Assembly: GCA_020350825.1 (NCBI GenBank)
Contig: CP070724.1
Span: 853,765-908,502 of the forward strand
Direction of reading: 5' to 3'
DNA: 54,738 nucleotides
Origin: Thermoplasmatales archaeon
GTDB lineage: Archaea > Thermoplasmatota > E2 > DHVEG-1
Shown here: positions 1-54,738 of the stretch, in pieces
How the letters are laid out: each line of letters begins with the position of its first letter
Numbering within the stretch: position 1 is the first letter of the stretch
Position numbers and translations under genes: made by a program
Notes under the pieces: model-generated
What the model was told of the DNA's origin: nothing
Seen by the model: the letters and a program-made list of their open reading frames with translations, nothing else
Databases searched by the model: none

Positions 1-436
1 CATCTCCAATATCACAGAGGACATCTCCATTATCATTCCAGTCCCATAACTGTATTTTTACTGTTACAAATTCTTCATCATCAGGAACATCCAGGGTTGC
101 TGAAAATTGCGGGTCATAGATATACTTTGTATCATGCCAAGTATTACTTATTGATTCTTCGTTGTTGATTAGAACTTTTACAAAAAAATCAGGGTCACTT
201 TCTCTGTCTATATACTCTCTTTTAAAAAATATTGGATAAAAAGGGAGAAAACCGAATTGTTTATCATCCTTATCAAACGCTCGTATCTGTTGGATTTCTA
301 CTGTGACTTCGATATCAACTAAAGGATCCAGGTCATCCCCATCAATATCTAATGGAACAGCAGAAACTGTAGAAACAAACAAAATAGTCATTAGAAATAA
401 ACATGTTAATTTTTTCATATGTAAATATATCTTCAT
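1..436 (-). CDS. Secreted protein of unknown function, N-terminal part only (runs off the window)
   Basis: An open frame of 145 codons starts at ATG 436 and continues past position 1. GGGGAT lies about 10 nt upstream of this ATG, the same leader type as other genes here, so it is preferred to the in-frame ATG at 418. A basic start is followed by a hydrophobic run (CLFLMTILFVSTVSA) with likely cleavage near residue 26, so the protein should be exported. The visible remainder is beta-rich with acidic loops (DIDGDDLD, LWDWNDNGD) that could bind calcium in the manner of C2-like domains. That resemblance is weak, and no function is assigned. Confidence 0.72.
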   Translation of the reverse strand, partial: MKIYLHMKKLTCLFLMTILFVSTVSAVPLDIDGDDLDPLVDIEVTVEIQQIRAFDKDDKQFGFLPFYPIFFKREYIDRESDPDFFVKVLINNEESISNTWHDTKYIYDPQFSATLDVPDDEEFVTVKIQLWDWNDNGDVLCDIGD

Positions 437-654
437 ATTATTTTATCCCCTATCGACTATACCCCTATCAATAGAACTCATATATAAATATTTCATTAAC
501 TTTTGTTAATTGCAATATATAACAAAATCAATTAAATTGGGGGATGATTACATTTCTGAGTGCTATATTTCTATGTTTTGCTTTTTAAATCGTAGCAAAT
601 AATTTATAAGCTATTGATTTATAAAACTAACTTTATTGATGTTTTGGTTAAAGT

Positions 655-990
655 TTAACATGTAAGGTGTAACGCTGCAACTACCTTTCTTTTCTCCTTT
701 AATTCATTATAAATTTTGCACGCCTTCCCCGTTTCCTCAGCTTTTAACTCTATCTCTTTTAACTCTAAGAATTGCTTTGTTTCATCTAGAACGTTCATTA
801 AACCATATGTTCCAGTTCCAACAATCAATATCTCTGGATTATACTCAATTATATCTTTTAAATCTTCTTTCTGAAGTAAATGTCCACTCTTCCTCCACCA
901 ACCATCATCTACTCTATCTGGGTATAAGATTATGTCTGATGTATATGTCTTTCCATCGATTACTATTCTTCCGAAAGAGTAAGAATCTAT
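655..990 (-). CDS. Mth938-like domain protein, apparent AUA start
   Basis: The 111-residue frame matches the Mth938-like family throughout: FGRIVIDGKTYTSDIILYP near the start, PEILIVGTGTYGLM in the middle and the terminal VVAALHLTC. The family is small, soluble and related to the mitochondrial complex I assembly factor NDUFAF3; its role in archaea is not settled. No ATG, GTG or TTG exists in frame between the upstream TAA and the first conserved residues. The codon where relatives have Met (before DSYSFG) is ATA at 988-990, with AGGGAT 7 nt upstream; CTG at 993 is the alternative. It follows the 45-residue gene by about 60 nt. Confidence 0.75.
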   Translation of the reverse strand: MDSYSFGRIVIDGKTYTSDIILYPDRVDDGWWRKSGHLLQKEDLKDIIEYNPEILIVGTGTYGLMNVLDETKQFLELKEIELKAEETGKACKIYNELKEKRKVVAALHLTC

Positions 991-1052
991 CAGAACTATC
1001 CCTAATCCTTTACTTAATACATTATCATAACTGATATTTTAGCTATCAATGA

Positions 1053-1187
1053 TTATTCATTTTTCTTTTTTAAAATTGTTCTAACTTCATCGATTCCCAT
1101 AAACTCAACAAGCATGTCAATGTGTTTCTGCATCTCTTTTATATCATGTGATATTTGCATCAACTCTTGTAGTGATAGTTCATTCAA
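1053..1187 (-). CDS. Small helical protein, TTG or AUA start
   Basis: This frame encodes about 44 residues (NELSLQELMQISHDIKEMQK onward), ending EVRTILKKKNE, with the heptad-like pattern of a short coiled coil. The TTG at 1187 is the first standard start. The strong Shine-Dalgarno GGAGGGGT (1202-1209) is 14 nt from it but only 5 nt from an in-frame ATA at 1196, so the true start could be the ATA, giving 47 residues. A TATA box (TTTATAAAC, about 1236-1246) places a transcript start just ahead of the Shine-Dalgarno. It is probably co-transcribed with the Mth938-like gene. Function unknown. Confidence 0.5.
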   Translation of the reverse strand: MNELSLQELMQISHDIKEMQKHIDMLVEFMGIDEVRTILKKKNE

Positions 1188-1235
1188 TTGTTTTATTTTT
1201 TACCCCTCCAAACTACATTTTGATAACGGATCCTT

Positions 1236-1246
1236 GTTTATAAACC
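1236..1246 (-). promoter_or_regulatory. TATA box for the small-protein/Mth938-like pair
   Basis: GTTTATAAACA on the minus strand lies about 25-30 nt upstream of the GGAGGGGT ribosome site, a normal spacing for an archaeal promoter with a very short leader. Confidence 0.4.
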
Positions 1247-1339
1247 CTTACTACTTTGTTTTTCCCTTGCTATGCTGTATTCACGTTAAAGAATATAGGT
1301 TTAAGATATTATGGTGCAACAGAAAAGGAACCAATGTAG

Positions 1340-1576
1340 CTAATAAAACTTTGCTTCTGTTAGTGTTTTAGTAGCTACAACGCCTCTGATGATTCTAATC
1401 TTGTTTACTAAAATATTTCCAATTTCCTCAAAATCCTCAGCAACTATTTTAACCAGAAAATCGTATTCTCCAAAGAGGGGATACACCTCATCAATTTCAA
1501 GTACATTTTTAAGTTTCTTTAGTACGCGAAATTCATCTCCAGGTGCTATGCTTATCAGTACAAAGGCTAGAACCAT
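1340..1576 (-). CDS. Stand-alone Lrp/AsnC ligand-binding (RAM) domain protein
   Basis: The 78 residues are a single RAM domain without a helix-turn-helix: an opening beta strand (MVLAFVLISIAPG), the helix EFRVLKKLKNV, the central GEYDFLVKIVAED and the closing VVATKTLTEAKFY. Such proteins assemble like the effector half of Lrp regulators, bind small ligands such as amino acids, and can co-assemble with full-length Lrp proteins. The length is typical of the stand-alone form. GAGGTGG lies about 8 nt upstream of the ATG. Two full-length-type Lrp relatives at 29.7-31.1 kb are possible partners, which is inference only. Confidence 0.85.
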   Translation of the reverse strand: MVLAFVLISIAPGDEFRVLKKLKNVLEIDEVYPLFGEYDFLVKIVAEDFEEIGNILVNKIRIIRGVVATKTLTEAKFY

Positions 1577-1732
1577 ATATTGTCCACCTCTTTCTCATAC
1601 TTTATATTTTTTTACCATATAAGCCTTAGGGCTAGCTTTTTTCCACCATGTATCATTGTTTGTAAATGTTAAAAAATTAAAAGGTAGTAAATAAGAAAAA
1701 TGGAAAGAAAAAACTACCTATTTATAGTTGTG

Positions 1733-3328
1733 TTATAAGCCGCCACCAGGGTTAATCTTTATTAAGAACAAGAATACAAATCCATCTTGTTCTCGTATAT
1801 CTGAGTTTTCTGGTATCTCTGCTGTAGCTGTTATTACCGTTGGTCCGAATCCAAGTATTAATTTTGAAATCACAGTTTCACTTCCACTTGCAGGAATAGT
1901 TAAAGGCCCACCTTCGGTTTCTTTGCCAATAAATGCTCCACCCTCTAGTTTAATACTCCATTGTACACCTGCTGCATCCACAGTGCCTGTATTTTTGATT
2001 TCTGTACTTACTTTGAATAATCCACCCGTGATAGCACCAATTTCAAGTATTGGTCCTTCAACAATAGTAATAGTATGTGGTTCTGACCAGTCACTATTTA
2101 CACCATAGATGTCCTTGGCCTTTGCTCTAATTTCATAAGTCCCTGGATTATACCATGCGTGGTTCACAATCACCTCTTCACCCGAGGCATAAGATCCGAT
2201 CCATCCTGTAGAGGTGCCATCATTCCAATCAACGTAATAGTATACCTCATCACCATCAGGATCAATTGTAACAACGGTGAAGTCATATTCTATTCCTGCT
2301 ATTCCATTAATGACACCCGAGATAGTTGGAGCATCAGGAGCAGTAGAACTTAACTGAGCGAGTAAAGCAAGTGTCGCTATGATCAGTTTTGAACATTTTG
2401 TAGCATAGGTTATATTCATATTTTGAATAGTATCTTGGGGAGTATGATAATAATCATTAAATTCATATTCATGGTAAAATATACCATCATAACCGTACTC
2501 CCAGAAATAATACTGATCACTTGGGGATTCGCCGAGTGGAATAACATTTAGACGTATATAATCATTATAAACCTCACTAACATTTATGGTAAAATCACTT
2601 ACCCACTTAGAAGCCACGTTTTTATAGACCTTAATGTTGTTTCCATGAGTCGAAGTGATCGCAAATCCTATCATATCAACATTTAGCACAGCTACGATAT
2701 TATCGCCATTTTCCCAAGCTTCTCTTGCATATTCATGGCTGCCTAACATCCATTGTTCTTCTCCAGAAAAAGTTACAAAACGAACTGTATGATCAAAAGC
2801 ATACTGATTTAAAATATTTGCAGCCGACAAAACAGTAGCGACGCCGGATCCATCATCATCTGCCCCTGGACAATTGGCTACAGTATCATGATGACCAAAG
2901 ATAATAAAGATTGCATCACTCGTTTCATTAGTACCAGGTTTTGTCGCTTCTATATTTCTGTCCTGGTAACCACCATAACTCCAATTATGGTATCGAACTT
3001 CAAGATCCATACTTTGGAATTCATTATAAATATACGTTCCTGCCGCTGCACATGCTGGGGTTCCAGTCACACGTGGTCCAAAAGCAGTTATATTTTCTAA
3101 ATATCCTAAATACATTGTTTCATTAACCTGTTCAATAACATCAATAATAAAATCACTAGTAGGTTCTAATCTCACATTATTTTGAAACATTGGAAACCGA
3201 TCATCATCAAGGATCACACTAGAATTTGCTCCATTAGTACTATCTTCATACACAGCACATGCTAATGGTAAAACAGTGGTTGTAATTAATAGCATGCAAA
3301 TGCAAATCTCAACGATTTTTTTTATCAT
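1733..3328 (-). CDS. Secreted M28 family aminopeptidase with PKD and C-terminal PGGG domain
   Basis: A signal peptide occupies residues 1-25. The M28 zinc aminopeptidase domain (about 65-328) carries all expected residues: His146 and Asp148 in GHHDT, the GADDDGSG aspartates near 158, Glu190-Glu191 in SGEEQ, Asp218 in NVDMIG and His295 in YYHTPQD. A PKD-like domain (about 331-423; DPDGDEVYYYVDWNDG) follows. The last 105 residues are the recurrent domain starting ILEIGAITGGLFKV and ending NPGGGL. It would release N-terminal amino acids from peptides outside the cell. It is paralogous to the gene at 14709-16409. Leader ACGGGGAAAAA precedes the ATG. Activity is inferred from intact residues. Confidence 0.92.
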   Translation of the reverse strand: MIKKIVEICICMLLITTTVLPLACAVYEDSTNGANSSVILDDDRFPMFQNNVRLEPTSDFIIDVIEQVNETMYLGYLENITAFGPRVTGTPACAAAGTYIYNEFQSMDLEVRYHNWSYGGYQDRNIEATKPGTNETSDAIFIIFGHHDTVANCPGADDDGSGVATVLSAANILNQYAFDHTVRFVTFSGEEQWMLGSHEYAREAWENGDNIVAVLNVDMIGFAITSTHGNNIKVYKNVASKWVSDFTINVSEVYNDYIRLNVIPLGESPSDQYYFWEYGYDGIFYHEYEFNDYYHTPQDTIQNMNITYATKCSKLIIATLALLAQLSSTAPDAPTISGVINGIAGIEYDFTVVTIDPDGDEVYYYVDWNDGTSTGWIGSYASGEEVIVNHAWYNPGTYEIRAKAKDIYGVNSDWSEPHTITIVEGPILEIGAITGGLFKVSTEIKNTGTVDAAGVQWSIKLEGGAFIGKETEGGPLTIPASGSETVISKLILGFGPTVITATAEIPENSDIREQDGFVFLFLIKINPGGGL

Positions 3329-3497
3329 TTTTTCCCCGTAAAATAATTCTGCATTAAGAAATATTATAATACAATATAAATATAACGGTTATCAATTGAA
3401 ATCTACTTCATATAAAAAACTCATCTAATTTCGTCTCAATACTAACATAAATCTTATTCTTTTTTGTTGTGACTTTTCCTGGAGGATAATAAGGCAG

Positions 3498-3544
3498 TTA
3501 GGACGGAAGGAGTGGATAAGAATTCTATGGGAATTCTCTCCTAA
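3498..3544 (-). ncRNA. Candidate short hairpin transcript (copy F)
   Basis: On the minus strand TTAGGA (3544-3539) can pair with TCCTAA (3503-3498), enclosing GGAG/CTCC and GAATTC/GAATTC pairs. A TATA-like ATTTAAATTTAA lies about 25-30 nt upstream. There is no reading frame. It sits between the M28 gene (start 3328) and the end of the next gene upstream (3681), and otherwise this 350-base gap shows no gene. Confidence 0.25.
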
Positions 3545-3680
3545 TAATAATGTAATTATTAAATTTAAATATTTTGCATAGAATAAAATAAGTTAAAAAA
3601 ATCATACACAATTTTATTAGACTGATTTCACAGATATATTACAAATTAGCTTTATTAAATAACGAAATAGAGAGAGATTT

Positions 3681-5132
3681 TTAAAATAACTTCCACACCG
3701 TGATTTCATCACTGGCTGTATTATTGTTTAAATCATAAGCAACAACATCAATAGTATGTTTCCATAGTGGAAGCCACGTCCTCCATCTATACTCATAAGG
3801 TTCCTCAATAACTATATGTTTCAACCTACCGTTTATGTAGAATTCTACTTTTTTTAATCCTTCACTTGCAACGATGTCAATGATAATATCAATAAAACCA
3901 ACTATTATTGTATTTCTGGGTAACGAAAAAAGACGAGTATTTTCAAAGTAAAAAGAACGTTCTATTGGTCTTGTAATATTCGTTTTTATCATTGGTTCAG
4001 AACTTGTTGTAAATTGCCAAATAGGACCCTCCGCAGAGGCTCCATGGTTATCCCATGCGACGATCTTCCAATAATACGTTGTATTCAACGCTAGTATTCC
4101 AGGATCATATACGGTACCAGACTGGTTCACTACCACAGGCAGTGGGGGACTATTTGTACCGAAATACACATCGTATGTCACCAGATTACCATCTGGATCT
4201 CCTCCTTTCCAACTTAGATCAGCGTCGATAGCTATATCTGTAGCACCGTTCCATGGATCGGGATTACTTGGTATGTTTGGTGGATTATTAGGGATTATTT
4301 GTGCTGTCGCTGTTTCATCTACATAATCATTATTATTGTTAAACACTCCCATTATGATCTTGATATTATCAGGAGTGATATCACCGAAATCATTGCCATG
4401 ATTATCTGAATGTTCATTTCCATTCCAAATTGTACTATCTGTATAGGTACCCCATGGATTTATAGAGATCTCCTTGTGAAAAACGTAATCCAGAAATCCA
4501 AAATGATAATTATCGCCATAGTAAGTATCATATCTGGAGATAATCTCCGTAATACATGCTCGGATGTAACCATTGTAATGCGTTCCTTCATTATTTTGAA
4601 TATTAATACTAACATCAATCGTGGCGTTTCCAAACCACGAGACTGTCATATCCGCAGATATATCTGCAACTGATCTAAATCCGCAGGTTTTAAGATCACC
4701 GGGAAGTTGATCAGGGTGATTACCTACTATCCTTTGGTAATCCCCATCTAATATTGACGTTGGATAAGCGCTAATACTATAATTATTGGCCCAATCATGT
4801 GCTTTATCATTAAGGACAAGTCCTGCATGGTCAAATTCAATCATTTCTACATATTCAAAATCATGATCTCCTGATATATATGTGTTATATATGTTTTGAT
4901 TCCAAGAATGACAGGGTTCACAATTTTGGGATGTTGCTACCTCTACAAAGACAGTATGAGAATATTCCATATTAGAACCCATTTCACAAACAGATCTTGT
5001 TGATGTTTTTACAGATTCAAAATCAGCCGATCTTTTAATATTCCCACTGAGATTTGGTATAGCAATACCTGCTAAAACAAATATTATTATTACTCCCAAT
5101 ATCCAGGTTTTTCTATATAAATTGTATTTCAT
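3681..5132 (-). CDS. Secreted Omp28-like thioredoxin-fold protein with FN3-like and Ig-like domains
   Basis: The N-terminal hydrophobic segment (residues 10-28) is an export signal. Residues 57-280 match the Omp28-like family: HTVFVEVATSQNCEPCHSW with a Cys71-x-x-Cys74 pair, AYPTSILDGD, and the downstream half with IQNNEGTHYNGYIRACITEI and DNIKIIMGVFNNNNDYVDE. An FN3-like module (about 290-378; TYDVYFGTNSPP, TYYWKIVAWDNHG) follows, then a C-terminal Ig-like domain (KKVEFYINGRLK). It lacks both recurrent C-terminal tags. A thioredoxin fold with CxxC suggests disulfide chemistry outside the cell, but activity is unproven. AGGAAGGAAAG precedes the ATG, and the shared peptidase promoter is at 5175-5200. 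Confidence 0.85.
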   Translation of the reverse strand: MKYNLYRKTWILGVIIIFVLAGIAIPNLSGNIKRSADFESVKTSTRSVCEMGSNMEYSHTVFVEVATSQNCEPCHSWNQNIYNTYISGDHDFEYVEMIEFDHAGLVLNDKAHDWANNYSISAYPTSILDGDYQRIVGNHPDQLPGDLKTCGFRSVADISADMTVSWFGNATIDVSINIQNNEGTHYNGYIRACITEIISRYDTYYGDNYHFGFLDYVFHKEISINPWGTYTDSTIWNGNEHSDNHGNDFGDITPDNIKIIMGVFNNNNDYVDETATAQIIPNNPPNIPSNPDPWNGATDIAIDADLSWKGGDPDGNLVTYDVYFGTNSPPLPVVVNQSGTVYDPGILALNTTYYWKIVAWDNHGASAEGPIWQFTTSSEPMIKTNITRPIERSFYFENTRLFSLPRNTIIVGFIDIIIDIVASEGLKKVEFYINGRLKHIVIEEPYEYRWRTWLPLWKHTIDVVAYDLNNNTASDEITVWKLF

Positions 5133-5174
5133 TTTGCTTTCCTTCCTAGATACTTATTGTAAGTAATGAACTTT

Positions 5175-5200
5175 ATTTAAATGTTTGGTATAAAATAAAA
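5175..5200 (-). promoter_or_regulatory. Shared secreted-peptidase promoter (TATACCAAACATTTAAAT type)
   Basis: Minus-strand TATACCAAACATTTAAAT lies 43 nt upstream of the Omp28-like gene start. ATTTAAAT fits a TATA box and the preceding CCAAAC a BRE or regulator site. The same block recurs near 16457, 18576, 24629, 26645, 49482 and 50214. Confidence 0.6.
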
Positions 5201-5260
5201 AAAGGAGCAAATATTACAAAATATAAGAAATGAAAAAGAAAAATAAAGTTTTAATGTAGA

Positions 5261-7294
5261 TTATAGCCCTAGTAAGTGTCTTAGTAATGGGAATGCATTT
5301 GGAAATAATTCTAGAATCTTTTGGAGTATAGGATGTATAAGGAAATGTTTATTTAATGGCATTTGCACATCGAGTGTTTCCCATTCGCTCTCATCACCTT
5401 GAGTATCTTTGGCTTTTACTCGTATAGTATATGTTCCTTTATTCTCCCATATATGACCTATAGTTACCTCTTCACCAGAACCATAATAGTCAGTCCACTC
5501 AGTATTACCGTCATCCCAGTTAATGAAGTATTTAACATTGTCCTCATTTGGATCTATTGTGGAAACGATGTATTCATATTCTACTCCTGCAGCTCCAGAT
5601 TGTTCTCCCGCAATACTTGGTTTATTAGGTGGTATATTTGGTGCTATTGTCGTGGTAAAATGCCAGATCGAACCAGACGTTGATTCCCCCTGACTATCCC
5701 AAGAAACAATCTGCCAATAATAAGTTGTGTTTAGGTCCATTGTACCTGGATCATAAAAGGCACCTGATTGATTATTTACAACCAATGGAGGAGGATTTGT
5801 CTGCCCAAAATATACATCATATTTTACTGTATCACCAGGATTGGGATCGCCACCAGTCCAACTCAAATCTGCTTCAACATTTACATCAATTTCTCCATCA
5901 CCTGGATCTGGATCACTTGGCATATTTGGTGGCACATTTTCTTCTGTTGTAAAACTCCATATTGATCCTTCTGATGTATAATCATATCTGTCCCAAGAAA
6001 CAATCTTCCAATAATATGTTTTATCAAATTCAAGTATACCAGGGTTATATGTCGTTCCTGATTGATTTGATACCACTTGCTGTGGAGGGCTACTGGTATC
6101 AAAATATAAATCATATTTTACTGGATCGCCATCTGGGTCACCCCCTGTCCAACTTAGGTCAGCGTTGATATAGACGTCTATTTCACCATTGGTTGGCGAA
6201 GGATTACTTGGGTTATTTGGTGGATCATTACCTCTTGTTGTGAAACTCCATTGTGGTCCAGATGTTGAAGCACCTTCATCATCCCAAGATACAATTTTCC
6301 AATAATATGTTTCATCGAAATTGAGTAAACCTGGAGGATTATATGTTGTTTCAGGTTGGTTACTAACAATCAATGAAGGTGGACTAGTAATACCAAAATA
6401 TACATCATAAGATACACTATTAAACCAATCAGGGTCTCCACCAGTCCAACTCAAACTAGCTTCAACAAGTATATTAGATCCACCGTTACTAGGAGAAGGA
6501 TTACTTGGGGTATATGGGGGTCGATTATTTCCCACCCGGACCCTTGTTGTCTCATCAACATAATCATTTGACTGAGAAAAAACCGATGCTACAACCATTA
6601 TATTGTCTTCTTCTATATTACCAAAACCAAGAGGTGTTCCATCCCAAGTTATAGTATCAGACCATATTCCACTAGATGCTACGTTTATATCTTGGTTAAA
6701 AACTAAGTCTAATAAGGCATTTGGAAAGGGTTGTCCAACATTATTTAACCATCGAGAAGTAATCTCTAAGATATATGCATGTATATGACCGTTGTAGGTG
6801 CTGCCTTCATTGTTGGTAACATCAACATCGATCTTTATTTGAGCATTTCCCAGCCAAGTAACAACTAAATCTAGATCAACATCAGCTACAGACCTACCAG
6901 CACAGGTATTATATGCATTCTGAAGGTTAGTTACACTAGATTGACCGCCAGAAACATATGTATATTCTCCATCCCAAAAAGATCTTGGATAACCACCCAT
7001 TCCAAGCTCATTTAATCTAGCAATAGTAGCTGGAGTATGACCATAGCTTGGGTTGTAATGGGAACATGTTAAAGATACAAGCTCCCAGTCACCAACCACT
7101 TGTTTAAGATAATGTTCATGAGATGGGCAATAAGGACATGTTGTTGCAGTTCCCAATTCAACTAGAACTGTATGGGCTCTCTCCATAGTCATCTCCTCTG
7201 GTGAAACGTTTGACGTTTTTGAAGAGGATATAGCTCCTGCAACTGTAGAAAACATCAGCATACAAACAAGGACGAAAATTAATTTCTTTTTCAT
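5261..7294 (-). CDS. Secreted Omp28-like thioredoxin-fold protein with three FN3-like domains, PKD and amphipathic C-terminal tail
   Basis: Signal peptide residues 1-22; Omp28-like region about 38-260 with Cys53-x-x-Cys56 (TATTCPYCPSHE) and ESTYNG-type second half; three FN3-like repeats (about 262-352, 356-447, 452-545), each with YDVYFG or YDLYFD and TYYWKIVSWD; a PKD domain (about 552-642; DPNEDNVKYFINWDDG); and a tail ending LELFPNAFPLLRHLLGL. The first 255 residues are almost identical to those of the gene at 11580-13070, and the upstream DNA is duplicated too. The repeats probably extend the thioredoxin domain from the cell surface and the tail probably anchors it; both are inference. 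Confidence 0.88.
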   Translation of the reverse strand: MKKKLIFVLVCMLMFSTVAGAISSSKTSNVSPEEMTMERAHTVLVELGTATTCPYCPSHEHYLKQVVGDWELVSLTCSHYNPSYGHTPATIARLNELGMGGYPRSFWDGEYTYVSGGQSSVTNLQNAYNTCAGRSVADVDLDLVVTWLGNAQIKIDVDVTNNEGSTYNGHIHAYILEITSRWLNNVGQPFPNALLDLVFNQDINVASSGIWSDTITWDGTPLGFGNIEEDNIMVVASVFSQSNDYVDETTRVRVGNNRPPYTPSNPSPSNGGSNILVEASLSWTGGDPDWFNSVSYDVYFGITSPPSLIVSNQPETTYNPPGLLNFDETYYWKIVSWDDEGASTSGPQWSFTTRGNDPPNNPSNPSPTNGEIDVYINADLSWTGGDPDGDPVKYDLYFDTSSPPQQVVSNQSGTTYNPGILEFDKTYYWKIVSWDRYDYTSEGSIWSFTTEENVPPNMPSDPDPGDGEIDVNVEADLSWTGGDPNPGDTVKYDVYFGQTNPPPLVVNNQSGAFYDPGTMDLNTTYYWQIVSWDSQGESTSGSIWHFTTTIAPNIPPNKPSIAGEQSGAAGVEYEYIVSTIDPNEDNVKYFINWDDGNTEWTDYYGSGEEVTIGHIWENKGTYTIRVKAKDTQGDESEWETLDVQMPLNKHFLIHPILQKILELFPNAFPLLRHLLGL

Positions 7295-7332
7295 TTTTAT
7301 TTTACCCCCTTATATATTTACTTATCAAAATT

Positions 7333-7362
7333 ACTATAGAACTTCTAGTATATAAATCTCAT
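7333..7362 (-). promoter_or_regulatory. Promoter with TAGAAGTTCTA dyad (copy 1)
   Basis: Minus strand reads GAGATTTATATAC then TAGAAGTTCTATAGT: a TATA box with a 5-1-5 inverted repeat (TAGAA/TTCTA) immediately downstream, over the expected start site. Near-identical copies lie at 10904 and 13109. Confidence 0.55.
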
Positions 7363-7382
7363 CACAAAAAGTTGGGATATTT

Positions 7383-7404
7383 TTACTGATTTCATTTCCA
7401 CAAC
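7383..7404 (-). repeat. Intergenic 3'-end motif copy
   Basis: Plus-strand TTACTGATTTCATTTCCACA, 70-90 nt past the stop of the geranylgeranyl reductase gene. One of about a dozen copies of the same motif in this window. Confidence 0.5.
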
Positions 7405-7473
7405 ACTATTCGCCCTTTTTTTACTCCTTATAAAATCGATTTCGTCGTTAAGAAGCTAATCTAAAAAATACAA

Positions 7474-8688
7474 CTATAAAGTCCTATGAAAAAGATTCTT
7501 AATATAAAGATATAACAAAAGTCGTAATATTTTTAATCTACATTCATAAATTCTTAAATTCCCAGTTATAAATCCATAAGCAAGCTCAGAAATTTTTTTA
7601 TCTCTAACTGCAAGTTTAATAACTTCTTCATTTTTTGCTCCCCATCTTTTCTGAACACGTAAAAGTGTTTGGATGTCTCTCCCAAAATCTTTTTTCCAGA
7701 TTGTTTGATATTTTGATAAGAATCTGTCCGTAGTAATGCCAGATTCTAAAGCATCAGCGATAACATTTGCACCTATTTTACCAGAAGACATCGCATAGTC
7801 AATACCCGCACCAGTAGATGGATTTATCAGCCCAGCCGCATCCCCACAAAGAATAACTCTATCAGCATATGTTTTTTCAAGAGGATGTAAGGGCAATGCC
7901 GCTCCTTTAATTTTTCCAATTTTGAGATTATTTGGAATAACTTTATTATCCTTGAGAATCTGTATATAACGTTCATAAACTTTTTTAAAATTTAATTTAC
8001 TATTCCTTCTAGTATTTAATGATTCAAATTCACAAATGCCTAAATTTAAATGTTTTTTCTTTGGAAATACCCATCCATAGCCTTTTATTCCACCTATATT
8101 TAGATGTATATGGGCAATTCTTTTTTCTGTGAAATAATAATCAAGCATTTTAGCACCCATTGGATATTCACAAACAACGCTCATACCAATGTTTTTACAA
8201 TTTTGATTTAAACCTGATTGTTTTGCTATCACACTCCATACTCCATCAGCACCAATAACTATCTCCGATTCAATTGAGGTTTTGTCAGTAAATGAAATCT
8301 TTGCTTTATCAGGAAATATTCTAATGCCATCAGCACTTTTTCCATCTATAAAAGTAGTTCCGGAATCAATTGCAATTTTAACTAGCCCATAATCAAATTT
8401 TTTCCTGAGAACCATTGCACTGAGCGGTTCATTTTTTTGTAATTTCGCTTTGTATTTTTGTGAGGGTGAATAGAGACATCCGCCATATATATAAGATTCA
8501 ATTAGATCTTTTTCTTCAATAAATTTAAATTTTTTTAACACTCTAACAGGTATACCACCGCCACATGGTTTGTCCCGCGGAAACTTGCTTTTATCTACGA
8601 GAAGTACTTTTATTCCTTTTTCTGAAAGAAATTTTGCAGCAGTTGATCCGGCAGGACCTGCGCCAATAATAACAACATCATATTTCAT
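7474..8688 (-). CDS. Geranylgeranyl reductase family flavoprotein (archaeal lipid saturation)
   Basis: The 404-residue protein has the FAD-binding start VVIIGAGPAGSTAAKFLSEK, the family RDKPCGGGIP motif with Cys42, a second GADGVWS nucleotide motif near 147 and the FAD motif CGDAAGLINPSTGAGIDYAM near 282-301. The family reduces double bonds of the geranylgeranyl chains in archaeal ether lipids, at the membrane. Length is normal. No Shine-Dalgarno is visible; a TATA box (TTTAAATAAATT) about 25-30 nt upstream of the ATG suggests a leaderless or very short-leader mRNA. It is the only core-metabolism gene inside the secreted-protein run. Confidence 0.93.
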   Translation of the reverse strand: MKYDVVIIGAGPAGSTAAKFLSEKGIKVLLVDKSKFPRDKPCGGGIPVRVLKKFKFIEEKDLIESYIYGGCLYSPSQKYKAKLQKNEPLSAMVLRKKFDYGLVKIAIDSGTTFIDGKSADGIRIFPDKAKISFTDKTSIESEIVIGADGVWSVIAKQSGLNQNCKNIGMSVVCEYPMGAKMLDYYFTEKRIAHIHLNIGGIKGYGWVFPKKKHLNLGICEFESLNTRRNSKLNFKKVYERYIQILKDNKVIPNNLKIGKIKGAALPLHPLEKTYADRVILCGDAAGLINPSTGAGIDYAMSSGKIGANVIADALESGITTDRFLSKYQTIWKKDFGRDIQTLLRVQKRWGAKNEEVIKLAVRDKKISELAYGFITGNLRIYECRLKILRLLLYLYIKNLFHRTL

Positions 8689-8745
8689 TGTGCAACTGAT
8701 CTTCTACAATCATTTAATTTATTTAAATTTTTTTTCAGAGCATAA

Positions 8746-8763
8746 ATGCAACATCTTTAACAA
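8746..8763 (-). promoter_or_regulatory. Degenerate copy of the TTGnnACAnnTGTnnCAA dyad
   Basis: Plus-strand ATGCAACATCTTTAACAA lies upstream of the TATA box of the geranylgeranyl reductase gene. It matches the dyad seen at 22581, 49676, 50533 and 54376 with three changes. Confidence 0.4.
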
Positions 8764-8866
8764 AATCCTAGATTAAAAGATTTTATATCTTCAATTACTG
8801 TTATTATGTTGGAAAAAATAAAAGAGAAGAGAATTTTAGAATGATAGCGAAAGATTTATTAAGGGT

Positions 8867-8884
8867 TTTTAACAATTGTTAAAA
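8867..8884 (+). promoter_or_regulatory. Perfect 18-bp palindrome at the transcript start of the permuted Omp28-like gene
   Basis: TTTTAACAATTGTTAAAA is a perfect palindrome directly ahead of the GGGGAT ribosome site (8885-8890), and a TATA-like GATTTATTAA lies about 10 nt upstream. Position over the expected start suggests a repressor operator. Confidence 0.5.
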
Positions 8885-8895
8885 GGGGATAATAT

Positions 8896-10056
8896 ATGAA
8901 GATCCATAAAAAATTAAATAAAATTATAGGGGCTTATATAACAATACTTTTAGTGATCTCGTCAATCACTACAATTGCAATGGGGACATTGGACGAAATA
9001 GATACGTTAAATAAATTACCTTATTCTGAAAATATAGACGGAGCGCCATATAGAGGTCATTTACGTATTTACATAGTTGAAATTATATCGAGATGGAATG
9101 ACTATTCTGGAGAACCATATCATTTTGGATTCATGGATTTTGCATATGATGATTCGTTATCAATTGATTATCTCGATACCTTCACAGATTCAATTACATG
9201 GAGTGGTGATGTGGAGGAAGATAACATAATGGTTATGGCTGCAACTTTTAACCCGGTGGCTCATCAAGGATTTTCAAATCCGCCAGCAGGTAAACCATTC
9301 GAGGCTCACTATGTTGATGCAGCAGCAGGAGCCACGCCAGGAAACACTGGTTTTAACACTGTCACGGAAAATTTTACGCATACTGTATTTATTGAAGAAG
9401 GTACTGCAACATGGTGTTCTAATTGTCCAAATATGGCTGAGGCTTTGTACAGTATTTATGAATCAGAAGATTATCCTTTCTACTATATAGCACTAGTTGA
9501 TAATAAAAGTGCAATTGCAGCAAATAGATTGCGAAAGGATTATAATCTGTATGGATTTCCAACAGCGTATTTTGATGGAGGCAAGGAGGTACTTTTAGGA
9601 GGAATTTCTAGCGAAGCCCCATACAGAACAAGGATAGAATCGTGTGGAGTTGGAGATGTTCATGAGCTTAATCTCACTCTATCAGTCGAATGGCTAAGAG
9701 ATGGAGAGATACAGATTGATATTAGCATCACAAACTATGAAGAGATAACCTATCCTATCGTTCAAATCGGAGACATTAATGGAGGTATTTTGGGTGTAAA
9801 AACGGTTATCCGTAATATTGGAGGCGGGGATGCAACTGATGTAGAATGGAGCATAAATGTAGAAGGTGGAATTCTTGGATTAATAGACGTTTCAACAGAA
9901 GAAACCATTGAAATCCTTGTAATTAATGGTGAAGAGACAGTAAAAACAAAGGGCATAATATTTGGACTGGGGTTGGTTGATATTACAGTTACAGCAGATA
10001 CCGCGACAAAGATGGTGCAAGGTTTAATTCTTGGACCATTTATTATTATTTTGTAA
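8896..10056 (+). CDS. Secreted Omp28-like protein with permuted halves and C-terminal beta domain
   Basis: The 386-residue protein opens with a signal peptide (to about residue 29). Residues 52-120 (RGHLRIYIVEIISRW through EEDNIMVMAATFN) correspond to the second half of the Omp28-like domain in the other paralogues. Residues 160-285 (THTVFIEEGTATWCSNC, Cys174/Cys177, then LYGFPTAYFDGG) correspond to the first half. The order is therefore swapped, with the break inside the NNEGxTYNGH strand. Residues 288-386 are the recurrent C-terminal domain, here ending GPFIIIL. It is the only plus-strand gene in the first 26 kb. GGGGAT precedes the ATG. Confidence 0.85.
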   Translation: MKIHKKLNKIIGAYITILLVISSITTIAMGTLDEIDTLNKLPYSENIDGAPYRGHLRIYIVEIISRWNDYSGEPYHFGFMDFAYDDSLSIDYLDTFTDSITWSGDVEEDNIMVMAATFNPVAHQGFSNPPAGKPFEAHYVDAAAGATPGNTGFNTVTENFTHTVFIEEGTATWCSNCPNMAEALYSIYESEDYPFYYIALVDNKSAIAANRLRKDYNLYGFPTAYFDGGKEVLLGGISSEAPYRTRIESCGVGDVHELNLTLSVEWLRDGEIQIDISITNYEEITYPIVQIGDINGGILGVKTVIRNIGGGDATDVEWSINVEGGILGLIDVSTEETIEILVINGEETVKTKGIIFGLGLVDITVTADTATKMVQGLILGPFIIIL

Positions 10057-10166
10057 CTCAAATGGTCTTTTTATAATTGATATAAATATGAGCGCAATCA
10101 AAGAAAATTCCTAATCAATATAATAAGATCAAATAGGAGTATGTAAAAAATAAAAAAAGATGTTGA

Positions 10167-10865
10167 TTATGACGGTGTTAATGTTCCAATAATCCAGCCT
10201 CTAATTGGTAGTCCCCTTCCTACCCATCCACCCGTGAACGAAGTACGGGTATCATCAAAAACGCATCTTCCAATGATTATAATGTTCCTTCCTCCAGTAA
10301 ATGTTTTGATGAAGAAGTGATTATTTCTAAAGGCGCCTCGGAAACGTCCAGTTTTGTCACCTAATGATGCTGTACCACCAAATCCTATAAAACGATCTCG
10401 CAAACGATATGTTCCACTAAGGATCACCAATGGATTGGGATTACCTCTCCGCCCTATCTCTGCTTCAAACAAACCGTTTGTTGTAAAGAAAATTTTTTTG
10501 CTTTTTGGCATTGTCACTTCTAGAGTTGACCGCTCACTTTCTGCACCATGAGCGTCTTTTGCATATGCTTCGATTATGTATGTCCCTGATTTAGACCAGG
10601 TATGGGTTGTTGTTACACATACACCAGATGGATATGGACCAAGGCATATTTCTCCTGTATCGTCTCCCCAATCGATGCAGTAGAACATTTCATCTTCATC
10701 TGGATCTGAGGAGCATAATCCAAAAGTATATTCGATTCCGGCTTTTCCACTCGATGGACCTTCTATATCTGGTGCAGTTGGCGGTTCATTTGCAATTGCT
10801 GTGGCTGATAATGTTGGTATCATTAGTGTTATAAAAACTAAAATTCCAATTATTTTCTTTTTCAT
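10167..10865 (-). CDS. Secreted PKD-domain protein with Arg/Gly-rich C-terminal domain
   Basis: A signal peptide (residues 1-25) leads to a PKD domain (about 28-120; DPDEDEMFYCIDWGDDTGE, GTYIIEAYAKDAHG). The last 110 residues are beta-rich and repetitive in Gly/Arg/Phe (SGTYRLRDRFIGFGG, GRFRGAFRNNHFF, FTGGWVGRGLPIRGW), a pattern seen in small membrane-proximal domains of archaeal secreted proteins, but I do not recognise the family. It has neither recurrent C-terminal tag. It shares the TAGAAGTTCTA promoter with the two large Omp28-like genes. AGGGGGTAAAA-type leader. Confidence 0.8.
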   Translation of the reverse strand: MKKKIIGILVFITLMIPTLSATAIANEPPTAPDIEGPSSGKAGIEYTFGLCSSDPDEDEMFYCIDWGDDTGEICLGPYPSGVCVTTTHTWSKSGTYIIEAYAKDAHGAESERSTLEVTMPKSKKIFFTTNGLFEAEIGRRGNPNPLVILSGTYRLRDRFIGFGGTASLGDKTGRFRGAFRNNHFFIKTFTGGRNIIIIGRCVFDDTRTSFTGGWVGRGLPIRGWIIGTLTPS

Positions 10866-10903
10866 TTTTATTTTACCCCCAAATATAATTACATGCCAAA
10901 ATA

Positions 10904-10933
10904 ACTATAGAACTTCTAGTATATAAATCTCAT
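10904..10933 (-). promoter_or_regulatory. Promoter with TAGAAGTTCTA dyad (copy 2)
   Basis: Same TATA box and TAGAA/TTCTA inverted repeat as at 7333 and 13109, followed by a GGGGGTAAAATAAAAATG leader. Confidence 0.55.
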
Positions 10934-11008
10934 CACAAAGAGTTAATTTTACATATATATCATTACAGTATTAACAATTGAAAAAAAGAAGGTGGAATTA
11001 AAATAATA

Positions 11009-11467
11009 CTATAGTCTTAATAGATATCTTAGGATCGGGAACGCATTTGGAAATCGCTCAAAAAATCTTAGGAATAATGTGTTGATTATATGATGAGTCA
11101 GAGGTATGCTGATTTCTAATGTTGCTATGTCACTTTCTGCATCATAGATGTCTTTTGCATATGCTTGAATTGTATAACCCCCTTGTTCGGGCCATGAATG
11201 ACTAAGTGTTACTTCTACTCCAGATTCATATGGGCCATAGGTATGAAAATCTCCAGAGCCGCAACAACCCCAACTGACGCAGTAGTATACATCGTCGCCA
11301 TCTGGATCTATTGTACTAAAGTTGAAATCATACTCTACTCCAGGTTTTCCACTTGATGGACCAGTTATATTTGGTGTTTCTGGGGGTTGATTTGCAATTC
11401 CTGTCGTTGAAAGAATTGGTATGATCAATAGCATGCATATACAGATACTTATTGCGCTTTTCTTCAT
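11009..11467 (-). CDS. Small secreted PKD-domain protein with amphipathic C-terminal tail
   Basis: The 152 residues comprise a signal peptide (1-25), one PKD domain (about 28-122; DPDGDDVYYCVSWGC, GGYTIQAYAKDIYD) and the tail LFLRFFERFPNAFPILRYLL. It is essentially a PKD domain joined to the tail found on the larger Omp28-like and C25 proteins, which makes it the shortest natural carrier of that tail here. Function unknown; it could be an adhesive or scaffold module. GGGGAAATAAA precedes the ATG. Confidence 0.82.
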   Translation of the reverse strand: MKKSAISICICMLLIIPILSTTGIANQPPETPNITGPSSGKPGVEYDFNFSTIDPDGDDVYYCVSWGCCGSGDFHTYGPYESGVEVTLSHSWPEQGGYTIQAYAKDIYDAESDIATLEISIPLTHHIINTLFLRFFERFPNAFPILRYLLRL

Positions 11468-11579
11468 ATTTTATTTCCCCTTTCATATTTTTTATATAAT
11501 ATTAACAACCTTTAAAATAAAAATGTTTTGGTATGTGACTTTTAAAAAGAAAGAAGAGAAAGATTGTTTTAGTCTAGTA

Positions 11580-13070
11580 CTATACCCCAAGTATATGCCT
11601 TAGAATTGGGAACATATGTGGATGATTTTCTAGGAATCTTAGGAATAACAGGTTTATGCTGAATGGTTTATTTCTGGGAGTTGTAAGAGAGACATCTATT
11701 GTACAGGAATCTGTAGGATCCTCTGAATTGATTATCTTTACTTTTCCAGTGAAGGTTTGTTCTCCTTCATCTGGTGCGACAACTTCTACATCTACGGTAA
11801 ATGGTCCATAATCTGGTGTCAAGTCATCTCCTGATTCTGGAGTAAACGTCCATGTACCCCATTCAGGATGACTTTGTATCTCCCAATCTAAGAATGTAGG
11901 CGGATCACCGATGTTCTCAACAGTAAAACTTCCTGTCACAACCCCTCCAGGAGATATATCAGTCCAACTTAATGTACCATCGCAATCCAGGTTAGGTTCA
12001 GGTTCTCTAGTTGTGAAATGCCATACTGGACCAGGGGTTGAGGCAGCGTGATTATCCTCTGAAATGATCTGCCAATAATATGTTGTACTAAATTCAAGTG
12101 GTCCTGGATCATAGCTTGTTCCAGTCTGATCATCTGACACCAAAACATCAGGTGTAGAATCGTTTGCCTCGAAATATACATCATATGTTACACTATCAAA
12201 CCAATCGGGATCTCCCCCGTACCATGCAATATCTGTTCCAACATTAATATTGTTCGCACCGTTAGGTGGAAAACGAATAGTTGGGGTATATGGTGGACGA
12301 TTATTTCCCACTCGGACACTTGTTGTCTCATCAACATAATCATTTGACTGAGAAAAAACCGATGCTACGACCAGGATATTATCTTCTTCTATATCACCAA
12401 AACCAAGAGGTGTTCCATCCCAAGTTATTGTATCAGACCATGTTCCGCTAGATGCTACATTTATATCTTGATTAAAAACCAAATCTAATAAGGCATTTGG
12501 AAATGGTTTTCCGGCATTATTTAACCATCGGGAGGTAATTTCTAAGATATATGCGTGTATATGACCATTGTAGGTGCTGCCTTCATTGTTGGTAACATCA
12601 ACATCGATCTTTATTTGAGCACTCCCCAGCCAAGTAACAACTAGATCTAAATCAACATCAGCTACAGACCTAGCAGCACAGGCATTATATGCGCTTTGAA
12701 GGTTAGTTACACTAGATTGACCGCCAAGAACAGATCTATATCCTCCATCCCAAAAAGAGTTTGGATAGCCACCCATGCCCAGTTCAATTAATCTAGCCAC
12801 AGTAGCTGGAGTATGACCATTAGCTGGATTGTAATGAGAACATGTTAAAGATACAAGCTCCCAGTCACCAACCACTTGTTTAAGATATTGTTCATGGGAT
12901 GGACAATAAGGACATGTTGTTGCAGTTCCTAACTCTGCTAGAACCGTATGGGCTCTCCCCATAGTCATTTCTTCTGGTGGTTCGTTTGACGTTTTTGAAG
13001 AGGATATAGCTCCTGCAATTGTAGAAAATACCAGCATACAAACAAAGACGAAAATTAATTTCTTTTTCAT
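11580..13070 (-). CDS. Secreted Omp28-like thioredoxin-fold protein with FN3-like, beta-sandwich and amphipathic tail
   Basis: Signal peptide 1-22; Omp28-like region about 38-255 with Cys53-x-x-Cys56; one FN3-like module (about 257-352; YDVYFEANDSTPD, TYYWQIISEDNHA); a beta-sandwich of the type that follows Ig-like repeats in surface proteins (about 358-464; LSWTDISPGGVVTGSF, ENIGDPPTFLDWEI); and the tail LRFLENHPHMFPILRHILG. The N-terminal 250 residues and about 80 nt of upstream DNA are near copies of the gene at 5261-7294, while the rest differs, so one of them arose by duplication with exchange of the C-terminal half. Confidence 0.88.
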   Translation of the reverse strand: MKKKLIFVFVCMLVFSTIAGAISSSKTSNEPPEEMTMGRAHTVLAELGTATTCPYCPSHEQYLKQVVGDWELVSLTCSHYNPANGHTPATVARLIELGMGGYPNSFWDGGYRSVLGGQSSVTNLQSAYNACAARSVADVDLDLVVTWLGSAQIKIDVDVTNNEGSTYNGHIHAYILEITSRWLNNAGKPFPNALLDLVFNQDINVASSGTWSDTITWDGTPLGFGDIEEDNILVVASVFSQSNDYVDETTSVRVGNNRPPYTPTIRFPPNGANNINVGTDIAWYGGDPDWFDSVTYDVYFEANDSTPDVLVSDDQTGTSYDPGPLEFSTTYYWQIISEDNHAASTPGPVWHFTTREPEPNLDCDGTLSWTDISPGGVVTGSFTVENIGDPPTFLDWEIQSHPEWGTWTFTPESGDDLTPDYGPFTVDVEVVAPDEGEQTFTGKVKIINSEDPTDSCTIDVSLTTPRNKPFSINLLFLRFLENHPHMFPILRHILGV

Positions 13071-13108
13071 TTTTATTTTACCCCCTTATATATTTACTCA
13101 TCAAAATT

Positions 13109-13138
13109 ACTATAGAACTTCTAGTATATAAATCTCAT
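13109..13138 (-). promoter_or_regulatory. Promoter with TAGAAGTTCTA dyad (copy 3)
   Basis: Same arrangement as at 7333 and 10904: GATTTATATAC TATA box with the TAGAA/TTCTA repeat on its downstream side. Confidence 0.55.
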
Positions 13139-13159
13139 TACAAAAAAATTGGAAAAATT

Positions 13160-13181
13160 GTACTGATTCTATTTTCACATT
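13160..13181 (-). repeat. Intergenic 3'-end motif copy
   Basis: Plus-strand GTACTGATTCTATTTTCACA, about 65-85 nt past the stop of the PKD gene at 13247. Confidence 0.5.
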
Positions 13182-13246
13182 ACAAAATTAATCCGTGGAA
13201 TTAAAAAAAGAAAAAAGAGGGAAAAACTCCCTATTTATGGTTTGTA

Positions 13247-14536
13247 TTAAATGCCTCCACTTGGGCTTACTGTTATAAAGATCAAGAACACAAACCCATC
13301 TTGTTCTATTGTATCTGAGCTTTCTGGTATATCTGCTGTAGCTGTTATTACTGTTGGTCCGAACCCTATTATTAATTTTGAAGTCACAGTTTCACTACCG
13401 TCTTCAGGGATAGTCAAAGGCCCACCTTCGGTTTCTTTACCAATAAATGCCCCGCCTTCTAGTTTAATACTCCACTGTACACCTGTTGCTTCTTTGGACC
13501 CTATGTTTTCGATTTCTGTACTTACTTTGAATAATCCACCTTTTATAGGCTTTATATCTAGTATTGGTACTCCTTCAATGGTTGCTGTGGTCTCGTCCGA
13601 AGCAGTGCTTTGATCTGAGTCTGTAACAGTAAGATTAACAGTGTAGACACCAGGTTCACTATAAGTGTAAACGGGGTCTTCGACGGTTGAAGTATCGCCA
13701 TTACCGAAATCCCAAAGAAACTCATAGGGGGGTGTTCCACCAGCTGCAGTGCCATCAAACTGTATTTCTTCATCTACTAAGGCTTCATATGGTCCGTTGG
13801 CATCACACGAAAGCGGTTCTGGTCTGTCAAGAAGGAAGTCATCCCAATAAACTGATGTTGAGGGACTTGTATCTGCATAAAGATCGATACAGGCAAGGTT
13901 TTTCGCACCACCACCTGAAGCTCCATCAACCCAACTTTTCGAAAGTAGCTCTTCACCATCGTAGTAAACTGTTTGTATGTCTGCTTCAAAATCTACCTCC
14001 CAACGTAGCTGAACCCAATCGTCTGTTATAAGCGGTAACGAATCGCCTGGATTGTCCAAATCCCATATAAGACCACTTGTGGCACTAACGGCTAACTGGA
14101 GTGACCAGGAGTATGGGCCACCATGATTATAAGTGTTTAGCAGAATGAAATCCGATTGACCCTGCATATCACTGGGGACATAAAGATATGTGGTGATTAT
14201 CCATTCACCTGAGTTTATGTCAGTGAATTGTTGAACGATATCTGCTGATAACCCGCCGAACCAGGCGATTTCGCATGAGTTTGGGATGCTTCGTGCTTGA
14301 TCGTCAACGACATAGGCGGTTGTGGCTGGGTTATCATCCCAGGCTTCCCATCCGCCTTGGCCATGCAATGCACTCCCCGTAGCGTAGGAATCGAAATTAT
14401 CGGACCAGGCACGACCGGATGAAGTTGAGTTGGGTGTCAGATTAGAAGCCTTTTCAATATTCATGGCACCTGTTACTGAAAAAACAGTAACGAACAACAG
14501 CATACTTACAACAATGCTTACAATTTTCTTGTTCAT
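13247..14536 (-). CDS. Secreted concanavalin/LamG-like protein with PKD and C-terminal PGGG-type domain
   Basis: A signal peptide (1-24) is followed by a beta-sandwich of about 200 residues (DNFDSYATGSALHGQGGW, then WVQLRWEVDFEADIQTVYYDG) typical of concanavalin/LamG-like carbohydrate or protein binding domains. A PKD domain (about 240-322; YEFLWDFGNGDTSTVEDP, PGVYTVNLTVTDSD) and the recurrent C-terminal domain (IKPIKGGLFKVSTEIENIG, ending SPSGGI) follow. No catalytic motif is visible, so a binding or adhesion role is more likely than an enzyme. TACGGGAGGAAAAAAATG gives a strong Shine-Dalgarno. Confidence 0.85.
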   Translation of the reverse strand: MNKKIVSIVVSMLLFVTVFSVTGAMNIEKASNLTPNSTSSGRAWSDNFDSYATGSALHGQGGWEAWDDNPATTAYVVDDQARSIPNSCEIAWFGGLSADIVQQFTDINSGEWIITTYLYVPSDMQGQSDFILLNTYNHGGPYSWSLQLAVSATSGLIWDLDNPGDSLPLITDDWVQLRWEVDFEADIQTVYYDGEELLSKSWVDGASGGGAKNLACIDLYADTSPSTSVYWDDFLLDRPEPLSCDANGPYEALVDEEIQFDGTAAGGTPPYEFLWDFGNGDTSTVEDPVYTYSEPGVYTVNLTVTDSDQSTASDETTATIEGVPILDIKPIKGGLFKVSTEIENIGSKEATGVQWSIKLEGGAFIGKETEGGPLTIPEDGSETVTSKLIIGFGPTVITATADIPESSDTIEQDGFVFLIFITVSPSGGI

Positions 14537-14636
14537 TTTTTTCCTCCCGTAATTGCTATACTATAGCACGATTAATACATCTAATTAATCTTATATAAAT
14601 ATTTTGATAAAGCAAAGTGACATTTGTTATGTTACC

Positions 14637-14658
14637 ATTTTGATTTAATTTCCACGTT
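14637..14658 (-). repeat. Intergenic 3'-end motif copy
   Basis: Plus-strand TTTGATTTAATTTCCACGTT, 50-70 nt past the stop of the M28 gene at 14709. Confidence 0.45.
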
Positions 14659-14708
14659 ACTTTAGGTAATTAAAAGGAAAAAAGAAGGGATTTCTGATTG
14701 TAGTCGAA

Positions 14709-16409
14709 TTAAATGCCGCCACTAGGATTGAGCTTTATAAAGAATAATAGCATCAACCCACTTTGTTCTCTAGTATCTGATCCCTCTACTATCTCAGCTG
14801 TAACCGTTACCTTTGTTTTTCCGAATCCTAATATTAAACCTGAATTTATAGTTTCGCTTCCGTCTGGAGGTATACTAGGTATCTCACCGTTACTTTCTTT
14901 GCCTACTAGTATTGTACCGCCATCTAAAGTGATGCTCCATTGTACATTTGTTGCTTCAACTTCACCATTGTTGTTAATTTTTGTATTCACTTTGAACAAG
15001 CCGCCAGAGATAACGCCTATATGCATAATTGGTGCTTGAAGAATGTGGATAGATAATGGATCTGACCAATCACTTTCCTTGTCATTTATATCTTTTGCTT
15101 TTACTCTTATATCGTATTCTCCTGGAACAGTCCAAACATGAGACGCTTCTCCAGTAGCACCTGAGTCATAAGGTCCAACCCAGTTGCTTGATGTGTTATC
15201 TCCCCAGTCAAACTTATAATAAATTTGTTCTCCTTCAGGATCAGTGGTAACTCCAGAGAATGTAAGTTCTTTATTCATCACTCCTTCTGTTGGTCCATTA
15301 GGTTGACCAGGTGTATCTGGTGGATAGTTCAAAATTTGCGCTTCTGCAAGTTCTCCCAAGGTCGCTATCATAAGCCTTGAACAACGAGTGTCATAATCAA
15401 GATCCATATTTGCAATAATGTCCAGTGATGAATGATAATAATCATTGAATTTATACTCATGGTAAAAAATTGCGTGATAATTAAAATCCCAGAAACTAGC
15501 ATGATCACTACCCGATGATGATCCACTTGGAACTACTGTTAATTCAAAATATTCTTTATAGTTTTGACTAACATCATTAGTGAAATCAGTAATCCATGAA
15601 GAAGCAGAGTTTTCATAGATTTTAATCATACTAGCTTCTGTTGGATTTGTTGCATAACCGATCATATCACCATTTAATACTGCTACAATATTGTCACCAT
15701 TTCCATAAGCCTCCTCTGCATATCTATAACTTCCGCGTAAGCCCTGTTCTTCACCGTCAAATGCAACAAAACGAATTGTATGATTGAATTCATATTGGCT
15801 CAAAACATATGCCGCTGCAAGAACTGCAGCAGTTCCAGAGCCATCATCATCTGCACCAGGACTTCCTGAAACAGAATCATAATGTGCACAAATAATGTAT
15901 ATCTCATCGCTACTTCCATCTATACCAGGCAGAGTACCTTCGATATTATTACCTGACTCCCCATAATAAGACCAGTCATCATATCGAGCTTCGAGTCCAT
16001 AACTAACAAATTCATTGTAAATATACTCTCCTGCTAGTTGACATGCAGTTGTTCCCGTTCTTCTTGGTCCAAAGTCAACAATATCCTCCAAGTAACCTAA
16101 CACGAGTGCTTCATCTATATTTTCCAGAATTTCAATAATTGTTTCATCATCGGATAATATGGTTCTATCAGGGGGATTGGAGGTTCTTTGAATATTTCCC
16201 GATTCCTTAATAACAAAATCCTCTGGCATTTCCCCTGGATCTGGTGGAAGTCTACCATCATTTAGATGTTTAACCTTTGATCTATAACTCTGATTTGGAT
16301 CTTGATAGGTTAATAATTGATTATTAGGTTCCCCTGGTAATCCCAAAACAGGTATTGCGTAGCCAATTAATAGCATGCAAATAAAAATTCCAATTATTTT
16401 TTTGTTCAT
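14709..16409 (-). CDS. Secreted M28 family aminopeptidase with PKD and C-terminal PGGG-type domain
   Basis: This is a paralogue of the gene at 1733. Numbering is from the upstream ATG at 16412. Signal peptide 1-25; a 60-residue linker; M28 domain about 95-360 with His177/Asp179 (AHYDS), GADDDGSG (188-190), Glu221-Glu222 (DGEEQ), Asp249 (NGDMIG) and His327 (YYHSS); PKD about 365-456; recurrent C-terminal domain from IMHIGVISGGLFKVNT to NPSGGI. All catalytic and zinc residues are present. GGGGAT sits 6 nt from ATG 16409 and 3 nt from ATG 16412; the former spacing is more usual. It carries the shared TATACCAAACATTTAAAT promoter. Confidence 0.92.
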   Translation of the reverse strand: MNKKIIGIFICMLLIGYAIPVLGLPGEPNNQLLTYQDPNQSYRSKVKHLNDGRLPPDPGEMPEDFVIKESGNIQRTSNPPDRTILSDDETIIEILENIDEALVLGYLEDIVDFGPRRTGTTACQLAGEYIYNEFVSYGLEARYDDWSYYGESGNNIEGTLPGIDGSSDEIYIICAHYDSVSGSPGADDDGSGTAAVLAAAYVLSQYEFNHTIRFVAFDGEEQGLRGSYRYAEEAYGNGDNIVAVLNGDMIGYATNPTEASMIKIYENSASSWITDFTNDVSQNYKEYFELTVVPSGSSSGSDHASFWDFNYHAIFYHEYKFNDYYHSSLDIIANMDLDYDTRCSRLMIATLGELAEAQILNYPPDTPGQPNGPTEGVMNKELTFSGVTTDPEGEQIYYKFDWGDNTSSNWVGPYDSGATGEASHVWTVPGEYDIRVKAKDINDKESDWSDPLSIHILQAPIMHIGVISGGLFKVNTKINNNGEVEATNVQWSITLDGGTILVGKESNGEIPSIPPDGSETINSGLILGFGKTKVTVTAEIVEGSDTREQSGLMLLFFIKLNPSGGI

Positions 16410-16456
16410 CATTTTATCCCCATTGTTTTACCTATAATTAGTAATCTACTCGTATA

Positions 16457-16482
16457 ATTTAAATGTTTGGTATAAAATAAAA
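16457..16482 (-). promoter_or_regulatory. Shared secreted-peptidase promoter (TATACCAAACATTTAAAT type)
   Basis: Exact minus-strand TATACCAAACATTTAAAT, 45 nt upstream of the M28 gene. Confidence 0.6.
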
Positions 16483-16504
16483 ACATCTGGAACAAAAGGT
16501 TGGC

Positions 16505-16526
16505 AGATTGATTTCATCCCCAACAA
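16505..16526 (-). repeat. Intergenic 3'-end motif copy
   Basis: Plus-strand GATTGATTTCATCCCCAACA, 55-75 nt past the stop of the C13 gene. Confidence 0.45.
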
Positions 16527-16579
16527 ATACTCTATAAAAATAAAAAGAGGTGAATATCTCCGCTTTGTTTAGTATTGTT

Positions 16580-18451
16580 TTAGATACCGCCACCTGGATT
16601 TACATTGATAAAAAAGAGAAACATCTTTGCCCCTTGATCTCTGTTATCTGCTGATCCACGCGGTTCTTCAGCGGTCACAAAGATTGTTGTTTGGCCAAAT
16701 CCGAGGATAATATCTGTGCTAATGATTTCATCTCCACCTGGAGGAATGCTTAAAATAGTCCCTGTTGTTTCTTTCCCAAGGAAGATAATTCCACCTTGGA
16801 GGTTAATATTCCAACTAACATCATTGGCATCAGTATCACCATTGTTTCTGACGGGTGCGGTGACTTTGAGGAATCCATCTTTAATCAAACCGATTTCTAA
16901 CACCGGTTTGGCGATATGAATTGTCAGTGGTTCTGACCAGCCGCTTTCACTACCTTTTTCATCCTTAGCCTTTACTTTAATTGAATAATTTCCAGAATCA
17001 TACCAAATATGAGATTCCTCGATTGAAGTGCCTGAGGCGAAGGGACCGAGCCAACCAGTATTGCTGCTGTCTCCCCAGTCAAACCAATAGTAGATTTGTT
17101 CTCCTTCAGGATCGGTTGTGTTACTAGAGAATGAATATTCTTCTAGGATAATCCCCTCACCAGGTCCAACAGGTTTCAGCGGGTCCTCTGGTGCTAGATT
17201 AGTAGGATATAGAGATATTAGGGAGCCGATATTTACTGGATAGTCTCCATATTGTGGATGTTCATTTTGGATATCATGTGTTTTGGCATATAAGTATGCT
17301 TCATCCATAGTAATTCTGCCATCTTGATTATAATCAGCGTCAACTGGTATTCCATAGGCATCTTCTCCCTTAATAGCAGCTGTCCAATGAAACACATATT
17401 CATCATATTCAAGATTATTCATAGCCCATGAAAGTTCATCGTGTCGACAAGCTGATGAGGCCATAACTGGTCCCGGGGGAACTACTACATCATCTAAAAA
17501 TCCTCCAGAATAACATGGCTCAAACGTGCAGATAATCTCACAGTTAGGTAACGCATCCAAAAGAGCGGCAAAATGAGCATCAGTTAGTTCCTCATAATTC
17601 CAAAGATTTTGAACAACATTCCATCCACCAGCACTACTCCCATGATCAGTTGTAAAAATAAACAACTTATCATTCTCTGTTAGGATATTTGCTAGTTCGG
17701 CAAAAACCATATCTACATTTGATAGAATACAGGAATACATAATATCATCGTCTCCATCACCATCCAAATCTGGATCTGAATTAAGGCCATTGGACTGATC
17801 TGGAGCAGGATTTAATCCATCTGAACAAAGAACAATGATATTTTCATCAGGAAAACCATACACATAATTTAAGGTAATGTAAATATTTGATAGATCGTTC
17901 CAATACCTCACATGATTGGAACCTGAACTGTATCCACCATTCATAAGAACTGCATATCGTGAATCAGTTGAACGTTGCGAAAGAGCAGGGATTGCCCCAT
18001 CCGGAATTGGTGCTCGTCTATTTTCCACTGATGTGAGTAATGTCCCGATTGCTGTTTTGATCATTTGATAATCAGCAAAATTGCCTGGAGGGCTCATTGC
18101 ATCCTTAACAATAAATTCCTCTGCGGATTCTGATAGAAATATATATTTCACAGGGTGAAATAAATTCGCTCTTGGATATATGTCGATGTAAATTACGTAT
18201 CCTTTTTCTGGAGTATTCAATATATGTTCTTTGGTGCCAAAAATTTCTTCTCCTTTAGAGATAGGGCCCCAAGCGTAAAGGAGAACTTCATCTATATCAT
18301 ATGAAAGTCGCTCTATGACAAAACGTGCTGCATCTTCAGCGTTTGAAATTGATGAATTTGCAAGTGTCAAATTTGAGCAGGAGACAAAAAGTAGAATAAA
18401 TGTTATTACACACGCTTTCATAATTGTATAAATTTTATTTTTTGTGTTCAT
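16580..18451 (-). CDS. Secreted C13 (legumain-like) cysteine peptidase with PKD and C-terminal PGGGI domain
   Basis: The 623-residue protein starts at ATG 18451 behind AGGAGTGAT; further upstream starts lack a ribosome site. The signal peptide is hydrophobic with a lipobox-like LFVSC. The peptidase domain (about 165-400) carries the C13/caspase-fold dyad: His270 in FTTDHGSSAGG and Cys313 in TFEPCYSGGF, after YAVLMNGG. A dockerin-like acidic segment (DADYNQDGRITMDEA) follows, then a PKD domain and the recurrent domain ending NPGGGI. Legumain relatives cut after Asn or Asp, though specificity is not predictable here. Promoter of the TATACCAAACATTTAAAT type at 18576. Confidence 0.88.
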   Translation of the reverse strand: MNTKNKIYTIMKACVITFILLFVSCSNLTLANSSISNAEDAARFVIERLSYDIDEVLLYAWGPISKGEEIFGTKEHILNTPEKGYVIYIDIYPRANLFHPVKYIFLSESAEEFIVKDAMSPPGNFADYQMIKTAIGTLLTSVENRRAPIPDGAIPALSQRSTDSRYAVLMNGGYSSGSNHVRYWNDLSNIYITLNYVYGFPDENIIVLCSDGLNPAPDQSNGLNSDPDLDGDGDDDIMYSCILSNVDMVFAELANILTENDKLFIFTTDHGSSAGGWNVVQNLWNYEELTDAHFAALLDALPNCEIICTFEPCYSGGFLDDVVVPPGPVMASSACRHDELSWAMNNLEYDEYVFHWTAAIKGEDAYGIPVDADYNQDGRITMDEAYLYAKTHDIQNEHPQYGDYPVNIGSLISLYPTNLAPEDPLKPVGPGEGIILEEYSFSSNTTDPEGEQIYYWFDWGDSSNTGWLGPFASGTSIEESHIWYDSGNYSIKVKAKDEKGSESGWSEPLTIHIAKPVLEIGLIKDGFLKVTAPVRNNGDTDANDVSWNINLQGGIIFLGKETTGTILSIPPGGDEIISTDIILGFGQTTIFVTAEEPRGSADNRDQGAKMFLFFINVNPGGGI

Positions 18452-18575
18452 TATTATCACTCCTAAGAACAATATTTCCATAATCATTATCTCTATTAAT
18501 AGCATTATTGTCAATCGTGAGTTCTTTCTCCTCTATTGTCAAATACATCTGTAGTAGTTATAATTGTATACTCTA

Positions 18576-18601
18576 ATTTAAATGTTTGGTATAAAATAAA
18601 A
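18576..18601 (-). promoter_or_regulatory. Shared secreted-peptidase promoter (TATACCAAACATTTAAAT type)
   Basis: Exact minus-strand copy about 125 nt upstream of the chosen C13 start, implying a leader of roughly 100 nt. Confidence 0.6.
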
Positions 18602-18626
18602 AAAGTGAACAAAAACCTAGTTTATT

Positions 18627-18648
18627 GTACTGATATCATTTCCACAAT
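18627..18648 (-). repeat. Intergenic 3'-end motif copy
   Basis: Plus-strand GTACTGATATCATTTCCACA, about 55-75 nt past the stop of the 1266-residue gene; a T-rich tract (CTCTTTTTTTTATTC on the minus strand) separates them. Confidence 0.55.
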
Positions 18649-18700
18649 TATTCTACGAATTATAATAGAATAAAAAAAAGAGAGAAGAAGATGGTCGGTT

Positions 18701-21700
18701 TTATGGATCTACTGGTCCGGGTGAGGTCCACTCTGGACTGTAGACAATTAGGTTTGGATCACCGTATATACATTGAACAGTTTCAACACCATTGTCTCCA
18801 CTCATGGATGAGACGCCATACATCGAGGTGGGGTCTTTAGTCGTGAAATCTCTGAAGTGGAGCCAGACTTGTTTTGAATATGCTGGACCGACAGGCTCCC
18901 CATGGATAAACACGTCTTTGAAGAATTCTTGATCTTGTAAGCCACCCTCATGTCTATTACCAGTGCCGGCATTTCCATAGTACATAACTGCACCATGGTC
19001 AAGATATACCATTGGGCCGTTAGCATCCGCAGTGGTACAAGACATCCAAAAGATTGCATTGCTTCGTAAATTTTCAAACAGTTCATCGTGGTAGTCAAAG
19101 TGTATGAAATCATAAAGTCCCCCTGGATCTGGATTATACCATGTGTGTCCCTCGCTTCGTGGCATTCTCCAGTTGTCATACTTATATCCACGCCATCCAT
19201 CCCACCAAATCTGATTAGGATAGTTACAGAATTCTGTTAGTTCATATTGTGCTGAGGTACCACTTCCACCAGTTCCATGGCCTGAGTAATACATTGCACT
19301 TGCACCCGCATTCATCCGTTCGAGATGGGCACGCCAGAGCGCATGACCTTCGTAAGTTCGTCCATGGGTACCAAACGATTTTTTATTATTTCTGGTTGAA
19401 TAGATTGTATAAAATTCTCCATCGTTCAACGTCCAGGTATTGCCATCTGGAAAGTTCATCGCTTGTGATGTGACAATATCTCTGTTTGGATTTGCATAGA
19501 TCACAGCAGGATACAGCAAGCTCCGTGCAACCAGTGCAGAGGTGTATGCTGGTGTGAATCCTGGAATGTGACCTGCATATGAGTTATTGCCCATCATGAC
19601 AAAATGTGCTGGGATATAGATATTCTTTCGTGGTGCAACAAAACAGTATCCTTCCTGCCCTTCTAGGTCAAGTCCGTAATCTGCAATCCAGTTATAGATA
19701 CCATCATGTAGTTTTTCGTTCCAGTATCGTTTTGCATCCAATCCAAATGGTGGAAGCTCACCTTGTTCTAGTATCAAGTATTTCAGCATTTGAATCAGGA
19801 GTTGCATTGGAGTTTCTTCTATCGGACTATCATGTATTGGTAAATGCCCACAAGCCCTGGATCCATGATAATAATCACCTTCCCAGAGTCTCCATGTTTC
19901 TATTCGGTCAGCCATTCCAGCAGGATTCACCTTTGTATAGATTGGACCATCCTGTGTTGCATCACCAATTCGGAGAATTGGAGAACCGTGATACGCGCCA
20001 ATATTTGCAGCCTGAGCAAAGTATCCGCTTCCAGAACCGCCATACCTTGACGTTGACTCTCCTTTGGAATACTTAGTTGAGGTAATGGTAATATAGTTTT
20101 CAGAAGCAGGGTAGCCCTTAATGTGATCAATTATTTCCTGCATTGTTTTAAGGTCTGCTTGTGCATCTGGTAATGCACTTTTAACACTGCTACTTATAAT
20201 GTCTCCACGTCCTACAAGTATAATGTTGCTTACACCAAGTGAGGTTAGAGCATTTGCTGTTGCAGTTGGCACGCTATCTTCAGTTACATATAAGAGAGGA
20301 GCATGTTCTAATGAAGCTATTACCGCAGCATTTGCAGCAGATACAGCTGCATCAGCCTTAATCGGATTAGTATAAGTTACTTCAGCTGTTATGTCGTAGG
20401 TTAAGTCAGGACCCTCTGCATTTCTTGGTACAACAATTGCAGTCCACAATCCTTTCTCTGGATGGAGAACCTCAGCGGAAAATTCAGTATGCAGATCTGG
20501 GTTCCAATTCCTCCAAGGACCATATCCACCGGCTCCAGGATCAAAGGAGCAGCCATTCCAGACGTGGATCGGATTAACAGGGCCAGTCCAGTAAGGAATA
20601 TCTGGAGCTCGAAGATGTCCTTTCGGGTCAACCAAGAAGACCAAGAGATCTGAAGGTTCATCAGTTTCAATTTTAACATGAATTGTTGAATCAGAATCTT
20701 TCACCCATATTCTATGTCGATGACCGGCATATTTTGTAATTTCGAAGTTCCAGTCGCCAGAAATAATATCAGCTCCTGCTGCCCAGATGCCCATTCTCGT
20801 TATTGGGTAATAAATATCATATTTGGGGCCATCGCTATCATAGGGGTGTGGCCACCAATCTACTCCCTGGGCTATGTAATGGGGTAGAATCGCTTCGATT
20901 GATGGTTCAGCTCCGCCAGTACCATACAAACTAACGTTTATAGCACACCATTTTTTTCCCAAATTCATTTGATAGCTATACCTATTACCAAGATCTACAA
21001 TTTTTGGGCTGTCATTTGGTATTGTTTCAACTTCAACCTTCCTGGTTAGTTTTTTTGTTTTACTTATTGCTGTTTTAATAGTATCCTCATAACCACTTCC
21101 ATCAACAGCTACAACTGCAAGATCTGATGAAACCCAGTTATTTGTCGCAATTTCAGCAGCTGCTTCAATTGGATCTGCAGGTACTTCATACTCAACGGCA
21201 CTCTTACCATGACTGGTTAGGTAATCATTCCAGTCATCACGGAAGTATTGAGTGGTATCGTCAACAACACCTCGATCCTTCCCAGTTCCATGGTATTCTG
21301 TCTCTGTATTGTCTCCTTCATAGATAATCGGGGCGAGAAATCGTTGTCCACCGTCCAAATAGTTACACGCAGGTATTGATGCTAGATATCCATATTCATC
21401 TCTATTGCTATCAGGATCATTCTCGATAATAAAAGTTTTAGCAATTGGTGTAATATCTGGTTGAGGTATTGGACCTGGTGGAGCAGGAGCACTTGGATCT
21501 ATGGCAAATTCAAGATTATAAGCACCTGAACCATAATTATAATACTTCCACTCAGTTGGCTCTGGTGCATCAACCCATCCTGGAAAGATTTCTATTTTCA
21601 CTCTCCATTCTTCAGGAGATGCAAGAGTAGGAACAGGGTACAAAAGCTCATCATCGTAATAATACTTCTCGTAATACACTAATTCTTCAGCTTCATTGTA

Positions 21701-22501
21701 CAACGAGATATCAAAATCAGATAGATCAGCAGTGTCTTCCATTTCTAGATTAAAATGAATTCCATCTCCCGTATCTACCACAAATTTGTACCAATCATAT
21801 GGGTCATTCATGTCAAGATACCCACTATAGGTATCTGGAGTAATGAGAACAGCATCAGCAAATGTATTACCCGCATCATCACCAGTGTTAGCATCGTTTT
21901 GGTCTGAAAGATTAACATCAAACGAATACTGCCCACTATCTCCACTAGCATAAGTGATCTGCATGTAATAAAAACCAGTATATTCTGCAGTGAAGAATAC
22001 AGACTCCATCACACCGTTACCAACGTTTGAAGAAGAATCTTTCAGAGTTTCTGTATCATCCCAAAGAGCAAGATCAAAATCAGAAGTTCCAGGCGGAGTC
22101 ATAGTAATATCTATATCTTGACCAATACAAACCGAAAAATAGAACCAATCTTCATCACTAGAATCAAGTTTTCCGGTTACCCCTCTCCCTGGTGTATCAT
22201 CAACAAGTTCACCAGGATAAATTGCGTCCGCGCGCGAAAACGAATCGCCAGCATCATTTTTGTGCCCTGCATCATCATTATCGACCAGATTAAGTGGACG
22301 AGGATCTTCATAGTAATATCTCCGATCAAACCAACGAGATCCAGGTTCTTCAGAAAAAGATCTCTCACCATCTCCATACCACTCCTCATTAGAACTATTT
22401 GTTTGATCCATTTCAATAGAGCTTGCTGGTACCAAAAAAGTCGATACCAATAGCAACATAGTTAGAACAACAGCCTCTATTCTTGCTTTTTTATAATTCA
22501 T
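18701..22501 (-). CDS. Giant secreted C25-like peptidase with PPC domains and a CWB2-like region
   Basis: The 1266-residue protein has a signal peptide (1-29), two pre-peptidase C-terminal-like beta domains (about 85-200 and 205-335; DEDWFYFSVCIGQDIDITM, DPYDWYKFVVDTGDGIHF), a Rossmann-like segment (DLAVVAVDGSGYEDTI) and a region resembling cell-wall-binding repeat 2 (VIASLEHAPLLYVTEDSVP, SNIILVGRGDII). The C-terminal third is a caspase-fold peptidase related to C25 gingipains, with His1075 in YYSGHGTGG, Cys1155 in WMSCTTAD and the GDPNLIVY segment that ends C25 catalytic domains here. The PPC domains precede rather than follow the peptidase. No C-terminal tag. TAAAAGGGGGAAAAACATG leader. Confidence 0.82.
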   Translation of the reverse strand: MNYKKARIEAVVLTMLLLVSTFLVPASSIEMDQTNSSNEEWYGDGERSFSEEPGSRWFDRRYYYEDPRPLNLVDNDDAGHKNDAGDSFSRADAIYPGELVDDTPGRGVTGKLDSSDEDWFYFSVCIGQDIDITMTPPGTSDFDLALWDDTETLKDSSSNVGNGVMESVFFTAEYTGFYYMQITYASGDSGQYSFDVNLSDQNDANTGDDAGNTFADAVLITPDTYSGYLDMNDPYDWYKFVVDTGDGIHFNLEMEDTADLSDFDISLYNEAEELVYYEKYYYDDELLYPVPTLASPEEWRVKIEIFPGWVDAPEPTEWKYYNYGSGAYNLEFAIDPSAPAPPGPIPQPDITPIAKTFIIENDPDSNRDEYGYLASIPACNYLDGGQRFLAPIIYEGDNTETEYHGTGKDRGVVDDTTQYFRDDWNDYLTSHGKSAVEYEVPADPIEAAAEIATNNWVSSDLAVVAVDGSGYEDTIKTAISKTKKLTRKVEVETIPNDSPKIVDLGNRYSYQMNLGKKWCAINVSLYGTGGAEPSIEAILPHYIAQGVDWWPHPYDSDGPKYDIYYPITRMGIWAAGADIISGDWNFEITKYAGHRHRIWVKDSDSTIHVKIETDEPSDLLVFLVDPKGHLRAPDIPYWTGPVNPIHVWNGCSFDPGAGGYGPWRNWNPDLHTEFSAEVLHPEKGLWTAIVVPRNAEGPDLTYDITAEVTYTNPIKADAAVSAANAAVIASLEHAPLLYVTEDSVPTATANALTSLGVSNIILVGRGDIISSSVKSALPDAQADLKTMQEIIDHIKGYPASENYITITSTKYSKGESTSRYGGSGSGYFAQAANIGAYHGSPILRIGDATQDGPIYTKVNPAGMADRIETWRLWEGDYYHGSRACGHLPIHDSPIEETPMQLLIQMLKYLILEQGELPPFGLDAKRYWNEKLHDGIYNWIADYGLDLEGQEGYCFVAPRKNIYIPAHFVMMGNNSYAGHIPGFTPAYTSALVARSLLYPAVIYANPNRDIVTSQAMNFPDGNTWTLNDGEFYTIYSTRNNKKSFGTHGRTYEGHALWRAHLERMNAGASAMYYSGHGTGGSGTSAQYELTEFCNYPNQIWWDGWRGYKYDNWRMPRSEGHTWYNPDPGGLYDFIHFDYHDELFENLRSNAIFWMSCTTADANGPMVYLDHGAVMYYGNAGTGNRHEGGLQDQEFFKDVFIHGEPVGPAYSKQVWLHFRDFTTKDPTSMYGVSSMSGDNGVETVQCIYGDPNLIVYSPEWTSPGPVDP

Positions 22502-22580
22502 GTTTTTCCCCCTTTTAATATAAAATTTAATAAAGAAAATATATATAACCTACACTTAAATAATTTTCCCAAAAATTTAT

Positions 22581-22598
22581 TTGCAACATCTGTAACAA
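22581..22598 (-). promoter_or_regulatory. TTGnnACAnnTGTnnCAA dyad operator candidate
   Basis: Plus-strand TTGCAACATCTGTAACAA, about 20 nt upstream of a TATA box (ATTATTTAAG) for the 1266-residue gene. Outer TTG/CAA and inner ACA/TGT are symmetric. Confidence 0.5.
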
Positions 22599-22677
22599 TA
22601 CCAATTATTTACAGGATGAATACAATTATCCGCACTTATACTATGGAAGTGGAGAGAGGATGTTTTTTACCGCTAGA

Positions 22678-24585
22678 TTAACTGGGATATCCGCCGATTT
22701 TTAAACTCGGATCACCAAGGAGTATCCATTGCTGTACAATTTTGCAATCTGTTAAATCATACATTGGAGGAAATTCGTTTAAATAATATATTAGTTCAGT
22801 TGAATGTGTCTCTCCTAGTATATCCTTTCCTTCACTGTAACTTCTGAAGAACTGAATTTCTAAAAATCGTCCGCGTCCTGTATTCCAGTTTTCACCAGCT
22901 ATTCCATAGCCAAGACCTGTATTTGCCATTATTCCAATACAACCACCTCTAGATCTACTTGCCATTGACCACGCCCAACATCTTGGAACCCACTCCTCAT
23001 ACCAAAACTCTCCTAAAGGTCCCCATTCCCGATCAGTGTTGAAATATCCTTTTAAACCATTTTCTAAAATCCCTTTTATAATGTTAAAAAGGCTTGTGTT
23101 GATCTGTGCATTATGACAACCGCCTACAAGTACAATGGGTTGTTTGTCTCCATTTCGTAGTTTGCGCATATCAAAGCAACTTGGGCCTTCTACCCATTCA
23201 TCTTCACTATTTGGTGGATGATTACTCCAAAGAGCTGGATTTCCATGACCTGAAAAATGTACAAATCCACAACCTTTGCTAATTTCATCAATAACGCTTT
23301 GTTTACCTGAAAACTTTCCATTTGATGTCCATAAGAACGAGGATTCAAAACCATCTAGATAGTTGAATGCTGCTTCTGTTGCAAGTTCACCTTCATAATA
23401 TGGGTCGCCAACATCAGGATAGGTATCACCTGCTACCCCAACGAATTTGGTGAACCATTCTTCTCCATATGCTGTGTTTTCATAAGTGATTATTTTATTA
23501 ACCATGGTTTTCACTTCAAAAATATTTTTACACGCTAATCGACCAACATATACCTCAGGATACATATCAAGTATGTCTTTAATTACTCCATCCCATTCGG
23601 CGAAGATATTGTTACTATTGGTATCCCATGATGAGAAATTTCCTTCATCATCATAAATATCTGCAAAATACAGATCACATAAATACGATGATTCGTCACC
23701 TTTAACTAAATGTGAATAACGAACTGGAACCCACCATTTCTCCTCGAAAATTCCGCCTTTTCTTCCTCCTACTAAAAGTACGTATTTGATTCCCCATTCA
23801 TCAAGAGATGATTTTATAAAATATTTCACTTCTTCGGCACAATCTCTTCCCTCTACTGGAAAGTAAACACTATTGTATATGTCATCAAGAGTGACTAACT
23901 TAGTTGTTACATTGTGTTCATTCTTATGATCAATTAGCGGCTGTAGTGACTGAGTAAACTTGGATGGTGCTATAACAACCATTTCGTACTCATCTGTTAA
24001 AACCAAAGGATCGCTAGATAATTCATAGGTTATTTTTATGTGAGCGTTATTGGCATAGTATAACTTTTTCTCCGAAGAGCGGTACTGAATGGGACATAAT
24101 TTTACCGATAAATAGTTAACAATTTTATCGTCATCTCTACCTGCACCAATATTGTAGTTATACTGTTTTTCAGGATACAGCCCCGAATGAGAAATTATAT
24201 CTTTATTTTCCTCTATAATTTTAGAGGGCATCTTTTTATTATAAATATCAGGAATCGGTTCTGTAGCTAGACATATGTTTTTCGACAATATTTTTTCTTT
24301 TATATCTGAAAAATCGACATCGACATTTTTTATTTTTGTTCTAAAAGGAAAAACAAAAACGCGTGTAACAGTTGGTAAAATATAATTTCCTGGTTCCATT
24401 AGATATGAGGTTGCTTCGTTAAGCTTTACTTCAACATAATCATCTAATTCCTTTAATTTTGGATCTGAAAAAGAAATTGATTCTATTTTTTCTAATGTTC
24501 CTTGTTCTATTTCAGGTAAAGCAACAGCCCCCAGTCCACTAAGTACTAAAATTCCTACTACTAATAATGGGAATGTCTTTTTCAT
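22678..24585 (-). CDS. Secreted C25 (gingipain-like) cysteine peptidase
   Basis: A signal peptide (1-22) and a beta-rich propeptide region (about 40-195) precede the two-part C25 catalytic domain (about 200-620). The catalytic pair is present: His447 in FSGHGNPALW and Cys490 in LVGGCHNAQ. DLYFADIYDDEGNF with GRLACKN is the usual strand pattern of the first subdomain. The protein ends LGDPSLKIGGYPS without a sorting tag. C25 enzymes are caspase-fold endopeptidases, classically cutting after Arg or Lys. The first 20 residues are nearly the same as in the next gene. Strong AAGGAGGT leader; shared promoter at 24629. Confidence 0.92.
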   Translation of the reverse strand: MKKTFPLLVVGILVLSGLGAVALPEIEQGTLEKIESISFSDPKLKELDDYVEVKLNEATSYLMEPGNYILPTVTRVFVFPFRTKIKNVDVDFSDIKEKILSKNICLATEPIPDIYNKKMPSKIIEENKDIISHSGLYPEKQYNYNIGAGRDDDKIVNYLSVKLCPIQYRSSEKKLYYANNAHIKITYELSSDPLVLTDEYEMVVIAPSKFTQSLQPLIDHKNEHNVTTKLVTLDDIYNSVYFPVEGRDCAEEVKYFIKSSLDEWGIKYVLLVGGRKGGIFEEKWWVPVRYSHLVKGDESSYLCDLYFADIYDDEGNFSSWDTNSNNIFAEWDGVIKDILDMYPEVYVGRLACKNIFEVKTMVNKIITYENTAYGEEWFTKFVGVAGDTYPDVGDPYYEGELATEAAFNYLDGFESSFLWTSNGKFSGKQSVIDEISKGCGFVHFSGHGNPALWSNHPPNSEDEWVEGPSCFDMRKLRNGDKQPIVLVGGCHNAQINTSLFNIIKGILENGLKGYFNTDREWGPLGEFWYEEWVPRCWAWSMASRSRGGCIGIMANTGLGYGIAGENWNTGRGRFLEIQFFRSYSEGKDILGETHSTELIYYLNEFPPMYDLTDCKIVQQWILLGDPSLKIGGYPS

Positions 24586-24628
24586 GTTTATTTTTACCTC
24601 CTTATATTACTAAATATCTAGTAACTGG

Positions 24629-24654
24629 ATTTAAATGTTTGGTATAAAATAAAA
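24629..24654 (-). promoter_or_regulatory. Shared secreted-peptidase promoter (TATACCAAACATTTAAAT type)
   Basis: Exact copy 44 nt upstream of the C25 gene; TATA-to-start distance leaves a leader of about 20 nt containing AAGGAGGT. Confidence 0.65.
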
Positions 24655-24705
24655 GGAGAAAGATAAGGGAGGGTAGGTTACGTCCCTTTTAATAAATATT
24701 GTTTA

Positions 24706-26601
24706 TCAGAGTTGTAAAAGTAACGTAAATAGCCGCTCAAACAGTGGAAAACGCTCTTTTACTTGTTCCATAAACCGAAGAAAAAATGACGGAAGGTTTA
24801 CAGGAATGCTCTCAGGTTCAAGACCATCTTCTATAGCTAGTGTGGGGTCTCCAAACATTGAAAACTCTAACATTGTTTTATAGTCTTCGATATCTAATTC
24901 GAGTTCGAAAGTGTTGTAATAATCTGAGATACAGTTAGCCCAAACCTGTCCAAGTACCTTGGTGTTGTATAACTCTTCGAAGACTTTTACTTCCATCCAA
25001 CCAATGCATCGCCCTACAAAAGCAGTTCCCCCAGGACCATGGCCTATGCCTGCCTCAGCAAATGTTGCAATACTGCCTCCATTCTTTTTGTTTAGCATTT
25101 TCCAACCAATGCATTTTGATGAATCAGTATATTTATTATTTGAACAGGCGGTAAAGACGACAACAGGAAGTTTTTTGGCATTAGTAAGCCTGTATATGTC
25201 AACGTCAAAATTGAAGAATCCCTCAACTGGTGAAATGATTGTTTTAGGTGGAATCCATGTACTCTCATCATCTGGTGGATGTGTAGCCCAGCTAGCCCAG
25301 CTGCCGTGTCCAGAAAAATCAGCATAATCTACGCAACTTCTGAAACCTTTTCCTATATTACCCTTTGTCATTTGTCCATTAGATCCCCATAAACGTCTGG
25401 TCGTATAACCCGGTAGTTTTTCCAAGACTTTTTCGTTTGCGTATTCTCCCGTGTATACATCGGTACCTGGAAGTGAGTCGCCTCCGATTTGTAAGATTTT
25501 GTTTGTCATCTTATTGTGTTCCTTGTAATTAATTATTTTATTTACTACTGCTTTGACTTCTTTAACGTTGTTACAAGGGAGTTTTCCAAGATAGACATCC
25601 GGATGGACATCTACGTTTGGTTGGTCATCTGGAAACTCAGCATGTTTTCCGTCACTGTCATAATCCCAATTTGAAAAACCACCAGTACTATTATATATAT
25701 CAGCATAGTAAAGATCACTTGGGAAATATTCTTCGTGAGGCGCACTTGGGATCCAAGCGTTTCTCACAGGGAATATTTCTTCATCTTCAACACCAGCGCC
25801 AACAAGAAGAACATAAGTAATGCCCCAACTCTCTTTTGCGTCTTTTATGTAGTATTTGATATCTTCTTGTTCATCAACACCAACAGATGGGATGTCGTCA
25901 AGAGTTACCAGCTTTGTATTTACTGGTGGCTCTAAGCTGTTTTTATGATCGACAAGAGGTTGTAGCGCAGACTCAAACTCTGCAGGTGCAATTATTAAGA
26001 GATCATACTCATCTGGGAAATTAACTGGTTTTTCAGGTGGAGTGTATGTAACATCAATTGTTGCGCTATCAGAATAGTAAATGTTATTCTCTTTTGGATT
26101 ATATTGAATTGGGTAAAGATGCACAGTTAGGTAAATGACGTGTTCTTCATCCTTTAATCCTGCTCCAGTTCTATATCCCCATCGAAGTTCTGGATACACA
26201 TCAATGTCCGAATATGTCACCGTTGTCTCTGGTTCTACATTGTTATTTGAGACATAAACAGTGGAGAATATTTGTAACTTTGGAGAGGGTATAATAGGCT
26301 TTGATACCTCCTGTTCAATAATGTCAGAAAACGAAACATCGACATTATCCACGCGTGTACCAAATGGAAATGTATACACCTTTGTGACTACTGGCAATGT
26401 TGGTTTATCTTTTTCCCAAGAATTAGAAGTTGCTTCTGCTAAACCTATGGTGATGTAATCTTCTTTCTCATCTATTACTGGCTGCGAAAAATAGATTATT
26501 TTAGATTCAAATATTTCTTTCTCATCTTCAGTTCCAGCAACTGCTCCAAGTCCACTTAGGACCAAAATTCCTACTACTAATAATGGTAATGTCTTTTTCA
26601 T
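24706..26601 (-). CDS. Secreted C25 (gingipain-like) cysteine peptidase with amphipathic C-terminal tail
   Basis: Signal peptide 1-22, propeptide-like region about 30-190, C25 catalytic domain about 198-590 with His432 (DFSGHGSWASW) and Cys486 (FTACSNNKY). The domain ends at FGDPTLAIEDG, then a short linker (PESIPVN) and the tail FFLRFMEQVKERFPLFERLF, the longer variant of the amphipathic tail on the Omp28-like proteins. It is closely similar end to end to the gene at 43725-45620. About 75 nt of upstream DNA is also shared with the gene at 22678, pointing to tandem duplication. Promoter at 26645. Confidence 0.92.
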   Translation of the reverse strand: MKKTLPLLVVGILVLSGLGAVAGTEDEKEIFESKIIYFSQPVIDEKEDYITIGLAEATSNSWEKDKPTLPVVTKVYTFPFGTRVDNVDVSFSDIIEQEVSKPIIPSPKLQIFSTVYVSNNNVEPETTVTYSDIDVYPELRWGYRTGAGLKDEEHVIYLTVHLYPIQYNPKENNIYYSDSATIDVTYTPPEKPVNFPDEYDLLIIAPAEFESALQPLVDHKNSLEPPVNTKLVTLDDIPSVGVDEQEDIKYYIKDAKESWGITYVLLVGAGVEDEEIFPVRNAWIPSAPHEEYFPSDLYYADIYNSTGGFSNWDYDSDGKHAEFPDDQPNVDVHPDVYLGKLPCNNVKEVKAVVNKIINYKEHNKMTNKILQIGGDSLPGTDVYTGEYANEKVLEKLPGYTTRRLWGSNGQMTKGNIGKGFRSCVDYADFSGHGSWASWATHPPDDESTWIPPKTIISPVEGFFNFDVDIYRLTNAKKLPVVVFTACSNNKYTDSSKCIGWKMLNKKNGGSIATFAEAGIGHGPGGTAFVGRCIGWMEVKVFEELYNTKVLGQVWANCISDYYNTFELELDIEDYKTMLEFSMFGDPTLAIEDGLEPESIPVNLPSFFLRFMEQVKERFPLFERLFTLLLQL

Positions 26602-26644
26602 GTTTATTTTTACCTCCTTATGTTAGTTAATATATAGTAACTAG

Positions 26645-26670
26645 ATTTAAATGTTTGGTATAAAATAAAA
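26645..26670 (-). promoter_or_regulatory. Shared secreted-peptidase promoter (TATACCAAACATTTAAAT type)
   Basis: Exact copy 44 nt upstream of the C25 gene, same spacing as at 24629. Confidence 0.65.
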
Positions 26671-26783
26671 ACAGGAACAATAATCATAAAAATTCAGTGT
26701 TGGTTAATTGATTTTGCCTGTATAATACTTTGCATGATTTAGGTTTTTTGGGAGCGTAAAAAGGGTTGAAAATCGAGATAAAG

Positions 26784-26794
26784 TTTTATATATC
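26784..26794 (+). promoter_or_regulatory. TATA box for the leader peptide/histidine kinase transcript
   Basis: TTTTATATATC lies about 45 nt upstream of the leader-peptide ATG, with the purine-rich GGGATGAGATGAGAT in between serving as ribosome site. Confidence 0.4.
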
Positions 26795-26837
26795 AAAAAA
26801 GATTTCTTTTAACAGCTTTATGGGATGAGATGAGATA

Positions 26838-26927
26838 ATGATAAATTCGCTAGACTTTGTTACTGAAGAGATTGATATTATTCGTGTTAGAATTTTTAAT
26901 ATATTGTTTTGGATGGGAATCCAATGA
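26838..26927 (+). CDS. Leader peptide overlapping the histidine kinase start
   Basis: A 29-residue frame (MINSLDFVTEEIDIIRVRIF then NILFWMGIQ) begins after the purine-rich GGGATGAGATGAGAT. Its TGA stop overlaps the kinase ATG in the ATGA arrangement at 26924-26927. This overlap, and the only good ribosome site lying ahead of the short frame, suggest the kinase is translated by termination-reinitiation coupling. The peptide has no recognisable domain. It could also be chance, since it is short. Confidence 0.45.
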   Translation: MINSLDFVTEEIDIIRVRIFNILFWMGIQ

Positions 26928-28978
26928 AGGATGAACCTGAAATAATAAAAACGTTAAGAAAAGAGGAATCCCTTGGGAAACTACAATGCAAGATTCAGAG
27001 TGCTTATAAGAGTTTAGAGATGCCTGAAGAGTTGGCAGAGGATGTGAAAAATGAAAACCTTGTTGTTGTAGAAGATGATGAGTTAAGAGAATCTAGGAGA
27101 TATTTTCATCGGATGTTTAATTCTATGGCTGATCCTGTGGTTATTGTTGATTCAAAGGGTAAATTCCTAGAAATCAACGACAAAGTGGAAGAGGTTACAG
27201 GATTCACAAAAGAGGAGTTGCTTGGTAAGAATTTTCTACGTTCAAAGATTGTAACGAAGAAAAGCAAAGGTATTCTGTTAAAGAATTTAGCGAAACGGAT
27301 GATGGGAGTAGATATTGCACCATACGAAATTGAGGTACTTACGAAAGATGGTAAAAAATTGCCGTATGAAGTAAACGCAACAAAGATTGAATACGAAAGA
27401 AAAACAGCGGACATGGTGGTGTTCAGAGATATCACTAAGCGTAAGCAGGTGGAGGAAGATATTAAGAGAGCAAGAGATGATTATCTTAATATAACCAACC
27501 TTACTGGCGATATTATTGTAAAAGTTGATTCAGAAGGTAGATGGACGTTTTTAAATGATGGTGCTTGTCAATTTTGGGGCAAATCAAGGGAAGAGTTGTT
27601 GGGTATTAAGTTTGCTGACTATTTGCATCCTGAAGACGCTGAGAAAACGAATGTCACTGTTCAAGAACTGATTAAAACCAAGCAAATATTGAGGGGATTT
27701 ATAAACCGACAGAAGACTCCATTTGGTTGGAGAACAGTGCAATGGAACGGAACCGCAATTTTTGACAAAGAGGGAAGATACATTGGTTTTCAAGCAACAG
27801 GTAGAGACATCACCGATCGCAAGAAGATGGAAGAGACATTGAGAGAGAACAATGAGCGATTTACGCAATTCTTTGAGAACGAACCAGGATACTGCTATAT
27901 GATCTCACCAAAGGGCGTAATTCTTGATGTCAACAAAGCTGCGTTAAAGATATTAGGCTATAATAAAGAAGAACTCGTCGGTAAGCCTTTGCAAACAATT
28001 TATACTCCCGAATCAATATCAAAGATGAAGCAACTTTTTATGAGGTGGAAAAAAACCGGACAATTAAAGGATGAAGAAATCGTAATCATCTCAAAGGAAG
28101 GGGAAAGGCGTACAGTTCTTCTCAGCGCCGGTTCTATAAAAGACAAAGATGGAAAAATACTGCGTTCTATATCTATACAACAAGACATCACTAAGCGTAA
28201 GAAGACTGAGGAAAAACTGAAAGAAGCACATGAGAAACTCAGACTATTTAACAGTAAACTCGAAGAAAAAGTCAAGGAACGAACTATTGAAGTTGAAAAT
28301 CTACTTATACAGAAAGACGAGTTTATTAATCAACTTAGTCATGATTTGGGATCACCATTAACACCGCTTACTGCCTTATTACCTATGATAGAGGAAAAAG
28401 AACAAGATCCCCACTTGAAGGAGGAATTAGGAGTAATTAATCGCAATGTTAAATATTTGAACGCACTAGTTGGTAAAACAATTGAACTTGCAATGCTTAA
28501 TTCCCCTGAGACAGAGCTTTCTTTAGATACTACAAATCTTTTAGATGAAATCAAAGCCGTTATCGAAAACAATAAACTTGTATTTGAAGAGAATGAATTG
28601 GAGATCCTGAATAGAGTTGATAAACGTATCATAATTAAAGCAGATAAATCCATGCTTGGAGCGTTATTTGACAATCTTATTAGTAACGCTGTTAAATACA
28701 GTCCCAATGGTGGTACTATTACCATTGATGCTCAAGATGATGGAGAATGGGTTACTGTTTCAATAAAAGATATCGGTATTGGCATGACAAGAGAAGAGCT
28801 AAATCATATTTTTGAGGAGTTTTACAAAGCTGATTGGTCTCGACATGATCATATGTCTAGTGGCCTTGGTCTTACTATATGTAAGCGTATTGTTAAGATC
28901 CATGGTGGACATATATGGGCTGAAAGCCCAGGGAAAGAAAAAGGTACAACTATGTTTTTTACCATTCCCTCATCTTAA
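26924..28978 (+). CDS. Cytoplasmic sensor histidine kinase with three PAS domains
   Basis: The 684-residue protein has no membrane segment. PAS domains lie at about 60-172 (MADPVVIVDSKGKFLEIND), 183-300 (DIIVKVDSEGRWTFLND) and 312-425 (GYCYMISPKGVILDVNK), each closing with a DITxRK-type C-cap. A coiled coil leads to the HisKA box with His473 (QLSHDLGSPLT), then the ATPase domain with N-box NLISNAVKYSPNGG, G1 DIGIGM, F-box FEEFYKAD and G2 SSGLGLTICK. It should autophosphorylate on a soluble cue; no response regulator is encoded nearby. ATG 26924 is preferred to TTG 26909 because of the ATGA overlap with the leader frame. Confidence 0.93.
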   Translation: MKDEPEIIKTLRKEESLGKLQCKIQSAYKSLEMPEELAEDVKNENLVVVEDDELRESRRYFHRMFNSMADPVVIVDSKGKFLEINDKVEEVTGFTKEELLGKNFLRSKIVTKKSKGILLKNLAKRMMGVDIAPYEIEVLTKDGKKLPYEVNATKIEYERKTADMVVFRDITKRKQVEEDIKRARDDYLNITNLTGDIIVKVDSEGRWTFLNDGACQFWGKSREELLGIKFADYLHPEDAEKTNVTVQELIKTKQILRGFINRQKTPFGWRTVQWNGTAIFDKEGRYIGFQATGRDITDRKKMEETLRENNERFTQFFENEPGYCYMISPKGVILDVNKAALKILGYNKEELVGKPLQTIYTPESISKMKQLFMRWKKTGQLKDEEIVIISKEGERRTVLLSAGSIKDKDGKILRSISIQQDITKRKKTEEKLKEAHEKLRLFNSKLEEKVKERTIEVENLLIQKDEFINQLSHDLGSPLTPLTALLPMIEEKEQDPHLKEELGVINRNVKYLNALVGKTIELAMLNSPETELSLDTTNLLDEIKAVIENNKLVFEENELEILNRVDKRIIIKADKSMLGALFDNLISNAVKYSPNGGTITIDAQDDGEWVTVSIKDIGIGMTREELNHIFEEFYKADWSRHDHMSSGLGLTICKRIVKIHGGHIWAESPGKEKGTTMFFTIPSS

Positions 28979-28985
28979 ATCGAAA

Positions 28986-29231
28986 CTATATAGCATGAGC
29001 TAAAGCTTCATCACTTGTTATCTCTTCAATTCGCTCTTCATCTACCCATTTATCAAATAATTGCTTCTTTATAGGAAATTCAAAATCCTTTTCGTTTGCA
29101 TACATTCTTAGAGCATAGGCATCCTTATTTTTTCCGCTATCAAATCCGTACATCACTGCGAATGTTACCTTGTGATCATCATTTAATTTTAATTCATAAT
29201 AACTACCTACTTTTATTTTTAGTTTTAACAT
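28986..29231 (-). CDS. Hypothetical 81-residue protein
   Basis: The frame MLKLKIKVGSYYELKLNDDH onward is a small beta-rich N-terminal half followed by an acidic helical end (EERIEEITSDEALAHAI). ATG 29231 is chosen because GAGGGCGG lies 8 nt upstream. No family is recognised. It lies tail-to-tail with the histidine kinase, separated by 7 nt, and just downstream of the GYD gene in the same direction, so the two may share a transcript. Confidence 0.65.
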   Translation of the reverse strand: MLKLKIKVGSYYELKLNDDHKVTFAVMYGFDSGKNKDAYALRMYANEKDFEFPIKKQLFDKWVDEERIEEITSDEALAHAI

Positions 29232-29302
29232 CAAATATTCCGCCCTCAAACTTTAGATTTCATAGTTTTGAATTTTTTTAAAATATATTGCTTGGAAATT
29301 AA

Positions 29303-29590
29303 CTAAAGCATACCTAGGAATTCTTTCCAAGGTGTTGCTACTAGCGTCTCTGTTGTTGTATGACCATACGCGCGGATAATCATAGCTGCTTTTTCGACTT
29401 GCTCTGGATCATCAGATTCAACAATATCAATGATATCATAGTGTCCCATAAGAACAAAGCTATGTTTCCAAACTACTCCAGGACAATCGCTCTTGATTTT
29501 TTCAGATACTTTTTCAGCTAATTGTTTAAATCCCTTTACATCTGTAAATGCTTCAGGAGAGATCCGACAAAGAATAACATATGTTGCCAT
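29303..29590 (-). CDS. GYD domain protein
   Basis: The 95 residues match the GYD family: opening strand ATYVILCRISPEA, helix KGFKQLAEKVSEKIK and the signature GHYDIIDIVESDDPEQVEKA (GHYD in place of GYD), ending TTTETLVATPWKEF. The fold is a ferredoxin-like dimeric barrel and the biochemical role is unknown. A perfect GGGAGGTGA sits 5 nt before the ATG. Neighbours are regulators of the Lrp/AsnC type, whose effector domain has a related fold. Confidence 0.85.
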   Translation of the reverse strand: MATYVILCRISPEAFTDVKGFKQLAEKVSEKIKSDCPGVVWKHSFVLMGHYDIIDIVESDDPEQVEKAAMIIRAYGHTTTETLVATPWKEFLGML

Positions 29591-29686
29591 ATTTCACCTC
29601 CCAATTATCAATATATACAAATTTTATTAATAAAGATATGGCTAATAGTGTAAAAAGGGTTTAAAACTAGGTTTAAACCATTATCT

Positions 29687-30226
29687 TTATTCAACTGAAA
29701 AAAGGCTTTCAATCTCTTTTATATTTGGATTAACGATTCCGTTTTTTTCAACTGGAAAAATCACTTCTAACACTTGTATATCAGATATAAAACCTTCCGA
29801 AAACAAAGTGCCAAAAGTCTCACAAAATTTTTTCACCTCTCTAATATGATTTGCAGTAATAGTGATTAGCCAATCAAATGAACCATGAATATAGAAACTA
29901 CCTTCGATACCTATTCCGATTTTAGCCGATTCCTTTTTTAATTCTCTGCCAATCACCGTGTCTAATTTTTCTCTTGTTGCAGGTTTACTTGTTCTTTTAA
30001 TAAGTATAAAATACCGTTTTAAATTCAGTTTCTCTTCATCTAATACTGCAGAATATCCCCAAATTGTTTTGTCTTTTTCAAGTCTTTTTTTTATTCTCCA
30101 TACTTTCTGTCTTGAAAAACCACATCTTTTTGCTATACTCTCTATGCTATCTCCAGAATTTTTTTGAAGTATTTTAATAAACGTCTTTTCATCTTCATCG
30201 ATTTGTTCTTTGCTACTTTTGGGCAT
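29687..30226 (-). CDS. Lrp/AsnC family transcriptional regulator
   Basis: The 179-residue protein has an N-terminal winged helix-turn-helix (about 10-62; KILQKNSGDSIESIAKRCGF then SRQKVWRIKKRLEKD) and a RAM-like effector domain (about 70-165; RYFILIKRTSKPATREKLD, HGSFDWLITITA). Lrp proteins bind dyads as dimers to octamers and respond to small metabolites. GGAGGAAAT precedes the ATG. Just downstream of its TATA box (TTTTTAAATAAG) lies TGTTACAGAATCGCAT, which resembles the TTGTTACAGATGTTGCAA dyad near secreted genes, so autoregulation is possible. It is paralogous to the frameshifted gene at 30542. Confidence 0.88.
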   Translation of the reverse strand: MPKSSKEQIDEDEKTFIKILQKNSGDSIESIAKRCGFSRQKVWRIKKRLEKDKTIWGYSAVLDEEKLNLKRYFILIKRTSKPATREKLDTVIGRELKKESAKIGIGIEGSFYIHGSFDWLITITANHIREVKKFCETFGTLFSEGFISDIQVLEVIFPVEKNGIVNPNIKEIESLFSVE

Positions 30227-30243
30227 ATCGCATTTCCTCCAAA

Positions 30244-30261
30244 ATGCGATTCTGTAACATA
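30244..30261 (-). promoter_or_regulatory. Dyad-like element between TATA box and start of the Lrp gene
   Basis: Minus-strand TATGTTACAGAATCGCAT shares TGTTACAGA and GCA with the dyad at 22581 and elsewhere, but is one base shorter in the centre. Downstream of the TATA box, it would suit repression. Confidence 0.35.
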
Positions 30262-30391
30262 TCTCTTATTTAAAAACCTTTACAAAACCTATTTTTACTT
30301 TTCAAAAGGATTTCATATTGAAATGTATAATACCTAAGCAATATGATATAGAAATGGGTTTTGTGAAAGTGAATTACAAATATAATATAAA

Positions 30392-30449
30392 AGGGGTCAG
30401 AGAGGGAGGAAAGAATAGAAAAATTCTTTTCCAAAAGGAATTGACCCCT
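30392..30449 (-). ncRNA. Candidate hairpin RNA (copy A) upstream of the Lrp gene
   Basis: AGGGGTCA (30392-30399) pairs perfectly with TGACCCCT (30442-30449), enclosing GGAAAGAAT/ATTCTTTTCC. On the minus strand the stem runs into CCCCTTTTATATT, like a terminator, and AACTTTATTAACC lies about 30 nt upstream. The adjoining ACCCCTCTGAGGGGT (30444-30458) is an alternative hairpin using the same ACCCCT strand. A related hairpin (31397-31474) lies upstream of the Lrp paralogue. The rest of the 315-base gap holds no gene. Confidence 0.35.
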
Positions 30450-30541
30450 CTGAGGGGTGTAATAGAGATTTGGTTAATAAAGTTAACCTTTGTGTGTTAT
30501 TATACAGATACTATACGATACAGATCTAAAATTTCATAACG

Positions 30542-31070
30542 TTAAAAAAACTCTTTTATTTTTTTTATTTCTGGGTTTGTTATTCCACATTCTTTAATTG
30601 GAAAAATATATTCCATTATGTCAATTTCACGTATCATTTGCTGGTATTCTTTAAGAAATGTTTCACTGAATTTCTTTACATTAATAATATCCTTAGCTGA
30701 GATTATGAGTACCCAATCATACTTTCCATGAAGATAGGCACCAGATAGAATTTCTACTCTAATTTCTTTCCTTTTTTTTTGCATAGTAAGGTCAATTATC
30801 TTATTGATTGCATCACTCACTGGTTGAGCAGATTTCTTAACAAGCAGCATGTATCGTTTCATATCGAGTTTTTCATCATCTACTACTGCAGGGTACCCCC
30901 AGATTGTTTTGTCTTTTTCCAGTCTTTTTTTGATTCTCCATACTTTCTGTCTAGAAAAACCACATTTTTTCGCAATATTTTCAGGGCTATCTCCAGAATT
31001 TTTCCGAAGTATTTTAAGAAACGTTTTTTCATCATCATTGATTTTTTTTACTACTATTGGGCATATTCAT
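30542..31070 (-). pseudogene. Lrp/AsnC paralogue with a frameshift at an A8 tract
   Basis: Two frames together give a protein parallel to the Lrp gene at 29687: start MNMPNSSKK, then after a one-base shift INDDEKTFLKIL, helix-turn-helix KKCGFSRQKVWRIKKRLEKD, and the RAM-like domain KRYMLLVKKSAQPVSDA to the end. The break is at eight consecutive A residues (plus-strand T8 at 31042-31049); removing one A restores the frame. Everything else is intact, with AAGGAG before the start. It could be a fresh mutation, a sequencing error, or a slippage site that yields some full-length protein. Start 31064 (MPNSS) is equally possible. Confidence 0.75.
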
Positions 31071-31396
31071 TCGTCTCTTTCTCCTTTGTATATTCCTTTT
31101 TTGTTCTTAAATGGTGCCATTATTGATACTTTTGTAACATGATGATTAAGAAAATAGCATATAGAATAACTAACATCTATTACAAATGTTCTATTTAAGG
31201 GTAATATTTATATACACCCAATAAATATATATTAATTATAATGGGGGAATAATATTTTTGGAAACCTTTCCTTTTCCTACCTCCTCCTCTCCCTCATTTA
31301 TATTTCTACGATCCTCTGTATAGTGTGGTTTTTGTAAAAGATCTATAGGTGTTGAGAAATAGTATTCCTAGGTGGTATGTTACATAGAGAGTATAA

Positions 31397-31474
31397 AAGG
31401 GGTCAAAAGGGAGGAAATAAACCTGTTAAGAAAGGACTAGCTTATTGAATTTATTTCTTTAATATGACCCCCTT
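31397..31474 (-). ncRNA. Candidate hairpin RNA (copy B) upstream of the Lrp paralogue
   Basis: AAGGGGTCA (31397-31405) pairs with TGACCCCCTT (31465-31474) around an inner GGAAATAAA/TTTATTTCT stem. Together with copy A the flanking TATAAAAGGGGTCA and GGGAGGAAA blocks are conserved while the loops differ. On the minus strand CTTTATTAA lies about 30 nt upstream and the stem ends CCCCTTTTATA. Confidence 0.35.
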
Positions 31475-31624
31475 CAATAGAAGTTTTAGAGTTTTTACTT
31501 AATAAAGATTAACTTAGCGTATAAGAGGTATTAAACCATATTAGAAAAAGGAAACGTTCCATTAATTTATCTTTTCTTTTTAGATTCCATTTCTACAACC
31601 CTGCTCTCCTTAGTCATTTTTCCA

Positions 31625-31705
31625 TTTTGTCGTTTTTACACAGTAGCTTTATATAACATTGTTGTCAGAGCATTACACGCTATGAAGTATCATGGAAGAT
31701 ATGAA
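31625..31705 (+). repeat. Leader/promoter repeat upstream of the GT2 gene (copy 1)
   Basis: This 80-base stretch is similar to 33030-33114: both hold ATTTTGnCGTTTT, ACAC, a TTTATATA box and, 30 nt on, CACGnTATGnAGTATCA followed by a GGAnATATGAAG-like block. The TATA box and spacing look like a promoter plus 5' leader. Confidence 0.45.
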
Positions 31706-31722
31706 GTGAGGTGAAAACATAA

Positions 31723-31809
31723 GTGTACTGGTTCTTTGGAAGTGCTGGCGAAAAAGAAGATTATGAGTTTATGAATCATACTAGAATTTTTGACATCTTT
31801 TCACGGTAA
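31723..31809 (+). CDS. Possible 28-residue peptide, GTG start
   Basis: GAGGTG sits 9 nt ahead of GTG 31723, which opens a frame starting MYWFFGSAGEKEDYEF and ending DIFSR. It lies downstream of the TATA box of leader copy 1 and upstream of the GT2 gene. Another 28-codon GTG frame with the same GAGGTGAAA context occurs at 32807. The sequences are not clearly related, and either could be chance. Confidence 0.3.
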   Translation: MYWFFGSAGEKEDYEFMNHTRIFDIFSR

Positions 31810-31881
31810 TTTTATATAACTGCTAAACACATATAATAGTTATAGAATATAATAAGTTAAATAAACAGAAACCTATAATTG

Positions 31882-32622
31882 ATGGAAAATATGAAAATAT
31901 CAATAATAATTACAACAAAGAACGAAGAATACAACATCTCTAGATTACTAAAGAGTATTTTAAAAATTAAAAATGAGATAGAAGTAATAGTTATAGATGC
32001 AGGTTCAACAGATAAAACATGTGAAATAGCAAAAAATTATGATTTTGTTAAATTAATATCAGCGCCTTCTTCTCTTAGGGGTGGTGGAAGAAACATTGGA
32101 ATAAAAAAATCAAGTGGTGATGTTATAGTTTTTCTTGATGCTGATACAGAGCTGACAGATGAATGGTATAGTGAATTAGTTAGTTCAATGAAGAGATATG
32201 ATATTGTTGCAGGATATTCTCCTGATCCAGAAGGAAGGCATTTACCAAGGGTTCCTATTTATGTAAATGGTCAGGATATAACATATCCAACTTGTAATAT
32301 AGCATATAAAAGAGAAATATTTGAAAAAGTCGGATACTTTAGAGAGGAAATGATAACTGCTGAAGACGTTGAATTAAATTATCGATGTGTAAAAGCAGGT
32401 TACCTAATTTTTTATAATCCGAAAATGATAATTTATCATTATCAGAGGACAACAAGAGTGGGATTTGCCAGACAGGCTTTTTGGAATGGTTATGGCAGAA
32501 GGCAGTTAAACAGGATTCACCCTGAACTAAAACATATGCATCAGCATGGAATGGGCTTAAAAAATCTCATTCGCTTGGGTATCGGATTTTTAGGACTTAG
32601 TCTAGGGCGTTTATTTAAATAA
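31882..32622 (+). CDS. Family 2 glycosyltransferase
   Basis: The 246-residue protein is a GT-A fold family 2 enzyme: ISIIITTKNEEYNISRLLKS, VIDAGSTDKTCEIA, the metal-binding FLDADTELTD and TAEDVELNYRCVKAGY. It would transfer a sugar from a nucleotide-sugar to a glycan or lipid acceptor at the cytoplasmic membrane face. No Shine-Dalgarno is seen before ATG 31882, and an AT-rich TATA-like stretch lies about 30 nt upstream, so it may be leaderless; ATG 31891 is an alternative. First gene of the surface-glycan cluster. Confidence 0.9.
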   Translation: MENMKISIIITTKNEEYNISRLLKSILKIKNEIEVIVIDAGSTDKTCEIAKNYDFVKLISAPSSLRGGGRNIGIKKSSGDVIVFLDADTELTDEWYSELVSSMKRYDIVAGYSPDPEGRHLPRVPIYVNGQDITYPTCNIAYKREIFEKVGYFREEMITAEDVELNYRCVKAGYLIFYNPKMIIYHYQRTTRVGFARQAFWNGYGRRQLNRIHPELKHMHQHGMGLKNLIRLGIGFLGLSLGRLFK

Positions 32623-32806
32623 ATTCACTTCTTTTAACTATTAATCATAATCAAACACATTTTTTCTATCCATTTTTATTTAACGTTAATAAATTTTGAG
32701 GGATATATTTTTAAATGAAAATTTCATACGTAAAAGTACTCATTTAAAAAAACTACAATTATCGTTTTAATTAAGTGAGATAAAGACGGTAGGTGAGGTG
32801 AAATTA

Positions 32807-32893
32807 GTGAAACTTGGGAGTGTTGCATGGTGGTTTTTTTATTGTATGGGAATGGTTGCAGAAGGATTTCACTACATAGTTAAAAGAGTATAA
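32807..32893 (+). CDS. Possible 28-residue hydrophobic peptide, GTG start
   Basis: GAGGTGAAATTA precedes GTG 32807; the frame runs MKLGSVAWWFFYCMGMVAEG then FHYIVKRV and stops at 32893. The aromatic, hydrophobic centre with basic ends would fit a membrane micropeptide. It lies in the 550-base gap between two glycosyltransferase genes, which shows no other gene. Confidence 0.35.
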   Translation: MKLGSVAWWFFYCMGMVAEGFHYIVKRV

Positions 32894-33029
32894 AAATTGA
32901 GTAGTTAGTAATACTAGATTTTTACATTTTTTAATTGATTGTGTAATCTGTGAAAAATTTTTTGCCATAAAATTTGTCATATCATTTTGTGATTATCATA
33001 ATTTTTCTTCTATGTATTATTATTTTTCA

Positions 33030-33114
33030 TTTTGACGTTTTGACACGATATGTTTATATATACTTAGTGATGGTACATACCACGTTATGTAGTATCACTA
33101 TATGGAGATGAAGG
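33030..33114 (+). repeat. Leader/promoter repeat upstream of the GT4 operon (copy 2)
   Basis: Counterpart of 31625-31705, with TTTATATATAC as the TATA box and CACGTTATGTAGTATCA downstream. The GT4 gene starts about 60 nt beyond it. Confidence 0.45.
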
Positions 33115-33172
33115 AAATAAGAATAGAACATGAATATGCAATCACTGAATATGTTTTTGGAGGTTCAATGCA

Positions 33173-34198
33173 GTGAAGGTTGTAATGATACCAAATAATC
33201 ATGATTACATCTTTGAATTAAAAGTCAACTTGGAATCTAAAGGTATTCATGTTGCTTTGATGTCGTACTTTCATTATGCGACTCCAATCAATATTTTAAA
33301 ACTACTAATATTGAAACTAAAGGGCTATAACATTTTTCATATCCATTTTGAGTATGCTTTTCCTTTTACGTTTCTTATGAAAATTATTGTAAAATTTTTA
33401 AAGCTTCTGAATTACAAAATAGTTTGGACAATTCATGATATTAGTAATATTTATACGAGTAAATTTCGTACAAAAGAAAAATCACGTTGGCTTTATCAAA
33501 ATACCGACTACAAATTTGTACACTATACGTCCAATCTCACAAGATTAAAAGATTGTTTTAATGTAGATATATATAATGTTGAGGTGATATTTCATCCTGT
33601 CTTTAATTATCCTAACAATATAACAACAGAAGAAGCAAGAAAACGCTTGGGAATACCAAGTTCTAAAAAAGTAATACTTTCTTTTGGCATGATAAAGAAA
33701 TATAAAGGACAAATAGAACTTGTAAAGGCTTTTGAAAAGTTAAACAAAGATTACTTTTGTTTAATTGTTGGTTCTGGGCGAAACGACCCTGAGACTTCAG
33801 AGTTTATCAAAAAGAAAGCAAAACAATACAAAGATAGACTTCTATTCATAGATAAATATATTCCTGAGGATAAAATTCAGATATATTTTAATGCATCGGA
33901 TGTTGTTGTGTTGCCATACAAATGGATAACACAGTCGGGGATAGTACCTCTTGCATATTCTTTTTCAAAACCAGTTATAATTACAGATGTTGGTGCTTCA
34001 TCAGAGATGGTTACCGACGGAGAGACGGGTTTGCTGATACCTCCAAATAATATTGATGTCTTAGTTCAGGCAATTAATCAGATATTTACAAAGAATTACA
34101 AGCAAATGGGTATAAAAGCTCATGCTGACACTCGTATGTTGTCTTGGGAGAAATTAGCAGAAAATACAATAAAAATCTATAGGAGGGTTATCAGTTGA
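33173..34198 (+). CDS. Family 4 glycosyltransferase
   Basis: The 341-residue GT-B enzyme begins at GTG (KVVMIPNNHDYIFELK) behind GGAGGTTC; the nearby ATG at 33168 stops at once. The C-terminal GT1/GT4 domain shows ILSFGMIKKYKGQIELVKA, LIVGSGRND, the donor-binding PYKWITQSGIVPLAYSFSKP and VGASSEMVTDGETGLLIPP. It would add a sugar to the growing surface glycan. Its TGA overlaps the TTG start of the next gene (TTGA), so the two are translationally coupled. Confidence 0.92.
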   Translation: MKVVMIPNNHDYIFELKVNLESKGIHVALMSYFHYATPINILKLLILKLKGYNIFHIHFEYAFPFTFLMKIIVKFLKLLNYKIVWTIHDISNIYTSKFRTKEKSRWLYQNTDYKFVHYTSNLTRLKDCFNVDIYNVEVIFHPVFNYPNNITTEEARKRLGIPSSKKVILSFGMIKKYKGQIELVKAFEKLNKDYFCLIVGSGRNDPETSEFIKKKAKQYKDRLLFIDKYIPEDKIQIYFNASDVVVLPYKWITQSGIVPLAYSFSKPVIITDVGASSEMVTDGETGLLIPPNNIDVLVQAINQIFTKNYKQMGIKAHADTRMLSWEKLAENTIKIYRRVIS

Positions 34199-35385
34199 CA
34201 AACATAGATATGGGTAAATTTAAGAACATGTTGTTTTGGTTCTTAAAGGAATTACCTCTTTTCGTTCTTCCTTTTGCAATTAGTCAACTTGCATTGTGGA
34301 TAACTGTATCTCGGTTTATACGCGTAAAAAAATTTACAGATAAACCAGTTGTTGCGTTCACGAGCATTCATTATAATGGTAATTCAAAGGCTGTTTTTGA
34401 GTATATGAAGAACCTTGGTAATTATGAATGTTTTTGGATAGCAAGAAATAGAAAATCGCTAAAAGATATAAGAGAAAGTAATGGACACTGCATTTATGCT
34501 TACTTACCATTAATTTCTATGAAATCTCTTCTCAATACCAATGTTCTGGTAACTTCGGATACAGCATTTCAATCTCTTTTTTTTCATAAAAAACCTAAAG
34601 TTATTCAACTCTGGCATGGTGTCTGTCCCAAAGGACTAACGCTACCTGAATACGATTTTGACGTTTGGTGTATGTCTTCAGAATATATAAAACAGCGATA
34701 TATAAAATTATACGGCCTTTCTCCAGAGAAATTACATGTAACTGGTTATGCTGGATTAGATACGTTATTCAAATATCTTCAGAATGATTCGATAAGAGAT
34801 GAATTTTGTAAAAAATATAGCATAAGAGGAAAAATCATATTGTATGCGCCTACTTGGGACTGTGGATTATGGGGTTGGGGTGACCAATATAACCAATTTG
34901 AAAGAATGTGTTTATTTTGCAGAAAGAATGATATTACTCTTATTCTTAGGCTACATCCATTGGTAAAAATAAGCAAAAGGAAGCTTAGAAAAATTGTCGA
35001 TAAATACGAGGTTTTATGGTTAAACATGGATAAAGAGCCTGATACAATGAAATTACTTGCAGTTTCAGATATTTTGATTACTGATTGGTCATCTATTAGT
35101 ACAGATTTCTTGTTAACTAAAAGACCGGTTATTTTTTTAGAGGTAAATAAAGAGTATTTTACAAAAACAAGAGGTGAACCTGAAGTCCTTCCAGAATATA
35201 GATCTGGAGAAATTGTTCTTGATGCTGAACAATTTTATGATGCATTAGAAACAGTTTTATCAAAAGGTAACCGATTTGAGAAAAAACAAAAAGAATTTTT
35301 AAAACTACTTCATGGCAATGTCGATGGAAAAGCATCAGAGCGTGTATTGACAGTAATAGAAGAACTGATAAAGGATAAAAAATGA
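34195..35385 (+). CDS. CDP-glycerol glycerophosphotransferase-like protein (TagB/TagF type)
   Basis: The 396-residue protein carries the family's central motifs: VIQLWHGVCPKGL, CMSSEYIKQRYI, VTGYAGLDTLF, ILYAPTWD, LILRLHPL and the nucleotide-binding DILITDWSSISTDFLLTKRP. A hydrophobic N-terminal segment (about residues 10-33) may place it at the membrane. In bacteria these enzymes move glycerol- or ribitol-phosphate from a CDP carrier onto teichoic acids or capsules, so a phosphodiester-linked surface polymer is plausible here. Start TTG overlaps the preceding TGA and has AGGAGGGT 7 nt upstream. Its ATGA overlap with the next frame indicates an operon. Confidence 0.88.
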   Translation: MTNIDMGKFKNMLFWFLKELPLFVLPFAISQLALWITVSRFIRVKKFTDKPVVAFTSIHYNGNSKAVFEYMKNLGNYECFWIARNRKSLKDIRESNGHCIYAYLPLISMKSLLNTNVLVTSDTAFQSLFFHKKPKVIQLWHGVCPKGLTLPEYDFDVWCMSSEYIKQRYIKLYGLSPEKLHVTGYAGLDTLFKYLQNDSIRDEFCKKYSIRGKIILYAPTWDCGLWGWGDQYNQFERMCLFCRKNDITLILRLHPLVKISKRKLRKIVDKYEVLWLNMDKEPDTMKLLAVSDILITDWSSISTDFLLTKRPVIFLEVNKEYFTKTRGEPEVLPEYRSGEIVLDAEQFYDALETVLSKGNRFEKKQKEFLKLLHGNVDGKASERVLTVIEELIKDKK

Positions 35386-35414
35386 TTACAATAGAAAATA
35401 AAGGAGAAGAATCA

Positions 35415-36545
35415 ATGAATATATTGATGGTACTTTCCAATCCATTTACTCATGATCCTCGTGTTTACAATGAAGCAAAATCCCTTGTTAACGCAAAACA
35501 TAAAGTTACGGTTCTTGCATGGGATAAAAAAAAAGAACATCCATCAAGGGAAGTCAAAGATGGAATCCAAATTGCTAGGAGCTATAATACAAAATTTATG
35601 GATCTAATACCATATGATATTTTTAGAATGCATCTTTGGTGGAATAAAGGATATGGAGACGCTCTACAATTGCATGAAGAGAACCCTTTTAATGTAGTTC
35701 ATTGTCATGATTTTTCGGCTTTACCAATTGGTATAAAACTGAAGAAAAACCTTGATGTTAGGCTAGTCTACGATGCACATGAGATTTGGGGATATATGGT
35801 TGCTAAAGATCTGCCAAAATGGTGGGCTAATTATTATTTTAGGAAAGAAAAAAAACTTATTAGGTATGTAAATAAGATTATTGGCGCTGAAGATAAATAT
35901 GCAAATTATTTCAATTCTATTACAAATGATAAATTAACAACTATACTAAACTGCAAACATCTAGTTTCAAGAGACTATATACCCCCAGATAATGAGAGTT
36001 TTATTTTACTATACATTGGTTCGCTTAGTCCTACAAGATTTCTATTGGATTTAGCAGATATAGTAAAAGGGTTGGATGGCGTGAAATGTATCATAGGTGG
36101 GATTGGAAGAACTAGATATGTAGAAAAGTTAAAACAAAAGTGCGATGAAACAGATAATATAAAATTTATAGGAACGGTGCCTCCTCATAAAGTTGTACCT
36201 ATGACTCAAAAATGTGATGCTGTTGTTAATATGATAACAGTAAAAAATGTGAATACTCGTATAGCCACTACAAATAAACAGTTCGAAGCTATGGTTTGTG
36301 GAAGGCCGATAATCTGTACCAATGGAACTCGCAGTGGTGAAATAACTAGAGATGAAGACTGTGGATTGGTAGTTGATTATACCAAAGAAGCGCTTAGTGA
36401 GGCAATTGTGAAGTTAAGGGATTCTCCTGAGCTTTGTGAGAAACTTGGGCGAAATGCATTGAAGGCAGCTATTAATAAATATAACTGGGAAATTGAAGAG
36501 AAGAAACTGATTAAGTTGTATGACACGGTAAAGATTGCTAAATGA
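35415..36545 (+). CDS. Family 4 glycosyltransferase
   Basis: A 376-residue GT-B enzyme: MNILMVLSNPFTHDPRVYNE, VVHCHDFSALPIG, VYDAHEIWGY, LLYIGSLSPTRFL, FIGTVPPHKVVP and CDAVVNMITVKN with KQFEAMVCGRPII. ATG 35415 is chosen over ATG 35382 because AAGGAGAAG lies 5 nt upstream and the family starts at MNILMVL. The longer form would overlap the preceding stop by ATGA. It belongs to the glycan operon. Confidence 0.92.
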   Translation: MNILMVLSNPFTHDPRVYNEAKSLVNAKHKVTVLAWDKKKEHPSREVKDGIQIARSYNTKFMDLIPYDIFRMHLWWNKGYGDALQLHEENPFNVVHCHDFSALPIGIKLKKNLDVRLVYDAHEIWGYMVAKDLPKWWANYYFRKEKKLIRYVNKIIGAEDKYANYFNSITNDKLTTILNCKHLVSRDYIPPDNESFILLYIGSLSPTRFLLDLADIVKGLDGVKCIIGGIGRTRYVEKLKQKCDETDNIKFIGTVPPHKVVPMTQKCDAVVNMITVKNVNTRIATTNKQFEAMVCGRPIICTNGTRSGEITRDEDCGLVVDYTKEALSEAIVKLRDSPELCEKLGRNALKAAINKYNWEIEEKKLIKLYDTVKIAK

Positions 36546-36613
36546 GAAATGCATTAATTAAGGAAATATAGAAGCTATATATTATGTATGAAGGAATCGA
36601 AAGGTGATTAGAT

Positions 36614-37630
36614 ATGGCAAAATCAAAAGATAAAATTAACATTCTATTCGTCCCTTATTCATCGTCGACATTCATTAAAAAAGATTTGGAATTTTTACAG
36701 AAGCATTTTGACGTAAAACCAGTTAAATGGCGGGGAAAAAGAGACATAATAAATATTGCTTTTGGGGTTTTGAAATCTGATGTTGTTTTTTCTTGGTTTG
36801 CATTTGATTATGCTGCTGTAGCTGTTTTCTTCTCGAAATTATTTCAGAAAAAATCTATTGTGATCGTTGGAGGTGGAGACGTTGCTTATGTTCCAGAGAT
36901 AAATTATGGACAATTTACTTTGGGTTGGCATAAAAGAATGCTTACGAAGTTTGCTTTAAAACATGCAGATAGAGTATTAGTTGTTGATCCCTCGCTTAAA
37001 AAACAAATTAAGTATTTGTTGCAAAAACCATGCAATCATGTTAAATATCTTCCTACTGGTTATGATTCAGAATATTTTAAACCGCATGGGAAAAAAAAGA
37101 ATATTGTTCTCACTGTCGGAGCAGTTAAAAAAGGTAATATTAAAAGAAAAGATTTTGAGACATTCGTCAAAGTGGCAAAAAAATTTCCAGATATTAGTTT
37201 TGTTCTTGCGGGAAAACATATTGATGATTCTATACAGTATTTAAAAAAAATAGCACCATCAAACGTAACGTTTACTGGTTTCATATCGGATGAAAAATTA
37301 TTAGATCTATATCAAAAATCTCGAGTCTATTGCCAACTTTCAAGACACGAAGGTTTACCAAATGCACTTTGTGAAGCCATGCTGTGCGAATGCATTCCAG
37401 TTGGTTCGTTCCAAAATGGAATACCAAGAGCGATAGCGAATACGGGATTTTATGCTTCATGGGGAGATATTGAAGAAACCACAGAGGCATTAAACAAAGC
37501 AATCGCTGCTCATATCAAAAAAGGAAAGGAAGCAAGAAAAAGAATAAAACATAAATTTCCAATGGAAAAAAGAGAAAAGACAATAATAAAATTATTGAAA
37601 AATATAAAAAAAAAGAATAAAGAACTATAA
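36614..37630 (+). CDS. Family 4 glycosyltransferase
   Basis: A 338-residue GT-B enzyme: KINILFVPYSSSTFIKKDLE, DVVFSWFAFDYAAV, VDPSLKKQIKY, VLTVGAVKKGNIKRKD, FVLAGKHIDDS, CQLSRHEGLPNALCEAMLCE. GAAAGGTGAT precedes the ATG. It lies 68 nt after the preceding gene in the same direction. A basic, lysine-rich C-terminus (KNIKKKNKEL) is common in such membrane-associated transferases. Confidence 0.92.
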   Translation: MAKSKDKINILFVPYSSSTFIKKDLEFLQKHFDVKPVKWRGKRDIINIAFGVLKSDVVFSWFAFDYAAVAVFFSKLFQKKSIVIVGGGDVAYVPEINYGQFTLGWHKRMLTKFALKHADRVLVVDPSLKKQIKYLLQKPCNHVKYLPTGYDSEYFKPHGKKKNIVLTVGAVKKGNIKRKDFETFVKVAKKFPDISFVLAGKHIDDSIQYLKKIAPSNVTFTGFISDEKLLDLYQKSRVYCQLSRHEGLPNALCEAMLCECIPVGSFQNGIPRAIANTGFYASWGDIEETTEALNKAIAAHIKKGKEARKRIKHKFPMEKREKTIIKLLKNIKKKNKEL

Positions 37631-37666
37631 ATCATACAATAAAATAAAATTTAAGGAAATTTTATA

Positions 37667-38650
37667 ATGACAACAGAAAAAAGTTCTATCAGAAAAATTG
37701 CTTTTTTCAGCACATCAAAGTGTAATAGTAAATGTGTTATGTGTAATATACATGCCGAAAAACCTACAAAAGATCTCACCCCCAAACAACTTAAAAAAAT
37801 CCTTTCAGATCCTCTTTTCAAGGGTGTAATAGATGTTGGGGTATCAGGGGGTGAACCATCACTTCATAAAAATTGGAAAGAAATATACGATACACTTTGT
37901 TCATCGCTGCTTAACTTAAGAGCAATCGCACTTACAACAAACTGTGTTAATAGTAGAAAAACGATAGATATTATACAATATTATTATAACCAATCAAAAA
38001 AAAGAAATATAAAATTCTCTCTATGTATTTCATTAGATGGTGTAGGAGAAATACACGATAAAGTTAGAGGCATTAAAGGAAATTTTAAAAGTGCAATGAA
38101 TGTGATTGATTGGTTAAAATATAATAAAATCAATTTCACTTGTGCATGTACAGTTTCAAAAATTAATGTACTGCATTTAGAAGCCCTAAGGGAATTTTGC
38201 GATAACAATAAAATCAATATAAACTATAGATTGGCCTCCAAAATAAATAGACTACATAATAACAATTCTCAAACATATCATCAATTATCTAAAGAAGAGA
38301 AAAAATTTCTTATAAACTTTCTTTTAGAAGAAATACATAGGCAGAAAAGAAGTTTGCTAAAAAAAATAACTTTTATTGTCAACAAAAAAAAGATAAAAAA
38401 AGATAAAATATACCAACATATAATTTCTATTTTAAAAGGAAATAAAAGAACAAGTTCCTGCCCCCATAGTGCACAAGAAGCAGTATGCTTAAGCAACAAT
38501 GGCGATCTCATGTATTGTTCTGTAGCTTCTAAAATAATTGGAAATTGCTTAAAAGATTCTGCCAAAAATATATATTTATCGAATTTTTCGCATTTAAGAG
38601 AAATAAAAAGAGAAAAATGTAAGGATTGCTCACATGACATCATTAAATAA
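37667..38650 (+). CDS. Radical SAM enzyme with SPASM-like C-terminus
   Basis: The 327-residue protein has the [4Fe-4S] motif Cys19-x3-Cys23-x2-Cys26 (TSKCNSKCVMC), the GGEPSLH SAM-binding segment and the partial TIM-barrel pattern (FSLCISLDGVGEIHDKVRG). C-terminal cysteines (SCPHSAQEAVC, GDLMYCSVA, KCKDC) could bind an auxiliary cluster as in SPASM proteins. The substrate is unknown; its place between glycosyltransferases and a pyruvyltransferase-like gene suggests sugar or glycan modification, which is inference. It overlaps the next gene by 17 nt. Confidence 0.88.
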   Translation: MTTEKSSIRKIAFFSTSKCNSKCVMCNIHAEKPTKDLTPKQLKKILSDPLFKGVIDVGVSGGEPSLHKNWKEIYDTLCSSLLNLRAIALTTNCVNSRKTIDIIQYYYNQSKKRNIKFSLCISLDGVGEIHDKVRGIKGNFKSAMNVIDWLKYNKINFTCACTVSKINVLHLEALREFCDNNKININYRLASKINRLHNNNSQTYHQLSKEEKKFLINFLLEEIHRQKRSLLKKITFIVNKKKIKKDKIYQHIISILKGNKRTSSCPHSAQEAVCLSNNGDLMYCSVASKIIGNCLKDSAKNIYLSNFSHLREIKREKCKDCSHDIIK

Positions 38651-39758
38651 AAAAGCACTGTTGGTTCATGCCTGGATGACCGGAAATATCGGAGACATGT
38701 TACATACACAACCAATTATCAAATACTTACAAAAGAAAGGATATAAAGTTCATCTTTCTGGTTATTATCCAAAAGAGAGCTATGAGTGGAAAAAAATAAT
38801 TAAAAGCATAGACGCTTTTTACAAAGAAAACGTAGTAAGAGACTATGATAGGATTAAAAGAAAAAAAATATTTTCACAATATGAAAAAGTGATCTTTGTC
38901 CCTGGACCATATATCTCTAATATAGATAAAAAGAGAAAAGAAGCAGCATTTACTGATATTGAAATTTTATCAGAACTGCCGCAGACAAAATGTATATTGG
39001 CTGGCCACTCCTTTTCTATGTTAAATAAAGAAGATTTCAAGATTTTAAAAAAGGCCGATTTTATTGTGGCCAGAGAAATTGAAAGTTGGAACTATTTAAA
39101 AAAAAATGATTGCAAAGCTATCTTATCAGCAGATTTAGCTTTTTTATATCTTGAAGAGATGTACAAAAGTAAAGAAACCGGCCGTATAGCAAACGAAAGA
39201 AACGATAAAAAATTATGTTTCTTAAGACATGATAATTTAAAGGTAGAAAAGCTATTTGGAATTAGCAAAAATAACTTAATAAAAACAATGAAGAAAATTA
39301 TAAATTGTGATTTCCTACAATTAAGGGATAAAATTAAAACGATTATAAAAATTAGCTTAGAAAAAATATTTTCAAAAAAATTAAAAAATACGGAGATCTC
39401 AAAAATATCATTGAAAGGGATAAATCAAGATAACAAGATAGATATCAACGTTGAAACATGTGATTTTGCAACATCGGATGAATTAAAAGATAACCAAAAA
39501 ATGGGGAAAGTATGTCTAATAAATAATTATAAATTCATAAATTGCAACACAGTTCAGAAATTAATAGAGGTCATACTGAAATACAATGTCATAATAACTG
39601 ACAGATATCACCCAGCAATAGTTTCATTTTATTTTGGAAAAGAAACAATTTGTTTGCCGAGCAAAAACGATTTAAAAATGAGAGGTTTGGTTTTAATGAT
39701 TAAAAAATATTCTATTGAAAATATTATTAAACTCGCTAAAAATAGTTTAACATGGTAA
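38634..39758 (+). CDS. Polysaccharide pyruvyltransferase family protein
   Basis: The 374-residue protein has the family start AWMTGNIGDMLHTQPIIKYL, VIFVPGPYISN, CILAGHSFSML, IVAREIESWNYLKKN, SADLAFLYLEEM and the closing ITDRYHPAIVSFYFGKETI. The family adds ketal pyruvate from phosphoenolpyruvate to surface sugars, or has related transferase roles. The middle third (about 180-290) is lysine-rich and less conserved. Start lies within the radical SAM gene, so the two are co-translated. Confidence 0.82.
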   Translation: MTSLNKKALLVHAWMTGNIGDMLHTQPIIKYLQKKGYKVHLSGYYPKESYEWKKIIKSIDAFYKENVVRDYDRIKRKKIFSQYEKVIFVPGPYISNIDKKRKEAAFTDIEILSELPQTKCILAGHSFSMLNKEDFKILKKADFIVAREIESWNYLKKNDCKAILSADLAFLYLEEMYKSKETGRIANERNDKKLCFLRHDNLKVEKLFGISKNNLIKTMKKIINCDFLQLRDKIKTIIKISLEKIFSKKLKNTEISKISLKGINQDNKIDINVETCDFATSDELKDNQKMGKVCLINNYKFINCNTVQKLIEVILKYNVIITDRYHPAIVSFYFGKETICLPSKNDLKMRGLVLMIKKYSIENIIKLAKNSLTW

Positions 39759-40100
39759 TATGTTTTTTTATTGAATATCGGTGGTCTAACATCCAAGAAT
39801 AAAAAATATAACAAAAGATACTCTTTATGGCAATTAAAAGTCAGTCGTCTTCTTAATAACATTTGGAAAACAAAAGTTAATCCTAATAGAATAATACCAA
39901 TTCATTGGTGATCGGTTAAGCGTTTTTTCTTAAATGTTTTATCCTGTAACATGCATGAATGAACAAAAAGAAAGGAAAGAAAAAATCAAAGGTGCATCCT
40001 TGTACTGAATGTGAATTGAACAAGTTTTTTTCTCCTGAATGGTTTCAGGACACTAGGACCTTATTACAGAATCATGGCACACAGCAGGTTTTTTTAAATC

Positions 40101-41627
40101 TTATTTATTTTTTAATTCCTTTCGAATATATTGTATCATCTTCTTAATGTTAAGAGTATCAATGAAGAAGTGAAAGTCTATCTTTGTGAATTCTTTGAAC
40201 AAGAACAGAATGACAAGATATATACCTAAGCCTAGAAGGGAAATAGCGAGCAGATGATACCATCTTGTAAGAAACTCGATCATATTGAATGTATAGAGAA
40301 TATTATAAAGAATGGTTGCCATAACTCCTGCTGCTAAACCATGTAGTAAAATCCTAGGATTAACTTTTACCTTAGTAAGCTTCCATGCTATAATCCTGTT
40401 ATATACCAATCCGATACCATAAGAGATAACAGTGGCGATAGCGGCTCCTTTTGCTCCCATCCCTGCAAGCTGTATCCCACCTAGCATCTGAATGTCTTTT
40501 GGAATTAATATAATATTTAAAACCACATTAAAACAAACCATAATCAACACTCGATTTCTAGATAGCTTAGGATAGCCCATTCCTACAATCTGAACATCGT
40601 GAGGCCTCCCTAATGCAGCAAGTAATACAAAAAAAGGGAGGATCTGTAAAATAGGAACAACAGGCATCCAACCTGATAAAAGTATAAACACTGCAGGTTC
40701 TGCCAATACTACCATCCCAAGCACAATGGGGAAAATAATCATGCTTAGATATCGCTCCGATTGAAATGTCAGACGACGAATCCCCTCTATGTTATTATCG
40801 GCATGTAGCATAGAAAATGTAGGAAAAAGTAATGTTCCTATGGCTAAAGTAAACATGTTGATAAAAACAGTAAGTCTGAAAGCAGCAAAATAAAATCCAA
40901 CATCTGCAGCATCCCAAAATAGTTGAATCAATACCTTGTCGATGTTAGTCATAATGATACTACAAGAAACAACGATAACTAAAGGGAAAGCAAACTTAGA
41001 ATAGTCTTTGAAGTATGTGTGGGTTGGTCTCTTTATTGGATATATGCGGAAAAGGTATAGTGCTGAAAGTAGATAAGCTATTTCCCCGGAAATATATGTA
41101 AAAGCAAGAGCAATAGCTCCAAACCCTCCAACGGCGACATAAATGGTTACTGCAACTCTAATAAGTGTCCCTAAAAAAATCGGGACATTGGCCTTGGCAA
41201 TCTCTTTTTTTGCCCTAAAAGTAGTTATAAAGGACTCAGTAATTAGCTTTATAGCCCAATAACCCATCATGATATATATCGCTAGTTCATGTGTAGAGGT
41301 TTCAAATCCTCTTCCCATAATAGCTTTCCAGAAAAAAATCACAACTAACGTTATTAGTGTCATCAATCCAATTAGTCCAATTTTGGAAGCAAAAAATGTA
41401 CCAATACATATGCCAGGGTCTTTACCTTCTGACATCTTTTTGATATGTGCCTGATCGAATCCCATTCTACCAAATATGGTGAACAAGGCTACAAAACCCA
41501 TAGCAAAAGCGACTATCCCATAATCGTCTGGTTCCATGTAGCGGGTGATGAAAAACAATGCAACGTAGGCAAGAGCACCGTTGATTATATTTGTAGCTAC
41601 AATTAGCGCAGATTTTCGGGCAATCAT
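40101..41627 (-). CDS. Oligosaccharide flippase (Wzx/MATE-like)
   Basis: The 508-residue membrane protein has about 14 hydrophobic segments and the flippase start SALIVATNIINGALAYVALF then RYMEPDDYGIVAFAMGFVAL. It would carry lipid-linked glycan units across the membrane, completing the neighbouring cluster, though it is transcribed towards it. The C-terminal end is lysine-rich (NIKKMIQYIRKELKNK). No strong Shine-Dalgarno; GTTGTAATTATG precedes, with TTAGGTG slightly upstream. Confidence 0.9.
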   Translation of the reverse strand: MIARKSALIVATNIINGALAYVALFFITRYMEPDDYGIVAFAMGFVALFTIFGRMGFDQAHIKKMSEGKDPGICIGTFFASKIGLIGLMTLITLVVIFFWKAIMGRGFETSTHELAIYIMMGYWAIKLITESFITTFRAKKEIAKANVPIFLGTLIRVAVTIYVAVGGFGAIALAFTYISGEIAYLLSALYLFRIYPIKRPTHTYFKDYSKFAFPLVIVVSCSIIMTNIDKVLIQLFWDAADVGFYFAAFRLTVFINMFTLAIGTLLFPTFSMLHADNNIEGIRRLTFQSERYLSMIIFPIVLGMVVLAEPAVFILLSGWMPVVPILQILPFFVLLAALGRPHDVQIVGMGYPKLSRNRVLIMVCFNVVLNIILIPKDIQMLGGIQLAGMGAKGAAIATVISYGIGLVYNRIIAWKLTKVKVNPRILLHGLAAGVMATILYNILYTFNMIEFLTRWYHLLAISLLGLGIYLVILFLFKEFTKIDFHFFIDTLNIKKMIQYIRKELKNK

Positions 41628-42069
41628 AATTACAACACCTAATCAAAAAATGTTATATTAAATGAATTGAAAAATTTGTAAAAATTTGAGATAATCATAT
41701 TTAATATAAGAGGTGTGTAAGAAATAAGATAGTATCGATTTCATCCCTATTTTATGGTATTAAAGAAGAAAAAAGGAGGGATGGGATGCTTCTAAATATA
41801 TTATTTTTCCGAAGAAACGTATTTGTACATAACCCTTAGGTGTACTCCTATTCCCCTGCACGTCACCCACCAGGCTTATTCTCCCGCTTAATTACTCGCC
41901 TAATCCTCGCTGAATATACCGCTGAATCTCTCGCTTAATCCTCGCTTAATCTCAAGTTTAGCCCTAGCTGACCTCTCTCTTTGAGTTAATATACAGCAAA
42001 TATTGATTGATTTAACAGAAAAATTAAAGTACAACACTGTTAATGTAATATATTGGGGTGTAAAAATTT
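41628..42069. other. 440-base gap with degenerate 11-base repeats
   Basis: No gene was found. Positions 41731-41752 hold a copy of the 3'-end motif, and 41882-41951 a degenerate tandem repeat (separate entry). The promoter of the coiled-coil gene (TAATGTAATATATTGGGGTG) is at the right edge. Confidence 0.5.
41882..41951. repeat. Degenerate tandem repeat, unit CTCGCTTAATC
   Basis: Six units of 11-13 bases can be read (CTCGCTTAATC twice exactly, plus CTCGCCTAATC, CTCGCTGAATATA, CCGCTGAATCT and TCCCGCTTAATTA). The stretch is richer in C than its surroundings and carries stops in most frames, so it is probably non-coding. Confidence 0.5.
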
Positions 42070-43419
42070 ATGAAAGCTATGTGTGAGGTTTGTGGAAAAA
42101 AATTCAAAAATCCTTTTGCATTGACCGGTCATTATAAAATGAAAGATGACGCTCCTCATAGAGCTTGGAGAGAGAAAAACATTAAATCAAATGTTCAGCC
42201 TAAAACACAGAAATCAGCGGTTCAGCATGGGCCTTATTCTCCTGATGTTCTTGAAAAAGCACAGGAACTTGTTGAAAAAGAGGCGAAAGATAAAATCATC
42301 AATGAATATTTCAAAAATATAATTATGCCTCTGTTCGATAATGGCACCTGGTTAGATTTTAATAAACACCAGAGTATTCTAGCTAAAAAAGATGAAGATC
42401 ACCAATTAGAAATATCGTCCATTGAGGCTTCTCACCAAATAGAAAAGGAGAATCTGGAGAATCAGATTTATAATCAGTCAGTAGAAATCAATTTTTTAAA
42501 GGATGAAAATTTCCGGTTAAGTAACTATATAGATAATCGTTTTGATGGTGAGGTTGGAAGATGGCGGAAAGAGCTAACACATAAACAAGAAGATTTTGCC
42601 AGATATAAAGAAGCGGAGTTATCAAATCTTAATAAATTAAAAGCCGAGATTGATAAGAAACAAAAAGATGTCGAGTTACGTGAAAATATAATCGCGGAAC
42701 GTGAAGAAGACATAATAAAACGGGAAGATGATTTTGAAAAAAATAAAAAAACCTACGATTGTATATTAAAAGAAAAAATAAAAATCATAAAAAAGCGTGA
42801 AGAAAATGTCACCGAATCGGAAAAGGAGCTCATAAGGGTGGTAGATAAGAAGAAAAATGAGCTGAATAACGAACGAAAAAAAATAAAAGAATATCATGAG
42901 AAATGGGAAAGTGAAATAAAATACAAAGTGGATAAACAGATAGAAGAAATAAAAAATGATCAAGAAAAAATAATAAATGAATGGGAAAAAATAGATAAAG
43001 TAAAAGAAGAACAAAAGGCCGAAAGTAAGCGATTGGAAAATTTGCAGAAAAAATTGAGGGGAGCTTGGTGTTCAAACAAGTTTTTATTGCCATGTCCCAA
43101 TTGTAAAGATCCTATGTTATTTGACACTAATAATCCGGAAATAAATCAAAAAATCCGCAAGATATTTGGTAATTATACTCACCCTGAGTGTAGAACAAGA
43201 TATGAACAAAAGAAACCTGTCATATTAAGCCCTTTTTTATCTAGCGGTGAACCTAACGTACAATCCGGAGTTCAGCCAATTGTTATATCTGATGAAAAAG
43301 TGAACGTAGCTGAAAATAGTGGAGATCCAGTTTATCAATCAGGATTTACACGATTTTATGCCTCAGGAATGGAAAATTTTGATAAAACTAGTAGTAAGAG
43401 CAACGCATTTTCTTCTTAA
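42070..43419 (+). CDS. Zinc finger/long coiled-coil/zinc finger protein
   Basis: The 449-residue protein starts with a C2H2-like finger (Cys5, Cys8, His21, His30 in MCEVCGKKFKNPFALTGHYK and its continuation). A helical region of charged heptads covers about 85-330 (many K/E, ending KEEQKAESKRLENLQKKLRG). A second metal site follows (PCPNCKDPMLF ... YTHPECRTRY) and a low-complexity tail. Such proteins bind DNA or act as structural rods; no family is recognised. GGGGTG lies 12 nt before the ATG. Neighbours on both sides face other directions, so it is a single-gene unit. Confidence 0.8.
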   Translation: MKAMCEVCGKKFKNPFALTGHYKMKDDAPHRAWREKNIKSNVQPKTQKSAVQHGPYSPDVLEKAQELVEKEAKDKIINEYFKNIIMPLFDNGTWLDFNKHQSILAKKDEDHQLEISSIEASHQIEKENLENQIYNQSVEINFLKDENFRLSNYIDNRFDGEVGRWRKELTHKQEDFARYKEAELSNLNKLKAEIDKKQKDVELRENIIAEREEDIIKREDDFEKNKKTYDCILKEKIKIIKKREENVTESEKELIRVVDKKKNELNNERKKIKEYHEKWESEIKYKVDKQIEEIKNDQEKIINEWEKIDKVKEEQKAESKRLENLQKKLRGAWCSNKFLLPCPNCKDPMLFDTNNPEINQKIRKIFGNYTHPECRTRYEQKKPVILSPFLSSGEPNVQSGVQPIVISDEKVNVAENSGDPVYQSGFTRFYASGMENFDKTSSKSNAFSS

Positions 43420-43724
43420 GCAAACAAAAAAATTTTTAGCTTCTTTGCAACTCTTAAAGATAAAGAAATTTATCGCACTATTTCGTTAGAGATTAAATTC
43501 TTTACATAAGAATATCGGCTAATTTATCATAATGATTTTGTAATCTTCATAATAAATGGTTTCATTGAATTTACACTCAAATAACTACACAAGCTCTACC
43601 ATACCATGCGCCTCAACTTTATATCGGTAATAATTTAGAAGTTTTACATTACTTGTACTGATTTCATCGTTATGTTACTTTATAGATTTAAAAAAGGAAT
43701 GAAGGGATGATAATAAATATAATT
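43420..43724. other. 305-base gap between convergent genes
   Basis: AT-rich, no frame seen. Position 43655-43676 holds a copy of the 3'-end motif (plus-strand GTACTGATTTCATCGTTATG), about 50-70 nt past the stop of the C25 gene; as no same-direction gene follows, this copy ties the motif to 3' ends rather than promoters. Confidence 0.5.
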
Positions 43725-45620
43725 TTAACTGTGTTTTAGAAGCAATGAAAATAGTTGTTCCAATCGTGGAAAACGCTCTATAACTCGTTCAATGAACCGT
43801 AGAAGAAATGACGGAATGTTCACTGGAATGCTCTCAGGATCATCACCATCTTCTATTGCTAGTGTTGGATCTGCAAACATTGAATATTCAAGCATTGTTT
43901 TATAGTCTATCTTGTCTAAATCTGACTGAAAAGTGGAGTAATAGTTTGTTATACAGTTACTCCAGGCCAATCCAAGTATTTTATTATTGAAAATCTCTTC
44001 ATGGGTATGTACCTCCATCCATCCCATAAGCCGTTCTGTTTCATGACTTCCATGACTTCCATACCCAATACCTGATGCACCAAATGCTGCAATACCACCG
44101 CCATCAGGTTTCATAAGGGTTTTCCAAGCCAAACAGGTTTCTGTACCGGTATATTTATTGTTAGAACAGGCATTGTAAAAGACTACAGGAAGTTTTTTGG
44201 AATTGAGCACAAAGAATAAATCAAAGTCAACATAAAGCCATCCTGTAAATGATGACAATAGCTCTGCAGGAGGAATCCATGTATGCTCATCATCAGGTGG
44301 ATGAGTAGACCAAGAAAGACGGCTGCCATGACCAGAAAAATCAACAAAATCTACACAGCTTCTGAAACCTTTTGCAATATTACTCTTCGTCATTTGTCCA
44401 TTAGATCCCCATAAACGCCTTGTAGAATACCCCGGAAGCCTGCTTAATACATCTTCATTTGCAAACTCTCCCTCATAAATACCTTCATCGTCACCAGGAA
44501 ATGTATCCCCACCAATCTGTAATATTTTATTTGTCATCTTATTGTGCTCCTTATAGTTGATTATTTTATTTACGACAACAGAAACCTCACTTGCAGAATT
44601 AGCAGGTAATTTCCCAAGGTAAACATCTGGAATTACATCTACAGCTGGCATATCGATTGGATACTCTGCATATTTTCCATCGCCATCATAATCCCAACTA
44701 GAGAACCCACCAGCACCGTCATATATATCAGCATAGTAAAGATCACTCGGGAAGTTTTCCTCATATTGATCAGAAGGAATCCATGCATATCTAACAGGAA
44801 AAATTTCTGCATCCTTTACACCAGCTCCAACTAATAGAAGGTATGTAATATCCCAGTTTTCTATTGCATCTTTGACATAGTATTTGATGCTTTCCTGTTC
44901 ATCCACACCAACAGATGGGATTTCATCAAGTGTTGTCAGTTTTGTGTCAATTCCAATACCGTTTTTATGTTCAACCAAAGGCTGTAACGCCGATGAAAAC
45001 TCTTCAGGTGCAATTATCAAAAGATCATAAACATCAAGAAAATTAACCGGATTTTCTGGAGTTGTATATCTTACATCAACTGTTGCAGATTTTGAGTAAT
45101 AAACTGTATTTTGATTGGGATTATATTGAACTGGATAAAGACTAATTATTAGGTAAATAACGCGTTCTTCACCATTTAATCCTGCTCCAGTACGATAGCT
45201 ATATCGAGATTCTGGATATATATCTATATCTGAATAACTCACCATTTTAGATTTTTCGTATGTAACTGAAGTAACCTTGGTGTTTTTCATTATTGGTTCA
45301 GGTGCAGGCTCAATTGGTTTTGATATTTCTTCTTCTAGAGTATCAGAAAATGTTACCTCTACGCTGTCCACACGTGTACCAAAAGGAAATGTATACACTT
45401 TAGTTACTACAGGGAGTATTGGTTTACCAGTTTCCCAAGAATCAGAATTAGATTCTGTTAATCTAATTGAAATATAATCTTCTTTTTCATGAAATGTTGG
45501 TCTTGAGAAAGGGAATGTTTCAAATATTACATCTTCTTTTTTATCTTCTGTTACAGCAACTGCTCCAAATCCTGATATGATTAAAACTCCTACAATTAAT
45601 ATTGGTATTATTTTCTTCAT
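43725..45620 (-). CDS. Secreted C25 (gingipain-like) cysteine peptidase with amphipathic C-terminal tail
   Basis: A close paralogue of 24706-26601 along its whole length: signal peptide 1-22, propeptide-like region, catalytic domain with His431 (DFSGHGSRLSW) and Cys485 (YNACSNNKY), FADPTLAIEDGDDPESIP linker, and the tail FLLRFIERVIERFPRLEQLF. GGGAT precedes the ATG. Unlike its paralogue it does not carry the TATACCAAACATTTAAAT promoter, so regulation may differ. Extracellular endopeptidase by homology. Confidence 0.92.
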   Translation of the reverse strand: MKKIIPILIVGVLIISGFGAVAVTEDKKEDVIFETFPFSRPTFHEKEDYISIRLTESNSDSWETGKPILPVVTKVYTFPFGTRVDSVEVTFSDTLEEEISKPIEPAPEPIMKNTKVTSVTYEKSKMVSYSDIDIYPESRYSYRTGAGLNGEERVIYLIISLYPVQYNPNQNTVYYSKSATVDVRYTTPENPVNFLDVYDLLIIAPEEFSSALQPLVEHKNGIGIDTKLTTLDEIPSVGVDEQESIKYYVKDAIENWDITYLLLVGAGVKDAEIFPVRYAWIPSDQYEENFPSDLYYADIYDGAGGFSSWDYDGDGKYAEYPIDMPAVDVIPDVYLGKLPANSASEVSVVVNKIINYKEHNKMTNKILQIGGDTFPGDDEGIYEGEFANEDVLSRLPGYSTRRLWGSNGQMTKSNIAKGFRSCVDFVDFSGHGSRLSWSTHPPDDEHTWIPPAELLSSFTGWLYVDFDLFFVLNSKKLPVVFYNACSNNKYTGTETCLAWKTLMKPDGGGIAAFGASGIGYGSHGSHETERLMGWMEVHTHEEIFNNKILGLAWSNCITNYYSTFQSDLDKIDYKTMLEYSMFADPTLAIEDGDDPESIPVNIPSFLLRFIERVIERFPRLEQLFSLLLKHS

Positions 45621-45975
45621 ATTTTATCCCAATTGCTATATTATTACATTTGACCATAAAAAGTTTGCTATTAATATTTTGAATAAAACAGTATATTGCT
45701 ATAAACCAAAACCGATAATAAACAATATAATGCCTACTTTGTTTAGAATTACTATACGGCCATATTTTTTTATCAACAACTGCCCGACATCTAAAACAAA
45801 ACCATTGGATAGTGTACAGATTTTATTTTAACAATTAAAAAAGCTTATAAGAAGAACTAATAGATAAAAACAACCTATTAAATCTAGTTATTTATCTACA
45901 TTATTACCTGCGAAAAAAATAAATAAAGGGAAGGTTGTTAAATGTTTTTTCTCACTAAAAGGAAGGGATGTATAA
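45621..45975. other. 355-base gap, no gene recognised
   Basis: AT-rich intergenic DNA upstream of two divergent units, the C25 gene and the 51-residue frame. It contains AT-rich TATA-like stretches but no shared promoter block or hairpin that I could support. Confidence 0.4.
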
Positions 45976-46131
45976 TTGAAAGGATATAATTGGATGCCAA
46001 AGGACAATTACACTAAAATTCTTGGCAACATGAAAAGAAAAGCAGATAACGATGATAAAGTATTTATGATGTGGAAATCTGAATTACAGAAAGAACTACC
46101 ATCGTTTTGGGAATCAATGATGAAATTGTAA
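45976..46131 (+). CDS. Small 51-residue protein, TTG start
   Basis: The frame MKGYNWMPKDNYTKILGNMK continues to FWESMMKL. It is rich in Lys, Met and aromatic residues and has no signal peptide. GGAAGGGATG lies 5 nt before TTG 45976. Balanced composition and the ribosome site favour a real gene, but no family is recognised. Confidence 0.5.
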   Translation: MKGYNWMPKDNYTKILGNMKRKADNDDKVFMMWKSELQKELPSFWESMMKL

Positions 46132-46223
46132 AGATCTTATTAATATTTTATAATAAAAATTTTATCTCTACAAATACTCTCTATTAAATTAAAAAGAAAA
46201 AAAGAGGGAGTAAGGGTATTCCC

Positions 46224-47891
46224 CTAATTGACCAATGTAAAGATGATTATCTGTGTACCTTCTTTAGTTTCAAATCCAGAGGGGCCTTCATCACACTCTG
46301 CACTAACAGTTACTTCTATAGGCCCAAATCCTAATAGTAATCCAGAGGATATTTTAAGGTCGGCTCCCATGATAAGGCTTGTTTCATTAGCTGTTTTTGT
46401 TTTATTAATCATACCCAGTATTCCACCAGTTACTGTCATAGTGCATTCGACGTTTGTCGCATCAGCATCTCCAGTGTTTTCGATGGTTGCACTAGTACCA
46501 AGACCAAACCCTGATTTAATTGTTACATTAAGTTCAGGTAACATTGGACCCTCGCCAATTTCTGAAAAGTATATATCAATATCATTGCCGTTGTCAACTT
46601 CATATAGTGCTCTCATAGCATGTTCAGAAAGATCTGATGTCTTATATTCCTCTACGACATTGTCATCAACTTCTACAGGAGTACTCCAGGTTTCTCCACC
46701 ATTTTCAGTCATTGATTTATAAAGTTTACCGCCTTTTACGAAGGTACATTCAAATTTTTGATCTTGCACATGGCGAACATCTGGGTACATTTCGTCATCA
46801 ACTTCTTCAGCGACAAAACTTGTCTCAAGGTTAAAGATTCCCGAGTCTGAATAATAGCAGATTATGTCTTTATTGCCGTTTTCATCGGTTTCTGCAAGAA
46901 TGACAATATTGTCATCGTAGGCTGCCACTGCTGGGTATTTTAGATTGCCCTCTCCATCGATTGGAATTATCCCACTGGAAATTCGAGCTATGAAATCCAA
47001 GCGCCAGGCAAGTAGTTTCCAATCACCTGCATCAGTATCATACCAGTCATATAATGCATAGATCCACTGATAACTTCCTTGTCTAACAGGATCAATATCG
47101 ACATCTGTATGGGAACAGTTAGTATGCCATGTGCTCCACCATCCCCAAACCGTGGGCCACTCATCAGGATCAGCTAGTTGCATAAAAGGTATATTTGTAT
47201 AATTCTCCACACCATAGTTTTTACTCATTATACATGATAATACACCATATTCAACAAAATTTTGACTATCGTCACATGCAAGATCTACGTCGGTCATGTT
47301 ATTGAAGCCGTAAGGATATTCAGGAGTTGTCACATTCCACCCCCATCCATAGGAATTGAATACAGATGGATCATTCATATCTGGTATCTCAGCTAAAAGA
47401 GTCATTCCACCATAACCATAATAGGGAACACAGCCGGGTACGGCTGTTGCAAAAACGCGTTCTCCATCCCAAAGTTTGATGGAAGGATAATCATAACTGA
47501 CATTATCTGTTAACAAATGTGTCCATGTTTGACCATCGTCTGTTGAAACCTCCCATGAAGCATTATCAAGATTTCCATCCAAATAGACAGCTCCCAATAT
47601 CCCAGACTCCGTTCGAACTATTGCTGGATGTATTTGATCCCCCGGACCTGTAAAAGCTGGGTCACCCATCAAAGTTGAAACTGGATTATTAAAAACAGGT
47701 TTACGAAACAGCTCTATCTTTTCACCCACCAACGATGCACATTGTATTGCGCCATCCATTTCTTGCACAATTGCTTTTTTATTTTCAAATTCACTATCTG
47801 TGGATAACTTAGCAGGTATGCTAACTACGCTTGATATCACCAGCCCTGCAATAACCAAGGTTACTGCTAACAAAATATTTTTTCTTTTCAT
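46224..47891 (-). CDS. Secreted BNR/sialidase-fold-like protein with C-terminal beta domain
   Basis: The 555-residue protein starts at ATG 47891 behind GGAGGAAAAA; an upstream frame extension lacks a ribosome site. A signal peptide (about 1-22) is followed by repeated beta motifs of propeller type (ASWEVSTDDGQTWTHL, SMTENGGETWSTPVEVDD are Asp-box-like SxDxGxTW). The last 100 residues are a variant of the recurrent C-terminal domain (NVTIKSGFGLGTSATIENTG, GLLLGFGPIEVTVSA), ending IIIFTLVN. Asp boxes occur in sialidases and other propellers, but no catalytic set is evident, so binding or hydrolysis remain open. Confidence 0.8.
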   Translation of the reverse strand: MKRKNILLAVTLVIAGLVISSVVSIPAKLSTDSEFENKKAIVQEMDGAIQCASLVGEKIELFRKPVFNNPVSTLMGDPAFTGPGDQIHPAIVRTESGILGAVYLDGNLDNASWEVSTDDGQTWTHLLTDNVSYDYPSIKLWDGERVFATAVPGCVPYYGYGGMTLLAEIPDMNDPSVFNSYGWGWNVTTPEYPYGFNNMTDVDLACDDSQNFVEYGVLSCIMSKNYGVENYTNIPFMQLADPDEWPTVWGWWSTWHTNCSHTDVDIDPVRQGSYQWIYALYDWYDTDAGDWKLLAWRLDFIARISSGIIPIDGEGNLKYPAVAAYDDNIVILAETDENGNKDIICYYSDSGIFNLETSFVAEEVDDEMYPDVRHVQDQKFECTFVKGGKLYKSMTENGGETWSTPVEVDDNVVEEYKTSDLSEHAMRALYEVDNGNDIDIYFSEIGEGPMLPELNVTIKSGFGLGTSATIENTGDADATNVECTMTVTGGILGMINKTKTANETSLIMGADLKISSGLLLGFGPIEVTVSAECDEGPSGFETKEGTQIIIFTLVN

Positions 47892-47979
47892 TTTTTTCCT
47901 CCGTTCCAGCCAAATAATTAAATTTGGCAAAATTGATATATATTATCTAGATTTAAATGTTTCTAAAAAAATATTTTTA

Positions 47980-47997
47980 TTATGCCATCTGTAACAA
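47980..47997 (-). promoter_or_regulatory. TTGnnACAnnTGTnnCAA dyad, partial copy
   Basis: Minus-strand TTGTTACAGATGGCATAA lies about 20 nt upstream of ACATTTAAATC, the TATA box for the BNR-like gene. The left half is identical to the other copies; the right half is decayed. Confidence 0.4.
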
Positions 47998-48038
47998 AAC
48001 CAATAATTGTTAGCAGGTTGATTAAAACCTTTTTCTTT

Positions 48039-48212
48039 TTAAAAAAACTGTAAACCTGTAGTAGAACCCGAAGTTGTAGAAAGAGGAACAACTGATATAA
48101 GTTCCCATCCATCTCTACCTAGTTCATCCAGTGTATTATCAATATCTATCTTATCTTTAGCACCCCAGAAACTTTTATCTGTTTCAAAGACTTTATATTC
48201 CCAACTTACCAT
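48039..48212 (-). CDS. DUF4177 domain protein, truncated at a T7 tract
   Basis: The frame WEYKVFETDKSFWGAKD with LDELGRDGWELISVVPLS is a typical DUF4177 domain of unknown function. As read, it stops after GLQFF. The final T tract has seven T; an eighth would continue LKRKRF and stop, the normal family ending, so the last few residues appear to be lost by a one-base deletion. AGGTGA precedes the ATG. It overlaps the end of the M14 carboxypeptidase gene by 20 nt, so the two are co-transcribed. Confidence 0.75.
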   Translation of the reverse strand: MVSWEYKVFETDKSFWGAKDKIDIDNTLDELGRDGWELISVVPLSTTSGSTTGLQFF

Positions 48213-49437
48213 CTATTTCACCTATCTTTAGTCCTTGTCTGAAATTCCAGGGTGTTGTATAACCAAAAATAACCTTTTCTTCCTCAACACTCAATGACCG
48301 CTCACATACGTATAAATTCACACCGACATGTTTCCAACAAGCATCGAAAACCTCTTGAGGATTAAATTCAGGTCTCTGCTTACAAAGTTCCACTGTATAC
48401 GCAATGATTCTGTTTTCACCATATAACCAATTTTCAGATGATCCAGGAGTACCACAAAATCTGGGAACAAGATATTCTCTAGTTCCATATTGACCATAGA
48501 TACGTAGTTCATACTTATTTATCCTAGATATACCTTCACCAATGGAACGGAAAAGAGACTCATGTGGAACATGCCTACTCGTATGCATCCATGGAAAAAC
48601 CATCCATTCGCCATAATCATGATATGATAAAGAAATGCTAATACTATGAGATTCTACAAAATTCTTAACCGCCCGAGTTTCATTTTCACAAAAAGGTTTT
48701 TCACCTCGATACGTCCAACTCCGATCATTCAATAAATCATCAAGACGATACTGCTCTGGAAATAAATATGTAAAATACCACCTAAAACCATAATTCCTGT
48801 TTAAATCCACACCATATGATGTGATCACATTACTTTTACCATCAGGACCATAGTTTGGAGCACGATTCTTTCTCCATCCGAATTCAACACCATCGGGATT
48901 TACCATAGGAATAATAAATATCTGAGTATTGTTAATGACATCTCTTACACGGTCCTCTGAAGGATCTTCATCAGTTAAATCATCACCGTCGTTATCAAAT
49001 CCATCAATCGGATCTTCATTTACAAACCCATCGTTATCATCGTCTGTGTTCTCCATCCCATGTCTTTCAAGCATATATTGTACAAAAAAGATTAATACTT
49101 CAAATGATGGCTTCTCATTACCATGATGAGCACCCATAAGCAAAACACCAGTTTCATCTTCATTTTCACCTACGTTATCTGAAAGTTTTACCATCCAGAT
49201 GTCCCGTCCTTCGTATGTCCTACCGATCGAAGATAAAGACATTATGTTTGAATGATTCTCTTCAAGATCAATAAACAAGTCTGTCATCTCTTGATAGGTG
49301 AAATACTCGTATGGCTGGGAGTTTTGAGGTATATGTGATTTATTAATGGTGGAGGCATTTATTGTTGCAAAACCTGCATTCATTATAAAAAGACTAATCA
49401 ACAGAAATGATGCTACTTTTATAGAATTCCCCTTCAT
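48193..49437 (-). CDS. Secreted M14 zinc carboxypeptidase
   Basis: The 414-residue protein starts at ATG 49437 behind GGAGAATCG, downstream of a shared promoter at 49482. Signal peptide about 1-28; the M14 domain has zinc ligands His105 and Glu108 (GAHHGNEKPSFE), NPDGVEFGWRKNR, GVDLNRNYGFRW, the third ligand His273 (SYHDYGEWMVFPW) and the catalytic Glu350 (YTVELCKQRPEF). An inserted acidic loop (DDDNDGFVNEDPIDG and on to TDEDPSED) is likely a calcium site, as in carboxypeptidase T. It removes C-terminal residues from peptides outside the cell. Confidence 0.92.
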   Translation of the reverse strand: MKGNSIKVASFLLISLFIMNAGFATINASTINKSHIPQNSQPYEYFTYQEMTDLFIDLEENHSNIMSLSSIGRTYEGRDIWMVKLSDNVGENEDETGVLLMGAHHGNEKPSFEVLIFFVQYMLERHGMENTDDDNDGFVNEDPIDGFDNDGDDLTDEDPSEDRVRDVINNTQIFIIPMVNPDGVEFGWRKNRAPNYGPDGKSNVITSYGVDLNRNYGFRWYFTYLFPEQYRLDDLLNDRSWTYRGEKPFCENETRAVKNFVESHSISISLSYHDYGEWMVFPWMHTSRHVPHESLFRSIGEGISRINKYELRIYGQYGTREYLVPRFCGTPGSSENWLYGENRIIAYTVELCKQRPEFNPQEVFDACWKHVGVNLYVCERSLSVEEEKVIFGYTTPWNFRQGLKIGEIDGKLGI

Positions 49438-49481
49438 ATTCTTCGATTCTCCATTCTTTATGGATATAATCATCTGTTTAA

Positions 49482-49507
49482 ATTTAAATGTTTGGTATAA
49501 AATTAAA
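49482..49507 (-). promoter_or_regulatory. Shared secreted-peptidase promoter (TATACCAAACATTTAAAT type)
   Basis: Exact copy 45 nt upstream of the M14 gene. The hairpin transcript candidate C ends just upstream of it. Confidence 0.65.
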
Positions 49508-49560
49508 ACAGAGAAGCAATCCCTAACAATAGCGTATTTGTTTCATTTAAAAAGTGTTTC

Positions 49561-49625
49561 GGAAGGAAGGGAAGGAGGAAAACATATGAAAAAATACCAA
49601 ACCCTAAAACCTTCCTCCATTCCTA
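49561..49625 (-). ncRNA. Candidate hairpin RNA (copy C)
   Basis: Minus-strand GGAATGGAGGAAGG pairs with CCTTCCCTTCCTTCC about 40 nt later and is followed by CTTTTTAAATG. Upstream are a TATA box (AATTTAAATAA, about 27 nt away) and the dyad at 49676. No reading frame is present. Copy D shares dyad, TATA box, spacing and both hairpin arms while the loops differ, which supports selection on RNA structure. Confidence 0.45.
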
Positions 49626-49675
49626 CAGATAATCATATACCCAAGGATTATTTAAATTTTACTATACAAATATAT

Positions 49676-49693
49676 TCGCAACATCTGTAACAA
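49676..49693 (-). promoter_or_regulatory. TTGnnACAnnTGTnnCAA dyad upstream of hairpin C
   Basis: Minus-strand TTGTTACAGATGTTGCGA, 16-20 nt upstream of the TATA box of the hairpin transcript. Confidence 0.5.
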
Positions 49694-49707
49694 ATCCCAT
49701 TGTCACA

Positions 49708-49729
49708 GTACTGATTTTATCTTCACAAA
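49708..49729 (-). repeat. Intergenic 3'-end motif copy
   Basis: Plus-strand GTACTGATTTTATCTTCACA, 50-70 nt past the stop of the HTH regulator gene, adjacent to the dyad at 49676. Confidence 0.5.
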
Positions 49730-49779
49730 TAACCTATATAGAAATAAAAAAGAGAGAAAAGAGAAATAAAAGTTAGAAC

Positions 49780-50160
49780 TCATCTGTTTTCGATAATATT
49801 TTTAAGCTCCGATAAGTCATTTTTAACAGCGTCAACTTCTTTTAATTTTTCCAGCTCAACAGTTTTTAATATATCGGATAAATCTACTATCGGTCTATAA
49901 ATATGAACTGGCCTACCTTTAGCTTTCTTTTTAAGATCTCGCTTTTTTACCCAATCTCTTCTACGTAGCTCCTGCATTGCTACGCTAACTTCGGGTTGAC
50001 GCATATCTGTCCCCTGTTGAACATCAACACGTCGACATTCATCGAATTGGGAAACAAACATTAATGTTTTAGCAAGATTTTCCGGCATCCCCAGCTTAAC
50101 AAATAACTGAATGGCCTTATCGTCATCTACGTTTAACATATATTGGTTCTTTTTTTTCAT
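49780..50160 (-). CDS. Winged-helix transcriptional regulator
   Basis: The 126-residue protein, from ATG 50160 behind GGAGGAAGGAAAT, has a helix-turn-helix (about 22-75; GMPENLAKTLMFVSQFDECR, DMRQPEVSVAMQELRRRDWV) with the wing-like KAKGRPVHIYRP typical of small archaeal winged-helix regulators, and a C-terminal coiled coil (ELEKLKEVDAVKNDLSELKN). It is the only regulator embedded among the secreted-peptidase genes, and its own promoter (50214) is the same type as theirs. It is therefore a good candidate for the controller of that set. Confidence 0.87.
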   Translation of the reverse strand: MKKKNQYMLNVDDDKAIQLFVKLGMPENLAKTLMFVSQFDECRRVDVQQGTDMRQPEVSVAMQELRRRDWVKKRDLKKKAKGRPVHIYRPIVDLSDILKTVELEKLKEVDAVKNDLSELKNIIENR

Positions 50161-50213
50161 TATTTCCTTCCTCCTCAAATATAAATCTGGTTAAGTTGTA
50201 ATACATTACCATC

Positions 50214-50239
50214 ATTTAAATGTTTTGTATAAAATAAAA
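50214..50239 (-). promoter_or_regulatory. Shared secreted-peptidase promoter, HTH regulator copy
   Basis: Minus-strand TATACAAAACATTTAAAT, one base different from the peptidase copies, about 55 nt upstream of the regulator start. Confidence 0.6.
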
Positions 50240-50407
50240 ACAAGAACAAATATCATAAAGATCAGTACTAGTGTAATGATATCAATTCCACATTGCAATA
50301 ATTCCGTCTTGTTATGAAAGCCATATACTCTCATTGAAAAACCATTATCCTAAACGATAAGATAGATTGTAAAAAGTGAAAATACTAATTACATTTTGTA
50401 GTATTTT

Positions 50408-50480
50408 GGAAGGAAGGGAGAAGAATCAGGGGATAATATATGAGAACCAATCCTGTATGGTAGTTCCCTTCCTCCATTCC
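50408..50480 (-). ncRNA. Candidate hairpin RNA (copy D)
   Basis: Minus-strand GGAATGGAGGAAGGGA pairs with TCTCCCTTCCTTCC. A TATA box (CTTTAAATAA) lies about 27 nt upstream and the dyad 18-20 nt further. The promoter and arms match copy C base for base over long stretches (TGTAGGAATGGAGGAAGG is common to both), while the loops are unrelated. Confidence 0.45.
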
Positions 50481-50532
50481 TACATATATTTTAATGCAGG
50501 AGGGTTATTTAAAGTTTACTTATTAAATATAT

Positions 50533-50550
50533 TTGCAACATCTGTAACAA
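50533..50550 (-). promoter_or_regulatory. TTGnnACAnnTGTnnCAA dyad upstream of hairpin D
   Basis: Minus-strand TTGTTACAGATGTTGCAA, the consensus form, followed by AATATATTT as at copy C. Confidence 0.55.
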
Positions 50551-50743
50551 AATCCTAGATATAACTACTGGGTGGGCTGATTTCTACTCCACTCTATTAG
50601 GATTAAAAAAGAAGAGAATAGTATTTTAAACTCAAAGTCGATACAGAATTGGAGGTAAAGTTAATTCATGGAGAGGATTAATATTATTTTAGATTTAAAT
50701 CTGGAGTATCTTTTAGAAAAATAATTCAAAATCCTTAGTTACT

Positions 50744-50765
50744 GTAATGATTTTATTTCCAATAA
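50744..50765 (-). repeat. Intergenic 3'-end motif copy
   Basis: Plus-strand GTAATGATTTTATTTCCAAT, 60-80 nt past the stop of the C25-like gene. Confidence 0.4.
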
Positions 50766-50826
50766 TTAATCTCTAAGGGGAATTAAAAAAAAGAAGAGGG
50801 AAGAAAAAGTGGGTAAACAGATTTTA

Positions 50827-52773
50827 TTATGTATATCCACCTATCTTAAGACTTGGATCACCGAGTAGTACCCATTCTTCAACCATTTTACAGTCTTCCA
50901 GATTTCCCATACCTGGAAATGTATCGAGATACTTGTTTATTGTGTCCCCCCATACTTTTCCAAGGATGTCAACACTATCGTTATATGTTTTGAAGAATTG
51001 CGTGTTTATGTATCCACTAAGGCCTTCAACGCAATCTGGCTCATTAATACCGTCGCCATCTAAATCACCGCCTTCTCCCATCATTCCATATCCTATCGCT
51101 GTTTCTCCAATGGTTGCAATAGATCCTCCTCCAATTTTTCTGGTAAGCCACCAGCCCCAACACTCTGGAATTGGAACACCATATGTGTGCATCCCCTGGG
51201 GATTCGATAAGGAGGCTAAAATCGTTACATTGAACTGACAATTATGAGATCCAGCTACAATACATACTGGAAGCTTCTCCTTATTTGACAGCCTTGGGAA
51301 TTTAAAAACATTTATTCCTTCAACCCAGGTTTCGAAATCACCAGGCCAATGTGTCGCCCAATTCAAAGCGTTGCCGAATCCTGCAAAAAATAGAAAACCG
51401 CATCCTTCCTTTACTGTTTTTACAATATCTTTTGTAGTGGGGACAAGACCTCCACCACCCTGATTAGATGCGTAGATCTTGACAGGATTGAAATCTGTCA
51501 TATATGACAATGATTTATTGCATATCTCTTCTCCCTCTAAGTAATTAGTGGTATCATTAAAAGATTCTCCTCCTACAGCAACCATTGTGTTGAACCATGA
51601 TGGATTTGCAGGTTCTTTTTCATAGTTGATTATTTTGTTGACCATTATTTTAACTTCAATTTTATTTCTACATGCAAGTCTCCCAAGGTATACATCTGGA
51701 TAAAGATGGATAATATCCTTTTCAAATGCGTCCCATTCCGCAAAAACACCATTTTCATTAGAATCCCAGGTTGAAAAATTTCCTACACCGTTGTAGATAT
51801 CTGCATAGTAAAGATCACAGATAAATCCGAGATCTACGGTATCATCTAGATTGCTATATCTAACAGGAAGATGCCAGGTTGCTGTACCTTGATTTGCATC
51901 ATCTCGTCCCGTTCCAAATATGTATGATTTCATACCACCAACAAGTAAAACATATTTGATACCATCAGTTTCAATAGCATCCTTAATGAAGTACTTGATC
52001 TTCTCGGGTTTGTCCACCCCAGTATACTCATCATATATATCTTCTGTTTTCTTAAGTGTTGTATTCACACCAACATCGTTTTTATGATCAACTAATTTAT
52101 CCAGAGCTTTAGAAAACTTTGACGGAGCAATAATCACCATATCAAACTCACTATTCTCTGGAAACGGATTTGTCAGAGGTTCATTGTAGGTTATTTTTAA
52201 TTCAAGGTTTTCAACATAATAGATAGTATCCATCGTAGGGTTATATCTAACAGGGTAAACCCTTATATTCAAGAAAGTTTTATGTTCACTATTCCTATCA
52301 AGCCCTCCACCAGTAATGTAGCTAAACCAATTATCAGGGAAAAGCTCGTCAGAATTATATATGGCTTCATCCATTGAATTTTCTAAAACAGTTTCTCCCT
52401 TTTCCAATACTATCGGTTTGGGAGCCGGTGCAATTTTCTTTGGTAAAACCATAGTTTTAACATCTTGTGATAAACACTCGATATCAACTATTTCTGTCCC
52501 AAATGGAAAACTCAACGTTGTTCTATATATTGGCAACATTGGTTCGTCTGCATATGATAAACGTCCATTTGCCCCTTCAACATTTATTTCTACATATGTT
52601 CCTTGCTCATTGATGTCCGGTTCTAAAAATTGTAGATTTATTGTTTCCTCATTTAATAAATATGGATTTTTTGTTTCTTTGTTAACAACAGCCTCTTTTC
52701 CTATACCGATGGCAGCAAAACTACTTATTAAGAGTAGACCTACTGCAACATACGACAAACTTTTCTTTTTCAT
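50827..52773 (-). CDS. Secreted C25-fold protein lacking both catalytic residues
   Basis: The 648-residue protein, from ATG 52773 behind GGAGGAAAATAAA, has the same architecture as the C25 peptidase at 22678: signal peptide, propeptide-like region, DLYYADIYNGVGNFSTWDSN and the closing LGDPSLKIGGY. At the catalytic positions SGHG is AGFG (Phe466) and GGCHN is AGSHN (Ser509), so both His and Cys are gone; a nearby Cys512 is unlikely to substitute. It may be a binding or regulatory pseudo-peptidase. The frame is intact over its full length, which argues against decay. Confidence 0.88.
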   Translation of the reverse strand: MKKKSLSYVAVGLLLISSFAAIGIGKEAVVNKETKNPYLLNEETINLQFLEPDINEQGTYVEINVEGANGRLSYADEPMLPIYRTTLSFPFGTEIVDIECLSQDVKTMVLPKKIAPAPKPIVLEKGETVLENSMDEAIYNSDELFPDNWFSYITGGGLDRNSEHKTFLNIRVYPVRYNPTMDTIYYVENLELKITYNEPLTNPFPENSEFDMVIIAPSKFSKALDKLVDHKNDVGVNTTLKKTEDIYDEYTGVDKPEKIKYFIKDAIETDGIKYVLLVGGMKSYIFGTGRDDANQGTATWHLPVRYSNLDDTVDLGFICDLYYADIYNGVGNFSTWDSNENGVFAEWDAFEKDIIHLYPDVYLGRLACRNKIEVKIMVNKIINYEKEPANPSWFNTMVAVGGESFNDTTNYLEGEEICNKSLSYMTDFNPVKIYASNQGGGGLVPTTKDIVKTVKEGCGFLFFAGFGNALNWATHWPGDFETWVEGINVFKFPRLSNKEKLPVCIVAGSHNCQFNVTILASLSNPQGMHTYGVPIPECWGWWLTRKIGGGSIATIGETAIGYGMMGEGGDLDGDGINEPDCVEGLSGYINTQFFKTYNDSVDILGKVWGDTINKYLDTFPGMGNLEDCKMVEEWVLLGDPSLKIGGYT

Positions 52774-52860
52774 TTTATTTTCCTCCATTCCTCAAAAATA
52801 AAAATTGAGTAAAATAGATATATATTTCTTAGATTTAAATGTTTTCCCCCAAGGATTTCA

Positions 52861-52878
52861 TTGCAACATCTGTATAAA
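52861..52878 (-). promoter_or_regulatory. TTGnnACAnnTGTnnCAA dyad, partial copy
   Basis: Plus-strand TTGCAACATCTGTATAAA, about 20 nt upstream of AACATTTAAATC, the TATA box of the C25-fold gene. Confidence 0.45.
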
Positions 52879-52892
52879 AACCAAATGTTAGT

Positions 52893-52914
52893 GGACTATT
52901 TTCACTTCCACAAT
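52893..52914 (-). repeat. Intergenic 3'-end motif copy
   Basis: Plus-strand GACTATTTTCACTTCCACAA with TCTATAGAATTAAAAAAAA after it, past the stop of the jelly-roll gene. Confidence 0.5.
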
Positions 52915-52976
52915 GACTCTATAGAATTAAAAAAAAGAGATAGCAGACATCTGCTATCTACTGAATTGTTCTCTGA

Positions 52977-54296
52977 CTACAAATCTATTTTATATACAAT
53001 TATAAATGGGCCGATTTTAAATGCATTGAAATGTCTAATCAGTCCACGTAGGTTTTCTGGCTGTACTGATATTGTTATATGAATACGTCCTACTGAAAAA
53101 AAGTATCCACTTTCTATTAGTTTAGTGCTCTCTGATTCCAACCTTTCAATAGTCCCATTTCCTACCAATTTTTCCCTAATTTGCAGTGGAGCCCAATGAA
53201 CAACCATTGTCCAATTAACATATGTTGCATTGTATTCTCCAGGGTTTTCGATATCGGCTTTTATTCCAAGTGAAATGGTCCTTATTTTTATGTCAATGTC
53301 GGGTGGTGGTAACAAAAAAAGATATGCCCATGTTTCAGCAACTGTAATTCGTGGTGGATTAGAAGAATCTTCCACTCTTAATGTAACATTAAATATCCCA
53401 AGATCCTCATAAAGATGTATAGGATCCTTTAGTATTGAAGAACCGCCGTCACCGAAATCCCAGTAATAATGATATGGTTTTGTCCCACCTTCAGCACGTC
53501 CATGAAATCTTACACCAGGGATAGTATAGTCATATTGCACCGGCCACCACCACTCATAGGGTCCATGATGATGACACCTAAATTCCTCTATATCAGCTAA
53601 CACTTTGATATCGTCAATGCTTAACTCTTGAGCTTGGGGTTGTTCGGTACTATTACTATAATATTGGAAACCAATTTTCACATCATTTTCACCGGCATAA
53701 CCTGATAAGGAAATCCAATTCCCATCATTAGTATAAATCCACTCCCAAGTAGGAAATCCACCAGTTAGGTAATCTTCACTCCAAATCAACGTCCAATTTG
53801 ACCCGCCATCAGTTGAAATACTAACATTAAAATTAGTAATATTTGCAACTTGAGACGTCCACCAATCTGCATACCAATAAAATTCTAGGTAGATGTTTGA
53901 ATATATACTGAAATCTAAACTCGGGGTAATCAGCCATTCGTCAAGTAGATCAAGTTCACTACCACGATGAACAGTACCACAGTAAGGTGAGCTATGGGGG
54001 ATAGTAGAGTCGATATACCACGTTTCAATCTGATTAGTTTGAATATGATCCCAGACCCCCCAGTCACCTGTTGGGGGTATGTTCCCATCTGTAAAGTTTT
54101 CCTCAAGTAAAATTTCATACTCTTGACCAAATACCATTGAAGGCACATATGGTGATTTATTAGTTTGAATATTCAGTTTTGATGTATCCATGGTGGTATT
54201 TGCCATTACTGATAGATTGGAAAACAATAGCACTAAAACAATTAGTAGCGCTCTAGCTCCTTTCACAATATTTTCTTTTTTAACTATATTTTTCAT
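52977..54296 (-). CDS. Secreted jelly-roll (choice-of-anchor type) protein with PKD and C-terminal beta domain
   Basis: The 439-residue protein starts at ATG 54296 behind GGGAGGAAAA. A signal peptide (about 1-33) precedes a jelly-roll of about 200 residues (ILLEENFTDGNIPPTGDWGV, DEWLITPSLDFSIYS, ELSIDDIKVLAD), the pattern of choice-of-anchor or MAM-like domains. A PKD domain follows (YHYYWDFGDGGSSILKDP). The C-terminal 100 residues (IKIRTISLGIKADIENPGEY) are a divergent form of the recurrent domain, ending GPFIIVYKIDL. It shows no catalytic motif, so adhesion or substrate binding is likely. Dyad element at 54376. Confidence 0.83.
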   Translation of the reverse strand: MKNIVKKENIVKGARALLIVLVLLFSNLSVMANTTMDTSKLNIQTNKSPYVPSMVFGQEYEILLEENFTDGNIPPTGDWGVWDHIQTNQIETWYIDSTIPHSSPYCGTVHRGSELDLLDEWLITPSLDFSIYSNIYLEFYWYADWWTSQVANITNFNVSISTDGGSNWTLIWSEDYLTGGFPTWEWIYTNDGNWISLSGYAGENDVKIGFQYYSNSTEQPQAQELSIDDIKVLADIEEFRCHHHGPYEWWWPVQYDYTIPGVRFHGRAEGGTKPYHYYWDFGDGGSSILKDPIHLYEDLGIFNVTLRVEDSSNPPRITVAETWAYLFLLPPPDIDIKIRTISLGIKADIENPGEYNATYVNWTMVVHWAPLQIREKLVGNGTIERLESESTKLIESGYFFSVGRIHITISVQPENLRGLIRHFNAFKIGPFIIVYKIDL

Positions 54297-54375
54297 TTTT
54301 TTTCCTCCCAAAAATATAAATCTATATTACCTTATATATTATTAGGTTATTTAAATATTCCCAATAAGAATTTTA

Positions 54376-54393
54376 TTGCAACATCTGTTACAA
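54376..54393 (-). promoter_or_regulatory. TTGnnACAnnTGTnnCAA dyad operator candidate
   Basis: Plus-strand TTGCAACATCTGTTACAA, about 17 nt upstream of the TATA box (ATTTAAATAACC) of the jelly-roll gene. Confidence 0.5.
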
Positions 54394-54405
54394 TTTAATG
54401 TTAGT

Positions 54406-54427
54406 GATCTGATTTCATCTCCATATT
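54406..54427 (-). repeat. Intergenic 3'-end motif copy
   Basis: Plus-strand GATCTGATTTCATCTCCATA, next to the dyad at 54376. Confidence 0.45.
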
Positions 54428-54449
54428 GCTATATAAAGATATAAAAATT

Positions 54450-54524
54450 GGGGAAGAAAAAGAGGAGGAAAAATTGGAAAGAACTCTCCTCTTCTCTCCA
54501 AACTGGGAGGCAAAAAATCCCCTC
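54450..54524 (-). ncRNA. Candidate hairpin RNA (copy E)
   Basis: Minus-strand GGAGAGAAGAGGAG pairs with CTCCTCTTTTTCTTCC inside an outer GGGGA/TTCCCC stem, then CCAATTTTTATATC. TTTTAAAATAC lies about 30 nt upstream. It could be the terminator of the partial gene upstream rather than a separate RNA. No gene otherwise lies between 54297 and 54613. Confidence 0.3.
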
Positions 54525-54613
54525 ACCAAATAATGGATATGTATTTTAAAATAAATATGATTTATGGTACAAAACTTTGTTAAAATAAAAAAAGAAAAGA
54601 GAGAGGTTTGGTT

Positions 54614-54738
54614 TTATAGACCAAGTATGTGCCTTATTACCGGGAACATATGTGGGTGGTTTTCTAGGAATCTTAGGAATAACATGTTTATGTTGAATGC
54701 TTTGTTTTTCGGTGTTGTAAGAGATACATCTATGATGC
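54614..54738 (-). CDS. C-terminal end of a secreted protein with amphipathic tail (runs off the window)
   Basis: Only the last 41 codons are present: IDVSLTTPKNKAFNINM followed by the tail LRFLENHPHMFPVIRHILG. The segment is almost identical to the end of the Omp28-like protein at 11580 (IDVSLTTPRNKPFSINL), so the missing part is probably a paralogue with the same beta-sandwich. The stop is followed on the minus strand by a T-rich tract (CTCTCTCTTTTCTTTTTTT), a probable U-rich terminator. Confidence 0.75.
   Translation of the reverse strand, partial: IIDVSLTTPKNKAFNINMLFLRFLENHPHMFPVIRHILGL

Follow-up and report, generated by a model that had tools for sequence, protein, structure and literature searches.

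A short amphipathic C-terminal tail on diverse predicted secreted proteins of a Thermoplasmatales archaeon, tentatively read as an envelope docking tag

Predicted secreted proteins with unrelated bodies in a Thermoplasmatales archaeon were found to end in a common short sequence module, and at least 954 matches to its profile (E ≤ 1e-3), most of them known from the profile score alone, were counted across 45 genomes from a single archaeal family. We tentatively read this tail as a mobile C-terminal module, perhaps a non-covalent docking tag that holds predicted secreted proteins on the cell envelope through a common protein partner. Known C-terminal surface signals are mostly sortase substrates of the transmembrane (TM) type. 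The tail would be a large, sequence-specific, non-TM class of C-terminal module and a simple handle for predicting the exoenzymes that are retained on the cell, and its partner becomes a concrete, findable target.

Tails of the window and their carriers

The window, the whole stretch of DNA that was analysed, comprises 54,738 nucleotides of contig CP070724.1. The six tails claimed by the original prediction were read by translation, and all of them are real and sit at the extreme C-terminus of their proteins (Table 1). The shared pattern described for them holds in general, except that its LRF-E element is missing from the 5261 tail, which has QKILE there, and that the xLRxLLGL end after FP does not apply to the two C25 peptidase tails, which form a second subtype. 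The span of 5261 to 45620 was too narrow for the sixth case, which falls beyond 45620, and the module begins upstream of the described pattern, frequently opening with a linker of the MP[KR]N[KR] kind. That the preceding domain differs each time is correct for the cases in the window and not in general, many carriers elsewhere in the genome having a PKD-type domain.

Table 1. Tails and contrast cases in the window
Feature	Coordinates	Strand	C-terminus by translation	Evidence
Tail, first subtype, LFPNAFPLLRHLLGL end; of Omp28-like/PKD protein 5261-7294	5261..5368	-	...NKHFLIHPILQKILELFPNAFPLLRHLLGL	translation; profile E 5.0e-14
Tail, ERFPNAFPILRYLLRL end; of signal peptide + PKD protein 11009-11467, 152 aa	11009..11113	-	...IINTLFLRFFERFPNAFPILRYLLRL	translation; profile E 1.1e-14; predicted structure
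Tail, ENHPHMFPILRHILGV end; of Omp28-like protein 11580-13070	11580..11684	-	...INLLFLRFLENHPHMFPILRHILGV	translation; profile E 3.3e-18
Tail, ENHPHMFPVIRHILGL end; gene start outside window	54614..54718	-	...INMLFLRFLENHPHMFPVIRHILGL	translation; profile E 4.9e-18
Tail, second subtype, KERFPLFERLFTLLLQL end; of C25 peptidase 24706-26601	24706..24810	-	...IPVNLPSFFLRFMEQVKERFPLFERLFTLLLQL	translation; profile E 2.4e-7; predicted structure
Tail, second subtype, IERFPRLEQLFSLLLKHS end; of C25 peptidase 43725-45620	43725..43832	-	...IPVNIPSFLLRFIERVIERFPRLEQLFSLLLKHS	translation; profile E 2.7e-9
Contrast case: C25 peptidase without tail, stops at catalytic domain	22678..24585	-		translation, family scan
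Contrast case: C25 peptidase without tail	50827..52788	-		translation, family scan

With the 11009 tail alone as query, 46 matches were obtained at E ≤ 1 in its own genome, itself included, and the two C25 tails of the window were not listed among them. With a tail profile, 64 matches were obtained at E ≤ 1e-3, three of which (E 3.6e-5, 1.9e-4 and 4.8e-4) were left out of the reading. Among the 61 that were translated, 58 end at most 12 residues from the stop, in line with the expectation of C-terminal placement; the matches read include two that contain stops and one whose tail runs on for 28 residues. A 31-aa remnant is counted among the 58. Of the distinct closed tails, 163/166 are C-terminal, these loci having mostly been collected as tail matches in the first place. 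The search profiles A2 and A6 include tails that they then recover, the 5261 tail being among the members.

For the family scans, three of 59 rows were dropped as shorter than 60 aa; removal of two fragments and of seven rows that had masked bases then reduced the remaining 56 to 47 proteins. Pfam matched 48 families among these 47 (the best 25 of the 48 listed), and the body types were PKD, C25, papain, M14, NosD and beta-propellers, with PKD_4 matched by 18 of the 47 carriers. Bodies were similar at E < 1e-5 in 257 of 465 carrier pairs; a PKD-type body is common to many carriers, so that joint copying of tail and body was frequent. The occurrence of the tail on several unrelated kinds of body, together with the swapping of tail subtypes among C25 relatives 60-72% identical to the C25s of the window, supports the claim that it moves independently. 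One of ten singly scanned carriers matched choice-of-anchor J above the NCBI cut-off.

As had been anticipated for proteins with signal peptides, signal-peptide-like starts were recognised in 42 of 47 testable own-genome carriers by a home-made rule, which was triggered as well by 36 of 121 control genes from membrane-protein-rich regions; 10 masked starts, one start outside the stretch and one too short were left out. Four of the five carriers failing the rule have such a start, judged by eye, at a non-ATG codon.

Distribution, conservation and copying

A DNA pattern for ERFPNAFPI was searched in 84,980 species genomes and gave 67 matches, against about one chance match expected by simple arithmetic for a 9-residue pattern in 257 Gb. 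Archaeal records hold 65 of the matches, the named records being uncultured Thermoplasmatota and other archaea, and in 52 of the 67 the E of the motif occupies precisely position 16 counted from the end. In a phylum survey of 389 genomes, drawn from a larger group and with at most 20 candidates scored per genome so that the highest counts are lower bounds, 41 of 45 genomes of the window's family were tail-positive, versus 5 of 344 elsewhere. The five outside the family have 1-2 profile matches each (best E 7.9e-10 to 9.3e-4), and four family genomes give no tail match. Tail number tracks genome size in the 45 family genomes (Spearman 0.61; at most 98 candidates scored per genome in the family and class search, the highest counts being lower bounds). 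The family, rich in C25 and other predicted exopeptidases, probably belongs to the Thermoprofundales (MBG-D) group, for which PMC6461988 reports extracellular peptidases including C25.

The pattern P..[FL][PQ][ILVM] fits 142 of 165 distinct tails. At the pattern-free positions of these 142, E or Q is found in 139 and R in 125, with K in only 8; E and R alone are free evidence, since the tails were chosen by a pattern that demands P, F/L and P/Q. R is present in all 36 own-genome tails for which the selection allowed R, K or Q at the position, while its codons are near saturation (identity 0.316 vs 0.272 expected), pointing to selection on R. Beyond FP (in 91 of 112 C25 extensions of at least 30 aa) and amphipathicity, little is conserved in the second subtype, which is tied to the first because C25 relatives of the window's C25s carry the first subtype.

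Tail-core codon identity was 0.642 for 92 carrier pairs whose bodies give no BLAST match at E ≤ 10 and 0.641 for 257 similar-body pairs, against 0.416 expected from codon usage. Part of the residue conservation is therefore descent and not selection, and since tails on dissimilar bodies share codons, new proteins would likely gain the module by copying of tail DNA onto the 3' ends of other genes. Flanks on the 3' side were more than 0.6 identical in 19.8% of tail-gene pairs, versus 1.9% for 21 non-tail window genes, and also in 21.7% of dissimilar-body tail pairs. This likeness was dropped as evidence because the common stretch includes a promoter-like motif belonging to the following gene, and this motif is also seen without the tail; the idea of tail DNA and 3' flank as one cassette was abandoned.

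Predicted structure and competing explanations

AlphaFold models of two unrelated proteins gave a helix-FP-helix unit apart from the body, at low to moderate confidence on the tails. In the 11009-11467 model the tail helices lie at residues 126-138 and 144-150 (tail confidence 63-77), and in the 24706-26601 model at 606-617 and 619-630, after a low-confidence linker (tail confidence 48-66). Helical moments were 0.517 and 0.467 in the first subtype, against 0.341 and 0.324 in shuffled sequences, and 0.620 and 0.545 in the second, against 0.339 and 0.341. A TM-like segment (any 19-residue window of the final 40 residues scoring above 1.6) was found in 0/138 first-subtype tails, and the tail is thus, as foreseen, not a TM helix with a basic stop. 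A PDB search with the tail profile returned one unconvincing match, ProQ (E 0.56).

A docking tag, our tentative preference, would act as follows. Each carrier is predicted to be exported by the general pathway on its predicted signal peptide; the last ~35 residues, modelled as a linker and two amphipathic helices around an FP turn, would stand apart from the body and bind non-covalently, making contact through their hydrophobic faces as well as through the conserved residues E, FP and R; and the body domain, often a protease, PKD or propeller, would be kept at the surface. This explanation is favoured because of the C-terminal placement, secreted context, varied bodies, conserved residues, amphipathic helices, subtype swaps, tail-core codon identity and the single choice-of-anchor J match. 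The second subtype, with so little conserved, would be satisfied by a plain lipid anchor too, and the four tail-less family genomes, the low to moderate AlphaFold confidence, the PKD-body paralogy, the share of residue conservation due to descent and the finding of no partner protein among the enzymes tested were also counted against it.

The lipid anchor is a possible alternative that we hold with some doubt: both amphipathic helices would likely lie directly in the outer face of the cell membrane and need no protein partner, in the manner proposed for the helix that ends E. coli PBP5. It accords with the high helical moments in both subtypes, the lack of TM-like segments in first-subtype tails, the loose sequence of the second subtype and the failure of every tested sorting enzyme to follow tail number, whereas the unusually strict residues (above all R over K in an AT-rich genome) and the fixed distance of the motif to the end argue for more than lipid binding. 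That the tail is instead recognised and removed, possibly by a C25 (gingipain/PorU-like) peptidase, and the protein joined to the surface, appears unlikely. The C25 PorU is the sortase of Type IX secretion (T9SS), C25 peptidases occur in 75 of 80 class genomes, and 124 of 165 tails have an MP/TP linker, with both variable positions of MP[KR]N[KR] basic in 72; but this basic linker is absent from many tails (e.g. MPYSYN, MPLSYE) and from the window's C25 tails, and C25 counts, which are lower bounds from ~21 scored candidates per genome, are equally high in genomes without tails. Cleavage at the basic linker was rejected, as the linker is not conserved across genera. Still less probable is an assembly tag, by which tails would bind each other and gather varied exoproteins into common complexes, an idea in keeping with the presence of a common amphipathic two-helix terminus on diverse proteins within a single cell.

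A degenerate PGF-CTERM signal read by archaeosortase is largely refuted. The genome does have one archaeosortase, adjoining PS-decarboxylase-family and CDP-alcohol phosphatidyltransferase genes, but four other genes end in (T)PGFE, a hydrophobic stretch and basic residues, and one of these four exceeds the PGF-CTERM cut-off. Given these separate genes, the tail was rejected as an archaeosortase substrate. Moreover, archaeosortase is found in 70 of 80 class genomes, tail-less families included, as is PGF-CTERM in such families, and no PGF motif occurs in the six window tails. It is scarcely credible that the tails are functionless and conserved merely through recent paralogue copying: codon identity exceeds expectation and many carriers are paralogues, but the tail is conserved across genera and on several unrelated bodies, and R is kept despite near-saturated codons. 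A search for the co-occurring processing or membrane protein envisaged by the original prediction, which covered archaeosortase, C25, CPBP and rhomboid, found none; across the 45 genomes of the family, tail counts gave Spearman correlations of 0.13 (p 0.41), -0.17, 0.13 and 0.10 with archaeosortase, CPBP, rhomboid and PGF-CTERM counts (all p > 0.27). Apart from this point, the first interpretation was supported by its own tests, the sorting role itself being predicted.

Comparison with known systems

The tails matched no described sorting family in NCBIfam (47 proteins, best 25 of 64 families listed; 48 tails) or Pfam. Scanned alone, the 48 tails gave no NCBIfam family and only weak, scattered matches in Pfam, where nine families were involved and none matched more than 3 of the 48 (best E 0.0063). 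This agrees with the claim that no described signal has this pattern; PorU-type NCBIfam matches, below cut-off, fall on the C25 catalytic domain and not on the tail. The asserted dissimilarity to PGF-CTERM and Por tails was likewise upheld, there being no PGF motif, TM segment or T9SS sorting-domain match.

PGF-CTERM-class signals consist of a motif, a TM helix and a basic end, and are processed by a membrane enzyme. Like PGF-CTERM/archaeosortase A (PMC7157517), PEP-CTERM, MYXO-CTERM and GlyGly-CTERM, the tail is a short extreme-C-terminal module on many signal-peptide proteins of certain lineages, dozens per genome. It differs from the PGF-CTERM class in lacking a TM segment and in that PGF-CTERM genes and archaeosortase are separate in the same genome, and from MYXO-CTERM/lipobox-like signals in lacking an invariant cysteine (only 5 of 142 tails have a Cys within their final 30 residues). 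With the C-terminal domains and PorU of Type IX (Por) secretion it shares the placement of a putative delivery module at the C-terminus of varied exoproteins and the presence of C25. Those domains are folded beta domains in Bacteroidota, whereas the tail is ~35 residues of predicted helix in archaea.

Dockerins, which have an EF-hand fold, are likewise C-terminal plugs on exoenzymes. No dockerin was found on the 48 tails (Pfam, E ≤ 10) or among the best 25 of 48 Pfam families listed for the 47 tailed proteins; one C25 peptidase of the genome ends in a dockerin. With slightly more reserve than for docking as such, we suggest a plug-and-socket system unlike cohesin-dockerin or CTERM/sortase pairs, in which a lineage-specific helix-FP-helix plug, copied at 3' ends onto up to 90 exoproteins per genome, would fit a dedicated envelope receptor; if true, this would amount to a surface-bound protein-degrading coat in uncultured archaea.

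We know of no PBP5-type anchor that serves as a common, sequence-conserved module on dozens of different proteins. The E. coli PBP5 anchor (PMC2909392) resembles the tail in that an amphipathic helix without TM character ends an exported enzyme. Encapsulation peptides of bacterial microcompartments are described in PMC11157265 as short amphipathic helices that sit on a flexible linker at the ends of varied cargo and dock to a common protein. The tail resembles them as an amphipathic terminal helix on a linker, judged by the moments against shuffles and the AlphaFold models; encapsulation peptides act in the cytoplasm on a shell, whereas most tailed proteins have signal-peptide-like starts.

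Sequence and predicted structure of the tail

All six secreted proteins of the original prediction carry the tail, although not in uniform wording: QKILE replaces LRFLE in the protein at 5261, and the two C25 peptidases (24706 and 43725) end in a looser second subtype, in which the upstream LRF-E and ERFP are kept and the FPxLRxLLGL end is absent. Translation showed LRF[FL]-E-x-x-P-x-x-FP-[IV]-[LI]-R in three of the six, and two other C25 peptidases of the window, 22678 and 50827, had no tail when their C-termini were read. The pattern P..[FL][PQ][ILVM] fits 142 of 165 distinct tails, and at positions that it leaves free these 142 have E or Q in 139 and R in 125, with K at the R position in eight. 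Helical moments of the two arms were 0.517 and 0.467, against 0.341 (sd 0.013) and 0.324 (sd 0.011) for shuffled sequences. None of 138 tails was TM-like, in agreement with the claim that the tail is not a transmembrane helix. AlphaFold models placed the helices alike in PKD protein 11009 and C25 peptidase 24706. Searched alone, the tails matched no NCBIfam model at E<=10 and gave scattered weak Pfam matches, the best with E 0.0063.

Locations of features in the window, in two modelled proteins and in the host genome
Feature	Location	Remark
PKD protein 11009, helices	residues 126-138, 144-150	around PNAFP; AlphaFold, body pLDDT 92-98, tail blocks 63-77
C25 peptidase 24706, helices	residues 606-617, 619-630	AlphaFold, body mostly >90, 599-605 <50, tail blocks 48-66
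Second C-terminal type	window 1733-3328	
Second C-terminal type	window 13247-14536	
Second C-terminal type	window 14709-16412	
Second C-terminal type	window 16580-18514	
GTTACAGATGTTGC	window 22577-22596	- strand
GTTACAGATGTTGC	window 50529-50548	- strand
GTTACAGATGTTGC	window 52857-52876	- strand
GTTACAGATGTTGC	window 54372-54391	- strand
Tail remnant L025	G000:C1:1079628-1079735	broken by stop codons
Tail remnant L040	G000:C1:1403108-1403194	broken by stop codons
C25 peptidase L080	G000:C1:410915-415039	type I dockerin domain at C-terminus

Distribution within the genome and among archaea

The host genome is a single contig of 2.32 Mb. A single tail as query found 46 matches there at E<=1, and profile A2, built from 43 tails that include some of those it recovers, found 76 at E<=1, of which 64 reached E<=1e-3, six of these 64 lying within the window. 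The tail ended no more than 12 residues before the stop codon in 58 of the 61 of these 64 that were read (one of the 58 being a 31-aa remnant), ran on for 28 residues in one and was interrupted by stops in two, so that the matches are C-terminal as predicted. Two remnants, L025 and L040, are decayed tail genes. The prediction that carriers are secreted was likewise supported, with a signal-peptide-like start in 42 of 47 judgeable carriers by a simple rule that is also positive for 36 of 121 control genes; by eye, four of the five rule-negative carriers have such a start behind a non-ATG codon and one does not.

Tail profiles were positive in 44 of the 80 genomes covered in the class and in 46 of the 389 covered in the phylum. 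These 46 comprise 41 of the 45 genomes of the same family, none of the seven of the order's two sister families, and five elsewhere, which are positive by profile match only, with one or two matches each (best E 7.9e-10 to 9.3e-4). Family genomes hold from 0 to at least 90 matches, at least 954 altogether, and larger genomes tend to hold more of them (Spearman 0.61). In 84,980 species genomes, a DNA-level search with a pattern encoding ERFPNAFPI gave 67 matches in 63 stretches, 52 of them with the motif E exactly 16th from the end and one cut by a contig end. Two lie outside archaeal records: that in Mailhella, 30 residues before the end of a protein that by eye seems unrelated, is likely due to chance, and the 4.5 kb contig filed as Candidatus Parcubacteria, where a tail end in the first bases precedes a gene that by eye is ftsH-like, is probably chimeric. 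The others are filed as Thermoplasmatales, Thermoplasmata, Thermoplasmatota, Euryarchaeota or 'uncultured archaeon', with lineage checked for one.

Two other elements were observed in the window. One is the promoter-like motif GTTACAGATGTTGC, after which a TTTAAAT-like box often comes. At three of the four sites it precedes a gene for a predicted secreted protein by about 60-76 bp, the exception being the site at 50529; the genome has 33 exact copies (reversed control, 0), and 9 of the 45 family genomes, mostly of the same genus, contain it. A second shared C-terminal type reads ...GFGxTxI...TAE...F(V/M)FLxFIxxNP(G/S)GG[IL]; PKD and M28 domains were found in the scanned proteins, with a weak CARDB match in one.

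Carriers and copying of the tail

A Pfam scan of 47 intact carriers from the genome gave matches to 48 families, including, among the matches listed, PKD, C25, papain C1, M14, NosD/beta-helix, several beta-propellers, rhodanese and CBM96. The prediction that each carrier has a different body is borne out for the cases of the window, not for the genome at large, where many carriers are related: among 465 pairs of 31 carriers, 257 bodies were similar at E<1e-5 and 92 had no match at E<=10. Choice-of-anchor models name domains whose anchors vary, and one of ten individually scanned carriers passed the NCBIfam choice-of-anchor J cut-off (68.6 vs 30 bits). Codon identity in the tail core was 0.642 for carriers with dissimilar bodies and 0.641 for those with similar ones; since codon usage alone predicts 0.416, the tails are related by copying even where bodies are dissimilar.

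Among the best 120 of 1161 relatives of peptidase 24706, 112 extend at least 30 residues beyond the catalytic domain; FP occurs in 91 of these extensions and the broad first-subtype pattern fits 25, some on peptidases 67-72% identical to the window's second-subtype C25 peptidase. C25 peptidases can have other ends as well: the window's second C-terminal type was seen in relatives (L077 and L081). The dockerin ending of L080 indicates that C25 enzymes of this genome have several kinds of C-terminus.

Possible mode of action and known sorting systems

We tentatively prefer, on sequence grounds, to regard the tail as a putative docking tag recognised by a common envelope protein, because a lipid anchor should not require so strict a preference for R over K or so constant a spacing from the carboxyl end. 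At the R position codons are near saturation (identity 0.316 vs 0.272 expected), and R occupied it in 36 of 36 tails selected with R, K or Q permitted. A direct in-plane membrane anchor is nearly as good an account, because the second subtype is loose in sequence and no partner protein was found for a docking tag.

Among the entries listed for open-access literature on C-terminal sorting signals of archaea and of this group, no description of the tail was seen, and a full-text search of open-access papers for FPNAFPILR returned none. A C25 peptidase is labelled as having a Por secretion sorting domain in the part of PMC6461988 consulted, where no tail of this kind is described alongside the label.

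The genome has one archaeosortase, adjoining phosphatidylserine-decarboxylase-family and CDP-alcohol phosphatidyltransferase genes. At archaeosortase loci of four genomes (L118-L121) the two neighbouring genes are alike, those of L118 belonging by Pfam to these same families, and by eye an Mrp/NADH dehydrogenase-like cluster is near. According to PMC7157517, there is synteny of artA, pssA and pssD in Methanosarcina, and in Haloferax the three take part in the same lipid anchoring. Four genes of the host genome encode a C-terminus made up of TPGFE or PGFE, then a hydrophobic stretch, then basic residues; one of the four scores above the PGF-CTERM cut-off. Since these PGF-CTERM-like genes are separate, the ArtA-type system likely has substrates of its own, with the tail as a parallel device.
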